The notes beneath the pieces were generated by a model, which made no database searches, was not told the DNA's origin, and worked only from the letters and a program-made list of their open reading frames with translations. The translations under genes were made by a program, and so were the position numbers. 64,000 nucleotides of DNA from Pseudothioclava nitratireducens (GTDB taxonomy: Bacteria > Pseudomonadota > Alphaproteobacteria > Rhodobacterales > Rhodobacteraceae): NCBI RefSeq assembly GCF_029210495.1, contig NZ_JARGDK010000002.1, forward strand, positions 124,001 to 188,000, written 5' to 3'. Of the stretch, positions 1-64,000 are shown one piece after another; position 1 is the stretch's first letter, and each line of letters begins with the position of its first letter.

Positions 1-271
1 CCGCCGAGGGGTCTTGCAGATAGTTCGAGCGAATAATGGTGGTGTTGCGCCCGGTATTCCCGCCGCCCAGCCAACCTTTTTCGATCACCGCCACATTGGT
101 GATGCCGTGGACCTTGCCGAGATAATAGGCCGTGGCAAGCCCGTGGCCACCCGCCCCCACCACGATCACATCGTAGCGTTTCTTGGGTTCAGGGCTTTTC
201 CACGCCTTCTCCCAGCCGGCGTGGAAGCGCAGCGCCTCGCGCGCGACCGCAAACATTGAATAGCGTCTCAT
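1..271 (-). CDS. soxB: Sarcosine oxidase beta subunit, N-terminal part (cut by left edge)
   Basis: The first 90 codons of a flavoprotein are visible; the rest lies beyond the left edge. The start is the ATG at 269-271, preceded by an AAGGAG ribosome site. After a short leader ([20 protein letters not shown]) comes a dinucleotide-binding segment [18 protein letters not shown], then [19 protein letters not shown], which is the covalent-flavin region signature of the heterotetrameric sarcosine oxidase beta chain. The family oxidatively demethylates sarcosine to glycine in the cytoplasm, passing the one-carbon unit to tetrahydrofolate and making hydrogen peroxide. The other subunits would be expected downstream, outside the window. 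Identification is by recalled family sequence and is strong despite truncation. Confidence 0.9.
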
Positions 272-474
272 GCCCGGCTCCTTGGCTACGCGGGGGCGAA
301 TCTTGCCCCGGTTCATCTTTTGATGGACCCGCGCACTGGGTTTTTTCTACCCCTAAGCGGCAAATGAGGGAAAAAACCGACATCGCCCTGCGACAAGGCG
401 CACCACTCACGCGCTTGGGACTTTCGTGGGCGGCGCAACTCGCCTAAACGGGGGAGCAAGGAGTAGGAGACGCC

Positions 475-2013
475 ATGCTGTTCTGGATCATGACCGCCGC
501 CCTTGTGGCGCTTGTCGGGCTTTTGTTTGTTCTCGCGCTGATGCGCCGCAAGGCCGGGGACGAGATGTCGAGCGCCGCGTATGACGTGCAGGTCTATCGC
601 GACCAGTTGCGCGAGGTGGAGAAGGATCTGGCCCGTGGCGTGATCCCCGCCGAAGAGGCGGAGCGCGCGCGGCTGGAAATCTCACGCCGGATGCTCGAGG
701 CCGACCGCGCCGCGCAGCAGGAAACCGAGAGCGCCCGCGCACCCAAAGGGGCGACCGCTGCAATCCTCGTGCTGATTGCCGCCGTGATGAGCGGATCTTT
801 CTATCTCTATCAACGGCTTGGTGCGGCGGGTTATCCCGATCAGCCCTTTGCCGAACGCATCGCCATGGCCGATGAAATCTATCAGAATCGTCCCTCGCAG
901 GACGAGGCTGAAAAGACCGCCGCCGCGGAGCGCCCCGCCCAACCCGAACCCGATCCGCAGTTTCTGGAGCTGATGGAGCGGCTGCGTCAGGCGGTCGCGG
1001 ACCGACCGAATGAGCGGCAGGGCCTGGAGCTTCTGGCGCGCAACGAGGCGGCGATCGGCAATTACCGGGCCGGCTGGGAAGCGCAGCGGCGGCTGATCGC
1101 GCTTGAGGGCGAAAACGCCACCGCCGATGACTATGCCGCACTTGGTGAGCTGATGGTGGTCGCGGCGGGGGGGCTGGTCACGCCCGAGGCGGAATCGGCG
1201 TTTTCGGGCGCGCTGGAACGCGATCCGCGCAATGGTCTGGCGCTCTATTACATCGGGCTGATGATGGCGCAGAACGCGCGCGGCGACCGCGCTTTCCGGA
1301 TCTGGGACAGCGTGCTGCGGCAAGGGCCGGAAACGGCACCCTGGATCCCGATGATCCGCCAGAATATCGAAGAACTCGCATGGATCGCCGGCGAGCGGAA
1401 TTATGAACAGCCCGCGCCCGTGGGTCTCGGCCCGACGCTGGACGACCTGCTCAAGGCCGCACAGGCACCGATGCCCGAAGCGCGCGAGATGATCCTGCGT
1501 GAGAAGCTGGAATCGCTGAACTCCAAGATGGCGCGGCAAGGCGGCTCGGCTGAAGATTGGGCGCTGCTGATCGCTGCGCTGAAGCTGGTGGGCGACGCAG
1601 AGCGCATGGACGCGCTTTGGGGTGAGGCGCAGACCGTCTTTGCCGAACGTCCGGCGATGCTCGATATCGTGCGCGCCGCCGCCGAGGGCGATCTGAACGA
1701 TCTGGCAGCGGCGCTGGGGGATACCCGCGCACTTGGGGCCCCCGATGCCGAGCAGATGGAAGCCGCAGCCGACATGACCCCGGAAGAGCGTCAGGAGATG
1801 ATCCTCGGCATGGTGGACGGGCTGGTCGAACGACTCGAGAGCGAGGGCGGGAATGCCGCGGAATGGTCGCGTGCCATCTCGTCGCTGGCCACGCTGGGAG
1901 AGACCGGGCGCGCCGCCGAAGTCTATGCCAAGGCGCAAGCGGCATTGGCTGGCAATGATGTGGCGCTTGGCGCCATCGACGAGGCCGCCGCCGCGGCAGG
2001 GATCGCCCAGTGA
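475..2013 (+). CDS. ccmI: Cytochrome c biogenesis protein CcmI
   Basis: 512 residues. An N-terminal membrane segment (about residues 4-22) is followed by a cytoplasmic heme-lyase-interaction region with the family-typical [18 protein letters not shown], a second membrane segment (about 93-112), and a long periplasmic alpha-helical region rich in TPR-like repeats (from about residue 160). CcmI (CycH) presents apocytochrome c to the CcmFH heme ligation complex on the periplasmic side of the inner membrane. An AAGGAGTAGGAG ribosome site precedes ATG 475. It overlaps ruvX by four bases, so the two are translationally coupled. No other ccm genes are in the window. The 202 bases before it hold no gene I can support. 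Confidence 0.92.
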
Positions 2014-2483
2014 TCTGCGAGGATATCGAGAGCTTCGCCGCCACCCTGCCCCGATTGGGCGCATTGGCGGGGCTGGACCTTGGCACCAAAACCATTGGCG
2101 TGGCGGTCTCTGACCGGATGCGTTCGGTCGCCACGCCGCTCTCGACCATCCGGCGCGAGAAGTTCACTCTCGACGCCGCGGCGCTGCTGAAAATCACGAC
2201 GGAGCGCGAGATCGTCGGCCTGGTCCTTGGCCTGCCGCGCAACATGGACGGCTCCGAAGGTCCGCGCTGCCAATCGACACGCGCTTTCGCACGCAACCTT
2301 GAAAAACTGACACAGCTCCCCATAACGTTCTGGGACGAACGGCTCTCGACCGTGGCCGCGGAACGCGCCATGCTCGAAGCCGACCTGACGCGCAAGAAAC
2401 GCGCCGAACGGATCGACCATGTCGCCGCCGGGTTCATCCTGCAAGGCGCGCTGGACCGGCTCGGCTATCTGGGAACGACATGA
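2010..2483 (+). CDS. ruvX: Putative pre-16S rRNA nuclease / Holliday junction resolvase-like protein RuvX (YqgF)
   Basis: 157 residues with the RNase H-like fold motifs of Yqg[18 protein letters not shown] (acidic residue D23) near the N-terminus, [11 protein letters not shown] in the middle, and [11 protein letters not shown] followed by [11 protein letters not shown] near the C-terminus, which supplies the last acidic residue. In E. coli this family is linked to 16S rRNA 5'-end maturation; the resolvase name is historical. The start codon is GTG at 2010, overlapping the ccmI TGA stop, and the stop overlaps the next gene by four bases, so ccmI-ruvX-DUF1289 form one operon. Length is usual for the family. 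Confidence 0.92.
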
Positions 2484-2710
2484 GCGACGATATCTGGAAA
2501 CGCAAAGAGATCGAGAGCCCCTGCGTGAAGCTTTGCTCGATCCATCCGACCGAGAAAATCTGCGTTGGCTGCTATCGCACGCTCGAGGAGATCGGGAACT
2601 GGTCACGGATGATGCCGGAAACCCGTCAGGCGATCATGGCAAGCCTGCCCGAGCGCGCGCCCCGTCTGCGCCAGCGCCGCGGTGGCCATGGGGCCCGTGT
2701 GAACGAGTAA
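2480..2710 (+). CDS. DUF1289 domain protein
   Basis: 76 residues. The segment [20 protein letters not shown] carries the four-cysteine pattern (C-x3-C-x8-C-x2-C) of DUF1289, a small putative metal-binding domain common in Proteobacteria with no settled function. The ATG overlaps the ruvX stop (ATGA), so it is the last gene of the ccmI operon. The C-terminus is arginine- and proline-rich, possibly contacting nucleic acid, which is inference only. It ends seven bases before the convergent ABC gene. Confidence 0.88.
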
Positions 2711-2716
2711 AACCGC

Positions 2717-3826
2717 CTATTTGCGCGGGAAGACGAAGCAGCGGTCACGCCGGATCATCAGCCACATCGCTGTGCCGGGTTTCGGCAGAAAGACATTGGG
2801 CACCGTCGCGCGCAGGATCGAGCCGTCAAAATCCATGCGGAATTCCACAAGGCTCTCGCGCCCCATGAAGCGCGCGCGTTCAACCACGCCGCGCGCGGGC
2901 ACCCCGTCTTGCGGCGTCGGGTTCGGCCCGCGGCCCGCCCGGTCGAAATCAATCTTGAGATGCTGCGGCCGGATCACGATATCGACCTGTGTCCCGTCCG
3001 GATGCCCCGGCATCAGGAAATCCCCGAAAGGCGTCTGCGTCAGCGCCCCACGCACTTCGCTGGCCAGCACGTTCACATCCGAAAAGAAGGCCGCCGCCGC
3101 CCGGTCCACCGGCGCGTTGTAGAGGTTATAGGGCGCCCCGCGCTGCACGATCTTGCCGTTGCGCATCAACAGGATCTCATCCGCCATCCGCATCGCCTCA
3201 TGCGGCTCATGGGTGACCAGAAGAACCGCTGTTCCCTCTTCCTTCAACAGCTCCAGCGTCTCGTCGCGGATACCATCGCGCAACCGTTCATCCAGCCCCG
3301 AGAAGGGCTCGTCCATCAAGAGGATACGGGGCCGTGGCGCAAGCGCGCGGGCCAGCGCCACACGCTGCTGCTCACCGCCTGAAAGCGCATGCGGGAAGCT
3401 GTCGATATGCTTGGACAGATGCACCCGCTCCAGCAACTCGGCGACCCTGGCACGTTTTTCCTCGCGGCTGCCCTTGAGGCCGAAGGCCACGTTATCGGCC
3501 ACCGACAGATGGGGGAACAACGCGAAATCCTGAAACATGAGGCCAATCGCGCGCCGCTCTGGCGGGATGCGAAAGACCGTGTCGCAGACCAGATTGCCAT
3601 CGACGAAGATCTTGCCCTCGTCCTGCATATCGACGCCCGCGATCATCCGCAGCGTCGTCGATTTTCCGCAGCCCGAGGGGCCAAGCAAACAGGTCACCTG
3701 ACCGGATGGGATCGTGAAAGAGACATCGTCCACCACCATCTGCCCGTCGAAACGGCGACGAAGCCCCTGCACCTCAAGGCGCGGCGCTTCCGAAGCGGGG
3801 GCGGTCGGTGGAACAGGGCTGCTCAA
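2717..3826 (-). CDS. ABC transporter ATP-binding protein, ferric iron (FbpC)-like
   Basis: 369 residues. Walker A GPSGCGKSTT is at about residues 49-58, the Q-loop FQDFALFPHLSVADNVAFGL follows, the signature [15 protein letters not shown] and Walker B ILLMDEPFSGLDE lie near the middle, and the switch histidine is in LLVTHEPHEAM. The C-terminal third looks like the TOBE/regulatory extension of the iron/spermidine/molybdate group. Spacing and wording of the motifs fit FbpC-type ferric import. No permease or binding protein lies next to it; a matching FbpB-type permease is at 38613-40295, about 35 kb away. Substrate assignment is by family resemblance only. Confidence 0.8.
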   Translation of the reverse strand: MSSPVPPTAPASEAPRLEVQGLRRRFDGQMVVDDVSFTIPSGQVTCLLGPSGCGKSTTLRMIAGVDMQDEGKIFVDGNLVCDTVFRIPPERRAIGLMFQDFALFPHLSVADNVAFGLKGSREEKRARVAELLERVHLSKHIDSFPHALSGGEQQRVALARALAPRPRILLMDEPFSGLDERLRDGIRDETLELLKEEGTAVLLVTHEPHEAMRMADEILLMRNGKIVQRGAPYNLYNAPVDRAAAAFFSDVNVLASEVRGALTQTPFGDFLMPGHPDGTQVDIVIRPQHLKIDFDRAGRGPNPTPQDGVPARGVVERARFMGRESLVEFRMDFDGSILRATVPNVFLPKPGTAMWLMIRRDRCFVFPRK

Positions 3827-3901
3827 CGGCGGTATCCGATCAAATCACTCGGGGTTTTTGCGGGGATAGCAGGGCCATCCCCGCCGCGCAAGCCGAAGCG
3901 C

Positions 3902-4681
3902 CTAGATCGTCTGATTGGCCGCACCCCCATCGAGCAGGATATTCTGACCGACGATGAAACCGGCATGCTGCGAACACAGAAACGCACACATCGCCCCGAA
4001 CTCCGCCGCCGTGCCATAGCGCCCCACTGGAATCGTCGCCATCCGCCGCGCTGAGGCCGCTTCGAGGCTGATCCCATCCGCTTCGGCCACCGGACCATCG
4101 AGCGCCTTGATCCGGTCCGTGGCATGGATGCCCGGCAACAGGTTGTTGATCGTTACCCCCTGACCCGCCACCTGCCGCGCGGTTCCGGCCACGAACCCCG
4201 TCAGACCCGTGCGGGCCGTATTCGACAGGCCAAGCTGCGCGATCGGCGCGCGCACCGCGGCCGAGGTAATATTGACCACCCGCCCCCAGCCCTGCCCCAT
4301 CATCGCGGGCAGGACCGCCTGCATCATCGCCACCGGAGCCAGCAGATTCGCATCGAGTGCGGCGATGAAATCCTCGCGCGTCCAGTCGGCCCAGACTCCG
4401 GGCGGCGGCCCGCCCGCATTGTTGATCAGGATATCGACCTCTCCGGCCGCCTCGAGCACCGCGGCGCGCCCCTCGGATGTGGTAATATCTGCCGCAACCG
4501 GGGTCACGGATACGCCGTAGCGCGCCCTGATCTCATCGGCCGCGCGGGCCAACGCATCGGCGCCGCGTGCATTGAGCACAAGCTCCACCCCCGCCTCTGC
4601 GAGAGCCTCTGCGCACCCCCGGCCCAGCCCCTTCGATGCCGCGCAGACAATCGCGCGTTTGTCTCTCAGCCCCAGATCCAT
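3902..4681 (-). CDS. SDR family oxidoreductase with altered catalytic motif
   Basis: 259 residues, a Rossmann fold of classical SDR length. The cofactor loop is AASKGLGRG (14-22), the NNAG motif is at 87-90, and Ser140 stands in the position of the catalytic serine. The usual Tyr-x3-Lys is replaced by Ser153-Asn-Thr-Ala-Arg157, so the canonical proton-transfer pair is absent. This resembles the subgroup of beta-ketoacyl-ACP-reductase-like SDRs known to deviate from the catalytic tetrad. ATG 4681 is preferred over the ATG 15 bases upstream because GGAGAAGAG sits at proper distance from it. The neighbours give no pathway clue, and the substrate is unknown. Confidence 0.85.
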   Translation of the reverse strand: MDLGLRDKRAIVCAASKGLGRGCAEALAEAGVELVLNARGADALARAADEIRARYGVSVTPVAADITTSEGRAAVLEAAGEVDILINNAGGPPPGVWADWTREDFIAALDANLLAPVAMMQAVLPAMMGQGWGRVVNITSAAVRAPIAQLGLSNTARTGLTGFVAGTARQVAGQGVTINNLLPGIHATDRIKALDGPVAEADGISLEAASARRMATIPVGRYGTAAEFGAMCAFLCSQHAGFIVGQNILLDGGAANQTI

Positions 4682-4841
4682 CTGTCTCTTCTCCATCCAT
4701 TGACGCCCGATGGGCGACAGTCCACGTCCACGCGACCTATCGGCATCGATCCGCGCCTTGACGTTTGGGTAACGACTTGGTTAACCCGCGATCAGCTTTT
4801 TGTATCTAGTATCCCTACGTACCCACAGGAACCCCGGACCC

Positions 4842-5843
4842 ATGCCGCAGACCACTTCTCCGCCGCCGCAGGCCGTCCACGTCTTTGACGCGGATGAGAT
4901 TTGGGTCACATCGGGGGCCAATCACGGTGACGGTCTGGGTCTGGCGGACGAAACCGAGGCCGGCGATATCTACCAGCTTGAGCCGAACGCACGCCCGCGG
5001 CGGCTCAGCCTTATCTCGGCGCAAAACGGGCAGCACCAGATTGCTCCCGGCTCACGTATCGGCGCGCCCGGCGATGAAATCCGGCTCATCGCACGCCATG
5101 TGATGATGGCGCCGGACGGCGATATGGTCGATATCCTTCTGATCGAACATCTGGCCGCGCCCGCGATCTACGCGCTGCCACTTTCACCGATTGCCGCACG
5201 CACCGATTATACCCTGCTCGAAAGCCACGAAGATCCGGGCGAGGTGCAACTTTCAGACCTCGTCTGCGTCGCCTTCACGACCGGCACGATGATCACCATG
5301 GCCGGCGGCGCTCAGCGCCCGATCGAAGCGTTGCGCCCCGGCGACCGCATCCTGACCCGCGACAGCGGCCCACAGGCACTGCAACTGGTCGCCAAGGCCA
5401 CTTTGCGCGCGATTGGCAGCTTCGCACCCGTCGTGATCTCGGCGGGCACGCTCGGCAATGATGGCGACCTCGTGGTGAGCCCGCATCACCGCATTTTCCT
5501 CTACCGACGCGGTGAAGATCGCCTGGGCGACGCCTCGGAAATCCTCGTGCAGGCGAAGCATCTCGTCGATGGCGAGAATGTCTGGCGGCGCGAGGGGGGC
5601 TATGTCGATTATTACGCGCTCGTCTTCTCCCGGCATGAAATCATCTATGCCGAAGGTATTCCCTGTGAAAGCCTGCTGATCTCGGAGGCGACGCTGCCGC
5701 TTCTACCACAGGACCTGCGCAGCGAGATCACCGCGCGCCTGCCGAACCTGCGCCATCGCCCGCATTTTTCGACAGAAGCGACGCGGGAGATCCTCGAACA
5801 ATTCGGCCGCAAACGAATTTTCCGCAAGCACGATCAGGACTGA
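4842..5843 (+). CDS. Hint-domain (Hedgehog/intein-like) protein
   Basis: 333 residues. The N-terminal 135 residues are an uncharacterised beta-rich region; from about residue 140 a Hint domain starts with VCVAFTTGTMITMAGG and continues through IEALRPGDRILTRDSGPQAL to the conserved SPHHRIFLY. Proteins of this type are abundant in Rhodobacterales, often as secretion-associated or RTX-linked proteins; here there is no RTX repeat and no signal peptide. ATG 4842 has an AGGA upstream; an in-frame start at 4800 is possible but lacks a ribosome site. The last ~40 residues after the Hint region are basic. Whether this Hint domain self-processes cannot be judged from sequence alone. Confidence 0.82.
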   Translation: MPQTTSPPPQAVHVFDADEIWVTSGANHGDGLGLADETEAGDIYQLEPNARPRRLSLISAQNGQHQIAPGSRIGAPGDEIRLIARHVMMAPDGDMVDILLIEHLAAPAIYALPLSPIAARTDYTLLESHEDPGEVQLSDLVCVAFTTGTMITMAGGAQRPIEALRPGDRILTRDSGPQALQLVAKATLRAIGSFAPVVISAGTLGNDGDLVVSPHHRIFLYRRGEDRLGDASEILVQAKHLVDGENVWRREGGYVDYYALVFSRHEIIYAEGIPCESLLISEATLPLLPQDLRSEITARLPNLRHRPHFSTEATREILEQFGRKRIFRKHDQD

Positions 5844-5855
5844 GCGCCGCACGCC

Positions 5856-6635
5856 TCAGGCATCGAGATCGATCCAGACCGGCACATGGTCCGAGGGTTT
5901 CTCGCGCCCGCGAATCTCCTTGTCGATCCCGACCTCGCGCAAGAGATCAGCAGCCTGCGGGCTCAGCAGCAAATGGTCGATCCGGATGCCGTTGTTGCGC
6001 TGCCATGCGCCCGCCTGATAATCCCAAAAGGAATAATGCCCCGCTTCAGGCACGCGGGTGCGGAACGCTTCGGTAAAGCCGAGATTGAGAATCCGGCGAA
6101 AGGCCGCGCGGCTCTCGGGGCGCGCCAAGGCATCCTCGCGCCACGCCTCGGGCTTGGCCGCATCCATATCCTGCGGGATGATATTGTAATCGCCCGCCAT
6201 CACGACCGGCTCCTCGCCCGCCAGCAAGTCCAAGGCCCGCAGACGCATCCGCTCCATCCACGCCAGCTTGTAATCGTATTTCGGCCCCGGCACCGGGTTC
6301 CCGTTCGGTAAATACAGCCCGCAGACGCGCACCGCCCGATCCCCGATCACGGTCGCTTCGATCCAGCGCGCCTGCTCGTCGCGGTCATCCCCCGGCAGCC
6401 CGCGCGCGACATCCTCGAGCGGCAGACGCGAGAGGATCGCAACCCCGTTGAAACTCTTCTGGCCATGGGTCTCGACCCGGTAGCCCATATCCTCGAACAG
6501 CTCACGCGGAAACGCCTCGTCGACGGATTTGATCTCCTGCAACAGCGCCACATCCGGCTCCGCCTCGCGTAGCCACGCCTGCAACGCCTCGAACCGCGCC
6601 TTGATCCCGTTGATGTTGAATGTCGCGATCTTCAT
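5856..6635 (-). CDS. xthA: Exodeoxyribonuclease III
   Basis: 259 residues, standard length. It begins MKIATFNINGIKARFEAL and has VALLQEIKS with the metal-binding glutamate, the catalytic-loop motifs VCGLYLPNGNP and VMAGDYNIIP, the later HYSFWDYQAG, and the C-terminal IRIDHLLLS and PSDHVPVWIDL. These are the exonuclease-endonuclease-phosphatase motifs of the XthA AP endonuclease, which repairs abasic sites and trims 3' blocks. It sits 3' of erpA on the same strand with a hairpin element between them, and its end faces the Hint gene with only 12 bases between stops. Confidence 0.95.
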   Translation of the reverse strand: MKIATFNINGIKARFEALQAWLREAEPDVALLQEIKSVDEAFPRELFEDMGYRVETHGQKSFNGVAILSRLPLEDVARGLPGDDRDEQARWIEATVIGDRAVRVCGLYLPNGNPVPGPKYDYKLAWMERMRLRALDLLAGEEPVVMAGDYNIIPQDMDAAKPEAWREDALARPESRAAFRRILNLGFTEAFRTRVPEAGHYSFWDYQAGAWQRNNGIRIDHLLLSPQAADLLREVGIDKEIRGREKPSDHVPVWIDLDA

Positions 6636-6710
6636 AAGGCCCCCGCTCGGCTATCCCCCCGTGATAGCCGGAAGCTCTGGGCGACCACAACCCAAAGCCC
6701 TCTCACGCTG

Positions 6711-6766
6711 CCCGAAATATCCCGGGGGTGAATGGCGCGCAGCGCCAGAGGGGGCAGCGCCCCCTG
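6711..6766 (-). repeat. Post-gene hairpin element, copy A (downstream of erpA)
   Basis: Read on the minus strand it gives GGGGGCGCTGCCCCC, then a hairpin TGGCGC-TGC-GCGCCA, then TTCACCCCCGGGATATTT. It begins nine bases after the erpA stop and ends about 75 bases before xthA. The stem pairs are exact (6733-6738 with 6742-6747; 6750-6755 with 6759-6764). It likely acts as a transcription terminator or RNA 3'-end structure; copies recur elsewhere in this window. Confidence 0.8.
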
Positions 6767-6774
6767 CAACCGTC

Positions 6775-7110
6775 TCACATCGAAAACGAAATCCCGCAGC
6801 CGCAGGACGAGGTCGCATTCGGATTCTCGACCACGAAGCGCGCGCCGATCAGCTCATCGGTGAAGTCGATCACGGCGTTTTCCAGAAACGGGAGCGAAAC
6901 CGGGTCGATCAGCACGCGCTGGCCCGCCCCTTCGAGCACCAGATCATCCTCCGCGACCGCCTCGGCCAGCGTGATCTCATACTGAAAACCCGAGCAGCCG
7001 CCCCCCTCCACCGCAACCCGCAGCGCCTTGGGCGCGGATTGGGCGGCATTGATCTCGGCCAGTCGCGCAAACGCGCGCTCGGTCACTTTCGGCGGAAGCG
7101 TAAGGTCCAT
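6775..7110 (-). CDS. erpA: Iron-sulfur cluster insertion protein, ErpA/IscA family
   Basis: 111 residues, A-type Fe-S carrier. The three family cysteines are present: one in EGGGCSGFQYE and two in the C-terminal SSCGCGISFSM. ErpA/IscA proteins receive clusters from the SUF/ISC scaffold and deliver them to apo-enzymes. The ATG at 7110 is used; a GTG three bases upstream would add one residue. It is divergent from dgt with 89 bases between starts, so the region 7111-7199 should hold both promoters. ErpA and generic IscA/HesB naming cannot be separated with certainty. Confidence 0.88.
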   Translation of the reverse strand: MDLTLPPKVTERAFARLAEINAAQSAPKALRVAVEGGGCSGFQYEITLAEAVAEDDLVLEGAGQRVLIDPVSLPFLENAVIDFTDELIGARFVVENPNATSSCGCGISFSM

Positions 7111-7199
7111 CACATCACCTGTTCATTGCGCGCCATCCTATATAAGCTCAGGAAAAGGCGCCACAAGAAGCGGCGCAAACTGTTGTGAGGACGAGCCGG

Positions 7200-8375
7200 A
7201 TGCTCAAACCCTATGCCTGCCACCCCGAGGCCAGCCGCGGGCGGCTCCACCCCGAGAGCATTTCGACCTTTCGCTCGCCGTTTCAGCGCGACCGCGACCG
7301 GATCATCCACTCCTCGGCCTTTCGTCGCCTCAAGCACAAGACGCAGGTCTTCGTCGAACATGAGGGCGATTACTACCGCACCCGCCTGACCCACACGATA
7401 GAGGTGGCCCAGGTCGCACGCACCATCGCGAATGCGCTTGGCCTCAATACCGATCTGGCCGAGGCGGTGGCGCTCAGCCATGATCTCGGGCACCCGCCCT
7501 TTGGCCATACCGGCGAGGATGCGCTCCATGAGCTGATGGCACCTTACGGCGGCTTCGATCACAACGCGCAGGCGCTGCGGATCGTGACGCGGCTGGAGAA
7601 GCACTACGCGAATTTCGACGGGCTGAACCTCACATGGGAGACGCTCGAAGGGATGGCCAAGCATAACGGTCCGATCACCGGGCCGCTGAGCTATGCGCTG
7701 GCCGAGGTCAATGCCGAATGGGATCTGGAGCTGCACACAAACGCCTCCGCCGAGGCGCAGGTCGCCGCCGTGGCCGACGATTGCGCCTATAACCACCACG
7801 ACTTGCATGACGGGTTGCGCGCGGGCCTTTTCACCGAGGATGACCTTTGTGAGTTGCCAGTGATTGGCGAGTGTTTCGCCGAAGTCGACCGCCTCCATCC
7901 CGGCCTCGAACCCATGCGCCGCCGCCATGAGGCGCTGCGCCGGGTCTTTGGCGTGATGGTCGAGGATGTGATCGCGGTCGCGCAGAACCGGCTGACCTCG
8001 CTCAACCCGCAATCGGTGGACGACATCCGCGCGATGGAGGGGCCGATCATCCGCTTCTCAAAGCCGCTCTACCAGAATATCAAGGCGATCAAGAGCTTCC
8101 TCTTCACCCGGATGTATCGCGCACCCAGCGTCGTGGTCGAGCGCAAGCGCGTGACCGGAATGGTCAATGCGCTCTTTCCGCTGTTCCTGGAGCAGCCGGA
8201 ATTGCTGCCCGAGGACTGGCAGGACGACGTCGCCCGCGCCCGCATCCGGGGCGGCGACATCACCAGCGCCGAGGGCAAGACCGAGATGGCGCGGGTGGTC
8301 CTCGACTACGTGGCGGGCATGACCGACCGCTTCGCCATTCAGGAATATCACCGGCTGATTGGCCCGGAGGGCTAA
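7200..8375 (+). CDS. dgt: Deoxyguanosinetriphosphate triphosphohydrolase-like protein
   Basis: 391 residues. The HD-domain metal ligands appear in order: YYRTRLTHTIEVAQVART, then ALSHDLGHPPFGHTGE, then the later DD of AAVADDCAYNHHDLHDG. Length and the N-terminal HPEASRGRLHPE...SPFQRDRDRI fit the type-2 dGTPase-like family, which hydrolyses dNTPs to nucleosides and triphosphate. ATG 7200 is chosen because GAGGACGAG lies at the right distance; a GTG at 7185 is the alternative. A hairpin element follows directly after the stop. Confidence 0.93.
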   Translation: MLKPYACHPEASRGRLHPESISTFRSPFQRDRDRIIHSSAFRRLKHKTQVFVEHEGDYYRTRLTHTIEVAQVARTIANALGLNTDLAEAVALSHDLGHPPFGHTGEDALHELMAPYGGFDHNAQALRIVTRLEKHYANFDGLNLTWETLEGMAKHNGPITGPLSYALAEVNAEWDLELHTNASAEAQVAAVADDCAYNHHDLHDGLRAGLFTEDDLCELPVIGECFAEVDRLHPGLEPMRRRHEALRRVFGVMVEDVIAVAQNRLTSLNPQSVDDIRAMEGPIIRFSKPLYQNIKAIKSFLFTRMYRAPSVVVERKRVTGMVNALFPLFLEQPELLPEDWQDDVARARIRGGDITSAEGKTEMARVVLDYVAGMTDRFAIQEYHRLIGPEG

Positions 8376-8382
8376 ACCCGCA

Positions 8383-8432
8383 GAGGGGGCGCTGCCCCCT
8401 CGGGCCTCCGGCCCTCACCCCCGGGATATTTG
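8383..8432 (+). repeat. Post-gene hairpin element, copy B (downstream of dgt)
   Basis: Begins eight bases after the dgt stop: GGGGGC-GCT-GCCCCC (8385-8399), a variable hairpin GGGCC-TCC-GGCCC (8402-8414), then TCACCCCCGGGATATTT (8415-8431). Orientation follows dgt. It separates dgt from the convergent sulfotransferase gene. Confidence 0.8.
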
Positions 8433-8448
8433 AGGCAGACTGACAGGC

Positions 8449-9255
8449 TCAGGCGCTCAGGTAGCTTGCGAATTCGGGATGGGCCTCGACCCAGCCCGCG
8501 ACCTCATCGTAATTGCCGATCAGATCGGAGAGCGGCTTGTCCACCATCTTCTTGAGCTTGGGCGTCAGGTCGTGCTGCGTGACCCCGAGATAGTCCTGAA
8601 TCCGGGCGAAGGTCGCCGGCTGGCTCTCGGGGGATTGCAGGTCGCGCTCATAATTCAGTTCGAGATAGTCGAGCCCGTTGAGCGCGGCGCGTTCTTCCTC
8701 ACGCAGGCGCAGCCGGTTCGGAATTCCCTTTTCCAAACGGTCGAGCGGCAGCGGCATCTTGGCGGGCGCCCCCCCGCCCCCGTCTTTGGGCATGTGATAC
8801 GCCCCGCTCGCCTCGGCAAAGACATTCGAGACGACATGGCGCAGCGCGTTCTCGCGCCAAAGGTAGAGGATCTTCCAGCCGTGATCCTGCATCTCGCGCA
8901 GGAAGCCCCCGACATCGGTGACCCGCTGCCACGCGGTGAGTTGGTAGATCTTGACATGGAAGCCATAGCAACGCGTCGGCGCGGCGCGGGCCATGTTCTC
9001 GGCGTAACGGCGGGTAAAAGCCTTGGGGCGGTCGAGGATCTCGTCGTCGCAGCGGATCTCGGGATGGCGGTTGAGCGTCGAGGTCAGAAGCGTGGACCCC
9101 GTGCGCCCTTGTGCGAAGATCAGGAATTTCTGCTCAGGCGTCGGCGCGCGGGCACGCAGCGCGGTCCCGACCTCATTGCGCAGGCCTTCCCACGCCAGAC
9201 GGGCATAGGGGCGGCATTCGTAAGCTTCGGGCATCTCCTTGGGACGAAAGAACAT
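8449..9255 (-). CDS. Sulfotransferase family protein (NodH/Stf0-like)
   Basis: 268 residues. The segment KFLIFAQGRTGSTLLTSTLN contains the 5'-phosphosulfate-binding loop (residues 49-55), and RENALRHVVSNVFAEA matches the 3'-phosphate-binding segment of PAPS-dependent sulfotransferases. This family transfers sulfate to carbohydrates or lipids. ATG 9255 follows AAGGGGAG; a longer in-frame extension upstream lacks a ribosome site and looks non-coding. No glycan cluster is nearby, so the acceptor is unknown. The 163 bases to the divergent osmC-like gene carry promoters for both by position, but I see no clear motif. Confidence 0.82.
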   Translation of the reverse strand: MFFRPKEMPEAYECRPYARLAWEGLRNEVGTALRARAPTPEQKFLIFAQGRTGSTLLTSTLNRHPEIRCDDEILDRPKAFTRRYAENMARAAPTRCYGFHVKIYQLTAWQRVTDVGGFLREMQDHGWKILYLWRENALRHVVSNVFAEASGAYHMPKDGGGGAPAKMPLPLDRLEKGIPNRLRLREEERAALNGLDYLELNYERDLQSPESQPATFARIQDYLGVTQHDLTPKLKKMVDKPLSDLIGNYDEVAGWVEAHPEFASYLSA

Positions 9256-9418
9256 CGCGCTCCCCTTGTGGGCCGGGCGAGGCGCCCTATCCTTTTGGGA
9301 AGCCTCGCAGGGGGCGCGCTGCGCTGTCAAGACCGGCGCCAGGCGGATCACGCCACGACGCGGGGAACCCGGCGCGCTGCCTGCACGTTGGGCAGTCCAA
9401 AGCAGAGGGGAGACCGAA

Positions 9419-9841
9419 ATGATCAAGAAATCCGCATCCGCCCGTTGGGAAGGCCCGATCAAAGAGGGCAAAGGCACGATCTCGACGGAGAGCGGCGCGC
9501 TCGCAGACCAGCCCTACGGGTTTGGCATGCGCTTCGAGGGCATGCCCGGCACCAATCCCGAGGAGCTGATCGGCGCAGCCCATGCCGGTTGCTTCTCAAT
9601 GGCGTTATCGAAGGAACTCGCCGAGGCGGGGGTCGAGAATATCGGCATCGACACCAAGGCCGTGATCTCGCTGGAGAAGCAGGAAGGCGGCTTCACCATC
9701 ACTCGCTCGCAGTTGACGGTGCATATCACCGGCTCAGGCGATGAAGGTGCGATCCGTGCCGCAGCCGACGCCGCCAAAGCGGGCTGCCCGGTCTCGCGGG
9801 TACTCAATTGCGAGATCGGAATGGACCTTACGATCGGCTAA
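9419..9841 (+). CDS. osmC: OsmC family peroxiredoxin
   Basis: 140 residues. MIKKSASARWEGPIKEGKG at the start, then the first peroxidatic cysteine in GAAHAGCFSMALS and the second in AKAGCPVSRVLN, are the hallmarks of OsmC. These proteins reduce organic hydroperoxides in the cytoplasm. ATG 9419 is preceded by GAGGGGAGACC. It converges on the next gene with three bases between them and no recognisable terminator. Confidence 0.93.
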   Translation: MIKKSASARWEGPIKEGKGTISTESGALADQPYGFGMRFEGMPGTNPEELIGAAHAGCFSMALSKELAEAGVENIGIDTKAVISLEKQEGGFTITRSQLTVHITGSGDEGAIRAAADAAKAGCPVSRVLNCEIGMDLTIG

Positions 9842-9844
9842 ACG

Positions 9845-10312
9845 TCACTTCGCGGGCAATGGCCCACCGGCGTCGAGCCCGGACATCATCGCGTCGGCGC
9901 GGGCGCGCTCGATCCGCGCCCAGATGGCATTGTCCGCCTCGCCCTGCGGCCAGACACCCGTCAGCGCATAGGCGAAGCGCGGCGAATGGCGCGCCTCGCG
10001 CTCGATCCGGTCGATGAACTCCGCGCCGTGATCCGCGATCAGGTCCTCAAGAGGCCCGGCCGCCAGCATCACCACCTGCCAGATCGTGCTGGCCTGTGAA
10101 AGCGCCTGACGCACGAAGCTCCAGACCAGGTCCGGGTGATCGCGCAGCTCGAACAGGCAGGCCGCCGACCAAGGGAAATCGTCGTCGCTCTCAGGCTCGA
10201 CCGCATTTTGGGCAAGCCAGAGCGACACCAATGCCTCCAGCGTGCGAATATCCTCGGGCGCCTCGGCGGCGTTGCAGAGCACTGTCACCAGTTCGGGCGG
10301 CAGCGGCGTCAC
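9845..10312 (-). CDS. Conserved protein of the DUF6869 type
   Basis: 155 residues, acidic, no signal peptide or membrane segment. The segment DLVWSFVRQALS...LAAGPLEDLIADHG...FIDRIEREARHSPRFAYALTGVW resembles DUF6869-like proteins, whose role is unknown. The ATG overlaps the prfC stop by four bases, so it is co-transcribed with and translationally coupled to prfC. The domain name is from memory; the reading frame itself is well supported by coupling. Confidence 0.75.
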   Translation of the reverse strand: MTPLPPELVTVLCNAAEAPEDIRTLEALVSLWLAQNAVEPESDDDFPWSAACLFELRDHPDLVWSFVRQALSQASTIWQVVMLAAGPLEDLIADHGAEFIDRIEREARHSPRFAYALTGVWPQGEADNAIWARIERARADAMMSGLDAGGPLPAK

Positions 10313-11904
10313 TGCATCATTTCCTTGGTCGCCGAGAGCGTCACACCCTCATAGTCGCGCTCAACCCGGTCGATATCCCATTGCAGGCGCGTCAGGAACA
10401 CGACATCGCCGTCATGGTCGGTGCTGATATGCTGCTTGTTGGCGTTGACCAGCTTTTCGACCTTATCCTTCGGCCCGAGCACCCAGCGCGCCGAGGTGAA
10501 TTGCGAAGGCTCGAACCGCACGGGAATGCCGTATTCGATCTCGATCCGGCTCGCCAACACGTCGAATTGCAGCGCGCCGACCACGCCCACAATGAAGCCC
10601 GAGCCGATGGCGGGCTTGAACACCTTGGCCGCGCCCTCTTCGGCGAATTGCATCAGCGCCTTTTCGAGGTGCTTGCCCTTCATCGGATCGGTCGCCCGCA
10701 CCGACTGAAGCAGTTCCGGCGCGAAAGACGGGATACCGGTAAAGCGCAGCTTTTCACCCTCGGTCAGCGCGTCGCCGATGCGCAGTTGCCCGTGGTTCGG
10801 GATACCGATGATGTCACCACCCCAGGCCTCTTCGGCCAGTTCACGGTCGGCCGCGAGGAACAGCACCGGGTTCGACACCGCCATCGGCTTGCCGGACCGC
10901 ACATGCAAAAGCTTCATCCCGCGTTCGAAATGCCCCGAGACCAGCCGCACGAAAGCAACACGGTCGCGGTGCTTGGGGTCCATATTGGCCTGCACCTTGA
11001 AGACAAAGCCCGTGACCTTCTTCTCCTCGGGCGCAACCTCGCGTTCGAGCGAGCGGAACACCTCCGGTTCGGGACCGTATTCGCCGATCCCGTCCATGAG
11101 TTCCTTCACCCCGAACGAGTTGATCGCAGAGCCGAACCAGATCGGGGTCATATGGCCCTCGAGGAAGGACTGACGGTCGAAGGCGGGCAGCAACTCGCAC
11201 GCCATCTCGATCTCTTCGCGCAGCTTCGCCAGCAGATCGGCGGGGACGTGCTCGGCCAGTTTCGGGTCATCGAGCCCGGCGATCTTGATGCTCTCGGCAA
11301 CCTTGTTGCGGTCCGCACGGTCCATCAGTTCAAGCCGGTCATGCAACAGATCGTAGCACCCGAGGAAATCGCGCCCCATCCCGATCGGCCAGCTTGCCGG
11401 CGCCACGTCGATGGCGAGGTTTTCCTGAATTTCGTCGATGATTTCGAACGTGTCGCGGCTCTCACGGTCCATCTTGTTACAGAAGGTCAGGATCGGCAGG
11501 TCGCGCAGGCGGCACACCTCAAAGAGCTTCCGCGTCTGGCTTTCCACCCCCTTCGCCCCGTCGATCACCATGATCGCGGCATCGACCGCCGTCAGCGTAC
11601 GATAGGTGTCCTCGGAGAAATCCGAGTGGCCGGGCGTGTCCACCAGATTATACCGATAGCCCGCATATTCAAAGCTCATCGCCGAGGCCGAGACCGAGAT
11701 CCCACGATCCTGTTCGAGCTTCATAAAGTCCGACCGCGTACGCCGCGCCTCGCCTTTCGCGCGCACCTGCCCCGCCATCTGAATGGCGCCACCAAACAGA
11801 AGGAATTTCTCGGTCAGAGTCGTTTTACCGGCATCCGGGTGCGAGATGATCGCAAAGGTCCGGCGGCGGGCGATTTCGGGCGGAAGCGCGGGTCTGTTCG
11901 TCAT
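10309..11904 (-). CDS. prfC: Peptide chain release factor 3
   Basis: 531 residues, usual RF3 length. GTPase motifs are clear: G1 ISHPDAGKTTLTEKF, switch GISVSASAMSFEY, G3 DTPGHSDFSEDTYRTL, G4 FCNKMDRESRD. The C-terminal RF3 domain includes GALQFDVLASRIEIEYGIPV. RF3 uses GTP to recycle RF1/RF2 after peptide release. ATG 11904 has AAAGG upstream; the in-frame extension up to 11976 reads through the preceding intergenic element and is not coding. Confidence 0.96.
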   Translation of the reverse strand: MTNRPALPPEIARRRTFAIISHPDAGKTTLTEKFLLFGGAIQMAGQVRAKGEARRTRSDFMKLEQDRGISVSASAMSFEYAGYRYNLVDTPGHSDFSEDTYRTLTAVDAAIMVIDGAKGVESQTRKLFEVCRLRDLPILTFCNKMDRESRDTFEIIDEIQENLAIDVAPASWPIGMGRDFLGCYDLLHDRLELMDRADRNKVAESIKIAGLDDPKLAEHVPADLLAKLREEIEMACELLPAFDRQSFLEGHMTPIWFGSAINSFGVKELMDGIGEYGPEPEVFRSLEREVAPEEKKVTGFVFKVQANMDPKHRDRVAFVRLVSGHFERGMKLLHVRSGKPMAVSNPVLFLAADRELAEEAWGGDIIGIPNHGQLRIGDALTEGEKLRFTGIPSFAPELLQSVRATDPMKGKHLEKALMQFAEEGAAKVFKPAIGSGFIVGVVGALQFDVLASRIEIEYGIPVRFEPSQFTSARWVLGPKDKVEKLVNANKQHISTDHDGDVVFLTRLQWDIDRVERDYEGVTLSATKEMMQ

Positions 11905-11958
11905 GGTCGAGCCTTTAGCCTGCCCGCGCGAAACGGGCAATGGCAAAGGGGCTTTCAG

Positions 11959-12030
11959 GCTTTCATCAAACGGCAAATACGCCGGGGTGAATGGCCCGGA
12001 ACGGGCCAGTGGGGCAGCGCCCCTCCCCCT
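11959..12030 (-). repeat. Post-gene hairpin element, copy E (downstream of the MoxR gene)
   Basis: On the minus strand it abuts the TAA of the MoxR gene: GGGGC-GCT-GCCCC, then TGGCCCG-TTC-CGGGCCA (11992-11998 with 12002-12008), then TTCACCCCGGCGTATTTGCC and a tail TTTGATGAAAGCCTG. The tail resembles that of copies F and G, linking the two variants of the family. Confidence 0.72.
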
Positions 12031-12872
12031 TAGCGCCCCTGACGCCGGGCCATGAAGGCCAGCCGCTCGAACAGGTGCACATCCTGCTCGTTCTTCAAAA
12101 GCGCGCCGTGCAGCTTGGGCAACAGGCTCGCGCCTTCGCGTTGCAGATCATCGGGCGCGAGATCCTCGGCCAGAAGCAGCTTGAGCCAATCCAGAACCTC
12201 CGAGGTCGAGGGCTTCTTCTTCAGCCCCGGCGTCTCGCGGATTTCATAGAACTGAGTCAGCGCCGTGGTCAGCAGCGCCTCCTTGATATGGGGGAAGTGC
12301 ACGCCCACGATCTGCTTCATCACATCGGCATCCGGGAAGCGGATGTAGTGGAAGAAACAGCGCCGCAGGAAGGCATCGGGCAGTTCTTTTTCGTTATTCG
12401 ATGTGATGATGACCACGGGGCGATGGATCGCGCGGATCGTCTCGCCGGTCTCGTAGACATGGAACTCCATCTTGTCGAGTTCCTGCAAAAGGTCGTTCGG
12501 GAACTCGATATCCGCCTTGTCGATCTCGTCGATCAGCAGAACCACCTTGCCCGGTGCCTCGAAGGCCTGCCAGAGCTTGCCCTTGCGGATATAGTTCTTC
12601 ACGTCGTTGACGCGCGCATCACCTAGCTGGCTGTCACGCAACCGGCTGACGGCGTCATATTCGTAAAGCCCCTGTTGCGCCTTGGTGGTGGATTTGATGT
12701 TCCACTCGACCATCGGCAGGCCAAGGCTCGCCGCGACCTGACGCGCAAGCTCGGTCTTGCCGGTGCCCGGCTCGCCCTTCACCAAGAGCGGACGCTCCAG
12801 CGCAACGGCGGCATTTACGGCCACCGTCAGGTCCTCGGGGGCGACATAGCTCTCGGTCGATTGGAAACGCAT
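12030..12872 (-). CDS. MoxR-family AAA+ ATPase
   Basis: 280 residues. Walker A VKGEPGTGKTELAR, Walker B VVLLIDEIDKADIEFPNDLL, sensor-1 VIITSNNEKELPDAFLRRC. MoxR ATPases act as chaperones that mature metalloenzymes, usually with a VWA/CoxE-type partner encoded next to them. Here neither neighbour (prfC, dksA) is such a partner, so it stands alone. ATG 12872 has GGAG upstream; a longer start at 13013 would add an implausible arginine/cysteine-rich leader. The 222 bases to dksA hold the divergent promoters by position, without a motif I can name. Confidence 0.87.
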   Translation of the reverse strand: MRFQSTESYVAPEDLTVAVNAAVALERPLLVKGEPGTGKTELARQVAASLGLPMVEWNIKSTTKAQQGLYEYDAVSRLRDSQLGDARVNDVKNYIRKGKLWQAFEAPGKVVLLIDEIDKADIEFPNDLLQELDKMEFHVYETGETIRAIHRPVVIITSNNEKELPDAFLRRCFFHYIRFPDADVMKQIVGVHFPHIKEALLTTALTQFYEIRETPGLKKKPSTSEVLDWLKLLLAEDLAPDDLQREGASLLPKLHGALLKNEQDVHLFERLAFMARRQGR

Positions 12873-13094
12873 CGTCTCACTCCGGCTTCTCAGGTTCGGG
12901 CCGCGACAGTAGCCGCGCCCCAAAATTGCCGCAAGCGCAGTATAGCCTGATCGCACAGGCGGGTCCCAAGCGGCCCTCAGGTCAAATCGAGGGCGTGACA
13001 TCCCCTGCTGCATGGGTTAATGGAGCGCCCGAGGAGTGCCGGTATGGTTTCTGACACAATCGATAATTTCAGGGGCACGAAGGAAAGGGCAGCC

Positions 13095-13517
13095 ATGAAG
13101 GCCGAATCGTTTCTTCCCGATGATTACCGTCCCGCCGAGGACGAACCGTTCATGAACGAGCGCCAGCTCGAATATTTCCGCCGCAAATTGCTGACATGGA
13201 AAGCCGAACTGCTCGAGCAATCGGCAGAGACGCTTGAAGGTCTGGCAGAGTCGGCGCGTTCCGTTCCCGATCTGGCCGACCGCGCCAGCGAAGAGACCGA
13301 CCGCGCGCTCGAACTTCGGACCCGCGATCGCCAGCGCAAACTCGTTTCCAAAATCGATTCCGCGCTGCGTCGCATCGACAATGGCGAATACGGCTATTGC
13401 GAAGTCACCGGCGAGCCGATCTCGCTGCGTCGTCTGGACGCACGTCCGATCGCCACGATGACGCTCGAAGCGCAGGAAAAGCACGAGCGCCGCGAGCGCG
13501 TCCACCGCGACGACTGA
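13095..13517 (+). CDS. dksA: RNA polymerase-binding transcription factor DksA (one-cysteine form)
   Basis: 140 residues. The coiled-coil tip reads VPDLADRAS, so D59, D62 and A64 match the catalytic tip residues D71, D74 and A76 of E. coli DksA. The globular part keeps YGYCEVTGEPISLRRLDARP but has only one cysteine (C102); the other three zinc ligands are Thr, Thr and Ala, so no zinc finger can form. Known one-cysteine DksA proteins, including one in Rhodobacter sphaeroides, work with ppGpp to reset transcription. ATG 13095 follows GAAGGAAAGGG. A second DksA/TraR paralogue with a full finger is at 44153-44476. Confidence 0.92.
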   Translation: MKAESFLPDDYRPAEDEPFMNERQLEYFRRKLLTWKAELLEQSAETLEGLAESARSVPDLADRASEETDRALELRTRDRQRKLVSKIDSALRRIDNGEYGYCEVTGEPISLRRLDARPIATMTLEAQEKHERRERVHRDD

Positions 13518-13569
13518 TGGCGCGCAGACCCGTGCCCGCGCGGGTTTGACTTCGCTCAAAGACAATGCG

Positions 13570-13604
13570 CCACCGGCAACCGCAAGGTGCCGGTGGTTTC
13601 GTTT
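13570..13604 (+). terminator. Rho-independent terminator after dksA
   Basis: A 9-bp stem CCACCGGCA (13570-13578) pairs with TGCCGGTGG (13588-13596), followed by TTTCGTTT. It lies 53 bases past the dksA stop and just before the ribosome site of the next gene. Confidence 0.75.
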
Positions 13605-13617
13605 CAGGGGAGCCCCG

Positions 13618-14793
13618 ATGCTGATTGGCAAGAAGATTTCCGTTCTGGGCGCCGGGGTTGCGGGGCTGGCTGTGGCGCGCGCTCTGGCGCTGCGCGGGGC
13701 CGAAGTGACGGTCTTTGAACAGGCTGACGCCATCCGCGAAGTGGGCGCCGGCTTGCAGATCTCCCCCAATGGCGCGCGGGTGCTGCATGCGCTGGGGCTG
13801 GGCGAGGCGCTGTCGGAGGCCGGGCCACGCGCCGAGGCGGTTCAGCTGATCGACGGCGAGACCGAAGCGCAGGTCGCGCGGCTGGAGCTTGCGCGCCTCA
13901 GGCCCGGTGCCGAATATCGCTTTATCCATCGTGCGCGCCTGATCGACTTTCTGGCCGAGGGTGCGCGCGAGGCGGGCGTTCAAGTGCGGCTGCTGCAACA
14001 GATCGACTCGGTCGAACTGGGCGATCACCCGCCGCGCATGATCACCTATCAGGGCGCCGAGATCGAGTCGGACCTGCTGATCGGCGCGGACGGGCTGCAT
14101 TCGAAGGTGCGGCAGGCGCTCAACGGCACGATCGCGCCGTTCTTTACCCATCAGGTCGCCTGGCGCGCGCTGATCCCCTGCGGCGATGACGCCCCGAATA
14201 TCGCGCAAGTGTTCATGGGCGCGGGCAAGCATGTGGTGAGCTACCCGCTCGGGCGCGGCCTGCGCAACATCGTCGCCATCGAAGAGCGCCGCCGCTGGGT
14301 CGAAGAAAGCTGGACCCTGCGCGACGATCCGATGACGCTGCGCGCCGCGTTCGAGGATTTTGGTCCGACCGTGCGCGGCTGGCTCGATGAGGTGCAATCG
14401 CCGTGGCTATGGGGGTTGTTCCGGCACCCGGTGGCGCGGGCCTGGCACGGGCCGGGCGCTGCGATCCTCGGCGATGCGGCCCATCCGACCCTGCCCTTCC
14501 TCGCCCAAGGCGCGGTCATGGCCATCGAGGACGCGTGGGTGCTCAGCGAGGCGCTTGCCACGCATGACACCTCCGAGGCCGCCTTTGCCGCCTATCAGAC
14601 CGCGCGGCGCGCCCGTTGCGAGCGCATCGTCGAGGCCGCGAACAAGAACGCGCGCAATTATCACCTCTCGGGGCTGTCGCGCACGCTGGCCCATACCGGG
14701 CTGCGCAGCGTGTCGCGGTTCGCGCCCGCCCGGCTCTTGTCGCGGTTCGACTGGGTCTACGATCACGATGTCACGGCGGGCGCGCCCACCTGA
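13618..14793 (+). CDS. FAD-dependent aromatic monooxygenase (salicylate hydroxylase-like)
   Basis: 391 residues. The N-terminal [18 protein letters not shown] binds the ADP part of FAD, DLLIGADGLHSKVR is the DG motif that contacts FAD and NAD(P)H, and AAILGDAAHPTLPFLAQGAV is the GD motif. This group A flavoprotein family hydroxylates aromatic substrates such as salicylate or hydroxybenzoates. ATG 13618 follows CAGGGGAG. No aromatic-degradation genes are adjacent, so the substrate is open. Ends in a post-gene hairpin element. Confidence 0.85.
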   Translation: MLIGKKISVLGAGVAGLAVARALALRGAEVTVFEQADAIREVGAGLQISPNGARVLHALGLGEALSEAGPRAEAVQLIDGETEAQVARLELARLRPGAEYRFIHRARLIDFLAEGAREAGVQVRLLQQIDSVELGDHPPRMITYQGAEIESDLLIGADGLHSKVRQALNGTIAPFFTHQVAWRALIPCGDDAPNIAQVFMGAGKHVVSYPLGRGLRNIVAIEERRRWVEESWTLRDDPMTLRAAFEDFGPTVRGWLDEVQSPWLWGLFRHPVARAWHGPGAAILGDAAHPTLPFLAQGAVMAIEDAWVLSEALATHDTSEAAFAAYQTARRARCERIVEAANKNARNYHLSGLSRTLAHTGLRSVSRFAPARLLSRFDWVYDHDVTAGAPT

Positions 14794-14801
14794 ACTGGCG
14801 C

Positions 14802-14855
14802 AAGGGGGCGCTGCCCCCTCTGGCGCTATGCGCCATTCACCCCCGGGATATTTCA
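14802..14855 (+). repeat. Post-gene hairpin element, copy C (downstream of the monooxygenase)
   Basis: GGGGGC-GCT-GCCCCC (14804-14818), then TGGCGC-TAT-GCGCCA (14821-14835), then TTCACCCCCGGGATATTT (14836-14853). Starts ten bases after the stop codon and follows the direction of the upstream gene. Confidence 0.8.
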
Positions 14856-14972
14856 CGCGATTGGAAGCAGGCTCATCATCTGCATGACGATTTCGGGCAT
14901 TTCCATGTCGCGGCGGGGCTTTGCCTTCCGCGCGGCTCGGCCTAGAACGAGGGCAGGAAACGGGAGAGCGAC

Positions 14973-16991
14973 ATGGTCGAGGACGCGCTGGTTATTTTCA
15001 CGCCTTCGGGCAAACGCGGTCGGGTGGCAAAGGGCACGAGTGTGCTTGAAGCCGCACGCAAGCTTGGAGTCGATCTCGATTCGGTCTGCGGCGGGCGCGG
15101 CATTTGTTCGAAATGCCAGATCACGCCGGGCTATGGCGATTTCCCGAAACACGGGGTGAAGGTCGCGGAGGATGCGCTGTCGGCCTTCAACGCCGTCGAG
15201 GAGCGCTACGACCGCGTGCGCGGGCTCAAGCCCGGGCGGCGACTGGGCTGTCAGGCCTGCATTCAGGGCGATGTCGTGCTCGACGTGCCGCCCGAGAGCC
15301 AGGTCCACAAGCAGGTGATCCGCAAATCCGCCTCCGAGCGGGTGATGGAGATGGACGCCGCGGTGCGGCTCTGTCTCGTGGATGTGGCCGAACCCGATAT
15401 GCATGTGCCCACGGGCGATTTCGAGCGACTGGCGGCGGCACTTGAAGAGGCTTTCGGGATCAAGGGCTTGCAGGTCGATATTGAAGTCCTGTCGAAACTT
15501 CAGTCGGTGCTGCGCAAAGGCAAATGGCAGGTCACCTGCGCGATTTGGCAAGATGGCGGGGCGCCGCGTCTTGTGGGCCTGTTCCCCGGTCTGCGCGAGA
15601 CCCCGGTCTATGGGCTGGCGATTGATCTGGGATCGACCACCATCGCGGGGCACCTTGTCGAGCTTGGCGCAGGCGCCGTGCTCGCCTCGTCGGGCCTGAT
15701 GAACCCGCAGATCCGCTTTGGCGAAGACCTGATGAGCCGCGTTTCCTACGCCATGATGAACAAGGGCGGTGACGTCGAAATGACGGCGGCTGTGCGCGCA
15801 GCGCTTGGCGATCTGACGCAGGCGCTGGCCGAAGAGGCGGGCGTGAGCGCCGACGAGATCGTCGAGACGGTGATCGTCTGTAATCCGGTCATGCATCATC
15901 TGGTGCTGGGCATCGACCCGGTGGAACTCGGCCAAGCCCCCTTCGCGCTCGCGCATTCCGGCTCGGTGACGGTGCCTGCACGCACGCTCGGGATGCCGAT
16001 TGCCCCCGGCGCGATGACCTACCTTCTGCCGCTGATCGCGGGCCATGTGGGCGCGGATGCGGCGGCGGTGGCCCTCTCCGAGTCGCCCGAGACGCGCGAC
16101 GACCTGTCGTTGATCGTCGATGTGGGCACCAATGCCGAGATCCTGCTCGGCAACAAGACCCGGGTCCTCGCCTGTTCGTCACCGACCGGCCCGGCCTTCG
16201 AGGGCGCGCAGATCAGTTCGGGACAGCGCGCGGCGCCGGGCGCCATCGAACGCATCGAGATCAACCCTGAAACGCGCGAGCCGCGCTTCCGCATCATTGG
16301 CAACGAGCATTGGTCGGACGAGCCGGACTTCGGCACGCCTCAGATCACGGGGATTTGCGGCTCGGGCATCATCGAAGCGGTGGCCGAGATGCGCATGGCC
16401 GGGATCCTGGACGCCTCGGGCCTCATCGGTTCGGCGGAACAGGTCGGGACACCGCGCTGTGTCGCAACCGGGCGGACGCATGAATATGTGATCTACGATG
16501 GCCGCCCGGACGGCCCGCGCATCACTGTGACCCAAGGCGATATCCGCGCCATTCAGCTTGCGAAATCGGCGCTCTACGCAGGCGCGCGTCTGTTGATGGA
16601 CGAGATGGGCGTGGACCGGGTGGACCGCGTGGTCCTCGCCGGGGCCTTCGGTGCGCATATCTCGGCCAAACATGCGATGGTGCTGGGCATGATCCCGGAC
16701 GCGCCGCTTTCGCAGGTGTCGAGCGCGGGCAACGCCGCAGGCACCGGCGCGCGCATGGCGCTTTGTTCGGTGGCGGCGCGCCGTGCGATCGAGGCGCAGG
16801 TGCGCCGCATCCACAAGGTCGAGACCGCGATCGAGCCCCGTTTCCAAGAGCATTTCGTGGCCGCCAACGCCATGCCCCATGCCAGCGACCCGTTCCCCGA
16901 ACTCTCCAAGATCGTCACTCTGCCGGATGTTTCGTTCAACACCGGCGGCGACGAGGGCCGCGGCGCCCGGCGGCGGCGGACACGCGGATAA
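14973..16991 (+). CDS. ASKHA-domain corrinoid activation protein (RamA/DUF4445 type)
   Basis: 672 residues. An N-terminal 2Fe-2S ferredoxin domain carries C39, C45, C48 and C93 (C-x5-C-x2-C-x44-C). A middle linker is followed by an actin-like ATPase (ASKHA) domain from about residue 210, with YGLAIDLGSTTIAGHLVEL as the phosphate-1 loop and LIVDVGTNAEI and VVLAGAFGAHIS further on. Such proteins use ATP and low-potential electrons to reduce Co(II) corrinoid back to Co(I) in methyltransferase systems. ATG 14973 follows GGGAGAG. No corrinoid protein or methyltransferase gene is in the window, so the partner must be elsewhere. The C-terminus is arginine-rich. Confidence 0.86.
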   Translation: MVEDALVIFTPSGKRGRVAKGTSVLEAARKLGVDLDSVCGGRGICSKCQITPGYGDFPKHGVKVAEDALSAFNAVEERYDRVRGLKPGRRLGCQACIQGDVVLDVPPESQVHKQVIRKSASERVMEMDAAVRLCLVDVAEPDMHVPTGDFERLAAALEEAFGIKGLQVDIEVLSKLQSVLRKGKWQVTCAIWQDGGAPRLVGLFPGLRETPVYGLAIDLGSTTIAGHLVELGAGAVLASSGLMNPQIRFGEDLMSRVSYAMMNKGGDVEMTAAVRAALGDLTQALAEEAGVSADEIVETVIVCNPVMHHLVLGIDPVELGQAPFALAHSGSVTVPARTLGMPIAPGAMTYLLPLIAGHVGADAAAVALSESPETRDDLSLIVDVGTNAEILLGNKTRVLACSSPTGPAFEGAQISSGQRAAPGAIERIEINPETREPRFRIIGNEHWSDEPDFGTPQITGICGSGIIEAVAEMRMAGILDASGLIGSAEQVGTPRCVATGRTHEYVIYDGRPDGPRITVTQGDIRAIQLAKSALYAGARLLMDEMGVDRVDRVVLAGAFGAHISAKHAMVLGMIPDAPLSQVSSAGNAAGTGARMALCSVAARRAIEAQVRRIHKVETAIEPRFQEHFVAANAMPHASDPFPELSKIVTLPDVSFNTGGDEGRGARRRRTRG

Positions 16992-17000
16992 AAATCGCTG

Positions 17001-17031
17001 CATGCGCCCGCTTGACGACAGCGGGCGCATG
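17001..17031 (+). terminator. Strong hairpin between the corrinoid activator and tRNA-Gly
   Basis: CATGCGCCCGCT (17001-17012) pairs perfectly with AGCGGGCGCATG (17020-17031) around a seven-base loop. There is no T-tract, so termination is likely but not certain. It lies ten bases after the upstream stop. Confidence 0.55.
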
Positions 17032-17054
17032 ACATACCTAGCGCGCAGCACCAT

Positions 17055-17128
17055 GCGGGTATGATGTAATGGTAGCCTGTCAGCTTCCCAAGCTGAACGC
17101 GCGGGTTCGATTCCCGCTACCCGCTCCA
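17055..17128 (+). tRNA. tRNA-Gly (anticodon CCC)
   Basis: Cloverleaf: acceptor GCGGGTA pairs with TACCCGC, anticodon arm TCAGC-TTCCCAA-GCTGA gives CCC, and the T arm contains GGTTCGATTCC. The 3' CCA is encoded (17126-17128). Total 74 bases, normal for tRNA-Gly. It decodes GGG. Confidence 0.95.
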
Positions 17129-17166
17129 AGCTTCCCCGGAATAGAAATCGAACGGACCTCAACGGG

Positions 17167-18261
17167 TCATTTCGGCATGAGCCGATAGAGACCACCCTCC
17201 TCCGAGTCCTCGATGATCCAGAGCGCGCCCGCCTCATCCTCGGCCACGTCGCGCACGCGCATCCCCAGATCCCAACGGTCGAGTTGCTGCGTCCCATCCG
17301 GCGAGACACGTACAAGCCCCTCGCCGCGCAGCCCGCCGATCAACAGGCTCCCGCGCCAGTCGGGCCAAGCCTCTCCCGACACCGCGATCATCCCCGATGG
17401 CGCAATCACCGGGTCCCACCAGAGCGTCGGCGCGGCGAATTCGGGCCGTGTGTCGTGATCAGGGATCGGAAGGCCAGAATATTGCCGCCCGTTCGAGACT
17501 TCGGGCCAGCCGTAATTCTCGCCCGGCTCAAGGCGGTTCAACTCATCGCCACCGCGCGGCCCCATCTCATGAAGCCAAAGCGCCCCGCCCGCGCCAAAGA
17601 CCAGCCCATAGGGATTGCGATGCCCCGTCGTGTAGCTGAGCGCGCGCACGCCGCCCTGATCGGCCCAAGGGTTCCCCGGTGCGGGCGCCCCGTCCAGTGT
17701 CATCCGCAGCACCTTGCCACGCGGATTATCCGGGTCCTGCGCGGTGTCGGGCTGCATCCGGTCGCCCACCGTCAGGTAGAGCATCCCGTCCGCACCAAAA
17801 GCGATGATGCCGCCCGGCTGCCCACGACCGCCCGGCGTCTGGGACCAGATCGTCTCGGTCCCTTCCAGCCGCCCTTCGCCTAGCCGCGCGCGCGCCAGAA
17901 CCAGCGCATTGCCGGGCGAGACATAGGTGAAATAGACCTGCGCGCTTTGGGCGAAATCGGGCGCGGGGACGATATCGAGGAACCCGTTCTGCCCGGAATA
18001 CTGCACGTCGGGCACACCCGCGACCTGCTCGGCCGTCCCTGACGAAACCAACCAGAGTTCTCCGGGTTTGGTGCTGACCAGCAACCCATCGTCCGGCAGC
18101 GCTGCAACCGCCCATGGCGTGTCGAACTGCGCCACCTGCTCTAATCTGAATGGCGCCGCACTCAACGGCTCTGGCGCGATCCCGCCCGCATTTTGCGGGT
18201 CCTGCGCATCCGCGCAGCCCGGCACCACCAATCCCAAAGCCAAAACCCAAGATTTCCGCAT
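17167..18261 (-). CDS. PQQ-dependent aldose sugar dehydrogenase (YliI/GSDH-like), exported
   Basis: 364 residues. An N-terminal signal sequence (MRKSWVLALGLVVPGCADA) ends in a cysteine but the -2 position is proline, so lipidation is uncertain. The beta-propeller carries family motifs QFDTPWAVAALPDDG near the N-terminus, YTTGHRNPYGLVFGAGGALW and HEMGPRGGDELNRLEPGENYGWP. Soluble glucose/sorbosone dehydrogenase-type enzymes oxidise aldoses in the periplasm with PQQ. ATG 18261 follows a perfect AGGAGG eight bases away; a GTG six bases upstream is less likely. No PQQ biosynthesis genes are visible. Confidence 0.87.
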   Translation of the reverse strand: MRKSWVLALGLVVPGCADAQDPQNAGGIAPEPLSAAPFRLEQVAQFDTPWAVAALPDDGLLVSTKPGELWLVSSGTAEQVAGVPDVQYSGQNGFLDIVPAPDFAQSAQVYFTYVSPGNALVLARARLGEGRLEGTETIWSQTPGGRGQPGGIIAFGADGMLYLTVGDRMQPDTAQDPDNPRGKVLRMTLDGAPAPGNPWADQGGVRALSYTTGHRNPYGLVFGAGGALWLHEMGPRGGDELNRLEPGENYGWPEVSNGRQYSGLPIPDHDTRPEFAAPTLWWDPVIAPSGMIAVSGEAWPDWRGSLLIGGLRGEGLVRVSPDGTQQLDRWDLGMRVRDVAEDEAGALWIIEDSEEGGLYRLMPK

Positions 18262-18310
18262 GAACACAACCTCCTGCGCCCAAGGATAGGGCGCAGCGCT
18301 GGCGCGTCCA

Positions 18311-18352
18311 TGCTTTCTTCAAACCGGAAATACGCCCGCCGGAGGCCTCCCG
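18311..18352 (-). repeat. Short variant of the post-gene element, copy F (downstream of sufE)
   Basis: On the minus strand: GGAGGCCTCC, then GGCGGGCGTATTTCC and a tail TTTGAAGAAAGCATGG. It lacks the GGGGGC hairpin but shares the TATTT core and the gAAAG tail with copies E and G. It lies about 36 bases after the sufE stop. Confidence 0.5.
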
Positions 18353-18387
18353 CGCAGGTCATCCGCGCTGAAGGCGAGAAAGCGCGC

Positions 18388-18816
18388 TCAGCCCGCTGCG
18401 GCCTCTGCCGCGTGCACGCGGATCCGCTCGACCATCGCGCGCAGCCCGTTCGAGCGCTGTGAAGAGAGATGCTCGTTAAGACCAAGGCGCCCAAGTTCGG
18501 CCACGGCATCGACGCGCCCGACCTCGGACACGCTCAGCCCCGAATAGAGGGCATGCAGAATGGCGATCAGCCCGCGCACGATCATCGCATCCGACTCGCC
18601 CTCGAAATCGAACCGCGCCCCCGGCCCGGTGCCCTCGATCCGCGGCATCAGCCAGACTTGGCTCGCACAGCCCTCAACCTTGGTCGCGGGCACTTTCAGC
18701 GCCTCGTCCATCGCGGGCATCGCCTTGCCCATCTCGATCACATGGCGGTAGCGATCCTCCCAATCGTCGAGGAAGTCGAAGGTCTCGGCAATCTCTTCGA
18801 AGGCTTCGGTGGCCAT
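18388..18816 (-). CDS. sufE: SufE family cysteine-desulfurase sulfur acceptor
   Basis: 142 residues. The conserved active cysteine is in KVEGCASQVWLMP, which receives persulfide from SufS, and the family pattern FDFLDDWEDRYRHVIEMGK is at the N-terminus. SufE stimulates SufS and hands sulfur to the SufBCD scaffold. ATG 18816 follows AAAGGAGAGG. No other suf genes are near. It is divergent from the lipoprotein gene at 18970. Confidence 0.93.
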   Translation of the reverse strand: MATEAFEEIAETFDFLDDWEDRYRHVIEMGKAMPAMDEALKVPATKVEGCASQVWLMPRIEGTGPGARFDFEGESDAMIVRGLIAILHALYSGLSVSEVGRVDAVAELGRLGLNEHLSSQRSNGLRAMVERIRVHAAEAAAG

Positions 18817-18969
18817 GCGCCTCTCCTTTGGCAGTTTTCCCCTGCCTAGCGCGCCCGTGCGCTCCGGTCCAGAGCCCGCACCCCATGCCACGCCCGAGGC
18901 GGCTTTTCAAAAGCCCCGCAATGGGCTAGGCAAGGGTCAGGCGCACCGCCCCAAGGACCCGAGGACCGC

Positions 18970-19452
18970 ATGAGACTGCCGCTTATCGCCCTGCTCGCCC
19001 TCTCGATGACCGTATCGGGCTGCGGCTTCCGTGACAGCAAGCTGAACCCGTTCAACTGGTTCGGCAGCGACGAAGAGATGACCACGCTCGAACCCACCGA
19101 AGGCTATGCCGAGGCGCTTGGCGATTTCCGCGTTCCGGTCACTCAGGTCACCCGCCTCGAGGTGAAACAGACCACGAGCGGGGCCATCGTCTCCGCCGCT
19201 GGCCTGCCCCCGACGCAGGGCTGGTGGGATGCCGAACTTGTCGCTGAAAATGACGGCTACGCGGTGGACGGCGTGATGAGCTACCGGTTCGTCGTCGCCG
19301 AGCCGCAACCCGGCACCCCGGTCGCATCCCGCGTCTCGACCCCGCAATCGCGCGAAGTCACCGCCGCCGCCTATATCAACACGACCCGCCTGCAATCGGT
19401 GCGCAAAATCGTCGTAACCGGCGCCGGAAACGCCCGCTCGGTCAGCCGCTGA
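18970..19452 (+). CDS. Conserved lipoprotein, unknown function
   Basis: 160 residues. Signal peptide MRLPLIALLALSMTVSGCGF with lipobox VSGC (Cys18) predicts an acylated protein. The mature part is small and soluble with no motif I recognise. ATG 18970 follows AGGACCCGAGGACC. A clear terminator follows the stop, so it is likely a single-gene unit. Confidence 0.82.
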   Translation: MRLPLIALLALSMTVSGCGFRDSKLNPFNWFGSDEEMTTLEPTEGYAEALGDFRVPVTQVTRLEVKQTTSGAIVSAAGLPPTQGWWDAELVAENDGYAVDGVMSYRFVVAEPQPGTPVASRVSTPQSREVTAAAYINTTRLQSVRKIVVTGAGNARSVSR

Positions 19453-19468
19453 AACCAAAGCTGATGAC

Positions 19469-19503
19469 AAAAGAAAACCCACCGTCGTGGCGGGTTTTCT
19501 TTG
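19469..19503 (+). terminator. Bidirectional-looking Rho-independent terminator
   Basis: AAAGAAAACCC (19470-19480) pairs with GGGTTTTCTTT (19492-19502), 11 bp, loop ACCGTCGTGGC. A- and T-rich flanks serve either strand; it lies between the lipoprotein gene and the convergent rnd gene. Confidence 0.85.
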
Positions 19504-19529
19504 ATATTAAGGGCGCTTGAGGGGCATTC

Positions 19530-20693
19530 TTAAACCGCCACCACCCGCACCGCGCCCCCCGAGGCTGTCAACGCAACCTCGCCGTGGGCGAGGCGCAGCG
19601 CGTCCCGGCCAAACACCTCAAGGCGCCAGCCTGTCAGCGCGGGAACGTCCCGTTTGCCCGCAGCGATCCGGTCCAGATCGGAAGAACTCGCAATCAGCTT
19701 GGCCGCCACCCCTGCCTCGGAGCTTTTCGCCTTGAGCAGCACACGCAAGAGATCGGCCAGAGCGGTGTTCACCTGAAGCTGTGCGCCATTGTCAGGCACG
19801 CGGGGCATATCCTCGGGCTTGACCGCCAGCCCCTCTTTCACCGCCTGCAAAATACCGTCCGCGATCTCACCCTTGCGGGCCTCGCGCAGAAGCAGACGCG
19901 ACTTCGAGAGTTCCTCATGGCTTTGCGGCTTGGTCGAAGCCAGTTCGAGCAGCGCGTCATCCTTGAAGATACGCGAGCGCGGGATATTGCGGTTTTGCGC
20001 ATATCCTTCGCGGAAACGCGCAAGCTCGCGCACGACGGCCATGAAGCGGCCCGAATTGGTGCGCGTCTTGACCCGCTGCCACGCATCCTCGGGGCGGGTG
20101 ATATAGGTCTCGGGGTTCAGGAGGATCGCCTCCTCCTCTTCGACCCAAGCCTCACGGCCCGATTTCTTCAGCTCCGCCGACAGAAATTCGTAGATCACCC
20201 GCAGGTGGGTCACATCCGCCACCGCGTATTTCAACTGCGCATCGGTCAGCGGGCGGCGCGACCAGTCGGTAAAGCGCGAGGTCTTGTCGAGATTCTCGCG
20301 CGCGATCTTCTTGACCAGCGTCTCGTAGCCCACCTGCTCGCCGAAGCCGCAGACCATCGCCGCGATCTGCGTGTCGAAGAGCGGATCGGGGAACACGCCC
20401 GCCTCGGTGAAGAAAATCTCGAGATCCTGCCGCGCCGCGTGGAACACCTTCACCGTCTTCGTATGCCGGAAAAGATCGTAGATCGGTTCGAGCGAGATCC
20501 CATCGGCCAGCGGATCGACCAGCACCGCCTCCCCCTCTTGCTTGCCCTTGTTGGGCAACGCCATCTGCACGAGGCAGAGCTTGGACCAATAGGTCCGCTC
20601 ACGGAGGAACTCGGTATCGACGGTGACGTAGGGCTCTGCCTTGGCCTTCTCACAGAACGCGGCAAGGGCTTCGGTGGTGGTGATCGTGTGCAT
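19530..20693 (-). CDS. rnd: Ribonuclease D
   Basis: 387 residues. DEDDy exonuclease motifs: PYVTVDTEFLRERTYWS (Asp and Glu), VFHAARQDLEIFF, and LKYAVADVTHLRVIYEF with Tyr and Asp. A C-terminal HRDC-type helical region follows. RNase D trims the 3' ends of tRNA precursors. The gene has an 85-base gap to purN, which lies upstream on the same strand. Length is normal. Confidence 0.94.
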   Translation of the reverse strand: MHTITTTEALAAFCEKAKAEPYVTVDTEFLRERTYWSKLCLVQMALPNKGKQEGEAVLVDPLADGISLEPIYDLFRHTKTVKVFHAARQDLEIFFTEAGVFPDPLFDTQIAAMVCGFGEQVGYETLVKKIARENLDKTSRFTDWSRRPLTDAQLKYAVADVTHLRVIYEFLSAELKKSGREAWVEEEEAILLNPETYITRPEDAWQRVKTRTNSGRFMAVVRELARFREGYAQNRNIPRSRIFKDDALLELASTKPQSHEELSKSRLLLREARKGEIADGILQAVKEGLAVKPEDMPRVPDNGAQLQVNTALADLLRVLLKAKSSEAGVAAKLIASSSDLDRIAAGKRDVPALTGWRLEVFGRDALRLAHGEVALTASGGAVRVVAV

Positions 20694-20778
20694 TCACGCG
20701 CTTTCATCTGGTGCGGGGTCATCCCGCCGTCACATTTCCTTTAGGCGAGCGCGCCTGAAATGAAAACCCTTCTGGCGC

Positions 20779-21372
20779 TCAGAGCATGACGGGCGTGCGA
20801 TCGCCTGCCACGAAGCGGCGCAGCACCGCCGGGTACAGCCTGTGCTCCTGCACGAGCACCCGCGCGGCAAGCGTTTCGGGCGTGTCACCCGGCTCCACCG
20901 GCACCCGCGCCTGCCCGAGGATCGGACCGTCATCAAGGATCGGTGTGACCTCATGGACAGTACAGCCCGCCTCGGGGTCCCCCGCCTCGATGGCGCGGGC
21001 ATGGGTGTGAAGGCCCGGATATTTAGGTAGAAGCGAGGGGTGGATATTGAGCATCCGCCCCGCGAAATGACCGACGAAATCAGGTGTCAGCACCCGCATG
21101 AAACCGGCCAGACAGATCACATCCGGCTCGGCTGCGAGGATCGGCTTCAGAAGCTCGGCCTCGAATGCGGCGCGATCCTTGCCAAAGGGACGATGGTCGA
21201 TGGCCGCCGTCGGAACTCCCATCCGTGCGGCCTTTTCAAGACCCGCAGCGGCGGCATCGTTCGAGGCGACCAGAACCGGTTCGGCATAGCCTTCGGCCTG
21301 CATATCCTCGACGAGGCGGACCATGTTCGACCCGCCCCCGGAAATCAGGATCGCGACGCGCTTGAGGCTCAC
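20779..21372 (-). CDS. purN: Phosphoribosylglycinamide formyltransferase
   Basis: 197 residues. Motifs: [16 protein letters not shown] (phosphate loop), [19 protein letters not shown] with the catalytic His and Asn, and [19 protein letters not shown] with the catalytic Asp. It transfers a formyl group from 10-formyl-THF to GAR in purine synthesis. The ATG overlaps the purM stop by four bases, the usual purM-purN operon. Confidence 0.96.
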
Positions 21373-22415
21373 AGAAGCTTGCCCTCATAGGCGACGCCCT
21401 GCCCCTCGGTCACGGTGCCGATGCGGGTCACACGTTCGCCCGCCTCGCTCAGCAAGGCCGCGATGGCGTCGGCGCGGTCGGCCGCGACCACGACGATCAT
21501 GCCGATGCCCGAGTTGAAGGTCTTGAGCAGTTCCGCCTCTTCCATCCCTGCGGTCTCCGCCAGCCAGCGGAAGACCGGCGGCAGCTCCCAGGACGAAAGA
21601 TCAATCTGCGCGCCCAGCCCCTCGGGGAGCACGCGCGGCAGGTTCTCGGTCAGACCGCCGCCGGTTATGTGGGCCAGCGCATGCACGCCGCCCGCGCGCA
21701 CTGCGGCAAGGCATTGCGTCACATAAAGCCGCGTCGGCGCAAGCAACGCCTCGCCAAGCGTGCCCTCCGAGAAGGGCGAGGCCGCATCCCAGCCCAGACC
21801 CGACAGCTCGACCACTTTGCGCACAAAGCTGTAGCCGTTCGAATGGACCCCGTTCGAGCCGAGCCCGAGCAGCACGTCGCCCGCCTGAACACCCGCCGGA
21901 AGATCGGCCCCGCGCTCCATGGCGCCAACCGCAAAGCCCGCGAGGTCGAAATCGCCCTTGTGATACATACCCGGCATCTCGGCGGTCTCGCCCCCGATCA
22001 GCGCGCAGCCCGATTGCGCGCAGCCCTCGGCGATCCCTTCGATGATGCGGGTCGCCTGATCCACGTCGAGTTTGCCGGTTGCAAAGTAATCCAGGAAGAA
22101 CAGCGGCTCCGCACCTTGGCACACCAGATCGTTCACGCACATCGCCACGAGGTCGATGCCGATCGTGTCCACCACACCCGTGTCGATCGCGATGCGCAGC
22201 TTGGTGCCCACGCCATCGGTCGCGCCGACGAGAATCGGATCGCTGTAACCCGCCGCCTTCAGATCGAACAGCGCGCCAAACCCGCCCAGCCCCGACATCG
22301 TGCCCGAGCGCTGTGTGCGCCTGGCCGCCGGCTTGATCCGCTCCACCAGCGCATTGCCCGCATCGATATCGACACCGGCATCGGCATAGGTCAGGCCGCT
22401 CTTCTTCTCGCTCAT
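21369..22415 (-). CDS. purM: Phosphoribosylformylglycinamidine cyclo-ligase
   Basis: 348 residues. [18 protein letters not shown] at the N-terminus, [18 protein letters not shown] for ATP binding, [15 protein letters not shown] and [16 protein letters not shown] are AIR-synthetase signatures. It closes the imidazole ring in purine synthesis. ATG 22415 follows CGGAG; an in-frame extension to 22517 lacks a ribosome site. Regulation is not evident; I see no purine riboswitch in the 142 bases to the tRNA gene. Confidence 0.96.
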
Positions 22416-22557
22416 GGGCTTGCTCCGGGCTGAGGATTCCTTTGCGCAGAGCGTTATCGCAGGACGCCGCGCGGGGCAACGCCAACCGGGCTGCACGCGC
22501 AGGATTCTTGACGCCACCGCGCCCCGTGATATGGAAACGGCACGCGTGGCGTCAGGT

Positions 22558-22634
22558 GGGCCTGTAGCTCAATTGGTTAGAGCAGGGCGCTCATAACGCC
22601 TTGGTTGCGGGTTCAAGTCCTGCCGGGCCTACCA
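22558..22634 (+). tRNA. tRNA with CAU anticodon, probably tRNA-Ile2 (lysidine type)
   Basis: 77 bases with encoded CCA. Anticodon loop CTCATAA gives CAU. Acceptor GGGCCTG pairs with CGGGCCT and has C4-G69 and C5-G68, the pairs reported to let TilS recognise tRNA-Ile2 rather than elongator tRNA-Met. Default tools may call it tRNA-Met. Initiator features (unpaired 1-72, three GC pairs in the anticodon stem) are absent. Confidence 0.9.
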
Positions 22635-22659
22635 GCCACGCGGCTGTTGTCAGTCTGCC

Positions 22660-22710
22660 AGAAATATCCCGGGGGTGAGGGCCAACGGCCCGAAGGGGGC
22701 AGCGCCCCCT
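22660..22710 (-). repeat. Post-gene hairpin element, copy D (downstream of DUF3422 gene)
   Basis: On the minus strand: GGGGGC-GCT-GCCCCC (22695-22709), then GGGCC-GTT-GGCCC (22679-22691), then TCACCCCCGGGATATTT (22662-22678). It begins 14 bases after the stop of the DUF3422 gene and lies tail to tail with the tRNA. Confidence 0.8.
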
Positions 22711-22724
22711 GGTGTCCCGACCGG

Positions 22725-24017
22725 TCAATGCCCGGTCATCCCCTTGCGGATGCGCCGCACCATCAGCCAGACGCCGAGGATCACCAGCGGCGTCGCGCCC
22801 GCCAGTACCAGCTCCTTGGACGCGCCGATCTGCTTGGCGAGCGGGTAGATCAGATACCCCACAAGGCTCACCGCATAATAGCTGATGGCCACGACCGAGA
22901 GTCCCTCGACCGTGTGCTGAAGCCGCAATTGCAGGTCCGAGCGGCGATCCATGCTTTCGAGCAGCTTCTGGTTCTGCGCAGAGCGGTCGACATCGACCCG
23001 TGTCCGCAGAAGTTCCGCCGTCCGCGTCGCGCGTTCCAACATCGCATTCAACCGGCTTTCGGCCGAATGCACCGTCCGCACCGCCGGATCGTAGCGGCGC
23101 GTCATGAATTCCTTGAGCAACTGCCGCCCCTCGAAGCGGCTCTCGCGCAGGACCGAAACCCGTTCGCGCAGGATCGCCTCATAGGCCCCGGTCGCGCCAA
23201 AGCGGAACGAGTGTTGGACCGCCAGCGCCTCCAGCTCCCCCGAGATGGTCAGAAGGTCGTTCAACATCCCCTCGGGATCGAGCGGCGCATGGGCCATCGC
23301 CTCGACCAGTTCCGAGAGCTGCGGCTCCAACTCGTTGAGGCGCTTCATCAGCGAGCGCGCCCGCATCAGGCCAAGCATCGACATCGCGCGGTAGGTCTCG
23401 ATCTCGCAGATGCGCTGCACGATGCGCCCGATCCGCCCCGGCCCGGTGCCGGGTTGAACGAAGATCGCGAACCGCATCTGCCCCGCCGGGTCGATCCTGA
23501 AATCGCCCGCGATCACCGCCGCCCCATCCAGGATCCAAGCACAGACGAGGCTCTCGGGTACGAACCAATCGGCAAGTTGCGGGGCGATAGCCTCCGGGTC
23601 CTCGGGCAATTCCTCGATGCGGATCTGGATCGCCGCGATCCGCCCGCCGGGCGCCGCCTCGATCCAGTCAGCCGGCAAGATTGCCGTTTCCGCCGGATCA
23701 TAGGGGCGCGAGGACACACCCGGCGCATGGGCGAGAAATGTCGTGAATTCGGTATGGCTTTCCCATTTGAGCGCATGCCGACCGATCTGCCCTGTGTAAT
23801 GGGTGATCCCCTCCTGCGGCAGGTTCGGCGCCCCGTGGCGCGTCAGCAGCGAGGTCAGGTGGGTGAAGTCGCGGTGCCGGTCCCTGTTGGCCGCGTCGCG
23901 CGGCTCTTTGAAGGCGACGTAGACCGCATGGCCCGGCACGCTGATCTGCGGATAGGGCCGCGCGTGCAGCTCGTTCACCAGCGCGTAGCGCTGCGGATGA
24001 TCGTCAATCGGTGCCAT
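22725..24017 (-). CDS. DUF3422 family membrane protein
   Basis: 430 residues. The N-terminal RYALVNELHARPYPQI is the DUF3422 signature. A long alpha-helical, probably coiled-coil middle part is followed by two C-terminal membrane segments (VVAISYYAVSLVGYLIYPLA and LVLAGATPLVILGVWLMV) and a basic tail. The topology suggests a cytoplasmic helical domain anchored by a C-terminal hairpin, loosely reminiscent of CorA-like architecture. Function is unknown. ATG 24017 follows GAAGG. Confidence 0.85.
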   Translation of the reverse strand: MAPIDDHPQRYALVNELHARPYPQISVPGHAVYVAFKEPRDAANRDRHRDFTHLTSLLTRHGAPNLPQEGITHYTGQIGRHALKWESHTEFTTFLAHAPGVSSRPYDPAETAILPADWIEAAPGGRIAAIQIRIEELPEDPEAIAPQLADWFVPESLVCAWILDGAAVIAGDFRIDPAGQMRFAIFVQPGTGPGRIGRIVQRICEIETYRAMSMLGLMRARSLMKRLNELEPQLSELVEAMAHAPLDPEGMLNDLLTISGELEALAVQHSFRFGATGAYEAILRERVSVLRESRFEGRQLLKEFMTRRYDPAVRTVHSAESRLNAMLERATRTAELLRTRVDVDRSAQNQKLLESMDRRSDLQLRLQHTVEGLSVVAISYYAVSLVGYLIYPLAKQIGASKELVLAGATPLVILGVWLMVRRIRKGMTGH

Positions 24018-24144
24018 CGGTCGCCTTCACCAGGATGAACTGTCTGGATAGCGGAAAACCTCCGCAAGTAAACAGGAAAATCGAATGATAACAGGGGACT
24101 ATCGGCATACCTTGGTGCACAATCGCGCCCTGCCCCTGCCATGC

Positions 24145-24174
24145 AAAAGCCCCGCCGGTTCGGGCGGGGCTTTC
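24145..24174 (-). terminator. Rho-independent terminator of the pntAB unit
   Basis: An 11-bp stem, AAAGCCCCGCC (24146-24156) with GGCGGGGCTTT (24163-24173), followed on the minus strand by TTTTGCAT. It lies 27 bases past the pntB stop. Confidence 0.88.
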
Positions 24175-24199
24175 ACTGTGTCGAGACATGCCGCGCGGC

Positions 24200-25636
24200 T
24201 TACATGCGCACGAGATGCAGCAGTTCCTCGAGCGACTTCTTGGCGTCGCCGTAGAACATGCGGGTATTGTCCTTGTAGAACAGCGGGTTCTCGATGCCCG
24301 AGTAGCCCGTGCCCTGACCGCGTTTGGACACGAAGACCTGCTTGGCCTTCCAGCATTCCAGCACCGGCATCCCGGCGATGGGGCTGTTCGGATCGTCCTG
24401 CGCGGCGGGGTTCACGATGTCGTTCGACCCGATCACGATGGCAACGTCCGTTTCGGGGAAGTCCTCGTTGATCTCGTCCATTTCCAGAACGATGTCGTAG
24501 GGCACTTTCGCCTCGGCCAGAAGCACGTTCATGTGCCCCGGCAGACGGCCCGCCACCGGGTGGATGGCGAAGCGCACGTTCTTGCCGCGCCCGCGCAGCA
24601 TCGAGGTCAGCTCCGAGACCGCGTTCTGCGCCTGCGCAACGGCCATGCCGTAGCCCGGAATGATGATGATGCTGTCAGCCTCGTTCAGCGCATCGGCCAC
24701 GCCCTGCGCGTCGATGGCGATCTGTTCGCCCTCGACTTCCATCGCCGGACCCGAAGCGCCGCCGAAGCCGCCGAGGATCACCGAGATGAACGAGCGGTTC
24801 ATGGCCTTACACATGATGTAGGACAGGATCGCACCGGACGAACCGACCAGCGCACCGACCACGATCAGAAGGTCATTGCCCAGCGAGAAGCCGATCGCCG
24901 CAGCGGCCCAGCCCGAATAGCTGTTCAGCATCGACACCACGACCGGCATATCGGCGCCGCCGATACCCATGATCAGGTGGTACCCGATGAAGAAGGCCAG
25001 CAGCGTCATGGCGATCAGCGTCCAGGCCCCGGCCCCGTTCACGAACAGGATCAGCAAGAGCAGCGAGCCAAGGGCCGCGCCAGCGTTCAGGACATGGCCG
25101 CCCGGCAGCTTCTTGGCCGCGGAAGTGACCTTGCCCGCCAGCTTGCCGTAGGCAATGACTGAACCGGTGAAGGTCACGGCCCCGATGAACACGCCGAGGA
25201 ACAGCTCGACCCGCAGGATCGACAGCTCGATCGGCGTCTTATGCGCGATCAGCGCGGCGAAACCGGTCAGCGCATGGCGCGCCTCTTCGGTCATGGCGCC
25301 CACGCGGGCCATCTCGATATAGGCGTTGTAGCCCACGAAGACCGCCGCCAGACCGACGAGCGAGTGCATCGCCGCCACAAGCTGCGGCATCTCGGTCATC
25401 TGGACCTTCTTGGCCACATACCAGCCGATGATGCCCCCCGCCGCGACGAGGATCACCGACAGGAGCCACAGGCCCGAGCCCGGACCAACCAGCGTCGCCG
25501 CCACGGCAAGCGCCATGCCGACGATGCCATACCAAACGGCGCGCTTCGCGCTCTCTTGTCCCGACAGGCCGCCGAGCGAGAGGATGAACAGCACAGCCGA
25601 CACGACATAGGCGGCAGTGGTGAAACCGAATTCCAT
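24200..25636 (-). CDS. pntB: NAD(P) transhydrogenase subunit beta
   Basis: 478 residues. About nine membrane segments in the N-terminal half (proton channel, domain II) are followed by a Rossmann NADP-binding domain III with [14 protein letters not shown] and [16 protein letters not shown]. PntB couples proton entry to hydride transfer from NADH to NADP+. ATG 25636 follows AGAGGGAGAGGG; 15 bases separate it from pntA, so they form one operon. Confidence 0.96.
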
Positions 25637-25651
25637 TGGACCCTCTCCCTC

Positions 25652-27226
25652 TTACGACTTCTGGAACATGGCGAGCATGCGCCGGGTGACCATGAAGCCA
25701 CCGAAAATGTTGATCCCCGCCATGAAGACCGACAGGCCCGCCAGCACGATCACCAGCCACGAGCCCGAACCGATCTGCATCAGCGCGCCCAGAATGATGA
25801 TCGACGAGATCGCGTTGGTGACAGCCATCAGCGGCGTGTGCAGCGAGTGCGACACGTTCCAGATGACCTGGAAGCCGACGAAGCAGCTCAGCACGAAGAC
25901 GATGAAGTGCGCCATGAAGCTGGCCGGTGCCACGAGGCCTACGCCGAGCAGCAGCGCCGCGCCGACGGCCAGCAGCGTGACCTGATTGCGGGTCTGTGCC
26001 TTAAACGCCGCCGCCTCTTGCGCCTTGCGCTCTTCGGGGGTGAGTTCCTTGGCCTTTTCCTTGGGCTTCTGCGCCGCGATCGCCTTGATCTTGGGCGGCG
26101 GCGGCGGGAAGGTGATCTCGCCCGCATAGGCGATGGTCGCGCCGCGGATCACGTCGTCTTCCATGTTATGCTCGACGACGCCGTCCTTGTTCGGCGTGAG
26201 GTCGAACATCATGTGACGGATGTTGCTCGAATACAGGTTCGAGGACTGCGTGGCCATGCGCGACGGGAAGTCGGTATAGCCGACGATGGTCACGCCATTA
26301 TCGGTGACGATCTTCTGTTCCGGCACGGTCAGTTCGCAGTTGCCGCCGCGCTCGGCGGCGAGGTCGACGATCACCGAGCCCGGCTTCATCATCTCGACCA
26401 TGTCCTTGGTCCAGAGCACGGGCGCATCGCGGCCCGGGATCAGCGCGGTGGTGATGACGATGTCGATATCGGGGGCAAGCTCACGGAACTTGGCAAGCTG
26501 CGCTTCGCGGAACTCCGGGCTCGAAGGCTTGGCGTAGCCACCGGTCTCGGCGCCATCGGTCAGCTCTTCCTTGAAGTCGAGATAGACGAACTCGGCGCCC
26601 ATCGATTCGATCTGCTCGGCCACTTCGGGACGCACGTCGAACGCATAGGTGATCGCGCCCAGCGAGGTCGAGGTGCCGATCGCCGCGAGACCCGCGACGC
26701 CTGCGCCGACCACCAGCACCTTGGCCGGCGGCACCTTGCCCGCAGCGGTCACCTGACCGGTGAAGAAGCGGCCAAAGTTGTTACCCGCTTCGATGACGGC
26801 ACGGTAGCCCGCGATGTTCGCCATCGACGAGAGCGCATCCATCTTCTGCGCGCGCGAGATCCGCGGCACCATGTCCATGGCGATGAAATTCGCGCCCGAA
26901 GCCTTGGCCTTCTCCAGCAGGGCCTCGTTCTGGCCCGGATAGAAGAAGGAAATCAACGTCTGGCCCGCGCCAAGACGCTTGATCTCGGTCTCGGTCGGCG
27001 GGCGCACCTTGACGACGAAATCCACCTCTTTGAAGAGTGCGGGCGCGGTCTTGATGACCTTCACGCCGGCCTTTTCATAGGCGGCGTCGTCGAACCCGGC
27101 CAGCAGGCCAGCCCCGGATTCCACGTAACATTCATGGCCCAGCTTTTGCAGTTGCAGAGCCGAGTCGGGCGTCAGCGCAACACGCGCTTCACCCTCGAAA
27201 ATCTCCTTAGGAGCGCCGATTTTCAC
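25652..27226 (-). CDS. pntA: NAD(P) transhydrogenase subunit alpha
   Basis: 524 residues, the undivided E. coli-like form with NAD domain I (residues 1-~385, with [19 protein letters not shown]) and a C-terminal membrane part of four segments after a [19 protein letters not shown] linker. The N-terminus [18 protein letters not shown] places the start at GTG 27226, seven bases after AAGGGGG. Many Rhodobacteria instead split this subunit. The 300-base region upstream contains a near-perfect dyad and is the presumed promoter. Confidence 0.95.
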
Positions 27227-27526
27227 GTTCCATTCCCCCTTGTCACGCCCCGCCCGGACAGAATTCACCCGTGGGGCCTAATGTGGCGAAGGTTTCAATA
27301 GCATCGCGCAATAAAGTTTCACAAGCACCTTGGTCCCGTAAAACCTTGTTAAAAGGTCGCATCCCGCGCCCGGCAGCGATGTATACCGTCATATACCATG
27401 GTATGCGGTATTTTTTCTTTTCTGTTACAATTGGTTACAATGCAAAAATCACGGCGGTGTGATCTGCGCCACAGGTCGATTTTTTTGCACATGCAGAAAA
27501 ACGTTGCGGCAGTCGCAGCCTGTGCA
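27227..27526. promoter_or_regulatory. AT-rich intergenic region with dyads upstream of pntA
   Basis: This 300-base gap is much richer in A and T than its surroundings. It contains the perfect 12-base palindrome ATACCATGGTAT (27393-27404) nested in outer arms ATACCG (27383-27388) and CGGTAT (27406-27411), a CRP-like half-match TGTGATCTGCGCCACA (27458-27473), and an inverted repeat TTTTTTTGCA / TGCAGAAAAA (27480-27501). No gene is seen. Position suggests control of pntAB and the 3' end of the upstream methyltransferase unit. Confidence 0.5.
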
Positions 27527-27970
27527 TCACAACCAGCGACGGGTTCGCGCGGTGTAGCGGGTGAATTCGGGGCCGAAACGGGCCGCGATGCGCGCTTCCT
27601 CACCCAGAATGAACCGCTTGGTGATGAACAGCATGAACAGCGGCACCAGCCAGATCATGTGCAGCGCCTCCCACCGCAGCGCCAGCCCCGCAAGCACCAG
27701 CGCATCACCCAGATAGATCGGATTGCGCGAGAGGGCAAAGACGCCCCCCGTGACCAGTGCGTCAGGGTTGCGGCGCGGGATGAACGAGGTCCGCGCCAGC
27801 ACCATCTGTCCCGCCGCAAGCCCCATCAGCACCAACCCCGCCACGATCAGACCGATACCAGCGACCGGTCCGTAAGGCAGGCCAAGCTGAAACGGTTGCG
27901 CGCCAAGCCAGACCAGCGCCGCAAAGAGCGCAAGCCAGACCGGGGGAAGGTCGATCACCTCTCTCATCAT
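27527..27970 (-). CDS. Isoprenylcysteine carboxyl methyltransferase / PEMT-like membrane protein
   Basis: 147 residues with about four membrane segments. VTGGVFALSRNPIYLGDALV is the RNP-Y motif of the ICMT/PEMT-like SAM-dependent methyltransferases, and the C-terminal GEEARIAARFGPEFTRYTAR supplies the conserved EE...Y pattern. Bacterial substrates of this family are unknown. Two adjacent ATGs (27970 and 27967) can serve as start, with GAAGG just upstream. It follows the lipoprotein gene by seven bases, so they are co-transcribed. Confidence 0.85.
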   Translation of the reverse strand: MMREVIDLPPVWLALFAALVWLGAQPFQLGLPYGPVAGIGLIVAGLVLMGLAAGQMVLARTSFIPRRNPDALVTGGVFALSRNPIYLGDALVLAGLALRWEALHMIWLVPLFMLFITKRFILGEEARIAARFGPEFTRYTARTRRWL

Positions 27971-27977
27971 GCAGCCT

Positions 27978-28454
27978 TCAAAGCCGGAACACGCTCAGTT
28001 CCGGCAGATCGGTCAGCGGCACGTCCAAAAGACGCAGCGCCGGGAGCGACACCTGCGATCCCGCGCCCGCATCGCCATCGAGCGGGATCAGATCGACCTG
28101 CACGGATTTGCCGTTGGCCGCCTCGATCCGCCCCTTGGCGGGCGCATTGACCAGCGGGGTCTTGATCCAGAAGCCGGGATCGGTCGGGTCGCCAAGGCTC
28201 GCAATGGTGGTCCCGAGCCGGGTCTCGGCACTGGCGGCTGGCTTCACGGCAGCGGCGGCGCGCTGCTCGGCCGTGGTCGTGTCGAGCGCGGCGGCGGTCT
28301 TGGCTTCGGGCTTGGGGATCGGCGCGACGGCAACAGGCTCGGGCGCGGCAATCACCGGCGCAGGGTCCGGAGCCTTGCCGATGCCAAGCTGCGCGCAGCC
28401 CGCAACCGCCATCAGCGCCACAAATCCTGCCGCATTCAAGCCCAGTCTCACCAT
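27978..28454 (-). CDS. Conserved lipoprotein, unknown function
   Basis: 158 residues. Signal peptide with lipobox AVAGC (Cys20), then a proline/alanine-rich linker, then a compact C-terminal domain containing GDPTDPGFWIKTPLVNAP. Similar Rhodobacterial proteins are sometimes labelled D-galactarate dehydratase, which I see no support for here. RBS GGAGGGTGCG precedes ATG. It is divergent from moaA, with 139 bases between. Confidence 0.8.
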   Translation of the reverse strand: MVRLGLNAAGFVALMAVAGCAQLGIGKAPDPAPVIAAPEPVAVAPIPKPEAKTAAALDTTTAEQRAAAAVKPAASAETRLGTTIASLGDPTDPGFWIKTPLVNAPAKGRIEAANGKSVQVDLIPLDGDAGAGSQVSLPALRLLDVPLTDLPELSVFRL

Positions 28455-28593
28455 CGCACCCTCCTGTCACGCACCGCTTCACCCTAGCGCGCGGCCCGTT
28501 GCCCGGCAATCGCACAATCCCGGCCCCTTTTGCCGCGCCCGAGGCGGTGCACGCCCCCTTGCCGCGCACGAGCGCAAGCCCTAGGTTCTGCGC

Positions 28594-29604
28594 ATGGAAC
28601 GCGCGCCCCTCATCGACCCTTTCGCCCGCCCGATCACCTACCTGCGGGTCTCGGTCACCGATCGCTGCGATTTTCGCTGCACCTATTGCATGGCCGAACA
28701 CATGCAGTTCCTGCCCAAGAAGGAATTGCTGACGCTCGAGGAACTCGACCGGCTCTGCACGGCCTTTATTGATCTGGGCGTGCGCAAGCTGCGGATCACC
28801 GGCGGCGAACCGCTGGTGCGGCGCGATATCATGACCTTCTTCAAGGGCATCTCGCGGCATCTTGACAGCGGCGCGCTGAGTGAGTTGACGCTGACCACGA
28901 ACGGCTCGCAACTCGCACGCTTTGCACCTGACCTTGCCGCGCTCGGGATGCGCCGGATCAATGTCTCGCTCGATACGCTGGTGCCCGAGAAATTCGCCGC
29001 CATCACCCGCTGGGGACGGCTCGATCAGGTGCTCGAGGGGATCGCCGCCGCCAAACGCGCGGGCCTGCGGGTCAAGATCAACGCGGTCGCGCTCAAAGGC
29101 TTCAACGAGGACGAGCTTTTCCCGCTGATCGAGTGGTGCGGCGCCGAAGGCCATGACCTGACCTTCATCGAAGTGATGCCGATGGGCGAAATGGGCGAGG
29201 AGATGCGCCTCGACCAATACTGGCCGCTCTCGGATGTGCGCGCCCGGATGCGCGAACGATTCACCCTGACCGAGCTCGACGAAAGCACCGGCGGTCCGGC
29301 GCGCTATGTCCGCCTTGAGGAGACCGGCCAGAAGATCGGCTTCATCACGCCGCTCACCCATAATTTCTGCGAAAGCTGCAACCGGGTGCGGGTGACCTGC
29401 ACCGGCGAGTTGTTCATGTGTCTCGGCCAAGAGGACAATGCCGATCTGCGCGCGCCCTTGCGCGCCCATCCGGACAACAATGAGCCCCTGCGCGAGGCCA
29501 TTCGGGCGGCAATCTCGCGCAAGCCCAAGGGCCATGATTTCGACTATTCGCGCCAGAAGGTCGCCGGGCAGATGTCACGCCACATGAGCCACACGGGCGG
29601 CTGA
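28594..29604 (+). CDS. moaA: GTP 3',8-cyclase
   Basis: 336 residues. Radical-SAM cluster in [15 protein letters not shown], substrate cluster cysteines in [21 protein letters not shown], and the C-terminal GG (HTGG) needed for catalysis. MoaA makes the first molybdenum cofactor intermediate with MoaC. No other moa genes are near. The next gene starts three bases after its stop. Confidence 0.96.
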
Positions 29605-29607
29605 GCA

Positions 29608-30060
29608 ATGAAGCGCACGATACGCGGCAACCCGCTCAATCCGATCTCACTGGGGCTGGATGCCACGGCGATCGCGCTGGTCACACTCGTCTGCGCATTG
29701 ACGGTGATTGGGGCGAACAAAGATGAGATCCTGTCCGCCATAATCGCAATGGCGCTGCCCGCGGCGGGGTTGTGTGCCGCGCAGGCGGTGCTGGGCTGGC
29801 TGCGCGGGCCCTGGCCGATCCGGGTGGTCACGCTCGGCGTGCAGGTGGCGGGCTGGTATTGGCTGGCCGTCCATGCCGCGGCCCGGCTGGCCGAACTGCG
29901 CGCCCTGCCGCTGCTGCCCGACGAGGCTTTCGGCGCTTTGCTCTGGCACATGCCGATGACGCCGCTGCTCTGGGCGCTTGGCAGTCTTGGCTATGTGGCG
30001 ATGGTACGTTTTCTCGAGCGCATCGAAGCCGCGGCCCGCGAAAAGAGACACCGCATCTGA
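29608..30060 (+). CDS. Membrane protein of unknown function
   Basis: 150 residues with four likely membrane segments (about 16-35, 41-62, 70-88, 113-134) and a basic C-terminus. It is three bases downstream of moaA, so likely in the same transcript, but nothing ties it to molybdenum metabolism. No family recognised. Confidence 0.75.
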   Translation: MKRTIRGNPLNPISLGLDATAIALVTLVCALTVIGANKDEILSAIIAMALPAAGLCAAQAVLGWLRGPWPIRVVTLGVQVAGWYWLAVHAAARLAELRALPLLPDEAFGALLWHMPMTPLLWALGSLGYVAMVRFLERIEAAAREKRHRI

Positions 30061-30126
30061 CTTGCGTCAAGGCGCGGGAAACCCGGCTCTGCAAGACTGC
30101 GCGCGAAGCAACAGGGAGAGTCCCCC

Positions 30127-30534
30127 ATGTATTCCAATATTCTCGTGCCCCTCGCCCTTGACGAGGACCACAATCCCGACGCCGCGCTCAACGTCGCCCG
30201 CGCGCTCGCAGCACCCGGTGCGCGGATCACCATCATGCATGTCAAGGATGAGGTCCCCGGCTTTGCGATTTCCTACATGCCCGAAGGCTACGGTGCGGAA
30301 CTCAAACGCGCGATTCAGGCCACGCTCGAAAAGCTGGCTGCCGAGTTCGAGAATGGTGTGGCCGTCGTCCGCGAAGGACAACCCTATCACGAGATCGTCG
30401 ATTACGCGCGCGAAGCCGGGACGGATTGCATCGTCATCGCCTCGCACCGTCCGGGGTTGGGCGATTACCTGATCGGCTCGACCGCCGCGCGCGTGGTGCG
30501 CCATGCGCCCTGCGCCGTGATGGTGATGCGCTAG
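30127..30534 (+). CDS. Universal stress protein UspA family
   Basis: 135 residues. N-terminal YSNILVPLALDEDHNPDAAL and C-terminal GLGDYLIGSTAARVVRHAPC, which includes the GS-x-A-x-x-V ATP-binding loop, mark a single UspA domain. Such proteins bind ATP and modulate stress survival. RBS GGGAGAG precedes ATG. It converges with the amidohydrolase gene. Confidence 0.92.
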   Translation: MYSNILVPLALDEDHNPDAALNVARALAAPGARITIMHVKDEVPGFAISYMPEGYGAELKRAIQATLEKLAAEFENGVAVVREGQPYHEIVDYAREAGTDCIVIASHRPGLGDYLIGSTAARVVRHAPCAVMVMR

Positions 30535-30565
30535 GACTCCGCCCGGAAAGGCGAGGCCCGCGCCT

Positions 30566-31738
30566 TCAGCGCGCGGGCATCCGCCCCTCGATCATCCCCG
30601 CAAGCCAGCTTGCGCCGTAAGGGATCGCGTGATCGTCAAAGACATATTCGGGGTGATGCAGCATCGCGGTGTCGCCATTTCCAAGGAAAATATACGCGCC
30701 CGGACGCTCGTTGAGCATATAGCTGAAATCCTCCGCCCCCATCATCGGCGCCACATCGCGCATGACCTGATCGGGGCCGACCACCGCTTCCGCAACTGCG
30801 ATGGCATGGACGGTCGCTTCCGCGTCGTTGATCGTGACCGGATAGCCCCGGAAATAGGTCACCTCGGCATGGGCGCCATAGGCGCGCGCGGTCGCCTCCG
30901 CGAGTTCGGTGATCCGGGCTTCGACAAAGGCACGGATCTCGGGGTCCATGGCCCGCGCCGTGCCGCGCAGATGCACCCGCGCCGGGATCACGTTATGCGC
31001 CTCGCTTGAGGTTTTCACAGCGCAAACCGAGACCACCGCCTGTTTCAGCGGATCGACATTGCGCGACACGATGGATTGCAGCGCGACGATGACATGGGCC
31101 GAAACCAGCACCGGGTCGACCGTCGCATGCGGGGTCGCCGCATGCCCGCCCCGCCCCTCGATCACGATATCGAACTGATCGGCGGCAGCCATGATCGGAC
31201 CCGGCCGAATGCCGAACTGACCGACCGGAATTCCCGGCATATTGTGCAGCGCGTAGACCTCCTGCACGCCGAAGCGCTCCATGACGCCGTCGCGCACCAT
31301 CTCGCGCCCGCCGCCACCACCCTCCTCGGCGGGCTGAAAGATCAGCACCGCGCGCCCGTCAAAATTCCGCGTCTCGGCGAGGTATTGCGCGGCGCCCAGA
31401 AGCATCGCGGTATGCCCGTCATGGCCGCAGGCATGCATCTTGCCGGGCACGGTCGAGCGATAGGGCAGTTCCGTCGCCTCCTCGATCGGCAGCGCGTCCA
31501 TATCGGCGCGCAGCGCGACGACCCGACCGGATACGTCCGAACGCCCGTGGATCACCCCGACGACCCCGGTCCGCCCGATCCCTTCGACAACCTCATCGCA
31601 GCCAAATGCGCGCAGCTTCTCGGCGACGATCCCAGCGGTGCGGGTCACGTCATACAAAAGCTCGGGATTGGCGTGGAAATCGTGCCGCCATGCGGTGATC
31701 TCGGGCAGCATCTGAGCGAAACGGTTCTTGATCGGCAT
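30566..31738 (-). CDS. M20 family amidohydrolase (hippurate/IAA-amino acid hydrolase type)
   Basis: 390 residues. Metal-site motifs: [50 protein letters not shown] and the later [18 protein letters not shown] and [12 protein letters not shown]. This family hydrolyses N-acyl amino acids such as hippurate. ATG 31738 starts MPIKNRFA; the frame remains open far upstream but that part is antisense to the ABC genes. The substrate is not defined by context. Confidence 0.92.
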
Positions 31739-31882
31739 CTTGGGCGGCTCTCCATCGAAGACCCCACCCTGCCCGAGCCGCCCTGCCCCCGCAAGGGCGG
31801 CCCCGGCAGGAATTTGCGGCATGTCATGGTGTTTTGCCGCAAAGCGCCTAGACTTGGCGCGACCCTGTGGATCGAGACCCCG

Positions 31883-32596
31883 ATGACCCAAGCCAAGCCC
31901 GTTCTGCGCACCGAAGCCGTGACCCGTGTCTATCGCACCGGCTCGGTCGAAGTGCACGCGCTGCGCGGCGTCACGATGGGCCTCGACGAGGGCGAGATGG
32001 TCGTGCTGCTGGGCGCGTCGGGCTCGGGGAAATCGACGCTTCTGAACATCCTCGGCGCGCTCGATCTGCCCAGCACCGGACGTGTGTTCTTCCGCGATCG
32101 GGAACTCACCCGCGCCTCGGACCGGGAACTCACGCAGTTCCGGCGCGAGCATGTCGGCTTCGTCTTTCAGTTCTACAACCTGATGCCCGCCCTGACCGCG
32201 CGCGAGAACGTTGCCCTGGTGACCGAGATTTCCGAAAACCCGATGCGCCCCGAAGAGGCGCTCGAGCGCGTCGGGCTTGGCCATCGGCTCGACCACTTCC
32301 CGGCGGAGCTTTCTGGCGGCGAGCAGCAGCGCGTGGCCATCGCACGCGCCATCGCCAAGCGCCCGGAACTTCTGCTCTGCGACGAGCCGACCGGCGCGCT
32401 CGACAGCCAGACCGGCATCACCGTGCTTGAGGCGCTGCAACAGGTGAACCGCGACCTTGGCACGGCGACCGCCATCATCACCCACAACGCTGGTATCCGC
32501 AAAATCGCCCACCGCGTGATCTACCTCGCCGACGGTCAGATCGCGCGCGAGGAGATCAACGAAACCCCGATCCCGCCCTCGGAGGTCACATGGTAG
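31883..32596 (+). CDS. ABC exporter ATPase (LolD/MacB type)
   Basis: 237 residues. Walker [18 protein letters not shown], signature [19 protein letters not shown], Walker [14 protein letters not shown]. The [19 protein letters not shown]-loop wording is typical of LolD/MacB-type exporters. It overlaps the permease gene by seven bases. Its ribosome site is weak. Confidence 0.9.
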
Positions 32597-34956
32597 CCGC
32601 GCTTGACCGCAAGCTCTTGCGCGACCTGCTGCGGCTGTGGGCGCAGGTGCTGGCGATTGCCATGGTGCTGGCCTGCGGGGTGATGGTGCTGGTGCTGGCC
32701 AACGGCACGCGCGCCTCGCTCGATCTGTCGCGCCAGAGCTACTACGAAGATCAGCGCTTCGCAGATATCTTTGCGACGCTGACCCGCGCGCCTGAAACAC
32801 TCCTGCCCGAGATTGCCGCGATCCCCGGCGTCGCGCGCATCGCGCCGCGCATCGAGTCCGCCGCAATCGTCGACCTGCCCAAAATGGCAGAGCCGGTCTC
32901 GGCGCAGGTGATCTCCCTGCCCGCCTCCGGAGCCCCCGTGCTGAACGCGCCGCTCTTGCGGGCCGGGCGGATGCCCTCGCCGCTCAAGGCCGGCGAGGTC
33001 GCGCTTTACGCCCCCTTCGCCGAGACCCATGGCCTGATGCCCGGAGACCGGTTCGACGCGGTGATCGAGGGCCAGCGCCGGACGCTCACGGTGACCGGAC
33101 ACCTGCTCTCGCCCGAGCATATCTACACCATCGGCCCCGGCGCGATGATGCCGGACGACAGCCGTTTCGGCGTGATCTGGATGGGGCAAGAGGCGCTGGC
33201 TGCGGCGGCCGATATGGACGGGGCCTTCAACGCGATCTCGCTGTCGCTCACGCGGGGGGCGCGCGAAGAGGCAGTGATCGACGCGCTCGACCACCTGCTC
33301 GCCCCCTATGGCGGCGCGGGGGCTTCGGGGCGCGACGGGCAGATCAGCCACGCCTTCCTGCAATCCGAGCTGGAACAGTTGGGCGCGATGGCGCTGGTTA
33401 TTCCGCCGATCTTCCTCGCGGTCTCGGCCTTTCTGGTGAACATGGTGCTGGGGCGCCTGATCGCGCTTGAACGCCAGCAGATCGGGCTTCTGAAGGCGGT
33501 GGGCTACACCACCCGCTCCATCGGCTGGCACTACCTGAAACTGAGCCTCGGGATCGGGGCCATCGGGATTGTCATCGGCTGGGTCGCGGGGATCGAGTTA
33601 GGCCGGGCGATGACGCGGCTCTACACCGATTTCTTCCGCCTGCCGGTGCTGATCTATGCGCCCTCGGCCTGGCCCTTCGTGCTTTCGGCGGCGCTCGCGA
33701 TGCTTACCGTCGTCGCGGGCGCGTGGCGCGCGGTCGGCGCCTCGGTGCGGTTGCCCCCGGCAGTGGCGATGTCGCCCCCCGCACCGCCCAGCTTCCGGCG
33801 CGGGATGACCGACCGGATCGGCGCGGCCCTCGGGCTACGGCAAACCACAATGATGATCCTGCGGGGCGTGACCCGCTGGCCCGGACGCGCGGCGATCACG
33901 CTTTTCGGCGTTGCCGCCTCGATCTCGGTGCTGATCGCAAGCTATTTCACCTTCGACGCGATGGCGCTCATGGTGGATGAGATTTTCTTCCGTGCGAACC
34001 GCCAGCACGTCACACTGATCCTGTCGCAATCGCAGACCGAGGCCGTGCTTGAAGATGCCGCCCATCTGCCGGGCGTCCTTATGGCCGAGGGCACCTATTC
34101 GCTGCCCGTGCGGCTCATCGCGGGGCCGAAGGAAGAACTGACCTCCCTCACGGCGCACAAACCCGATGCCACGCTTTCGCGCCTGATCGACTCCGATAGC
34201 CAGCCGGTGACGATGCCCGCGCATGGGGTCGTTCTGCCCGAAGGGCTGGCCGCGAAGCTCGGCCTCAGCCCCGGCGACATGCTGCGGGTCGAGGCGCTGG
34301 CCCCGCCGCGCGAGACCTGGGACCTGCCTCTCTCCGCGACGATCCGCCAGACGGTGGGCCAGGAAGCCTATATGTCCGCGCCAGCGCTCTACGCGCTGAT
34401 GCGCCGCGCGCCGCAGGTCAACCGCATCCACCTGCGCGTCGATGCCGCACAATACCCTGCCCTCTTCGAAGCTGCAAAATCGACACCCCAGATCGCGGGC
34501 ATCACCGTCTGGACCGCCATCCGCACCCAGTTCGAAGCCACCATCAACGAGAACCTGACGATCTCCACCGTGATCTATGCGGCGCTCGGTATGCTCATCA
34601 CCCTTGGCGTCATCTACAACGCCGCGCGCATACAGCTTTCGGAACGTGCGCATGAACTGGCCTCGCTGCGTGTATTGGGCTTTCGCCGCTCCGAGGTGGG
34701 CTATGTGCTGATCGGTGAGCTGATCGGCCTGACCTTCCTCGCAATCCCGCTGGGCTGGCTCGCGGGCTATGGTTTCGCGGCTCTCGTGACGCAGGCCTTC
34801 ACCACCGATATCGTGTCACTGCCCCTCGTGGTCAGCCGCGCGACCTATACCAAGGCAAGCCTGATCGTACTCGCCACCGCCATTGGCGCAGCGCTTCTGG
34901 TGCGCCGCCGCCTCGACCATATCGACATCGTTCAGGCGCTCAAGGCGCGCGACTGA
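32590..34956 (+). CDS. ABC exporter permease with two FtsX domains
   Basis: 788 residues. One N-terminal membrane segment (about 15-38), an extracytoplasmic domain, three segments around residues 265-370 (first FtsX domain), another extracytoplasmic domain, and a last set of three at the C-terminus ending in [18 protein letters not shown], typical of MacB-type permeases. It works with the ATPase before it and the adaptor after it. Start ATG 32590 lies within the end of the ATPase gene. Confidence 0.9.
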
Positions 34957-34967
34957 AAGGACCGAAG

Positions 34968-36179
34968 ATGCAGATCAAACGTTTCGCCACCGCTGGCCTG
35001 AGCCTCGCTGTTCTGGGCGGACTCGCCGTCTGGGGGCTCTGGCCAGAACCCGTCGCCATCGACCTCGAGGAACTGACGCGCGGACCGATGGCGATCACCG
35101 TCGAGGCCGAAGGCATCACCCGCGTGCGCGATCCCTATCTGGTGACCGCGCCCATCGCGGGCACCGTGCTGCGCGCGCCGGTCCATATCGGCGATGCGGT
35201 CACACGCGGCACGACCGTTCTGGCCGAAATCCGCCCCGCCGAGCCCGCCTTCCTCGACGCCCGCGCCCGCGCCTCGGCGCAGGCCGCCGTGACCGAGGCC
35301 GAAGCTGCCGTGCGACTGGCCGAGGCGAACCTTGCGCGTTCCGAGAGCGCCCTGACCTTCACCCGCTCGGAACATGCCCGCAATGTCGAGCTTGCAGGAC
35401 GCGGGATCGTCTCGTCGCGCGCGCTCGAGACCTCGCAGCAGGCGCTGGATACCGCCGAAGCCACCGCCCGCGCCGCGCGCTCCGAGCTTGATCTGGCCAA
35501 AGCCACTCTGGCCAAGGCGCAGGCGCAGTTGCTCACGCCAACAGCCCCGACCGGAGAACCTGCGGGCGATTGCTGCATCCGGATCACGGCGCCCGTGACC
35601 GGGACCGTTCTGACCATCGAGGACGAATCCGCCCGGCTCGTGCAGGCGGGGGCGGCGCTGATGACGCTGGGCGACCTGCATGACCTTGAGATCGAAGTCG
35701 ATCTGCTTTCCTCGGATGCCGTCAAGGTCCAGCCCGGCGCGCGTGCCTCGATCGAACGCTGGGGCGGAGAGCCGCCGCTCGAAGCACGCGTCCGCCGGAT
35801 CGACCCGGCCGCCTTCACCGATGTCTCCGCGCTTGGCATCGAGGAACAGCGCGTGCGGCTCAAACTCGACATCGTGACCCCGCCCGAGAACCGCCCCGGC
35901 CTTGGCGACCGGTTCCGGGTTTTTGCCAAGATCACCACTTGGGAGGCAGAGGACGTGCTCCACGTCCCGCAATCAGCGCTGTTCCGCGATGGCGACAGCT
36001 GGGCGGTGTTCCGGGCCGAGGCGGGGCGCGCCGTTCTGACGCCGGTCGAGATCGGCCAGATGAATGCCATGAGCGCCGAAGTGGCTTCGGGGCTTGGGGC
36101 GGGCGATCTCGTGGTGACATATCCGGGCAGCCAGATCGAAGACGGCACGCGCATTGTCGACCGAAAGACGCTGAACTAG
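34968..36179 (+). CDS. Periplasmic adaptor (HlyD/MacA-like)
   Basis: 403 residues. One N-terminal membrane anchor (about 8-26), a biotinyl-lipoyl-like half DPYLVTAPIAGTVLRAPVH, an alpha-helical hairpin with alanine/glutamate heptads (about 85-195), the second lipoyl half RITAPVTGTVLTI, and a beta-barrel domain. Such adaptors connect MacB-type ABC permeases to an outer-membrane channel. It starts 11 bases after the permease; RBS GAAAGGACC. Its TAG stop shares the palindrome CTAG with the stop of the convergent tonB. No outer-membrane protein gene is adjacent. Confidence 0.9.
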   Translation: MQIKRFATAGLSLAVLGGLAVWGLWPEPVAIDLEELTRGPMAITVEAEGITRVRDPYLVTAPIAGTVLRAPVHIGDAVTRGTTVLAEIRPAEPAFLDARARASAQAAVTEAEAAVRLAEANLARSESALTFTRSEHARNVELAGRGIVSSRALETSQQALDTAEATARAARSELDLAKATLAKAQAQLLTPTAPTGEPAGDCCIRITAPVTGTVLTIEDESARLVQAGAALMTLGDLHDLEIEVDLLSSDAVKVQPGARASIERWGGEPPLEARVRRIDPAAFTDVSALGIEEQRVRLKLDIVTPPENRPGLGDRFRVFAKITTWEAEDVLHVPQSALFRDGDSWAVFRAEAGRAVLTPVEIGQMNAMSAEVASGLGAGDLVVTYPGSQIEDGTRIVDRKTLN

Positions 36180-36997
36180 CGGGAAAAACTCATCGGCAGG
36201 GCGAAGCTGTAGCTCGCATCGCTCAGCCCCTTGGGGGCCGCCGGAAAGGTGCCCGCGCGCTTCACCGCGTCGAGGGCCGCCTGATCGAGCGCCGCATTGC
36301 CAGAGCTTTGCGCGATCCCGAGTCCCCGCAAACTGCCATCGCGCCCGACGCTCAGTTGCACCGTCACGCGGCCCTTTGCACCGCCTGCCCCGGTCGGGTA
36401 GCGCTTCTTGCGCTCGATCCGGGCACGGATACGCGCACCCCATTCGGCGCGAAGCGACTGGACCTGTCCCTTGGATAACGTGGCCGCCTTGGCTGCGCCG
36501 GATTGCCCGGCACTTGCCCCGCCCCCCGACCCTTTCGCCGCCTGCGCGGGCGCGGCGGGGGCCGCTTTGGCTGCCGGTTTCTCCGCCTTCGGCGCAGGCT
36601 TCGCCTTGGCCGGTTTCGGCGCGGGCTTGGGTTTCGGGGGGGTGACCGGCGCGGTCCGGATCGCCGGGGCCTCTGGTGCGGAGGGCGCTGGCAGGGCAAG
36701 CGCAGGAAGATCTGGCCGCGCGGAAAGATCAGGCATCGCCTGCGCGACAGGCGGGGCCTCGACCGGTTCCGGCTGCACCATTTCCGGGGCTGCGGCGGTC
36801 TCGGGCGGGCGCTCCCACGCGGCGATCAGCTCGGTCATTTGCGCCGAGGCCCCTGCGAGCGAGACCAGCGCGGCCCCCTCGGCACCCGCCGCCTCTGCCC
36901 CGCCCGCAGGCGTCTGCGGCCAAAGCGCGAAGGCCAGAAGATGCGCCCCACCGGCGATACCCACCGCCACCAGATATCCAAGCCCCCGCCCGCTCAT
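36176..36997 (-). CDS. tonB: TonB-like energy transducer
   Basis: 273 residues. An N-terminal membrane segment (about 5-22), a proline/alanine/lysine-rich spacer (PPKPKPAPKPAKAKPAPKAE) that can span the periplasm, and a C-terminal TonB domain with ARIERKKRYPTGAGGAKGRV and VSVGRDGSL-like residues. TonB passes energy from ExbBD to outer-membrane receptors. It is the last gene of exbB-exbD-exbD-tonB, overlapping the previous stop. No receptor gene is nearby. Confidence 0.87.
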   Translation of the reverse strand: MSGRGLGYLVAVGIAGGAHLLAFALWPQTPAGGAEAAGAEGAALVSLAGASAQMTELIAAWERPPETAAAPEMVQPEPVEAPPVAQAMPDLSARPDLPALALPAPSAPEAPAIRTAPVTPPKPKPAPKPAKAKPAPKAEKPAAKAAPAAPAQAAKGSGGGASAGQSGAAKAATLSKGQVQSLRAEWGARIRARIERKKRYPTGAGGAKGRVTVQLSVGRDGSLRGLGIAQSSGNAALDQAALDAVKRAGTFPAAPKGLSDASYSFALPMSFSR

Positions 36998-37395
36998 CGC
37001 GCGCGGCTCACAAGGCTGATCCGGTCCACGCCAATCTGGCGCAAGCGGGCCATCGCAGCAGCGAGGTCCGCGCCCGCAAGCCCCGCGTCGGCACGCACGA
37101 CAAGGGCGGCGTCGCAGTCTGTGGCACAGCCAGCCCGCGTTGTAGCCAGGGCGTCCCAAGCAGCCTCGCCCCGCGCTTCCCCCCAACCGACCAAACCGCC
37201 CGGCGCGAGGTAGAGCACGCCCTCGGGCAGCTCTGCGACAGGAGCACCCGCCGCCTCTGGCGGGGTGAGCTCAAAGGGCTCCGGTGGCGCAAGCTTGGCG
37301 GCAATCAGGAAGAAGATCAGCAGCAGAAACACCACGTTGATCATCGGCAAAAGGTTCTCGGAGACCGCGCGGCGCGGGGCAGGATCAAAGCGCAT
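36994..37395 (-). CDS. exbD: ExbD/TolR family protein (second copy)
   Basis: 133 residues. One membrane segment in RAVSENLLPMINVVFLLLIF, then a periplasmic domain. The usual charged Asp in the membrane (P-x-x-D) is replaced by Asn in LLPMINVVFLLLIF, unlike the first copy. Asp in this position is the proton-pathway residue in ExbD/TolR. ATG 37395 is within the end of exbD copy 1. Confidence 0.87.
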   Translation of the reverse strand: MRFDPAPRRAVSENLLPMINVVFLLLIFFLIAAKLAPPEPFELTPPEAAGAPVAELPEGVLYLAPGGLVGWGEARGEAAWDALATTRAGCATDCDAALVVRADAGLAGADLAAAMARLRQIGVDRISLVSRAR

Positions 37396-37780
37396 CGCCG
37401 CCCTCCACCAGCACAAGCTGCGTGATCCCCGCGCCTTGCAGCGCCTCCATCACGTCGATCACGCGTTGCAGATCGCCACCCTGCGCGCGCAGGATCACCG
37501 GCGCGTCCGAGGTGGGCAAGAGCGGTCCCAAATCCTCGGGCAGCGTGTCCAGCGCGACGGGCACGCCATTGAGCCGCAGCTCATCCGGCCCAATATCGAC
37601 GAGGCGCGGCGCACCCTGCCACGCTGCGCCGCCTGCGCCACCGCCGAGCGACAAATCCAGCACCACCTCGGAGCCAAAGCGCGAGGCGAGCATGAAGAAC
37701 ACCAGAAGCAGAAAGACCACGTCGATCATCGGCGTGAGCGAGGGGCGACGGCGCGCCCGGGTCTCGCCAAAGGCGAACAT
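37385..37780 (-). CDS. exbD: ExbD/TolR family protein (first copy)
   Basis: 131 residues. PSLTPMIDVVFLLLVFFMLA holds the proton-pathway aspartate. The periplasmic part ends in a TolR-like segment QRVIDVMEALQGAGITQLVLV. ATG 37780 overlaps the exbB stop; it partners with ExbB and probably heterodimerises with copy 2. Confidence 0.88.
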   Translation of the reverse strand: MFAFGETRARRRPSLTPMIDVVFLLLVFFMLASRFGSEVVLDLSLGGGAGGAAWQGAPRLVDIGPDELRLNGVPVALDTLPEDLGPLLPTSDAPVILRAQGGDLQRVIDVMEALQGAGITQLVLVEGGDAL

Positions 37781-38454
37781 CACTCGGCTGCGGCGCGCCG
37801 GGGCACCGCAAGGCTGTCGGGAACACGCGCGAAGATCCGCGTCGCGGCGTCTTCCATGTCGTGACGCAGACGGTCCACCACCGCCTCAAAACCCGACAGC
37901 GCGATCTGCGCCGGGATCGCGACGGCCATCCCGGCGGCCGTAGTCAAAAGCGCCTCCCAGATGCCACCGGCAAGCGTCGCGGGGTCCGCCTGCGAACCCG
38001 CCTCCTGCAGCGCCTGAAAGGCGCCGATCATGCCCATGACAGTTCCCAAAAGGCCCAGCAGCGGCCCGATGGTCACCGCAAGTTCCAGCCCGCGCAAGCC
38101 CGCCCGCGCCCGCGCCAGAAGATCACGCGCGACACGTTCGGTCTCGGCCTCGGCGCTCTTGCGATCGAGATCGGGATCGCGCAAGGCGCCCATCGCGGCC
38201 CGTGCCAGCCGCGCGCGAAGGGATTTGCGCCCGCTCAACTCGGCCTCGGCCGTCGCAAGATCGCCCCTGCCCCAAGCCGCGATCGCCGCGCGCGTATGCG
38301 CACCGCCCGACCACGCGCCCGCCGCCAGAAGATCGGCCAGTTTCCACAAGATCAAAGCGAGCGTCAGCACCGAAAGCACCGCGATGGCCCACATTGCCGG
38401 ACCGCCCAGCGCCAGCGCGCTGCCCATCCGCTCGGCCAGAATCGGCGTCTCCAT
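37780..38454 (-). CDS. exbB: ExbB/TolQ proton channel
   Basis: 224 residues with three membrane segments (about 17-37, 116-139, 160-182). The conserved GLELAVTIGPLLGLLGTVMGMI and TTAAGMAVAIPAQIA are the MotA/TolQ/ExbB signatures. It starts the exbB-exbD-exbD-tonB unit, directly downstream of tRNA-Thr on the same strand. Confidence 0.92.
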   Translation of the reverse strand: METPILAERMGSALALGGPAMWAIAVLSVLTLALILWKLADLLAAGAWSGGAHTRAAIAAWGRGDLATAEAELSGRKSLRARLARAAMGALRDPDLDRKSAEAETERVARDLLARARAGLRGLELAVTIGPLLGLLGTVMGMIGAFQALQEAGSQADPATLAGGIWEALLTTAAGMAVAIPAQIALSGFEAVVDRLRHDMEDAATRIFARVPDSLAVPRRAAAE

Positions 38455-38488
38455 CGCAAACTCTCCCCATTCGTGTTTGCGTTCGGGC

Positions 38489-38564
38489 TGGTGCCGGCGG
38501 AGGGACTTGAACCCCCGACCTTCTGATTACAAATCAGCTGCTCTACCAACTGAGCTACGCCGGC
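38489..38564 (-). tRNA. tRNA-Thr (anticodon UGU)
   Basis: Minus strand 76 bases with encoded CCA: acceptor GCCGGCG pairs with CGCCGGC, anticodon arm CTGAT-TTTGTAA-ATCAG gives UGU, T arm GGGGGTTCAAGTCCCTC. It decodes ACA and, by wobble, other ACN codons. Confidence 0.95.
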
Positions 38565-38612
38565 GCACCGGTGACGAGATACAGGTCCGCGCGGCGGCGT
38601 GCAAGCGCCCTG

Positions 38613-40295
38613 CTACCGGCGTTTGCCAAGATTTGCCCGCGCCAGAACCCCGGTCGCCACCAGCCCCACCGCCATCACCAGAAGCGCGGCAGGGGCGGCA
38701 TCACCCAGATTCTCAAGGCTGGCCTTTTCATGCACACGCGTCGCCAGCGTCTCGTAGTTGAAGGGCCGCAGCAGCATCGTGGCAGGCAGCTCTTTCACGC
38801 AATCGACAAAGACCAGCAGCAGCGCGGACCCGACAGAACCACGCATCAGCGGCAGGTAAACCTCGCGCAGCGCCCCCCCCGCCGAACGCCCCAGCGAGCG
38901 CGCAGCCATGGGCAGGCTGGGTGAAATCCGCCCGAAGGCACTGTCGGCGGCGCCCTGCGCGATCGCAAAGAAGCGCACGATATAGGCCAGCACAATGGCC
39001 AGCGCCGATCCGGTCAGCAACAGGCCCGGATCATAGCCGGTGAGCGCCAGCACCGTATCGGCCAGCCGGTGATCGAGCGCGGCCAGCGGCATCAGGATGC
39101 CGACCGCCAACACCGCCCCCGGCGCGGCATAACCCAAGGTCGTGAAGGGCAGCACCACGCGGGGCAGCTTGCGCCCCGTCATCCGTACCCCATAGACCAT
39201 GAACAGCGAGGCCAGAACCGTCAGCACCGCCGCGATCCCCCCCACGGTCACCGTGTGCCAAAGCGCGCGGATCAGGCCGGGGCCAAACCACGCCTCGGGA
39301 TTTTGCAACGCATAGAGCGTAATGACCGAAACCGGCAGGCCAAAGCCCATCGCAAAGGGCGCGGCGCAGAGACCAAAGGCGATCCAACCCGCGGCCCCCT
39401 TGATCGGCATCCGTGCAATCGGGCGCGGCTGGCGGGCGGATTGGTAATAGCGCGAATGGCGGCGCGAAATCTTTTCCAGCGCCAGCAACGCAAAAACGAT
39501 CCCAAGGATCACCACCGCGATCTGCGCCGCACCCCCGGCGTTACCCGCCTCCAGCCAAGTCGTGAAAATGCCCGTGGTCAGGGTCTGGACGCCGAAATAA
39601 TCGACCACCCCGAAGTCCGCGACCGTTTCCATCATCGCAATCGCCGCGCCCGCCGCGATGGCGGGGCGCGCCAGCGGCAGGCCCACCCGCCAGAACAGCC
39701 CGAAAGGCCCCGCACCAAGCGCACGCGCGACCTCGAAACTGCCGCCCGATTGCTCGCGGAAGGCCGCGCGCGAGAGCAAGTAAACATAGGGGTAAAGCGA
39801 CGCCGAAAGCACGATCACCGCCGCCCAGCGCGAGCGCACCTGCGGGAACCAGTAGTCGCGCGCCGTCGTCCAGCCAAAGGCCTCGCGCATCGCGCCCTGA
39901 ACCGGGCCGGAATAATCGAGGAAATCCACCAGCGCATAGGCGCCTACATAAGCCGGAATCGCCAGTGGCAACAGCAGCAGCCATTCCAGCCAGGCCGAGC
40001 CCGGAAAGCGATACATCGAGATCAGCCACGCCGAGCCCGCCCCGATCGCCGCCGACAAAAGCCCGACCCCGCCCGCCAGAATCGCCGTATTGCCCAGATA
40101 GCGCGGCAGCGTCGTCGAGATCAGATGCGGCCAGATATTCTCGGTCGGGTTGAGGGCAATCCAGATCACCGCCAGAATCGGCGCAACGACCAGAAGCGCG
40201 ATCACCACCGCTCCCGCCGACCAAAGCCCGCTGCCCGACTGGCGCAGACCCGTCGATCCGGCACTGATGGCGGCGCTGTTGGACGGGTTTGACAT
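38613..40295 (-). CDS. ABC transporter permease, ferric iron (FbpB)-like, two fused halves
   Basis: 560 residues with about twelve membrane segments, i.e. two six-segment halves, each with an EAA-like loop (FEVARALGAGPFGLFWRVGLP and MAARSLGRSAGGALREVYLP). This arrangement fits FbpB/SfuB ferric permeases. ATG 40295 follows GGAAGAG. Neither a binding protein nor an ATPase is adjacent; the closest ATPase of this type is at 2717-3826. Substrate inference is by family only. Confidence 0.85.
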   Translation of the reverse strand: MSNPSNSAAISAGSTGLRQSGSGLWSAGAVVIALLVVAPILAVIWIALNPTENIWPHLISTTLPRYLGNTAILAGGVGLLSAAIGAGSAWLISMYRFPGSAWLEWLLLLPLAIPAYVGAYALVDFLDYSGPVQGAMREAFGWTTARDYWFPQVRSRWAAVIVLSASLYPYVYLLSRAAFREQSGGSFEVARALGAGPFGLFWRVGLPLARPAIAAGAAIAMMETVADFGVVDYFGVQTLTTGIFTTWLEAGNAGGAAQIAVVILGIVFALLALEKISRRHSRYYQSARQPRPIARMPIKGAAGWIAFGLCAAPFAMGFGLPVSVITLYALQNPEAWFGPGLIRALWHTVTVGGIAAVLTVLASLFMVYGVRMTGRKLPRVVLPFTTLGYAAPGAVLAVGILMPLAALDHRLADTVLALTGYDPGLLLTGSALAIVLAYIVRFFAIAQGAADSAFGRISPSLPMAARSLGRSAGGALREVYLPLMRGSVGSALLLVFVDCVKELPATMLLRPFNYETLATRVHEKASLENLGDAAPAALLVMAVGLVATGVLARANLGKRR

Positions 40296-40404
40296 TGCCT
40301 GACTCTTCCTATCGGATTCCACCACCCCGCTTAACCCGAAAGCGGTTTGCCTGTCCAGAAAAGCCCATATACTGTGCGACAAAACAAAACAGGACAGAGA
40401 TCCG

Positions 40405-41280
40405 ATGCAGGTGGTTTACCATTTGGGGGCGCATTCCACGGATGAGGATGGCATCGTCCGTGCCCTCGCAGCCAATCGTGCGGCTCTGGCCGAACGCAAT
40501 ATCATCGTGCCCCACCCGAAACGCTATCGGCTTGTGTTGCGCGATGCGTTGCTGGCGCTGCGAGGCGGCCCGGCCGATATGGCCACGCAAGATACCGTTC
40601 TCGCCGCATGTTCCGACAGCGATCACGTGGATCGGCTGATCTTCAGCCATGAATTCTTTCTTTGCGTACCCGAACGCGTCATCACCGAGCAGGGCTTTTA
40701 TGTGATGGTGCCGGACAAGCTTCAGCCGCTGGCGAATATCTTCCCCGAGGCCGAGACCGAATTTCACATGGCGCTCATCAATCCGGCCACGCTGGTGCAT
40801 GCGCTGGTCCGCCGCCAGCCCGATCGCAGCTATGAGGACGTGATGCAGGGGCAGGACCCACTCCGCCTGCGTTGGGCGCCGATAGTGCGGCAAATGGTCG
40901 AGAAAGCCGGCGGCCGCAAGCTCGTGCTGTGGTGCAACGAGGACCTGCCAATGATCTGGCCCGAGGTGATCCGCCGTGTCGGCGGTGTCCCGCCCGATAT
41001 GCCGATGGCGGGAGAGGATGCGATTCTCGAACGGATCATGACGCCCGAGGGGCTCAAGCGGCTGCGCAGCTATCTCGCCTCGCACCCGCCGCAATCGGTC
41101 ACCCAGCGGCGCAAGATCGCGTCGGCCTTTCTCGACAAGTTCGTCAAACCCGAGGAGGTCGAGGTCGAACTTCCCCTGCCCGGCTGGACCGACGAGCTGG
41201 TCGATGACATCTCGGCGCTTTACGACCTGGACGTGGCCGAGATCATGGAGATGCCGGGCGTGGAGTTCATCGCGCCCTGA
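40405..41280 (+). CDS. Conserved protein with degenerate sulfotransferase-like N-terminus
   Basis: 291 residues, soluble. The opening QVVYHLGAHSTDEDGIVRAL recalls the HIGAHKTGTTSLQ phosphosulfate loop of bacterial sulfotransferases, but the key Lys/Arg-Thr/Ser-Gly-Thr/Ser residues are changed, so catalysis by that route is doubtful. The rest has no motif I recognise. ATG 40405 follows AGGACAGAG. It stands alone between a permease gene and gapR. Confidence 0.75.
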   Translation: MQVVYHLGAHSTDEDGIVRALAANRAALAERNIIVPHPKRYRLVLRDALLALRGGPADMATQDTVLAACSDSDHVDRLIFSHEFFLCVPERVITEQGFYVMVPDKLQPLANIFPEAETEFHMALINPATLVHALVRRQPDRSYEDVMQGQDPLRLRWAPIVRQMVEKAGGRKLVLWCNEDLPMIWPEVIRRVGGVPPDMPMAGEDAILERIMTPEGLKRLRSYLASHPPQSVTQRRKIASAFLDKFVKPEEVEVELPLPGWTDELVDDISALYDLDVAEIMEMPGVEFIAP

Positions 41281-41290
41281 TCCCGCAATG

Positions 41291-41324
41291 AAAAACGCCC
41301 CGCTGCGTGTCGCAGAGGGGCGTT
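41291..41324 (-). terminator. Rho-independent terminator of gapR
   Basis: Outer stem AACGCCCC (41294-41301) with GGGGCGTT (41317-41324), inner stem CTGCG (41303-41307) with CGCAG (41311-41315). On the minus strand a run TTTTT follows. It lies 43 bases past the gapR stop and also faces the convergent upstream gene. Confidence 0.88.
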
Positions 41325-41367
41325 GCATCCGGCGGCCCAAGCATGCGCGGGCCGAGGCGCGGTCCGA

Positions 41368-41619
41368 TCACTCCATCCCGAGTGCGGCCTTGTAGGTCTC
41401 GAGGATCGCTTCCTCCTCGGCCACGTCGTTCTTGTCGCGCTTGCGCAGTGCCACGATCTTCTTGATGACCTTGGTGTCATAGCCACGCGCCTTGGCTTCG
41501 GACATGATGTCCTTTTGCTGCTCGGCGATATCCTTCTTCTCGGCCTCGAGGCTTTCAAATTGCTCGATGAACTGGCGCAGCTCGTCGGCGGCCACGGCGT
41601 AGACGGCGTCATTGGGCAT
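41368..41619 (-). CDS. gapR: DUF2312 nucleoid protein GapR
   Basis: 83 residues. DELRQFIEQFESLEAEKKDI and GYDTKVIKKIVALRKRDKND are the DUF2312 signature. Caulobacter GapR of this family binds overtwisted, AT-rich DNA ahead of replication forks and stimulates topoisomerases. ATG 41619 follows GAGGAGAG; the in-frame stretch upstream is not coding. Confidence 0.93.
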   Translation of the reverse strand: MPNDAVYAVAADELRQFIEQFESLEAEKKDIAEQQKDIMSEAKARGYDTKVIKKIVALRKRDKNDVAEEEAILETYKAALGME

Positions 41620-41793
41620 GGGGCTCTCCTCGGTTCCGGTGTTGTGCTTGTGACTAAGGCTTTGCGCGGCGGGCTTCAAGCACCCATCGCGCCGAACGTG
41701 GGGCATCGCGCAGGGGCGCGGCAAAGCCTTGCCAGCGCCGCGCCAAACCGCTAGGCCCCCAACGACGAAGACGCGCAGCGCGGGAGACTGAAC

Positions 41794-42009
41794 ATGGAGC
41801 TTCTGATCTGGATCGGGGCGGCGGTGACGCTGATCGGCATCGGCGCGATCCTGTGGTCGATCCTGCAAGTGGCCAAGGCCAAACGCGCTGGCCTCGATGA
41901 CGAGGCCCTGCGCGGTCAGCTTCAGCGCATGGTCACCATCAATCTGGGCGCGTTCCTGCTTTCGGCGCTCGGGCTGATCATGGTGGTCGCCGGCATCTTC
42001 CTGTCCTGA
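41794..42009 (+). CDS. Small two-segment membrane protein
   Basis: 71 residues. Membrane segments at about 4-24 and 46-68 flank a short basic-acidic loop (QVAKAKRAGLDDEALRGQLQ). RBS GGGAGACTG precedes ATG. No family name comes to mind; similar small proteins are common in Rhodobacterales. It converges with the FadJ-like gene. Confidence 0.7.
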   Translation: MELLIWIGAAVTLIGIGAILWSILQVAKAKRAGLDDEALRGQLQRMVTINLGAFLLSALGLIMVVAGIFLS

Positions 42010-42038
42010 GCCACGTCAGCCACGTCGCGCCCGCGGGC

Positions 42039-44054
42039 TTAGCCGGTGATATCGGCGAAATGCTTGCCGTTGCGGATCAGCACATCCCAAAGCGTAACCG
42101 GCGGCGGCGCGCCCTCATCGGCCAAGGCGCGCAGCCGCTTGCGCACCTGCAACAGCCCGGCCTCATCCGCCCAGAACAACGGCCCCCCGCGATAGCGCCC
42201 GAGGCCGAGAACGATCAGGGCCGCCAGATCGACATCCGAGGCCCGGTGCGCGCCCTCCGACTGAATGAGCGCCGCACCTTCCGCAGCCAACTCGGACATC
42301 ATGCGCGCCACTATTTCGGGGGCGCCAAGGCGACGCGGCGCGATCCCCGCCTCCTCGCGCAGCACCGACAGGGTCTCGGCCAGATCCGGCGCCGGGCCGA
42401 GATTGGTCTCCCCCGACCAGACATAGCTGCCCAACTCCGTCGCACGCCCTGACTGCCCGGCAAGGAGCAGATAGTTCAGATAAGGGCCCACAGCACGATG
42501 CGCGGCTTCGAGCCCCGCCACGACGCGCGGCACACCGATCTCGTCGATCCGCCGCATCGGTCCAACCGCAAAGCCATAGGCCTCAAGCGCCTTATCCACG
42601 GCTTCGGGCGTGGCCCCCGCCATCACGCAGCGTTCGGCGGCATCGAAAAACGCGGCCTCCAGCCGGTCTGAAATACCTGGCCGCGCCCCGCCCCGGATCG
42701 ACACGACACCGGTGCGCGCCATGATCTGCCGCAGCCGATGGACATCGGCCGCCGCCATCTCAGCCCCCGGCAAGATCTCACGCAGGCTGCCCCGGCGGAT
42801 AAAACCGAGCTCATTCGCCCCGACCTCGACCCCGTCGAGCGCCAGGAGCGCGCCGGGCGCCCGCGCCGCGCGCAGTTCCGACGCAAGCGCCTCCGCTGTC
42901 TCCGTTTCGGCGGGCAGAACCGCCAGGATTGCCCCCGCCCCGGCCAAAGCCCCCGGCTCGGTGGCAAGGCTCAGACGGCCCATGATCTCGGCGAGCTGCG
43001 CCTCGGGCAGTGCCTCGCCCAGCCGCGCGGCAATCCGCTTGCGCGCCAGCTCCAGCCGGGTCTGCGCCTCGCCCGCATAAATCACCCGGTAGCCCGCGCG
43101 GATCAATGTCAGCGCCAGCATGTCACCCATATTCCAAAGCCCGACCGTCCCGCGCCAGCGCAGCGCCTCGGCATCGGGCACACCATAGCCCGGCACCACA
43201 GCCAACGCCCGCACGCCCGCATCGGCGTGCCGGAGCGCCCGCGTGCGCGGCTCGGCCAGCAGGTCCTCAAACGCAACCGCCTCGAAATCGAGCGCTTCTT
43301 CGAGCGGCAACAGCGCCGCCGCCTCCAGCACCTCGGCCACGCGTGCGGCAACCGGGGCCAGAACCGGGTCCGCCCCCGGCCCGGCGCGCGCCGCCGCCAT
43401 CTCGGCAAGATATTTGCCCGTATCGGCCAGCGCCGCCTGTGGGTCCGGCCCCACGCCATCGCCATTCGTCATCGCCTCAAGCGCCGTCGCGATCGCGGCG
43501 GTCTCTACGGTGCCGCCTCCCACCACCGCATCGCACAGCCCGCGCGCCATCGCGCCCTTCGCTTCGAGCACCCGCCCCTCGGTCACACAGGCGAACATCC
43601 GCGCCCCGCCGACACGCCGTGCGAGCCGCACCAGCGTGCCCGCTGCCGGAAATACGCCCAAGCCGAATTCCCGCATCACGAAGCGCGTTCCCGGAAGCGC
43701 AAGCCGCAGACGCGCGGCGGCCGCGAGGGCGAGCCCCCCGCCTGCAATCTGGCCCGCCAAAAGCGCCAGAACCGGCACCGGCAACCGTGCAAGCAGGTCC
43801 GCAATCTGCGCCAGCGGCACACCGGCACTCTCGGTGAAATCAGTGACCGGGTCCTCAGAGACAGGCCAGCCTTCAGGCCCCGCCCGCAAGATCACGGCTC
43901 GCGTCCCCGGCTCCTGCCCCACCAGTTCGATTGCCTTGGCCAGCCCGGCGCGAAGCTCCGCATCGAACCCGGCACGCGCACCATCGCGCCCCAGCGCCGA
44001 AAGCGTGATCGTGGCGACACCATCGCGCCGCTGAAGCTTCACCCGTCTTGTCAT
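42039..44054 (-). CDS. FadB/FadJ-like enoyl-CoA hydratase/3-hydroxyacyl-CoA dehydrogenase fusion, degenerate
   Basis: 671 residues in the order crotonase domain (about 1-190), linker, NAD-binding domain (from about 295), C-terminal dehydrogenase domains. Key residues are changed: the crotonase oxyanion loop is IAGGGLALAAAARL, lacking the first catalytic Glu, although Glu in FVMREFGLGVF remains; the NAD loop is GTVGLWNMGDMLAL instead of GxGxxG; the motif with the dehydrogenase His is not recognisable. The overall fold is clear, but activity in the usual beta-oxidation steps is doubtful. Neighbours give no pathway. Confidence 0.8.
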   Translation of the reverse strand: MTRRVKLQRRDGVATITLSALGRDGARAGFDAELRAGLAKAIELVGQEPGTRAVILRAGPEGWPVSEDPVTDFTESAGVPLAQIADLLARLPVPVLALLAGQIAGGGLALAAAARLRLALPGTRFVMREFGLGVFPAAGTLVRLARRVGGARMFACVTEGRVLEAKGAMARGLCDAVVGGGTVETAAIATALEAMTNGDGVGPDPQAALADTGKYLAEMAAARAGPGADPVLAPVAARVAEVLEAAALLPLEEALDFEAVAFEDLLAEPRTRALRHADAGVRALAVVPGYGVPDAEALRWRGTVGLWNMGDMLALTLIRAGYRVIYAGEAQTRLELARKRIAARLGEALPEAQLAEIMGRLSLATEPGALAGAGAILAVLPAETETAEALASELRAARAPGALLALDGVEVGANELGFIRRGSLREILPGAEMAAADVHRLRQIMARTGVVSIRGGARPGISDRLEAAFFDAAERCVMAGATPEAVDKALEAYGFAVGPMRRIDEIGVPRVVAGLEAAHRAVGPYLNYLLLAGQSGRATELGSYVWSGETNLGPAPDLAETLSVLREEAGIAPRRLGAPEIVARMMSELAAEGAALIQSEGAHRASDVDLAALIVLGLGRYRGGPLFWADEAGLLQVRKRLRALADEGAPPPVTLWDVLIRNGKHFADITG

Positions 44055-44152
44055 TCCGTATCCGCTCTTGCGGGCCGCGCCCGGTTCTCGGCGCTTGGCC
44101 TAGACCCGAGTTTACGGCCCCCGCGCGCACAGGCAACGCCCAATTGCAGCGC

Positions 44153-44476
44153 TCAGGCCCCCGGCGCGTGATCGCGGCAGAAAGGCGTCGCCGGCAACAG
44201 ATCGAGCCGATCTTCGCTGATCTGCTCGCCACAGGTGACGCAATAGCCATATTCGCCCTCTTCCATCCGGGCGAAGGCTGCTTCGATCATGCGCAATTCC
44301 TGCCGCGCGGCGTCGCCAAGGTCATGGAGCACCTCGTCGCCCTCGCGCTCGGTCGCCATTTCTTCCCAATCCTTGGCCTCATGGCTCTCGAATTCGTCTT
44401 CGATCTGGTCGATCCGTTCGAGCAATTGCGCCTTGCGTTGCTCCAGCTCCTGACGCCGTTCTGCTTCGGATTTCAT
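44153..44476 (-). CDS. DksA/TraR family C4-type zinc finger protein
   Basis: 107 residues. A coiled coil with AKDWEEMATEREGDEVLHDL is followed by a finger with C79, C82, C100 and His103 (YGYCVTCGEQISEDR and TPFCRDH). It is shorter than DksA and lacks the DxxDxA tip, so it is likely a TraR-like regulator of RNA polymerase. ATG 44476 follows GAGGAGGAAG. It complements the zinc-less DksA at 13095. Confidence 0.9.
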   Translation of the reverse strand: MKSEAERRQELEQRKAQLLERIDQIEDEFESHEAKDWEEMATEREGDEVLHDLGDAARQELRMIEAAFARMEEGEYGYCVTCGEQISEDRLDLLPATPFCRDHAPGA

Positions 44477-44631
44477 GGCTTCCTCCTCGCGATACCTCAT
44501 CTAGAACCCTCGCGCGGAAATCCTCCTTGATGCAAGTCAAACATCTTGCCGCGCGCACCGACGTGACGCTACCTTCGCGCGACGAGCCCGCGTCAAAGGG
44601 AGCGGCGCGGCCTCGCAGAGTGGGAGATGAC

Positions 44632-45057
44632 ATGGAACAGGACTGGATCTGGGGCCTCGTCGGAGGCCTGATGATCGGCGCGGGTGCGGCGGTCTATCTG
44701 CTCATCAACGGGCGGATCATGGGAGCGAGCGGCATTCTGGGCGGGCTCATAGACGGCAGCGGGCGCGACAGCACCTCGGAGCGCGTGGCTTTTCTGGGAG
44801 GTCTGGTGGCAATCCCGCCGCTGATCGTGCCGCTTTATCAGGTTGTGGATACGCAGGTCAGTTCCAACATCGCGGTGCTGGTGATCGCCGGGCTTCTGGT
44901 CGGAATCGGCACCCGGATCGCCAATGGCTGCACCTCGGGGCACGGGGTCTGCGGCATCTCGCGCTTCTCGCTGCGCGGCATCACGGCGACCGCCTTCTAC
45001 CTGTTGGGCGGCGGGCTGGCGCTGGCCATCGGGCGACACGTGCTGGGAGTGATCTGA
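44632..45057 (+). CDS. YeeE/YedE family transporter, N-terminal half
   Basis: 141 residues with about four membrane segments. [20 protein letters not shown] is the conserved cysteine motif of YeeE/YedE (TsuA-like) sulfur-compound transporters. ATG 44632 follows GGGAGATGAC. Its stop overlaps the start of the partner half (TGATG), so the two are made together and likely form one transporter. Confidence 0.92.
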
Positions 45058-45500
45058 TGCGAAATTTCTTTGCCTTTCTGTCTGGTGGCCTGTTCGGCGC
45101 GGGCCTTCTCGTCGCGGGGATGGTGGACACCAAAAAGGTACAGGGCTGGCTCGACGTGTTCGGCGCATGGGACCCGACGCTGGCCTTCGTGCTCGCAGGG
45201 GCGGTGGGCGTGATGATGGTGGTCTGGCCGTTCGCCAATCGCCGCGAGCGGACCCTTATCGGCCTGCCGATGCCGGAAAAGCCGCCGCGGCTCGTGGACC
45301 GCAATCTGGTGCTCGGTTCGCTGCTTTTCGGGGCGGGCTGGGGCATTGCCGGGCTCTGCCCCGGTCCGGCGCTCGGCTCCCTGTCCTTTGGTGGCTGGCA
45401 AGGCTGGCTCTTTGTGATCGCGATGGGCATGGGCATGGCCGTGGCCCCCGCCATTCGCGCACAGCTCGACAGGCTCGACCCTGCCCCGGAAGATGGTTGA
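45057..45500 (+). CDS. YeeE/YedE family transporter, C-terminal half
   Basis: 147 residues with about four membrane segments. GAGWGIAGLCPGPALGSLSF holds the second conserved cysteine motif. In larger family members both halves are fused; here they are separate, a known variant. Thiosulfate import is the best-studied role of the family; the substrate here is unproven. Confidence 0.92.
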   Translation: MRNFFAFLSGGLFGAGLLVAGMVDTKKVQGWLDVFGAWDPTLAFVLAGAVGVMMVVWPFANRRERTLIGLPMPEKPPRLVDRNLVLGSLLFGAGWGIAGLCPGPALGSLSFGGWQGWLFVIAMGMGMAVAPAIRAQLDRLDPAPEDG

Positions 45501-45512
45501 GGCCGGGCAATC

Positions 45513-46781
45513 CTATCCCCCCGCCCCGCGCAGGGGCGCGGGGGGTTCCCCTTCCTCCTCGGCGCCGAACCCGTCAAGCGCAAGGCCAAGCGGGGGCAAT
45601 CCCCCATCCTCGTCCGAGAACCCATCCAACCCGCCAAATCCCATCTCCAGACCCGAAGCATCGCCGCCCAGCTCATCGCCCGGCAGCGGGTCATAAGCTG
45701 ACGAATTCGGGTCCCCCATGCCGCCAAGCTGACCGAGATCGGGCATCATCTCGGGGTCGATCGTGGGGAAAGGGGAACGGCCCGGCTCCATCTCGCGCGG
45801 GTCGCGCTTGCGTGGCGCAAGATCGGGCAACAAGGTTCCCTCCTCCTGCCGGTCGATCAACCGCACAGCCCGCATACCGCCATGCTGGCCCAGACGCGCC
45901 CGCACGAGGAGCCGCCGTCCGACCCCTTCGATCCGCAAATCCTCAAGCGCCTGAAGCGAGATCGGGATCTTCTCCCCCGCCTTGAACGCCATCACGGCGG
46001 CAAGGGGCAACGTCACCCGGTGCAGCACCGCCTCAATCGTCGCGGGCGCATTCAGCACCGCCTGTTCAAGCTGATCGTGCCACTCGGCCTCTGCCGCGCG
46101 CGCGGCCTCTTCGAGCGCGGCGGCGCCGCCTTCCACGACGCCCGTCCCGGCCCGTGCCGGACGCGGCCGCGCGCCCCGCCCGGTTGCAGGCACCACCCAA
46201 AGCAGCGTGCCCTCCCGTTCCCCGCCCGGGCCAAAGCCAAGCTCCGCCGTCCAGACGCGATAGGAAATATCCTCGAACATGAGACCCAGCGGGCGCGGAT
46301 CATCGAGATAAGAGCCGTAGCGAAAGCCCCCCGCCCAAACCAACGCCTCATGGCTGGCCAGCGCCTCCTCCACCGAGATCAGGACCCCGTCGACAAACTC
46401 CGCGACCATGGCCGCATCGATCCGGGTCGGACGGCGCGGCGCGGGCGCGGCCTTGGCCAACCGTCCCATTGTCTGCATTTCGATCAGTGCCGAGAGCGTG
46501 GCGGGCGGGATCACCATCAGCCCCAGCCCCTCCTGCGGGCCCTCGATCACGGCGAGCATCGAGAGGTCCTCAAGCACCTCGGGCAAATCGGCCAGGGTCA
46601 TCCGGGCCTCGCGCAGCGCGCGCACCTGAAGTGGCAGGCCCATCTGCTCTTGCGCGACTTTGGCCAAGGCCTGCCCCAACGCGCGTTCGGCGGATACAGG
46701 CGGGCTGTCCGCGGCGGATTTCCCCGCCTCGGCCTTCTTGCGCAACAATGTCTTGTCCTGCGCTGCTGCCATCCCGTCCAT
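45513..46781 (-). CDS. FliM/FliN-type flagellar switch-like (SpoA domain) protein
   Basis: 422 residues. The middle part, about residues 250-325, reads APATIEAVLHRVTLPLAAVM and then KAGEKIPISLQALEDLRIEG and RARLGQHGGMRAVRLI, a SpoA-type beta domain as in FliN and the C-terminus of FliM. The remainder is helical, and the C-terminal 100 residues are glycine/aspartate-rich and probably disordered. Other flagellar genes are absent here. Two start codons (46781, 46772) are possible. Role inferred as motor-switch related or type III secretion related. Confidence 0.72.
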   Translation of the reverse strand: MDGMAAAQDKTLLRKKAEAGKSAADSPPVSAERALGQALAKVAQEQMGLPLQVRALREARMTLADLPEVLEDLSMLAVIEGPQEGLGLMVIPPATLSALIEMQTMGRLAKAAPAPRRPTRIDAAMVAEFVDGVLISVEEALASHEALVWAGGFRYGSYLDDPRPLGLMFEDISYRVWTAELGFGPGGEREGTLLWVVPATGRGARPRPARAGTGVVEGGAAALEEAARAAEAEWHDQLEQAVLNAPATIEAVLHRVTLPLAAVMAFKAGEKIPISLQALEDLRIEGVGRRLLVRARLGQHGGMRAVRLIDRQEEGTLLPDLAPRKRDPREMEPGRSPFPTIDPEMMPDLGQLGGMGDPNSSAYDPLPGDELGGDASGLEMGFGGLDGFSDEDGGLPPLGLALDGFGAEEEGEPPAPLRGAGG

Positions 46782-46845
46782 CCCGGCCCGATGGGGCCTG
46801 TTGAGACAGGAATCGCAGATCAAGGTTTACAAAACGTTGAGACTC

Positions 46846-49545
46846 TCAGGAAACCGGGTCGGCGGCGCTGTCACGGTGGCGCAGGGGCAAGGTGACCCGG
46901 AACGCGGCGCCGCCCTGACCGGGCAGATAATCGATCGTCCCGCCCAGATTGGCCATGATCTCGCGGCAGATCGCAAGGCCCAGCCCCGCACCGCCCGCAC
47001 GGCTCGTATCGGTCAAACGCGCGAACTTCTCAAAGATGAGCGCCTGCGCCTTTTTCGGAATGCCGGAGCCGTTGTCGATGAAGTCGATCTGCACGCGCTT
47101 GCCCCGCTTCTTCACCTCGATCCGTAGCTTCGGCAACTCCGCATCGCAATATTTGCGCGCGTTCGAGACGAGATTGATAAAGACCTGCAACAGCCGGTCG
47201 GTATCGGTGAAGACGGGCATATGCTCAGAGGGAAAATCACGCTCAATCCGGAAGCGACGCTCGGGGCGGGTCGAACTCGCCGTTCCGACCGCCTTGGAGA
47301 TCAGGTCATGCAGGTTGGCCACCCCGATATTGAGCTGCACCTTGCGGTTTTCGAGCACCGAGAGATCCAGCAGATCGTCAAGCAGCCGGGTCAGGCGGCG
47401 GGCCTCTTCATGGATGATCTCGGCGTATTTCGCACGCATCTCCTCGGGGAGGTCCGGTTCCATCAGGATTTCCGAAAAGGCCCGGATCGAGGTCATCGGC
47501 GTGCGCAATTCATGGCTGATCTGACCAAGGAACGCATCCTTCTGAATCGATAATTCGGTCAGCTTGTCATTGGCCTCACGCAAGGCCCGTGCGGTGCGGG
47601 CCAGTTCCTCGGACTTGGCTTCGAGCTGGGCGGAATATTCCTTGATCTCGGCGGCCTCGCCCGCCACCGCGATCAGGTCCTGCACCGAAACCGAGCTGCC
47701 GCCCGAAAGCTGCGCGATCATCGCATGCGCGGTCGCAGCCCCCACCGAGCCGGCCAGTTGCCGCTCCAGCCGGGCGATGAATTCGGGCGTGGTATCTGGC
47801 AGGATGCCGCTCTTGCCCTGCCCCGCCGCCTGAGCCTGAAAGAAGCGCTGTGCCTCATCGACGCCCAAGATTCGCTGCGACATCGACAGCAGGTCCTCGG
47901 CCTCGGCCCGCCCGCGCGTCCAGCCACGGGTTCCCGGCGACTGATCGAAGACATTGACGAAGGCCACGCCTTGCAACCGCTCCATCGGCGGCGGGAAGGA
48001 CGCCATCGAGAAGATCAGGAAACACAGCGTGTTGAGCAAAAGCGACCAGAACAGCGCATGCAGAAGCGGGTCGAGCCCCTCGATCCCGAAGAGCGCGCGC
48101 GGGCGCAGCCAGTCGATCCCGAACGGCCCGTGCGCCAGCACCGAGGCCGAGATCAGCCCGCTCTCGCCCACCGAGGGCAGGAACAGGCAATAAAGCCAGA
48201 TCGCGAACCCCACGAGCAGCCCGGCCATCGCGCCAACATGGGTCGCGCCACGCCAAAAGATGCCGCCCATCAGCGCGGGCAAGACCTGCGCCGCCCCGAC
48301 AAAGGCGATGAGCCCGATCGCCGCCAGCGCCTCGGACCCGCCAGAGAGCGAGTAATAGGTGTAGCCCATCGCCAGAACGCCCGCGATGGAGATGCGCCGC
48401 GACATCAGGATCACACCCCGAATATCGCCCGGCTCACGCGCGGGGCTTTTGCGCAGCGTCAGCCAAAGCGGCGTAACGATATGGTTCGACACCATCGTCG
48501 CCAGCGCAATGGCCGCGACGATCACCATCGAGGTGGCGCTTGAAAATCCGCCGAGAAACGCCAGCAGTGCAAGTTTGCCCTGCCCCTCGGCCAAAGGCAG
48601 CGTGAGCACGAAAAGGTCCGGGTTCGACCCCTCGGGCATCCGTTCCAGACCCATGACCGCGATCGGTATGACGAAGAGGCTCATCCCCATCAGATAGGCG
48701 GGAAAGGCCCAGCTTGCGGTGGCCAGATGGCGCTCGTCCACGTTCTCGACGACCAGCACCTGAAACATCCGCGGCAGCGTCAGGATCGCCGCCGCCGAGA
48801 CGAACAACAGCCCTGCGAAACGCCCGGGCTTCAGATCCCAATCAGCAATCGGCGAGGCGTCGATCCGCGCGAGCACCTCGGAGACACCGCCCGCCAGCCC
48901 CCAGACGACAAACACCCCGACCGCCATCAGCGCGACGAGCTTCACCACCGCCTCGAGCGCAATCGCCATCACCACCCCGTGGTGGCGCTCATTCGCGTCG
49001 AGATTGCGTGTGCCGAAAAGGATGGTGAAGACCGTCAGCCCCACCGCGATCCACATCGCCGTCGAGCCCTGCCCCGAGAGCGCCCAGAACTCGGGCGCAT
49101 CATCGGCGAACACGCCGAAGCTCAGTGTCACCGACTGCAATTGCAGCGCGATGTAGGGCGTGGCCGAGGCGACCGACATCAATGTCACGACCACGCCCAG
49201 CGTGTTCGACTTGCCGAAACGGCTGGAGATCAGGTCAGCGATGGAGGTCACCCGTTGCGCACGACCGATCCGCACCAGTTTGCGCAATATCCACCACCAT
49301 CCGATGAAGACCAGCGTCGGTCCCAGATAGATCGTAACGAATTCCAGCCCAGAGCGCGCCGCATAGCCGACCGCCCCGTAAAAGGTCCAGGCCGTGCAAT
49401 AGATCGAGAGCGAGAGCGTGTAGACGATGGGGCGGTGCAGGAATTTCAACCGCCCCTGCGCCGCGCGGCGCTCGGCCACGAAGGCGACCGAGAACAGCAC
49501 CACGACATAGCTGAGACACACCGCGACAAGAATATTGAAGGGCAC
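46846..49545 (-). CDS. Sodium:solute symporter-sensor histidine kinase hybrid
   Basis: 899 residues. The N-terminal two thirds hold about thirteen membrane segments of an SSS-type (PutP-like) transporter; after a linker a short coiled coil leads into the kinase with His678 in GQISHELRTPMTS, the N box NLVSNARKYC, G1 IDFIDNGSGIP and G2 GGAGLGLAI. Relatives such as CbrA link nutrient transport to signalling. GTG 49545, following GGAGGG, is four bases after the previous stop. It forms an operon with a response regulator and a small membrane protein. Confidence 0.9.
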   Translation of the reverse strand: MPFNILVAVCLSYVVVLFSVAFVAERRAAQGRLKFLHRPIVYTLSLSIYCTAWTFYGAVGYAARSGLEFVTIYLGPTLVFIGWWWILRKLVRIGRAQRVTSIADLISSRFGKSNTLGVVVTLMSVASATPYIALQLQSVTLSFGVFADDAPEFWALSGQGSTAMWIAVGLTVFTILFGTRNLDANERHHGVVMAIALEAVVKLVALMAVGVFVVWGLAGGVSEVLARIDASPIADWDLKPGRFAGLLFVSAAAILTLPRMFQVLVVENVDERHLATASWAFPAYLMGMSLFVIPIAVMGLERMPEGSNPDLFVLTLPLAEGQGKLALLAFLGGFSSATSMVIVAAIALATMVSNHIVTPLWLTLRKSPAREPGDIRGVILMSRRISIAGVLAMGYTYYSLSGGSEALAAIGLIAFVGAAQVLPALMGGIFWRGATHVGAMAGLLVGFAIWLYCLFLPSVGESGLISASVLAHGPFGIDWLRPRALFGIEGLDPLLHALFWSLLLNTLCFLIFSMASFPPPMERLQGVAFVNVFDQSPGTRGWTRGRAEAEDLLSMSQRILGVDEAQRFFQAQAAGQGKSGILPDTTPEFIARLERQLAGSVGAATAHAMIAQLSGGSSVSVQDLIAVAGEAAEIKEYSAQLEAKSEELARTARALREANDKLTELSIQKDAFLGQISHELRTPMTSIRAFSEILMEPDLPEEMRAKYAEIIHEEARRLTRLLDDLLDLSVLENRKVQLNIGVANLHDLISKAVGTASSTRPERRFRIERDFPSEHMPVFTDTDRLLQVFINLVSNARKYCDAELPKLRIEVKKRGKRVQIDFIDNGSGIPKKAQALIFEKFARLTDTSRAGGAGLGLAICREIMANLGGTIDYLPGQGGAAFRVTLPLRHRDSAADPVS

Positions 49546-49549
49546 CCGC

Positions 49550-49882
49550 TTATCCCTCCGCCCGGTCGTCGGCAGGTGGACGCGGGGGCTCGTAAAGCAG
49601 AGCCGCCGGATCGTTCGTGCCCTCGGCCGCGTCGTCTTCGTCGAGTGCTGGGCCAAGACCGCGTGCGATCAGCGCCGCCGCCGCGATCAGCAATGCCCAG
49701 GAGGCAAAAAGGTAAACCGTGCCGCGCCCGGTATCGGGGGCCTCGGTCTCACCCGGCGCCCAAAGCACCGGCAGCATCAGGATCACCGCCCCCGCAACCG
49801 GCAGCAGCCGCGCGGCATCCATCATCCGGCGACGGCGATAAGAGCGGCGCGCCAGAAAGAGCGGCTGGGAGGATTTAGGCAT
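49550..49882 (-). CDS. Small membrane protein next to the SSS-kinase
   Basis: 110 residues with two membrane segments (about 23-42 and 55-74) after a basic N-terminus (LARRSYRRRRMM), and an acidic/proline-rich tail. The pairing with an SSS-type gene recalls DUF485/DUF4212 proteins that precede acetate permease ActP, though sequence similarity is weak. It overlaps the response regulator by eight bases and ends four bases before the kinase start. Confidence 0.8.
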   Translation of the reverse strand: MPKSSQPLFLARRSYRRRRMMDAARLLPVAGAVILMLPVLWAPGETEAPDTGRGTVYLFASWALLIAAAALIARGLGPALDEDDAAEGTNDPAALLYEPPRPPADDRAEG

Positions 49883-50264
49883 TCCGGGCGGACTCCGTCG
49901 CGGTGATCCGTTGCAGACAGTCCAACACGTCGCCATTGGCGAAAGGTTTGGCCAGAAACGCACTCGCCCCGGCGCGCTCGGCCGCCTCGCGGTCACGCCC
50001 TTGCCCGCGCGCGGTCAGCATCAGCACCGGCAGGCGTGCGGTCCGGGCCTGCGCCCGCAGATGCGTCAGAATTTCAAGGCCCGACATTCCCGGCAACATC
50101 AGGTCAAGAATGACGGCATCGGGCTGCTCGGCCTCGATCCGCGCCAGTGCCTCGCTGCCATTCGCCAAGCTCGACACACGCCACCCCGCGCGCGTCAGGA
50201 TGAAGCGGATCGCCTCGGTGATATTGGGTTCGTCCTCTATGAGAAGCACATGCGGTTCTGCCAT
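49875..50264 (-). CDS. Single-domain response regulator
   Basis: 129 residues, receiver domain only. Acidic pocket E10-D11, phosphoacceptor Asp54 in VILDLMLPGMSGLE, Thr84 and Lys106 (FLAKPF). No output domain, so it acts by protein contact or as a phosphotransfer step. It starts the operon with the SSS-kinase; RBS GGGGGAGGC. Likely phosphorylated by the adjacent kinase. Confidence 0.92.
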   Translation of the reverse strand: MAEPHVLLIEDEPNITEAIRFILTRAGWRVSSLANGSEALARIEAEQPDAVILDLMLPGMSGLEILTHLRAQARTARLPVLMLTARGQGRDREAAERAGASAFLAKPFANGDVLDCLQRITATESARNA

Positions 50265-50332
50265 GATTGCCTCCCCCTTCCCTCGGTTCGACTATTACGG
50301 CGCGCGCGGGCGGTGTCAAATCCTTGCGCGGC

Positions 50333-51664
50333 TCAGCGCTCTGCAAGGATCGAGGGTTCGCGGCGCCCGGCGCAATCGGCGCGCGGGCAGATGCGGCAAC
50401 TCGAGCCGATCCGCCGGATGCTGGTCACGGCACGTTCAGCCTCGGCGTCATCCCCATGGCGCGGCGCGGGCAGGATCAGCATCATTGCCTCCATCAAGAC
50501 CGGGCCGTCGAAACCGGCGGGATGGCTGGGCTGACAAAAGGCATAGGTCAGGAAGCGTTGCGGCAAACGCCCGGCCATATCGACCAGAGACCGGATCGGC
50601 TGCATCGGGCGGCTGAGCGCCTCGTAGAGGGGCCAGAGCGGGCAGGCCGCACCGAAGCGGGGCAAGGCGAAACCGGGCGCAGGGCGACGCAGGGTCAGAG
50701 TGCCGGACGCATCACACACGACCAGCCCCATGCGCGGCACCCCATCGAGATCAGGGGGGAGCGTGGCCAGACGGCGAAACACAGCCCCCATGGGCACGCC
50801 GAACCGCGCGGCCAACGCGGCCGGGTCCGGCCCCAGCGCGGCCAGCGCCTCGATCATCGCGGGCAAAGGGAGCGCGCGCGCATCCGCCTGCGCCCGCGCG
50901 ATATGGGCCAGCGCAAGCGCCCGCGCCGCCCCAGAGGCCAGCTCCGGCACCCCGTCAATCAGGCTCTCATGCACCGGGCGGGTCGCGGATTCGAGCTCGG
51001 GCAGATGCCAGTTGCACGCCTCGAGCCACGCCTCAACCTGCTCCTGCGGCGAAGACAGACCGGTTTCAGCCTCCTCAACCTCGTCGAGATACCCCACCAG
51101 CGCCTCGGCTGTGTCAGAGAGCCGGACGCTTTCCTGCTGAATCGTCGCCAGAAACCGGGCTCGCCAGACAGGTTCGATATCGTCCGCCTCGACAAGGATC
51201 GCCGCGGTCGAGCGCAGGCTGGTCACGGCGGAAATCACCTCATGCAGACTGTCGAGAACGAACGGGTCCTGCGCCATCCTTTCAGCATAGCTCTCGACCA
51301 CGCGCTCCAAGGCACCGACCCGCGCCTGACGCCCCGCCACGACCGCAGCCCAGCCGGGAAACCGCCCGACGAACTCCTCGATCCGCTCCAACTCCGAGGC
51401 ACTGACCGCTGCCTCTGCGGCCGCAGCCTCGCGCAGCCCGTCGAACAGCGCCCCCTCCGCCCCCTCGGAGAGCGCCACCACATCCACGCCGAGCGCTGCC
51501 GCAAGTTTTTCAAGCAGCGGATCACCGACGCGGCGGCGGTTATGCTCGATCAGATTGAGATAGGCCGGCGAAATGCCAACGGCGCGCGCAAGATCGGCCT
51601 GCTTGAGCCGCAGGGCCGTGCGCCGCTCGCGCACGCGGGTGCCGGTCAGGGCGGAACGTGCCAA
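50333..51664 (-). CDS. PccR/ScfR-like XRE-family short-chain acyl-CoA regulator
   Basis: 443 residues from TTG 51664, chosen because AGGAGG lies seven bases upstream. N-terminal XRE helix-turn-helix (LKQADLARAVGISPAYLNLI), a long helical middle, and the C-terminal DUF2083-like region ending in SCRICPRADCAGRREPSI with three cysteines. Family members (PccR, RamB) respond to propionyl-CoA or other acyl-CoAs and control acetate/propionate assimilation. Its regulated genes are not obvious here, but the neighbouring SSS-kinase operon is a candidate. Confidence 0.87.
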   Translation of the reverse strand: MARSALTGTRVRERRTALRLKQADLARAVGISPAYLNLIEHNRRRVGDPLLEKLAAALGVDVVALSEGAEGALFDGLREAAAAEAAVSASELERIEEFVGRFPGWAAVVAGRQARVGALERVVESYAERMAQDPFVLDSLHEVISAVTSLRSTAAILVEADDIEPVWRARFLATIQQESVRLSDTAEALVGYLDEVEEAETGLSSPQEQVEAWLEACNWHLPELESATRPVHESLIDGVPELASGAARALALAHIARAQADARALPLPAMIEALAALGPDPAALAARFGVPMGAVFRRLATLPPDLDGVPRMGLVVCDASGTLTLRRPAPGFALPRFGAACPLWPLYEALSRPMQPIRSLVDMAGRLPQRFLTYAFCQPSHPAGFDGPVLMEAMMLILPAPRHGDDAEAERAVTSIRRIGSSCRICPRADCAGRREPSILAER

Positions 51665-51755
51665 GAACTGTCCTCCTGCGCACGAATTTACCGCCAAAGC
51701 CTTTTGAACAAAAGCTCTTTACAAGGCATGTCAGAATTTTGAAAGGCACGGAAAC

Positions 51756-51793
51756 GATACCGGGGGCGTGCGTCCCTTCACGCCCCCGGTATC
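51756..51793 (-). terminator. Perfect 15-bp hairpin downstream of a small lipoprotein gene
   Basis: GATACCGGGGGCGTG (51756-51770) pairs with CACGCCCCCGGTATC (51779-51793), loop of eight. On the minus strand GTTTCCG follows, a poor T-tract. Lies 13 bases after the lipoprotein stop and about 90 bases upstream of the PccR-like gene. Confidence 0.65.
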
Positions 51794-51806
51794 TGTGCCG
51801 ACGATC

Positions 51807-51959
51807 TCAGCATTCCGACGGCACGACTGCCGCCATATCGCTGATTTCGGCAACACCGGGCTCACATTCACCGACCGCAGTCTCGACCGGCGCGCAACCT
51901 GCGAGGACAACCCCGCCAGCTGCCAAAAGCATCAGAACCATCATCCGAAGCCATGTCAT
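51807..51959 (-). CDS. Small lipoprotein, 50 residues
   Basis: The reading frame of 50 codons begins at ATG 51959, six bases after GGAGG, and encodes a signal peptide MTWLRMMVLMLLAAGGVVLA with lipobox LAGC (Cys22). The mature peptide is about 29 residues with two further cysteines (32 and 50). Followed directly by a strong hairpin. Function unknown; too short for many annotation pipelines. Confidence 0.75.
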   Translation of the reverse strand: MTWLRMMVLMLLAAGGVVLAGCAPVETAVGECEPGVAEISDMAAVVPSEC

Positions 51960-52099
51960 CGCGAACCTCCTGACAGCCCGCTTTGTCGGGCCATAAAAGA
52001 ACTATCGCATGAAAACGCGCGCGCCGCCCTGATCCGTGTCAAAGCGCGCCGGATCGGCGGTGTCGCAGCAAGCCGGGCCAGCCCGACATTGCCCGCCCC

Positions 52100-52531
52100 T
52101 CAGTCAAAGACACGGAACCGTGCACCGTAATTCACCGCGCGGGTCGAGCACCCATCCATCGCATCTCGCAACCATTGCAGATCAGCGCCCGTAAAGGCGG
52201 ACAGATCCCGGCCAAGATGCGCCCGGCCTTGGGCAACCGCCCCGCCGATATCGCCGCCATAGCTACGCAGACGCTTGACCCAGAATTGCGCGGCCTCATC
52301 GAAATAGCTGCCGCTGAGCGCACCGCCCGGAACCACGTCCTGCGCGACCGCAAGACAATAACCCGACTCAACCGCCTGTGTTGGCGTGCCGAACAGATAG
52401 CCCGGCGGCGCGGCGAACTGACTTTTCCACGTCAGCCAGAACAGCCCGCCGACCACGACGAAGCCGACGATCATCGCCGCCCAAAGCCCCGCACGCGGCG
52501 CACCGTCCTCATTGGTCAAGACCTGTTGCAT
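52100..52531 (-). CDS. Membrane-anchored protein of unknown function
   Basis: 143 residues with one membrane segment (about 15-36) and an extracytoplasmic helical domain of about 105 residues with two cysteines. ATG 52531 follows GGAGG by eight bases; an upstream GTG at 52549 is less suited. No family recognised. Sits between the small lipoprotein and the ABC importer operon. Confidence 0.75.
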   Translation of the reverse strand: MQQVLTNEDGAPRAGLWAAMIVGFVVVGGLFWLTWKSQFAAPPGYLFGTPTQAVESGYCLAVAQDVVPGGALSGSYFDEAAQFWVKRLRSYGGDIGGAVAQGRAHLGRDLSAFTGADLQWLRDAMDGCSTRAVNYGARFRVFD

Positions 52532-52600
52532 CGTCAGCACCTCCGCCACCGATCCAAGCAGATCCGGGTTAAGAAAACGTCGAGAATGCCCCGTCCATGC

Positions 52601-52630
52601 AAAAAGGCGCGAGGAGACCCCGCGCCTTAC
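52601..52630 (-). terminator. Rho-independent terminator of the ABC importer/pyrimidine operon
   Basis: AAGGCGCG (52604-52611) pairs with CGCGCCTT (52621-52628); on the minus strand TTTTT follows. It lies 22 bases after the binding-protein stop. Confidence 0.85.
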
Positions 52631-52649
52631 GATCTCTGCCCGGCAAGGC

Positions 52650-53630
52650 TTATTGCAGCGCCTTATCCGAGATTGCGTGGGTCCATGCCCCGGTCGGCTC
52701 CGAGGAAATCACCGGATCGGACCCACCCGCCATCAGGATCTTGACGGTGCGGGCATAGTCCGCCTCGTCGAGCGCACCGTTCGAACCGGCGGTGAGCTTG
52801 GCGATTTCGCCCATCATGCGCTTCTGGTGGGTCTCGGTCTGCGCGCCGGTCTCGTCATTTTCGAGAACGATCATCGCGGCCTCGTCAGGGTTCTCCTCGG
52901 CGTATTTCCAGCCCTTCATCGAGGCGCGGACGAACTTGACCATCTTCGCTTCGAAGGCCGGATCGGCGAGGTTCTGTTCAAGAACGTAAAGCCCGTCCTC
53001 GAGCGTTGCGACGCCTTCATCCTCATACTTGAAGGTGATCAACTCATCCGGCGAAATACCCGCGTCGATGACCTGCCAGTATTCGTTATAGGTCATGGTC
53101 GAGATGCAGGCCGCCTGCTTTTGCAGGAGCGGATCGACGTTGAAGCCCTGCTTGAGAACCTCGACACCGCCCTCGGAGCCATCGGTCGCAATGCCGAGCG
53201 TGCTCATCCAGCTGAGGAACGGGTATTCGTTGCCGCCGAACCAGACGCCAAGCGTCTTGCCCTTGAAGTCCTCGGGGCTGGTCACGCCCGATTCCTTGAG
53301 GCAGGTCAGCATCATGCCGGACGACTTGAACGGCTGTGCGATGTTCACGAGCGGCAGGCCCTTCTCACGAGCGGCCAGCGCCGACGGCATCCAGTCGACG
53401 GTCACATCCGCGCCGCCGCCCGCCATGACCTGCGTCGGCGAGATATCGGGGCCACCCGGCAGGATCGTGACATTCAGCCCTTCCTCGCCGTAGAAGCCTT
53501 TTTCTTGCGCCACGTAATAGCCCGCAAACTGGGCCTGCGTGACCCATTTGAGCTGCAACGTGACATCTTCAGCGAGCGCACCGCCCGCCGAAAGCGCGGA
53601 CAACGCCGCACCAAGCATCAGTTTCTTCAT
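52650..53630 (-). CDS. ABC transporter substrate-binding protein, NMT1/THI5-like
   Basis: 326 residues. Signal peptide MKKLMLGAALSALSAGGALA, then VTLQLKWVTQAQFAGYYVAQ and GLNVTILPGGPDISPTQVM, the NMT1/THI5 family opening. Known members bind pyrimidine-type or other small heteroaromatic compounds (e.g. thiamine precursors). Last gene of the operon that includes hydantoinase, so it likely captures a pyrimidine or hydantoin, which is inference. RBS AGGAGAGAG. Confidence 0.9.
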   Translation of the reverse strand: MKKLMLGAALSALSAGGALAEDVTLQLKWVTQAQFAGYYVAQEKGFYGEEGLNVTILPGGPDISPTQVMAGGGADVTVDWMPSALAAREKGLPLVNIAQPFKSSGMMLTCLKESGVTSPEDFKGKTLGVWFGGNEYPFLSWMSTLGIATDGSEGGVEVLKQGFNVDPLLQKQAACISTMTYNEYWQVIDAGISPDELITFKYEDEGVATLEDGLYVLEQNLADPAFEAKMVKFVRASMKGWKYAEENPDEAAMIVLENDETGAQTETHQKRMMGEIAKLTAGSNGALDEADYARTVKILMAGGSDPVISSEPTGAWTHAISDKALQ

Positions 53631-53678
53631 CTTCTCTCTCCTGTTGTGACCCGGATGTAGCCCCGGTTTTTGAAACTC

Positions 53679-54530
53679 TTAATGTCCGCCGGCTCGCTGC
53701 GAGGGGTGCCAGAACGTCACCGCCTTTTCGATCAGCGCGACCAGACCATAGAACCCCGTTCCCGCCAATGCCGCCACAGCAATCTCGGACCAGACCAGCG
53801 GCATGTCCAGTTGCCCGACCGCGGTCGATATCCGAAATCCCATGCCGCGCGTGGGCGAGCCGAAAAATTCGGCAACGATCGCACCAATAAGCGCCAGCGT
53901 CGTCGCGATCTTGAGTCCGTTGAACAGGAACGGCATTGCCGCAGGAAGCCGCAGCTTCACAAGGCTTTGCAGATAGCTCGCCGAATAGGTCGCCATCAGG
54001 TCGCGTTGCAGGTGATCGGTAGCCTTCAGGCCCGCCACCATGTTGACCAGCACGGGGAAGAACACCATGACCACGACCACCGCCGCTTTCGAGTGCCAGT
54101 CAAACCCGAACCACATCACGAGGATCGGCGCGATACCGACGATAGGCAGGGCGGCGACGAAATTGCCCACGGGCAAAAGCCCGCGCTGCAAAAAGGGCGA
54201 ACGGTCGATCAGCACCGCGACGAGCACGGCGGCACCGCACCCGATCAGATAGCCCGAGAGCGCCCCCTTGAGGATCGTCTGCGCGAAATCCTCCCAAAGC
54301 ACACCCGTCGCCTCGGCGAACCGGACGGCGATCATCGAGGGCGCGGGCAGGATTACCGGGCTCACCTCAAGCCCGCGTACGATGCCCTCCCAAAGGATCA
54401 GCAGTGTAATCCCGAAGAGAGCTGGCACGAAGAACCGCGCCCAGCGCGCACGCGGCCAGCGTTTCGCGACAAAATGGTTCGCGGCCCAGGCCAGCAGCCA
54501 GAAGACGATTGCACCCCAAGCCCAACTCAT
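53679..54530 (-). CDS. ABC transporter permease (SsuC/TauC type), copy 1
   Basis: 283 residues with about seven membrane segments (one N-terminal extra), EAA loop QRDLMATYSASYLQSLVKLRLP. Belongs to the BPD_transp_1 family that partners NMT1-type binding proteins. Its ATG overlaps the stop of copy 2 by four bases. The pair likely forms the importer's heterodimeric channel. Confidence 0.9.
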   Translation of the reverse strand: MSWAWGAIVFWLLAWAANHFVAKRWPRARWARFFVPALFGITLLILWEGIVRGLEVSPVILPAPSMIAVRFAEATGVLWEDFAQTILKGALSGYLIGCGAAVLVAVLIDRSPFLQRGLLPVGNFVAALPIVGIAPILVMWFGFDWHSKAAVVVVMVFFPVLVNMVAGLKATDHLQRDLMATYSASYLQSLVKLRLPAAMPFLFNGLKIATTLALIGAIVAEFFGSPTRGMGFRISTAVGQLDMPLVWSEIAVAALAGTGFYGLVALIEKAVTFWHPSQRAGGH

Positions 54531-55393
54531 CGCGCGATCCCCATCCGTTTGAGCGAAACACGCTCGATCAGGCCCACGAGAGCGACCAGAACCGCCGCTA
54601 GGAGCGCCGCCGCGAAGAGCGCGGCCCAGATCTGGATCGTTTGCCCGTAATAGCTGCCCGAGAGCAGCCGCGCGCCGAGCCCAGCACTCGCGCCTGCGGG
54701 CAGTTCCGCGACGATCGCGCCCACCAGCGAGGCCGCGATACCGACCTTCAGGCTCGCAAACAGATAGGGCATCGAACTCGGCAGGCGCAGCTTCCAGAAC
54801 GTGTCCGAACCGCTGGCGTTATAGGTGCTGAGCAGGTCGAGCTGCATCGCATCGGGCGCGCGCAACCCTTTCACCATGCCCACCAGCACCGGGAAGAAGC
54901 TCAGATATGCGGCGATGATCGCCTTGGGCAAAAGCCCCTTCACGCCGATACTTGCCAGCACCACGATCACCATCGGTGCAATCGCAAGGATCGGCACGGT
55001 CTGGCTTGCGATGGCCCAGGGCATCACGCTCATATCCATAGCGCGGCTATGCACGATGCCGACCGCAAGCAGCAGCCCCGCCGCCGTCCCCAGCGCAAAG
55101 CCCGACAGCGTTGCCGAGAGCGTGATCCAGCCATGCCAGACCAGCGAGCGCTTGGAGGTCACCTTCTGACCCGCAAGCCCGTCCCAGAGCCCCGCCGCCA
55201 CCTGATGCGGCGCGGGTAGAACCGGGCGTTCCTGCGCCATGGTCTGCGCGACCATTTCGGAGAAACCAACCTCGGTTCCGGCGCGCGCGGCCTGATCGTA
55301 GACCCACTGACTGTTGAGCCAGACCGCCGCCAGATACCAGACCGCGACAATCGCGGCGAGCACGGTCAGCACGGGGAGGATCGACTTGGTCAT
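54527..55393 (-). CDS. ABC transporter permease (SsuC/TauC type), copy 2
   Basis: 288 residues with an N-terminal segment, a periplasmic loop and five or six further membrane segments, EAA loop MQLDLLSTYNASGSDTFWKLRLP within residues about 180-205. Nine bases after the ATPase stop. Same operon. Confidence 0.9.
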   Translation of the reverse strand: MTKSILPVLTVLAAIVAVWYLAAVWLNSQWVYDQAARAGTEVGFSEMVAQTMAQERPVLPAPHQVAAGLWDGLAGQKVTSKRSLVWHGWITLSATLSGFALGTAAGLLLAVGIVHSRAMDMSVMPWAIASQTVPILAIAPMVIVVLASIGVKGLLPKAIIAAYLSFFPVLVGMVKGLRAPDAMQLDLLSTYNASGSDTFWKLRLPSSMPYLFASLKVGIAASLVGAIVAELPAGASAGLGARLLSGSYYGQTIQIWAALFAAALLAAVLVALVGLIERVSLKRMGIAR

Positions 55394-55402
55394 CGGCGCG
55401 CC

Positions 55403-56188
55403 TCACTCATCATAGGCATGCCCCGCGCGCAGCCCCTCGCGGACGCGATGGGCGATTTCGAGGAATTCGGGCGTGTCGCGGATATCGAGCGGGCGCTCTT
55501 TCGGCAGCGTGCTTTCGATCACATCGGTGATCCGCCCCGGACGCGGCGACATCACCACGATCTTGGTGCTGAGATAGACCGCTTCTGGGATCGAATGGGT
55601 CACGAAACCGATGGTCTTCTCGGTGCGCGCCCAAAGCTTCAGCAGTTCCTCATTCAGGTGGTCGCGCACGATTTCATCCAGCGCACCGAAGGGCTCATCC
55701 ATCAGCAGGATATCCGCATCGAATGCCAGCGCCCGCGCGATGGAGGCACGCTGCTGCATCCCCCCCGAAAGCTGCCACGGGAACTTCTTGCCAAACCCCG
55801 CGAGGTCCACGAGTTCGAGCACTTTTTCAACACGCGCATTCATTTCAGCGCGTGGATAGCCCATGATTTCCAGTGGAAGTTTCACATTTCCCGCAATCGT
55901 GCGCCACGGATAGAGCCCCGCCGCCTGGAACACATAGCCATAGGACCGCGCCTGTCGCGCCTCGTCCGGGGTCATGCCATTGACGCGCAGCGTGCCGCCG
56001 GTCGGGTGCTCCAGCGCCGCGATACAGCGCAGGAACGTGGTCTTCCCACAGCCCGAGGGGCCAATGAACGACACGAACTCGCCCTTGCCGATGGTCAGGT
56101 TGACATCCTTGAGCGCATGAATCGGCCCGTCATTGGTCTGGAAGGTCAGATCGAGCGCCTCGGCCTCGATCACCGGTATTGCCGTCAT
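55403..56188 (-). CDS. ABC transporter ATP-binding protein of the importer
   Basis: 261 residues. Walker A IGPSGCGKTTFLRCIA, signature LSGGMQQRASIARALAF, Walker B ILLMDEPFGALDE. This wording is typical of SsuB/TauB/ThiZ-type ATPases. ATG 56188 overlaps the VOC stop by four bases and has GGAGG five bases upstream. Confidence 0.93.
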   Translation of the reverse strand: MTAIPVIEAEALDLTFQTNDGPIHALKDVNLTIGKGEFVSFIGPSGCGKTTFLRCIAALEHPTGGTLRVNGMTPDEARQARSYGYVFQAAGLYPWRTIAGNVKLPLEIMGYPRAEMNARVEKVLELVDLAGFGKKFPWQLSGGMQQRASIARALAFDADILLMDEPFGALDEIVRDHLNEELLKLWARTEKTIGFVTHSIPEAVYLSTKIVVMSPRPGRITDVIESTLPKERPLDIRDTPEFLEIAHRVREGLRAGHAYDE

Positions 56189-56610
56189 CCGCGCCTCCAC
56201 AAGGTCCGGTCCGCGATCTCGACGCTATTGCCCGCCGGATCGCGCAGATAGATCGAACGTGCCCCGTTCGGCCAGTGGAAGTCGGCTTCGATCTTCAGCC
56301 CATTGTCTTTCAAGTGTTTTTCCCAGTCGTTCAAAGTGTTGCTCTCGGCCCCGATACAGACATGCCCCGCGCCAGTAGCCCCATGCGGCGGCACCGGCAA
56401 GGCCGCATCCGGTGCCGGGGGCCGCAGAGTCTCTTGCGCGATGAAGGCGAGGATAACGCCCTCGCCACAGCGGAAAAAGACATGCCGCCCCTCGACCCGG
56501 ACGATTTTCTTCAACCCCAGCACCGCCCCGTAAAACCGCTCGGCCGCGTCGAGGTCATCGACATATATCGCGGCCTCGAGGATACCGGCATGCGGCGGGG
56601 CGTCACTCAT
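56185..56610 (-). CDS. VOC family (glyoxalase/dioxygenase-like) protein
   Basis: 141 residues. LEAAIYVDDLDAAERFYGAV opens a beta-alpha-beta-beta-beta unit; HVCIGAESNTLNDWEKHLKD begins the second, ending in SIYLRDPAGNSVEIADR with the metal-ligand Glu. The family spans isomerases and dioxygenases. Six bases after the hydantoinase stop and coupled to the ATPase gene, so it belongs to the pyrimidine/hydantoin unit; the reaction is unknown. Confidence 0.88.
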   Translation of the reverse strand: MSDAPPHAGILEAAIYVDDLDAAERFYGAVLGLKKIVRVEGRHVFFRCGEGVILAFIAQETLRPPAPDAALPVPPHGATGAGHVCIGAESNTLNDWEKHLKDNGLKIEADFHWPNGARSIYLRDPAGNSVEIADRTLWRRG

Positions 56611-56616
56611 CTCCGC

Positions 56617-58068
56617 TCAGACCCCGCTCGCCGGAATACCCGAACGTTGCACGGGCCGCGGCGCGGTCAGCTCTTTCCAGGTGGAGAGCGCCTTGTTCAC
56701 CGCCTGCCCCGGCGGGCGGGCGACGAATTCACCATGCCCTTCGCGCCCCTTGAAGGCGCCTTCCTCGACCGTCACCACCCCACGAGACAGCGTGTAGCGC
56801 GGCAGACCCGTCACTTCCTTGCCCTCGAAGACGTTGTAGTCAATCGCCGATTGCTGCGTCTTGGCCGAGATCACCTTGGACGCCGCCGGGTCCCAGACCA
56901 CAAGGTCGGCATCCGCCCCCACCAGAACCGCGCCCTTCTTCGGATACATGTTCATGATCTTGGCGATATTGGTCGAGGTCACCGCGACAAACTCGTTCAT
57001 CGTGATCCGCCCCGTGCGCACGCCATAGGTCCAGAGCATCGGCATCCGGTCCTCAAGCCCGCCTGTCCCGTTCGGGATCTTGGTGAAATCGCCGACGCCG
57101 TAGCGCTTTTGATCGGTGGTGAAGGCGCAGTGATCCGTCGCGACGACCGACAGCGTGCCGCCCGAAAGCCCGGCCCAAAGACTGTCCTGATGCAGCTTGT
57201 TGCGGAAGGGCGGCGACATCACGCGCCGCGCGGCATGGTCCCAATCCGCGTTGAAATACTCGCTCTCATCCAGCGTCAGGTGCTGGATCAGCGGCTCGCC
57301 ATAGACCCGCTTGCCCAGCATCCGCGCACGGCGGATCGCCTCATGGGCATCCTCGCAAGAGGTGTGCACCACATAGAGCGGCACGCCGGCCATATCGGCA
57401 ATCATGATCGCGCGGTTGGTGGCCTCCCCCTCGACCTGCGGCGGGCGCGAATAGGCATGAGCCTCGGGGCCGACATTGCCCTCGGCCAGAAACTTGGCGG
57501 ACAGCTCCGCTACCACGTCACCGTTTTCGGCATGCACCAGCGGGATCGCCCCCAGCTCGGCACAGCGCTTGAAGGAGGCGTAAAGCTCATCGTCATTGAC
57601 CATGAGCGCGCCCTTATAGGCCATGAAATGCTTGAACGAGTTGATGCCGCGATCCACGACCTCCTTCATCTCGTCAAAGACCTGCTCCCCCCACCATGTC
57701 ACCGCCATGTGGAAGCTGTAATCGCAATGCGCGCGGGTCGATTTGTTGTCCCACATCTTGAGCGCGTCCATCAGGCCCTGACCGGGCGACGGCAGCGCGA
57801 AGTCGATCACCATCGTGGTGCCGCCCGCCAGCGCCGCGCGGGTGCCGCTTTCGAAATCGTCCGCCGAGTAGGTCCCCATGAAGGGCATCTCGAGATGGGT
57901 ATGCGGGTCGATCCCCCCCGGCATCACATAGCAGCCGGTGGCGTCGAGCACCTCGTCGCCCTTCAACCCCTGCCCGATCTCGATGATCTGTCCGCCCTCG
58001 ATCAGCACATCCGCCTTGTAGGTCAGATCCGCGGTCACGATGGTTCCGTTCTTGATGACTGTGCGCAT
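56617..58068 (-). CDS. hydA: Dihydropyrimidinase / D-hydantoinase
   Basis: 483 residues. Metal ligands: His-x-His in GGIDPHTHLEMPFMG, carboxylated lysine in SFKHFMAYKGALMVND, His in IPLVHAENGDV and VVHTSCEDAHEAI, and Asp in VVATDHCAFTTDQK. It opens dihydrouracil to N-carbamoyl-beta-alanine (or hydantoins). ATG 58068 follows GGAGGAGAG. A short post-gene type hairpin lies between it and the upstream hydrolase gene. Confidence 0.95.
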   Translation of the reverse strand: MRTVIKNGTIVTADLTYKADVLIEGGQIIEIGQGLKGDEVLDATGCYVMPGGIDPHTHLEMPFMGTYSADDFESGTRAALAGGTTMVIDFALPSPGQGLMDALKMWDNKSTRAHCDYSFHMAVTWWGEQVFDEMKEVVDRGINSFKHFMAYKGALMVNDDELYASFKRCAELGAIPLVHAENGDVVAELSAKFLAEGNVGPEAHAYSRPPQVEGEATNRAIMIADMAGVPLYVVHTSCEDAHEAIRRARMLGKRVYGEPLIQHLTLDESEYFNADWDHAARRVMSPPFRNKLHQDSLWAGLSGGTLSVVATDHCAFTTDQKRYGVGDFTKIPNGTGGLEDRMPMLWTYGVRTGRITMNEFVAVTSTNIAKIMNMYPKKGAVLVGADADLVVWDPAASKVISAKTQQSAIDYNVFEGKEVTGLPRYTLSRGVVTVEEGAFKGREGHGEFVARPPGQAVNKALSTWKELTAPRPVQRSGIPASGV

Positions 58069-58093
58069 GAGGGCTCTCCTCCAGTTCGTCTTT

Positions 58094-58140
58094 CACCAGG
58101 CTGAAAATACTCCGGGGTCCGGGGACAGCGCCCCGGACCT
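58094..58140 (-). repeat. Variant post-gene element, copy G (between the N-carbamoyl hydrolase and hydA)
   Basis: On the minus strand GGTCCGGGG-CGCTGT-CCCCGGACC (58116-58124 with 58131-58139), then CCGGAGTATTTTCAGCC and GGTGAAAGACGAA. It shares the GCT-like loop, the TATTT core and the GAAAG tail with other copies. Within the operon it could cause partial termination or protect a transcript end. Confidence 0.65.
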
Positions 58141-58146
58141 GCCGGA

Positions 58147-59397
58147 TCAGCTCACGATTTCCGCCGTTTCCAGCACCGCATGGAACAGCACATCCGTCCC
58201 GGCTGCGGCCCATTCCGGGCTGATCTCCTCGGCCTCGTTATGGCTGAGGCCGCCGACGCAGGGGCACATGACCATGGTCGCGGGCGCGACCTTGGCGGCC
58301 CAGCAGGCATCGTGCCCCGCCCCCGAGATCAGGTCGCGATGGGTATAGCCCAGCCGCTCTGCGGCCGCCCGCACGTTGGAGACAAGCTCCGGCGCGAAGG
58401 TGACCGGATCGAAATGCCCGACCGGTTCGACCGCACAGCCGACGCCCAAAGGCGCGCAAATCTCGGCCGCCTTCGCCTCGATCACCGCGCGCATCCCGTC
58501 GAGCTTGGCCTGATCGGGGGAACGGATATCGACCGTGAACACCACCTTGCCCGGCAGCACGTTGCGCGAATTGGGCGTGAAGGTCACCTGCCCCACGCCG
58601 CCCACGGCATCGGGCTGGTTTTCCATCGCAACCTCTTGCACCATCTCGAAAATCCGCGCCATGGCGAGGCCCGCATTGGTCCGCATCGGCATCGGCGTGG
58701 AGCCGGTATGCGCCTCTTTGCCCGTCAGCGTGAATTCGAGCCACCACAGCCCCTGGCAATGGGTGACCACGCCGATCTCTTTCTCCTCGGCCTCAAGGAT
58801 CGGGCCCTGCTCGATATGCAGCTCGTAATAGGCATGCATCTTGCGCGCGCCGACCTCTTCATCGCCTTTCCAGCCGATGCGGGCCAGCTCGTCGCCAAAG
58901 CGCTTGCCCTCCAGATCCTCACGCCCATAGGCGTAATCGAGCGAATGCACCCCGGCGAACACACCCGAGGCCAGCATCGCGGGCGCAAAGCGCGCGCCCT
59001 CTTCGTTGGTCCAGTTCACCACCACGATCGGGTGCCTGGTCCTGATCCCAAGGTCGTTCATCGAGCGCACGCATTCCAGCGCGCCGAGCACGCCCAGAAC
59101 GCCGTCGTATTTGCCGCCCGTCGGTTGCGTGTCGAGATGTGAGCCGACATAGACCGGCAGCGCATCGGGGTCGCTGCCCTCTCGGCGCATGAACATATTG
59201 CCCATCTGATCGACACCCATGCTCAGGCCCGCATCGTCGCACCATCGCTTGAACAATGCGCGCCCCTCGGCATCTGCATCGGTGAGCGTCTGGCGGTTGT
59301 TCCCGCCCGCGACGCCCGGACCGATCTTGGCCATTTCCATGAGACTGTCCCACAGGCGCGCGGAATTGATACGGAGGTTTTCTCCGGGTGCTGGCAT
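58147..59397 (-). CDS. N-carbamoyl-beta-alanine/L-amino-acid amidohydrolase (HyuC/AmaB/PydC type)
   Basis: 416 residues, M20 peptidase family. Metal motifs VGSHLDTQPTGGKYDGVLG, NWTNEEGARFAPAMLASG, and YELHIEQGPILEAEEKEIGV. It removes the carbamoyl group from N-carbamoyl-beta-alanine, the third step of reductive pyrimidine breakdown. It is the first gene of the minus-strand operon and directly faces two operator palindromes. Confidence 0.9.
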   Translation of the reverse strand: MPAPGENLRINSARLWDSLMEMAKIGPGVAGGNNRQTLTDADAEGRALFKRWCDDAGLSMGVDQMGNMFMRREGSDPDALPVYVGSHLDTQPTGGKYDGVLGVLGALECVRSMNDLGIRTRHPIVVVNWTNEEGARFAPAMLASGVFAGVHSLDYAYGREDLEGKRFGDELARIGWKGDEEVGARKMHAYYELHIEQGPILEAEEKEIGVVTHCQGLWWLEFTLTGKEAHTGSTPMPMRTNAGLAMARIFEMVQEVAMENQPDAVGGVGQVTFTPNSRNVLPGKVVFTVDIRSPDQAKLDGMRAVIEAKAAEICAPLGVGCAVEPVGHFDPVTFAPELVSNVRAAAERLGYTHRDLISGAGHDACWAAKVAPATMVMCPCVGGLSHNEAEEISPEWAAAGTDVLFHAVLETAEIVS

Positions 59398-59453
59398 CTG
59401 GCTTACTCCCTGTCGGCTACGGGGCTTCGGCCCTCTTGCGACGAATCCTTATC

Positions 59454-59467
59454 TGACCGTATGGTCA
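59454..59467. promoter_or_regulatory. RutR-type operator 1
   Basis: TGACCGTATGGTCA, arms TGACC/GGTCA spaced by four bases. Same core as the E. coli RutR consensus TTGACCAnnTGGTCAA. 57 bases upstream of the amidohydrolase start and 60 bases before the divergent TetR gene. Confidence 0.8.
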
Positions 59468-59486
59468 AGGTAAGGGGGCCATGATC

Positions 59487-59500
59487 TGACCATCCGGTCA
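59487..59500. promoter_or_regulatory. RutR-type operator 2
   Basis: TGACCATCCGGTCA, again arms TGACC/GGTCA with four bases between. It lies 33 bases from operator 1 centre to centre (about three helical turns) and 27 bases before the TetR start. Confidence 0.8.
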
Positions 59501-59526
59501 ACAAAAAATCCGACCCGCGAGGTTGA

Positions 59527-60186
59527 ATGAAAGATACACCCGAGGGCGACCGCCCAAAAAATAGGCGACAGTCTTCCGCTACCCGTGCCGAGACCCGGCG
59601 CGCGACCGAGGCCGCGATCCTTCAGGCTGCGGAGACGGTCTTTGCCGAAGCCGGTTTCGGGGGCGCGACGATGCAGCTCATCGCGGATATGGCCGGGCTG
59701 CCAAAAGCCAATCTGCATTACTATTTCGCCACCAAAGAGGCACTTTACCGCGCCGTCGTGGAGCGCATCTTTCAGATCTGGTTACAGGCGGCGGATGTGT
59801 TCGACGCGGCCAGCGGTCCGGCCGAGGGTCTGGGTGCCTATATCGACGCCAAAATGGAAATCTCGCGCCGCTATCCGAACGGCTCCAAGGTCTGGGCCTC
59901 CGAGGTGATGCACGGCGCGCCGGTCATTCAGGACTACCTTGAGACCACCTTGCGCGACTGGACGCGCGGACGCGCCGCCGTGATCCGCCGCTGGATCGCA
60001 GAAGGCAAGATGGCCGATGTGAACCCCGAGCACCTGCTCTATATGCTGTGGGCCAGCACCCAGCATTACGCCGATTTCGGCCACCAGATCGAGGTTCTGA
60101 ACGGTCAACCGCTCAGCGATGCAGATTGGGAAGCAGCCAAACGCAGCGTCAAGGACATCGTTCTGCGCGGGATTGGCGTGCACTGA
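59527..60186 (+). CDS. TetR family regulator of the RutR (YcdC) type, paralogue 1
   Basis: 219 residues. N-terminal helix-turn-helix with GGATMQLIADMAGLPKANLH and YYFATKEALYRAVV; the C-terminal part with EISRRYPNGSKVWASEVMHG and MLWASTQHYADFG matches the RutR C-terminal domain pattern. It is divergent from the pyrimidine operon with two operators between the starts, so it probably regulates that operon and itself. Confidence 0.88.
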   Translation: MKDTPEGDRPKNRRQSSATRAETRRATEAAILQAAETVFAEAGFGGATMQLIADMAGLPKANLHYYFATKEALYRAVVERIFQIWLQAADVFDAASGPAEGLGAYIDAKMEISRRYPNGSKVWASEVMHGAPVIQDYLETTLRDWTRGRAAVIRRWIAEGKMADVNPEHLLYMLWASTQHYADFGHQIEVLNGQPLSDADWEAAKRSVKDIVLRGIGVH

Positions 60187-60206
60187 GGCACCGCCTTGGC
60201 CAGTGA

Positions 60207-60236
60207 AAAGGCCCCGGCGTTGCCACCGGGGCCGAT
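60207..60236 (-). terminator. Terminator between TetR and aminotransferase genes
   Basis: GGCCCCGG (60210-60217) pairs with CCGGGGCC (60226-60233); TTTT follows on the minus strand, serving the aminotransferase gene. It lies six bases past its stop codon. Confidence 0.82.
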
Positions 60237-60239
60237 CTG

Positions 60240-61565
60240 TCAGTCGAGCGTGTCGAGCACTTCTTTGAGCGTGCCGATCAATTGATCGATATGCTCTTTT
60301 TCGATGATGAGCGGCGGGCTCATCGCAATGATATCGCCCGTGGTGCGGATCAGGATGCCCTTCTCATAAGCCTTGAGGAAGGCCGAGAAGGCGCGCTTGG
60401 TCGGCTCGCCCGCGATCGGCTCCAACTCGACCGCGCCGATCAGGCCCTCGTTGCGAATGTCGATCACATGGCGCGTGCCCTTGAGCGAGTGCAGCGCCTC
60501 CTGCCAATAGGGCGCCATCTCGGCAGCGCGCTCGAAGAGGCCCTCTTCGCGGTAGGTGTCGAGCGTCGCAATCCCTGCCGCCGAAGCGATCGGGTTGCCC
60601 GAATAGGTATAGCCGTGGAACAGCTCGATCATGTGCTCCGGTCCGTTCATGAACGCGTCATGCACGTCTTTGGTGCACATCACCGCGCCCATCGGAATCA
60701 CGCCGTTGGTCAGACCCTTGGCGGTGGTCATCAGGTCGGGCGTCACGCCGTAATGCTGCCCCGCAAAGGCCGAACCCAAGCGCCCGAAGCCGGTGATGAC
60801 CTCGTCGAAGATCAACAGGATGCCGTGCTTCTTGGTGATCTCGCGCAGCTTTTGCAGGTAACCCTTGGGCGGCAGCAGAACCCCGGTCGAACCGGCCATC
60901 GGCTCCACGATGACGGCGGCGATGGTTTCGGCGCCATGCAGCGCGACGATGCGCTCAAGGTCGTCAGCCAGATGCGCGCCATGTTCCGGCTGGCCCTTCG
61001 AGAACGCGTTCTGCGCGGGCAGGTGCGTGTGCGGCAGGTGATCGACCCCCGCCAACATCGGCCCGAAAACCTTGCGGTTTGTGACGATGCCGCCGACGGA
61101 GATGCCGCCGAAGTTCACGCCGTGATAACCGCGTTCACGCCCGATCAGTCGGGTCCGCGCCCCATCCCCGCGCGCGCGGTGATAGGCAATGGCGAGTTTG
61201 AGCGCGGTCTCGACCGACTCCGAGCCGGAATTGGTATAGAACACATGCTCCATCCCCTCGGGAGCGATGTCGATCAGCCGGTTCGCCAGTTCGAAGGCGA
61301 TCGGATGGCCCATCTGGAAGGCAGGCGCATAGTCAAGCTCGGCGGCCTGCTTCTGAATGGCTTCGGTGATTTTCGGGCGGCAATGGCCCGCGTTGCAGCA
61401 CCACAGCCCCGCCGTGCCATCGAGCACCTGACGCCCGTCGGACGTGGTGTAGTGCATATCCTTGGCCGCGACGAACATGCGCGGCGATTTCTTGAACTGC
61501 CGGTTCGCCGTGAACGGCATCCAGAATGCATTCAGATCATTCGGCGTTTTGCGATCCAGTGCCAT
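60240..61565 (-). CDS. Omega-amino acid (beta-alanine):pyruvate aminotransferase, class III
   Basis: 441 residues. GFGRLGSAFAGQHYGVTPDL and MTTAKGLTNGVIPMGA hold the PLP-lysine; IVEPMAGSTGVLLPPKGYL and LIFDEVITGFGR are further class III marks. Length and motifs fit beta-alanine:pyruvate transaminases, which would turn beta-alanine into malonate semialdehyde as the last pathway step. A RutR-type operator lies 51 bases before its start. Confidence 0.92.
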   Translation of the reverse strand: MALDRKTPNDLNAFWMPFTANRQFKKSPRMFVAAKDMHYTTSDGRQVLDGTAGLWCCNAGHCRPKITEAIQKQAAELDYAPAFQMGHPIAFELANRLIDIAPEGMEHVFYTNSGSESVETALKLAIAYHRARGDGARTRLIGRERGYHGVNFGGISVGGIVTNRKVFGPMLAGVDHLPHTHLPAQNAFSKGQPEHGAHLADDLERIVALHGAETIAAVIVEPMAGSTGVLLPPKGYLQKLREITKKHGILLIFDEVITGFGRLGSAFAGQHYGVTPDLMTTAKGLTNGVIPMGAVMCTKDVHDAFMNGPEHMIELFHGYTYSGNPIASAAGIATLDTYREEGLFERAAEMAPYWQEALHSLKGTRHVIDIRNEGLIGAVELEPIAGEPTKRAFSAFLKAYEKGILIRTTGDIIAMSPPLIIEKEHIDQLIGTLKEVLDTLD

Positions 61566-61615
61566 CGCACTCTCCCTTCAGACTGGCCCGCGCCACTGCC
61601 GGGACCGATTTTGTT

Positions 61616-61629
61616 TGACCGACCGGTCA
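61616..61629. promoter_or_regulatory. RutR-type operator 3
   Basis: TGACCGACCGGTCA, arms TGACC/GGTCA with four bases between. Lies between the divergent aminotransferase (start 61565) and RutR (start 61760) genes, closer to the former. Confidence 0.8.
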
Positions 61630-61759
61630 GGTTTTATCACGCTACCACAGGGCGGCCCCCAGTCAAGCGAGCCGCCGCACTTGTCGTGCCGGATGGGAAC
61701 GCCCAAGATTGATTGCTGTCAAGCGCTGCGCTATAGGCTGCCGAAACGGGAGTGGGACT

Positions 61760-62404
61760 TTGCAAGAAAACGACATCAAGAACGCCGAAAACGGCACGGA
61801 TGAGCGCCCCCTGACCCGCATTCAGAAACGCAACAGAGAGGCGATCCTCGACGCCGCGCTGGAAGTCTTTTCGGCGCAGGGTTTCCGGGGCGCGACGCTC
61901 GACCAGATCGCGGCTCAGGCGGGCCTGTCGAAACCGAACCTGCTCTATTATTTCCCTTCCAAGGAGGCGATCCATACCGCGCTGCTCAGCGGTCTCATGG
62001 ATATCTGGCTTGCGCCTCTGCATGCGATGAACCCGGATGGCGACCCGCGCGACGAGATCATGACCTATATGCGCCGCAAGCTCGAAATGAGCCGCGAGAT
62101 GCCGCGCGAAAGCCGGCTCTTCGCCAATGAGATCTTGCAGGGCGCGCCGCGCATGATCGAGGGGATCGAGGGCGATCTGAAGACGCTTGTCGACACCAAG
62201 GCTGCCGTGATCCAGCACTGGGTCGATGCCGGGCGATTGGCCCCGGTCGATCCCTATCACCTGATCTTCTCGATCTGGGCCCTCACCCAACATTACGCCG
62301 ATTTCGACGTGCAGGTGCGCGCTGTGCTCGGTCCGGGCCATGACCCCTTCGCCGAGGCAGGCAATTTCCTTGAAATGCTGTTCGGGCGGTTGCTCGCGCC
62401 CTGA
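61760..62404 (+). CDS. rutR: Pyrimidine-responsive regulator RutR (TetR family)
   Basis: 214 residues from TTG 61760, chosen because CGGGAGTGGGA lies before it; another TTG in frame at 61709 lacks a ribosome site. Helix-turn-helix with GATLDQIAAQAGLSKPNLLY and YFPSKEAIHTALLSGLMDIW, then APLHAMNPDGDPRDEIMTYM, EMSREMPRESRLFANEILQG, and ALTQHYADFDVQVRAV. These match E. coli RutR almost step for step. RutR releases DNA when uracil or thymine binds. Confidence 0.93.
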   Translation: MQENDIKNAENGTDERPLTRIQKRNREAILDAALEVFSAQGFRGATLDQIAAQAGLSKPNLLYYFPSKEAIHTALLSGLMDIWLAPLHAMNPDGDPRDEIMTYMRRKLEMSREMPRESRLFANEILQGAPRMIEGIEGDLKTLVDTKAAVIQHWVDAGRLAPVDPYHLIFSIWALTQHYADFDVQVRAVLGPGHDPFAEAGNFLEMLFGRLLAP

Positions 62405-62509
62405 ACGCGGCGTTAACCCAGACTTTGGAAAGCCGGCGATCTTCACCTTTGATTCACCCCTCAGCGGCAGAATCGCTGACGTGGGGGTGTTTTGTGCAAG
62501 GAGTAGGGG

Positions 62510-63043
62510 ATGGACCGGATTGCTGGGCTGATGCCCCAGATCGGTTGGTCGCCGCTGACACTACCGGCGACACCGAAGAAAGCGCCTGCCAGTACGGTGG
62601 AGCCTGCGGGACAATCCGCGAAAAATCAGGCCGGGCTGGGGGCTGAAATCGACACGCGGACGCCGCAGGATCACGCGCAGGCCGCGCGGGAGGTGGCGGC
62701 GCGCCTTGGGTCCGGAGCGGGCGGGCAAGCGGACGCAAAGTCCCCCGCGCCCGACCCGGATGCACCGACCGGGCCGCCGCCGACCTTCGAGATGACGCAG
62801 CTTCAAGCGGAGGCGGCGCGCCGCAAGGCTGGACCGGTCGCAGCAGAGCCGCGCGTCAAGGATGAAGCGAACGATACGGCGCCACAGGCGGATAAGACGA
62901 CCGAAGGCGCTGACACGGACCCGATCACAGAGGCGCGTATCGAGGCAAGGGCAGAGACATTGCCTGCGCCCAAGCCAGCCCCCGGCAGGGACTGGCCCGC
63001 GCTCGACGCGCCCGAACCACATCAGGTGGATGTGACGCGCTAG
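62510..63043 (+). CDS. Proline/alanine-rich protein of unknown function
   Basis: 177 residues, no signal peptide or membrane segment, almost entirely low complexity (P, A, E, D, T), so probably disordered. A short ordered patch may be PTFEMTQLQAEAARRKAG. RBS AAGGAGTAGGGG precedes ATG 62510. It sits between rutR and preA but is not obviously tied to them. It converges with preA, 15 bases between stops. Confidence 0.65.
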   Translation: MDRIAGLMPQIGWSPLTLPATPKKAPASTVEPAGQSAKNQAGLGAEIDTRTPQDHAQAAREVAARLGSGAGGQADAKSPAPDPDAPTGPPPTFEMTQLQAEAARRKAGPVAAEPRVKDEANDTAPQADKTTEGADTDPITEARIEARAETLPAPKPAPGRDWPALDAPEPHQVDVTR

Positions 63044-63058
63044 CCGCGCGTCACACCG

Positions 63059-64000
63059 TCATTCCGCCGCCTGAACGCTCGGATTGTTCGGATGCGTGGT
63101 CCAGTTGGCATAGGGCCCGACCTTGCGCCCGGTGCGCGGGTCGGTCTCGCCCTGCGCCAACTCGCGCATCGAGATGCAATCGACCGGGCAGACATCAATA
63201 CAGAGGTTGCAAGCCACGCATTCCTCGTCCTTGACGGTAAAGGTGCGATCTTCGGACATCGCGATTGCCTGATGCGAGGTGTCCTCGCAAGCTGCGTAGC
63301 AGCGCCCGCACTTGATGCAATCGTCCTGATCGATCACCGCCTTGGTGACGTAGTTCAGGTTTAGATATTGCCAGTCGGTCACGTTCGGCACGGCACGCCC
63401 CACCAGATCGGCGGTCGAGGCAAAGCCCTTGCGATCCATGTAATCCGACAGGCCCGAGATCATCTCTTGCACGACCTTGAACCCGTAGGTCATGGCCGCC
63501 GTGCAGACCTGCACATTGCCCGCGCCCAGCGCCATGAACTCTGCCGCGTCGCGCCATGTCGTCACGCCGCCGATCCCGGAAATCGGCAGACCCGCCGTCT
63601 CGGAGGAACGGGCGATCTCGGCCACCATATTAAGCGCGATCGGCTTCACCGCCGGCCCACAATAGCCGCCATGCGTGCCCTTGCCGTCAATCGTCGGCTC
63701 CGGCGCGAAATCGTCCAGATCGACCGAAGTGATCGAGTTGATCGTGTTGATGAGGCTGACCGCGTCCGCCCCGCCACGCTTGGCAGCCTCGGCGGGCTTG
63801 CGGATATCGGTGATATTGGGCGTCAGTTTCACGATGCAGGGCATGCGGCTATGCTGCTTCACCCAGCGCGTGACCATCTCGATATATTCGGGCACTTGCC
63901 CGACCGCAGACCCCATCCCGCGCTCGGCCATGCCATGCGGGCAACCGAAGTTGAGTTCGACCCCATCGGCTTCGGTCTCTTCGACCCGCGCGAGGATCGC
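63059..64000 (-). CDS. preA: NAD-dependent dihydropyrimidine dehydrogenase subunit PreA (cut by right edge)
   Basis: The last 313 residues are visible; the frame runs off the right edge. The TIM-barrel flavoprotein part includes GVELNFGCPHGMAERGMGSA, with the substrate-loop residues, and RGGADAVSLINTINSI. The C-terminus has two 4Fe-4S motifs, CIKCGRCYAACEDTSHQAI and CVACNLCIDVCPVDCI. PreA reduces uracil/thymine to the dihydro form with its partner PreT, which would lie upstream outside the window. Same strand as the hydantoinase operon. Confidence 0.93.
   Translation of the reverse strand, partial: AILARVEETEADGVELNFGCPHGMAERGMGSAVGQVPEYIEMVTRWVKQHSRMPCIVKLTPNITDIRKPAEAAKRGGADAVSLINTINSITSVDLDDFAPEPTIDGKGTHGGYCGPAVKPIALNMVAEIARSSETAGLPISGIGGVTTWRDAAEFMALGAGNVQVCTAAMTYGFKVVQEMISGLSDYMDRKGFASTADLVGRAVPNVTDWQYLNLNYVTKAVIDQDDCIKCGRCYAACEDTSHQAIAMSEDRTFTVKDEECVACNLCIDVCPVDCISMRELAQGETDPRTGRKVGPYANWTTHPNNPSVQAAE

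Follow-up and report, generated by a model that had tools for sequence, protein, structure and literature searches.

The window, a 64,000-nucleotide stretch of the Pseudothioclava nitratireducens genome, contains several copies of a repeat of about 66 bases that is dispersed mostly just 3' of gene ends and reaches up to about 150 copies per genome. We tentatively predict, with a little under even confidence, that a three-stranded (triplex-type) structure helps this repeat to stop transcription. The repeat begins with hairpin 1, whose 5' arm (R) is G-rich purine and whose 3' arm (Y) is pyrimidine, and an optional hairpin 2, free in sequence, lies 3' of it. After the hairpins comes a C-run (Y'). 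Its length agrees with that of R and, apart from exceptions, so does its sequence in the parallel register, which makes a mirror repeat of Y and Y'. The C-run is followed by an A/T-rich stretch, GGGATATTT or GGAGTATTT, and by a genome-specific tail. A Y' that mirrors Y beside a homopurine hairpin is the signature of a triplex, and we propose a triplex-assisted stop.

A dispersed repeat behind gene ends

The core of the element, CCCCCGGGATATTT, occurs in 75 exact copies in its own genome (G000), where a covariance model gave 149 hits from the 150 candidates scored out of 2,895. In the family Rhodobacteraceae, the model matched 94 of the 120 genomes sampled, and in the class sample a single genome outside the family had a match. 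The element is dispersed, as had been predicted, and largely restricted to one family. The following copies were located in the window:

6701..6766, minus strand: copy A, with hairpin 1, hairpin 2 (TGGCGC/GCGCCA), TCACCCCCGGGATATTT (6715-6731, minus strand) and tail GCAGCGTGA; starts 8 bases past the stop codon of the gene at 6775-7110 (minus strand)
8383..8445, plus strand: copy B, with hairpin 2 (GGGCC/GGCCC), TCACCCCCGGGATATTT (8415-8431, plus strand) and tail GCAGACTGA; starts 7 bases past the stop codon of a dgt-like gene (7185-8375)
11961..12026, minus strand: copy E, a diverged copy (37.9 bits) carrying TCACCCCGGCGTATTT, with hairpin 1 (GGGGC/GCCCC), hairpin 2 (TGGCCCG/CGGGCCA), CACCCCGGCGTATTT and a tail ending in TTTGATGAAAG; starts 3 bases past the stop codon of the gene at 12030-13013 (minus strand)
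14802..14867, plus strand: copy C, the best covariance-model match, with purine arm 14804-14808, pyrimidine arm 14814-14818, hairpin 2 14821-14835, putative third-strand C-run 14840-14844, GGGATATTT 14845-14853, tail GCGATTGGA 14857-14865 and TCACCCCCGGGATATTT 14837-14853 (plus strand); starts 8 bases past the stop codon
18313..18353 (ends approximate), minus strand: probable copy F, a short relative GCCTCCGGCGGGCGTATTTCCGGTTTGAAGAAAG with GCCTCCGGCGGGCGTATTT and a GAAAG end
22648..22711, minus strand: copy D, with hairpin 2 (GGGCC/GGCCC), TCACCCCCGGGATATTT (22662-22678, minus strand) and tail GCAGACTGA; starts 13 bases past the stop codon of the gene at 22725-24017 (minus strand)
58091..58137, minus strand: copy G, a single-hairpin relative CCGGGGCGCTGTCCCCGGACCCCGGAGTATTTTCAGCCTGGTGAAAG (12.6 bits, E 0.14, alone not significant)

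The four exact matches to TCACCCCCGGGATATTT compare with 0.10 expected, and none of 100 shuffles reached four. The post-gene element is confirmed, and the family is far larger than first described. Copies A to E all start within 0 to 14 bases of a stop codon in the orientation of the gene, as the original prediction had stated. It had also named F and G as shorter relatives; G was seen at the low score given above and the placement of F is only probable. Probable copy F is of the same type as two other copies (L174 and L119).

At its gathering score, Rfam recovered three tRNAs in the whole window and left the element without a match. Literature searches returned no description of it, which does not prove that there is none, and passages from PMC8632094, PMC12306157, PMC1852404, PMC5089854, PMC6238624 and PMC4060949 do not describe it. 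Even as a mere gene-end hairpin, a repeat found in 94 of the 120 family genomes sampled and lacking an Rfam match in the window is relevant to annotation and 3'-UTR studies in Rhodobacteraceae. Phage origin was rejected, as a phage collection held no match to the element. We also discarded the tail as a start codon, ATG being present in some dialects only.

Genome-wide, placement after a stop codon in the orientation of the gene is strongly favored without being universal. The median distance from stop codon to copy was 5 to 7 bases, mostly in the gene's orientation. With gene calls that are imperfect, 74 of the 95 copies examined in G000 were sense to the upstream gene, 67 of these 74 lying at -5 to 30 bases from its stop; 16, of which 10 form one half of a doublet, ran antisense to the genes on either side, and 5 were called inside ORFs. 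None of 90 copies in G000 lay between divergent genes, and in a second genome, G001, this was the case for 1 of 70.

The middle stem, hairpin 2, had been predicted to vary while retaining its pairing. Indeed, 27 cells were changed on both sides and none on one side only, against 9.2 after shuffling, and 0 of 500 shuffles were as high; two other measures, which count pairs or pair types, showed no excess over shuffles (223/500 and 130/500). Covariation of this stem is real. By itself, it does not establish the RNA structure for which the original prediction had taken it as an argument: the pairs comprised 290 Watson-Crick and only 1 G-U, fewer wobble intermediates than would be expected under selection on RNA alone.

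Length and register of the tail C-run

The C-arm of hairpin 1 and the tail C-run were equal in length in 0.907 of 86 copies in G000 (0.614 when shuffled), 0.861 of 72 copies in G001 (0.453) and 0.903 of 72 copies from other genera (0.607), and in each of the three sets none of 20,000 shuffles was as high. Equality between the tail C-run and the G-arm was slightly below this agreement (0.837 in G000 and 0.750 in G001).

An A in the purine arm makes the register of the match readable. For an arm GGGGAGGG, the mirror partner expected in the tail would be CCCCTCCC, and the direct-repeat partner CCCTCCCC. Among 161 distinct copies with such an A, 135 fitted the parallel register only, 14 were symmetric and fitted, 12 fitted neither, and none fitted the antiparallel register only. 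In 129 of the 161, the A lies at the edge or one base in, and these may be explained by a conserved flank instead of covariation. The remaining "deep A" class (n = 32), which was gathered partly with patterns of our own, one of them fixing C elsewhere in the tail, comprised 14 parallel (mirror) only, 14 symmetric, 4 neither and 0 antiparallel only. Here, counted from its 3' end, the tail carries an A or T at the position that the A has in the arm. The bases opposite A were T (18), A (17), C (2) and G (2), and opposite G we found C in 185 of 187 cases.

With the tail left free, a query for GAGGGC..GCCCTC matched 26 times, in 14 of the 384 genomes searched. All 25 copies listed had an A (12 copies), a T (12 copies) or a G (1 copy) exactly three positions ahead of the C-run's end. 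A T at the same arm position (GTGGGC..GCCCAC) was found in 0 of the 384 genomes. Changing G to T in the purine arm requires transversions in both arms, so this absence is weaker evidence than it appears. Overall, comparative evidence of the kind used for RNA helices points to a parallel-register third strand in many copies and many genera.

The original prediction had let the CCCCC of the tail pair with the first GGGGG, as a switch in which GGGGG alternates between the near and the far CCCCC. The run lengths are matched as this reading expects, but when the alternative was forced on two copies, their folds lost 4.7 and 4.0 kcal/mol in stability, and the register counts contradict it except in single copies such as L238, where a T sits at the antiparallel-partner position. 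The match is refuted as Watson-Crick pairing, and a switch of this kind is highly improbable; the resemblance nevertheless reflects something real. Had the hairpin-1 arm been copied into the tail as a direct repeat, the antiparallel register would again be expected, and this reading was rejected on the same counts.

A putative triplex and the ordinary terminator

In the triplex-assisted stop that we favor, Y', or its G-rich template-strand complement, would join the R:Y helix as its third strand and loop out hairpin 2. The A or T, rarely C, opposite A-T pairs would best fit a purine-motif triplex formed by the template strand, with the triads G.G-C, A.A-T and T.A-T. The last T is base 9 or 10 after the C-run, which is one RNA-DNA hybrid length; the third-strand segment would thus be freed at the rear of the bubble while the polymerase copies the weak AUAUUU, and refolding there would stall the polymerase and release it at ATATTT. 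That many genes end in a genetically maintained triplex terminator of this type, formed co-transcriptionally behind RNA polymerase and differing in dialect between species, we regard as possible but somewhat unlikely. If the triplex forms, it would represent a new way of marking or ending transcription, and the copies would provide a ready test set.

The element shares with H-DNA its homopurine and homopyrimidine arms, its mirror symmetry (the parallel register holds for 28 of the 32 copies with a deep A) and the A or T opposite A-T. Stable triplexes have arms of about 10 bases or more, whereas the R and Y' runs measure 4 to 9 bases, which is short. Unlike in H-DNA, a short linker or a looped-out hairpin lies between the runs, the same arm also takes part in an inverted repeat, and the sequence belongs to a conserved gene-end element. 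Furthermore, the triplex model leaves the conserved genome-specific tail and the antisense copies without explanation.

An ordinary gene-end hairpin, which would rely on its two hairpins and a weak U-tract to terminate transcription or to cap the 3' ends of mRNAs, with the mirror symmetry due to some other constraint, is a rather unlikely reading. As in an intrinsic terminator, a stable GC-rich hairpin (folds of -23.1 kcal/mol for copy C and -26.5 for copy B) lies right after the stop codon at the end of a transcription unit, with a T-rich part downstream. However, ATATTT begins 12 bases past hairpin 2 (in copy C, the hairpin ends at 14835 and ATATTT starts at 14848), too distant for a classical terminator. 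The T-rich part is also interrupted, a conserved tail extends beyond it, and a third segment matched in length and register is not predicted by this reading. Five genes were scored with the element in G000 only, and for four of them, for example after dgt, a canonical terminator was scored in the sister species, which favors this reading; yet one of these four "terminators" is the reversed neighbouring element (L047/L150) and another adjoins a degenerate element in the sister species (L030/L165).

Canonical terminators as an exclusive alternative were rejected, as they are not clearly depleted beside elements: at convergent ends, they were called in 9 of 43 with the element and 21 of 131 without it in G000, and in 12 of 37 and 37 of 85, respectively, in G001. 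Some copies (L019, L048/L156) have a canonical terminator upstream. The consensus of the elemental pause is G-10, Y-1, G+1; a pause at the tail G was dropped because base -1 was, by eye and without a count, not mainly a pyrimidine. An RNase E reading of TATTT draws no support from Rhodobacter sphaeroides, in which about 2% of RNase E sites lie in 3' UTRs according to PMC6238624.

Doublets, dialects and other repeat families

Tail-to-tail doublets of near-fixed spacing account for 44 of 95 copies in G000 (with spacers of 39 to 45 bases in 21 doublets) and 44 of 76 in G001 (32 to 48 bases in 22 doublets). Such inverted doublets beside single copies, the high copy number and the linked subfamilies with genome-specific tails recall REP, REPIN and BIME sequences, which are likewise numerous extragenic palindromes. 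A family of this kind, spread as DNA, tolerated by stop codons and affecting transcription only secondarily, would also account for presence or absence at orthologous stops and for the synteny breaks that adjoin some elements. We consider it quite improbable nonetheless. The RAYT transposase (Y1_Tnp, PF01797) was not found in G000, G001, G003, G006 or G062, and the 6 of 61 family genomes with a RAYT match (G008, G016, G045, G060, G070 and G071) had 0, 2, 0, 20, 0 and 2 model hits, so that a RAYT-driven REPIN was rejected for G000 and the other copy-rich genomes tested. In addition, the distance from the stop codon is tight, orthologous copies keep their hairpins while changing the tail (L053/L168, L047/L150), which is not whole-element copying, and no target-site duplication was seen, by eye, at the orthologous sites compared.

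In every one of the 72 G001 copies scanned, the core goes with a particular tail: GGGA/AGGA cores occur with GCAAA (32 copies) and GGAG/AGAG cores with GCTC-type tails (40 copies). This would suit a DNA or RNA site for a family-specific protein of drifting specificity that recognizes core and tail, in the manner of uptake-sequence dialects, a reading to which we assign a low probability, as a bound protein leaves the R-Y' mirror covariation unexplained. The DNA uptake sequences of Neisseria and Pasteurellaceae come in species dialects. They form inverted pairs at gene ends and number about 1,000 or more per genome, as given in PMC1852404. The element resembles them in its inverted pairs and in the different dialects carried by sister species; unlike them, it is far less numerous, by either the exact-core or the model count in G000, and is tied to a hairpin element.

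Copies and anatomy of the element

The window holds real copies A to E of the post-gene repeat. The 17-mer TCACCCCCGGGATATTT has four matches there, all exact, against 0.10 expected. Across the own genome, which comprises 44 contigs and 3.0 Mb, there are 75 occurrences of the 14-mer CCCCCGGGATATTT and none of its reversed control. Of 52 aligned two-hairpin copies, 21, all of the TTCA type, served to build a covariance model (R1), which returned at least 149 matches at E ≤ 0.1 in this genome (among 150 of 2,895 first-look candidates). An Rfam search of the window at gathering scores gave no family for the element.

The 5' half consists of a purine arm, a short loop and a pyrimidine arm (hairpin 1), followed by an optional hairpin 2 that is missing in 20 of the 75 exact copies of the own genome. 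The 3' half runs from (T)TCA or GGA through a C-run, GGGATATTT or GGAGTATTT and three free bases to the tail.

The original prediction saw compensatory change in the middle stem, hairpin 2, and took it as an argument for RNA structure. Fifty-five copies carry 21 different stems with 290 Watson-Crick pairs and one G-U, full pairing being here a product of construction, as the pairs were set by folding each copy. In alignment A2, 96.0% of the cells were paired versus 83.1% after shuffling, and there were 27 double-sided changes versus 9.2, a number reached by none of 500 shuffles; neither the count of pairs showing a double-sided change (4 versus 3.3) nor that of pair types (7 versus 5.9) stood out. 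All 27 changes lie within hairpin 2; one-sided changes are absent from it, and its six unpaired cells are all at the innermost pair. Hairpin 2 is therefore real, and the compensatory change stands, but not as proof of RNA: with hardly any wobble intermediates, DNA-level complementarity or very strong selection is no worse an explanation than ordinary selection on RNA.

Register of the third segment

The tail C-run is as long as the C-arm of hairpin 1 in 90.7% of 86 copies in the own genome (61.4% shuffled) and 86.1% of 72 copies in the sister species (45.3%), values inflated by the shared ancestry of copies within a genome. In the better test, made on 72 copies from other genera, agreement was 90.3% (60.7%). 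None of 20,000 shuffles reached the agreement in any of the three sets. Agreement with the G-arm was 83.7% (59.0% shuffled) in the own genome and 75.0% (43.3%) in the sister species.

Because length alone fits a Watson-Crick switch (antiparallel register) and a mirror arrangement (parallel register) alike, we examined arms containing an A-T pair in 384 genomes. GGAGGC..GCCTCC arms, searched with C fixed elsewhere in the tail and found in five genomes, were followed by CCTCC in five of six cases, CCACC in one and CCCCC in none. With the tail left free, GGGAGC..GCTCCC arms occurred in two places, one parallel (stretch L237) and one whose T lies on the antiparallel side (L238). GAGGGC..GCCCTC arms, also with a free tail, gave 26 matches in 14 genomes, 11 of them in a single genome (G467); in all 25 listed, the odd base lay exactly three bases before the C-run end, as A (12), T (12) or G (1). 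GTGGGC..GCCCAC arms were found in none of the 384 genomes. The GGAGG/CCTCC variant of hairpin 1, with CCTCC or CCACC tails, recurs with a similar flank in L227, L228, L229, L231, L233, L234 and L236; L227-L229 are the three annotated plasmids, where a small gene adjoining a transfer gene precedes it.

The tally that followed covered those distinct copies, from all sequences collected, that were parsable by script. The tail was all C in 84 of 89 copies with a pure-G arm. The argument is carried by copies with an A deep in the arm, a class partly collected with the arm patterns searched: 14 fit the parallel register only, 14 are symmetric, four fit neither and none is antiparallel only. Little weight attaches to two further classes, which have conserved flanks in common: with the A one base in, 41 copies are parallel and three fit neither register; with the A at the edge, 80 are parallel and five fit neither. 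The exceptions among the deep copies are L238, L243, L151 and L125, the last being parallel by eye and parsed one base off. Opposite A, the tail base is T (18), A (17), C (2) or G (2); opposite G, it is C (185) or T (2).

The lack of antiparallel-only deep copies goes against the proposed pairing of the CCCCC tail with the first GGGGG. This fold is also the weaker one when forced (-18.4 versus -23.1 kcal/mol for copy C; -16.6 versus -20.6 kcal/mol for a single-hairpin copy), energies that bear only on Watson-Crick alternatives. A parallel-register match of purine arm and pyrimidine segment rules out Watson-Crick pairing, as well as an origin in template copying; its symmetry is that of a triplex, and it is on this mirror covariation that a claim of novelty would rest. 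A pyrimidine-motif RNA triplex needs U opposite A-U and protonated cytosines, while the purine motif permits both A.A-T and T.A-T. Since A and T are equally used opposite A-T, the purine motif is favored, in which the third strand would be the template-strand complement of the tail. Counted from the end of the C-run, the final T comes 9th or 10th in the core types observed, which matches the length of the RNA-DNA hybrid in polymerase. Because of this, we propose that the structure could act on the elongating polymerase; transcription may terminate at the element. Against such a triplex stop we count the short runs, the deep-copy exceptions, terminators that are not clearly depleted, the antisense copies and a tail left without explanation.

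Doublets, tails and turnover

Tail-to-tail doublets comprise 44 of 95 copies in the own genome and 44 of 76 in the sister species, with TTT-to-AAA gaps of 39 to 45 bases (median, 43; n = 21) and 32 to 48 bases (median, 34; n = 22), respectively. The two tails are identical in 18 of the 21 doublets of the own genome; in the sister species they differ at three or more of nine bases in 17 of 22. As these mismatched tails, and the non-complementary ones of an own-genome doublet (L022), indicate, the tail sequence seems to be maintained in its own right, beyond any pairing with its partner.

Tails in the own genome (n = 75)
GCGATTGGA, 45 copies
GCAGACTGA, 11 copies
GCAGAATGA, 10 copies
GCAGCGTGA, 4 copies
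Five others, one copy each

The sister species has GGGA/AGGA cores with GCAAAATGA (32 copies) and GGAG/AGAG cores with GCTC-type tails (40 copies), with no exception among the 72. Other genera have tails of their own, and genome G062 has the own-genome type on GGGA cores. Core and tail are linked inside one genome in L146-L179 (sister species) and L205-L212 (G062), GGGA having one tail and GGAG/GAGG another. Such linkage, with no evident pairing between core and tail, resembles what subfamilies or a recognition site would give.

Between the two species, 128 of 130 reciprocal-best gene pairs were tabulated, with the element in both for 19, in the own genome only for 5 and in the sister species only for 7, proportions biased by the choice of both sets of stretches for their elements. 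One pair counted as sister-only (L048/L156) also has the element in the own genome, behind a canonical terminator. The hairpins are nearly unchanged and the tail switched in L053/L168 and L047/L150, and in L032/L163 the element was cleanly gained or lost right up to the stop codon. Compared with window positions 1-17128, L160 of the sister species has a changed block order with intergenic ends, several bearing elements in one or other species. At this one locus, read with no control, the changes look like two small inversions, and the repeats may be recombination points.

A separate short type, GCCTCCGGCGGGGATATTT, lies at window positions 18313-18353, at L174:1909-1968 and downstream of dgt in L119, where it forms an inverted pair; its tail resembles that of the long type.

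Position and spread

The original prediction placed the element just after the stop codon, in the orientation of the gene. With genes called by our own order-4 Markov script, this held for most copies: in the own genome, 74 of 95 have the same orientation as the upstream gene, and 67 of these lie -5 to 30 bases from its stop (median, 7); in the sister species, 55 of 76 have it, with 51 in this range (median, 5). It failed for copies antisense to both neighbors (16 and 14, respectively) or inside called ORFs (5 and 6); one more in the sister species lies between divergent genes. As the stretches were chosen around copies, positions are meaningful and densities are not. In six regions read on annotated plasmids, the element follows a same-strand gene in four and is antisense between tandem genes in two (Salipiger).

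Canonical terminators are not clearly rarer beside elements. A hairpin-plus-T terminator immediately precedes the element at L019:3966-4105, L048:3987-4035 and L156:4689-4752, the L048/L156 tandem being kept in both species. A-runs lie immediately 5' of hairpin 1 in L047, L012, L022 and L150; read on the opposite strand, hairpin and run together give the convergent gene a canonical terminator, GCCCCC followed by TTTTT.

From named relatives, we infer that the family carrying the element is Rhodobacteraceae in the GTDB sense. In a smaller sample, 20 of 25 family genomes matched, namely the own and sister genomes plus 18 of the remaining 23; outside the family, 2 of 16 genomes each gave a single marginal match (E about 0.002). 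A larger sample had matches at E ≤ 0.001 in 94 of 120 family genomes, with one to at least 43 matches each among at most the best 43 candidates per genome. Among 190 genomes of the class at a cutoff of 1e-5, matches came from the own genome, a second family member and G163 of another family; the genomes shown include three from the family, and kinship was not shown for 167 of those without a match. A phage collection gave no match to the element. The named relatives with the element are Rhodobacterales, including dgt loci of Rhodobacter, Paracoccus, Paenirhodobacter and others, and nine plasmid records carry it, from Tritonibacter, Salipiger, Phaeobacter, Marinibacterium, Paracoccus and Sulfitobacter.
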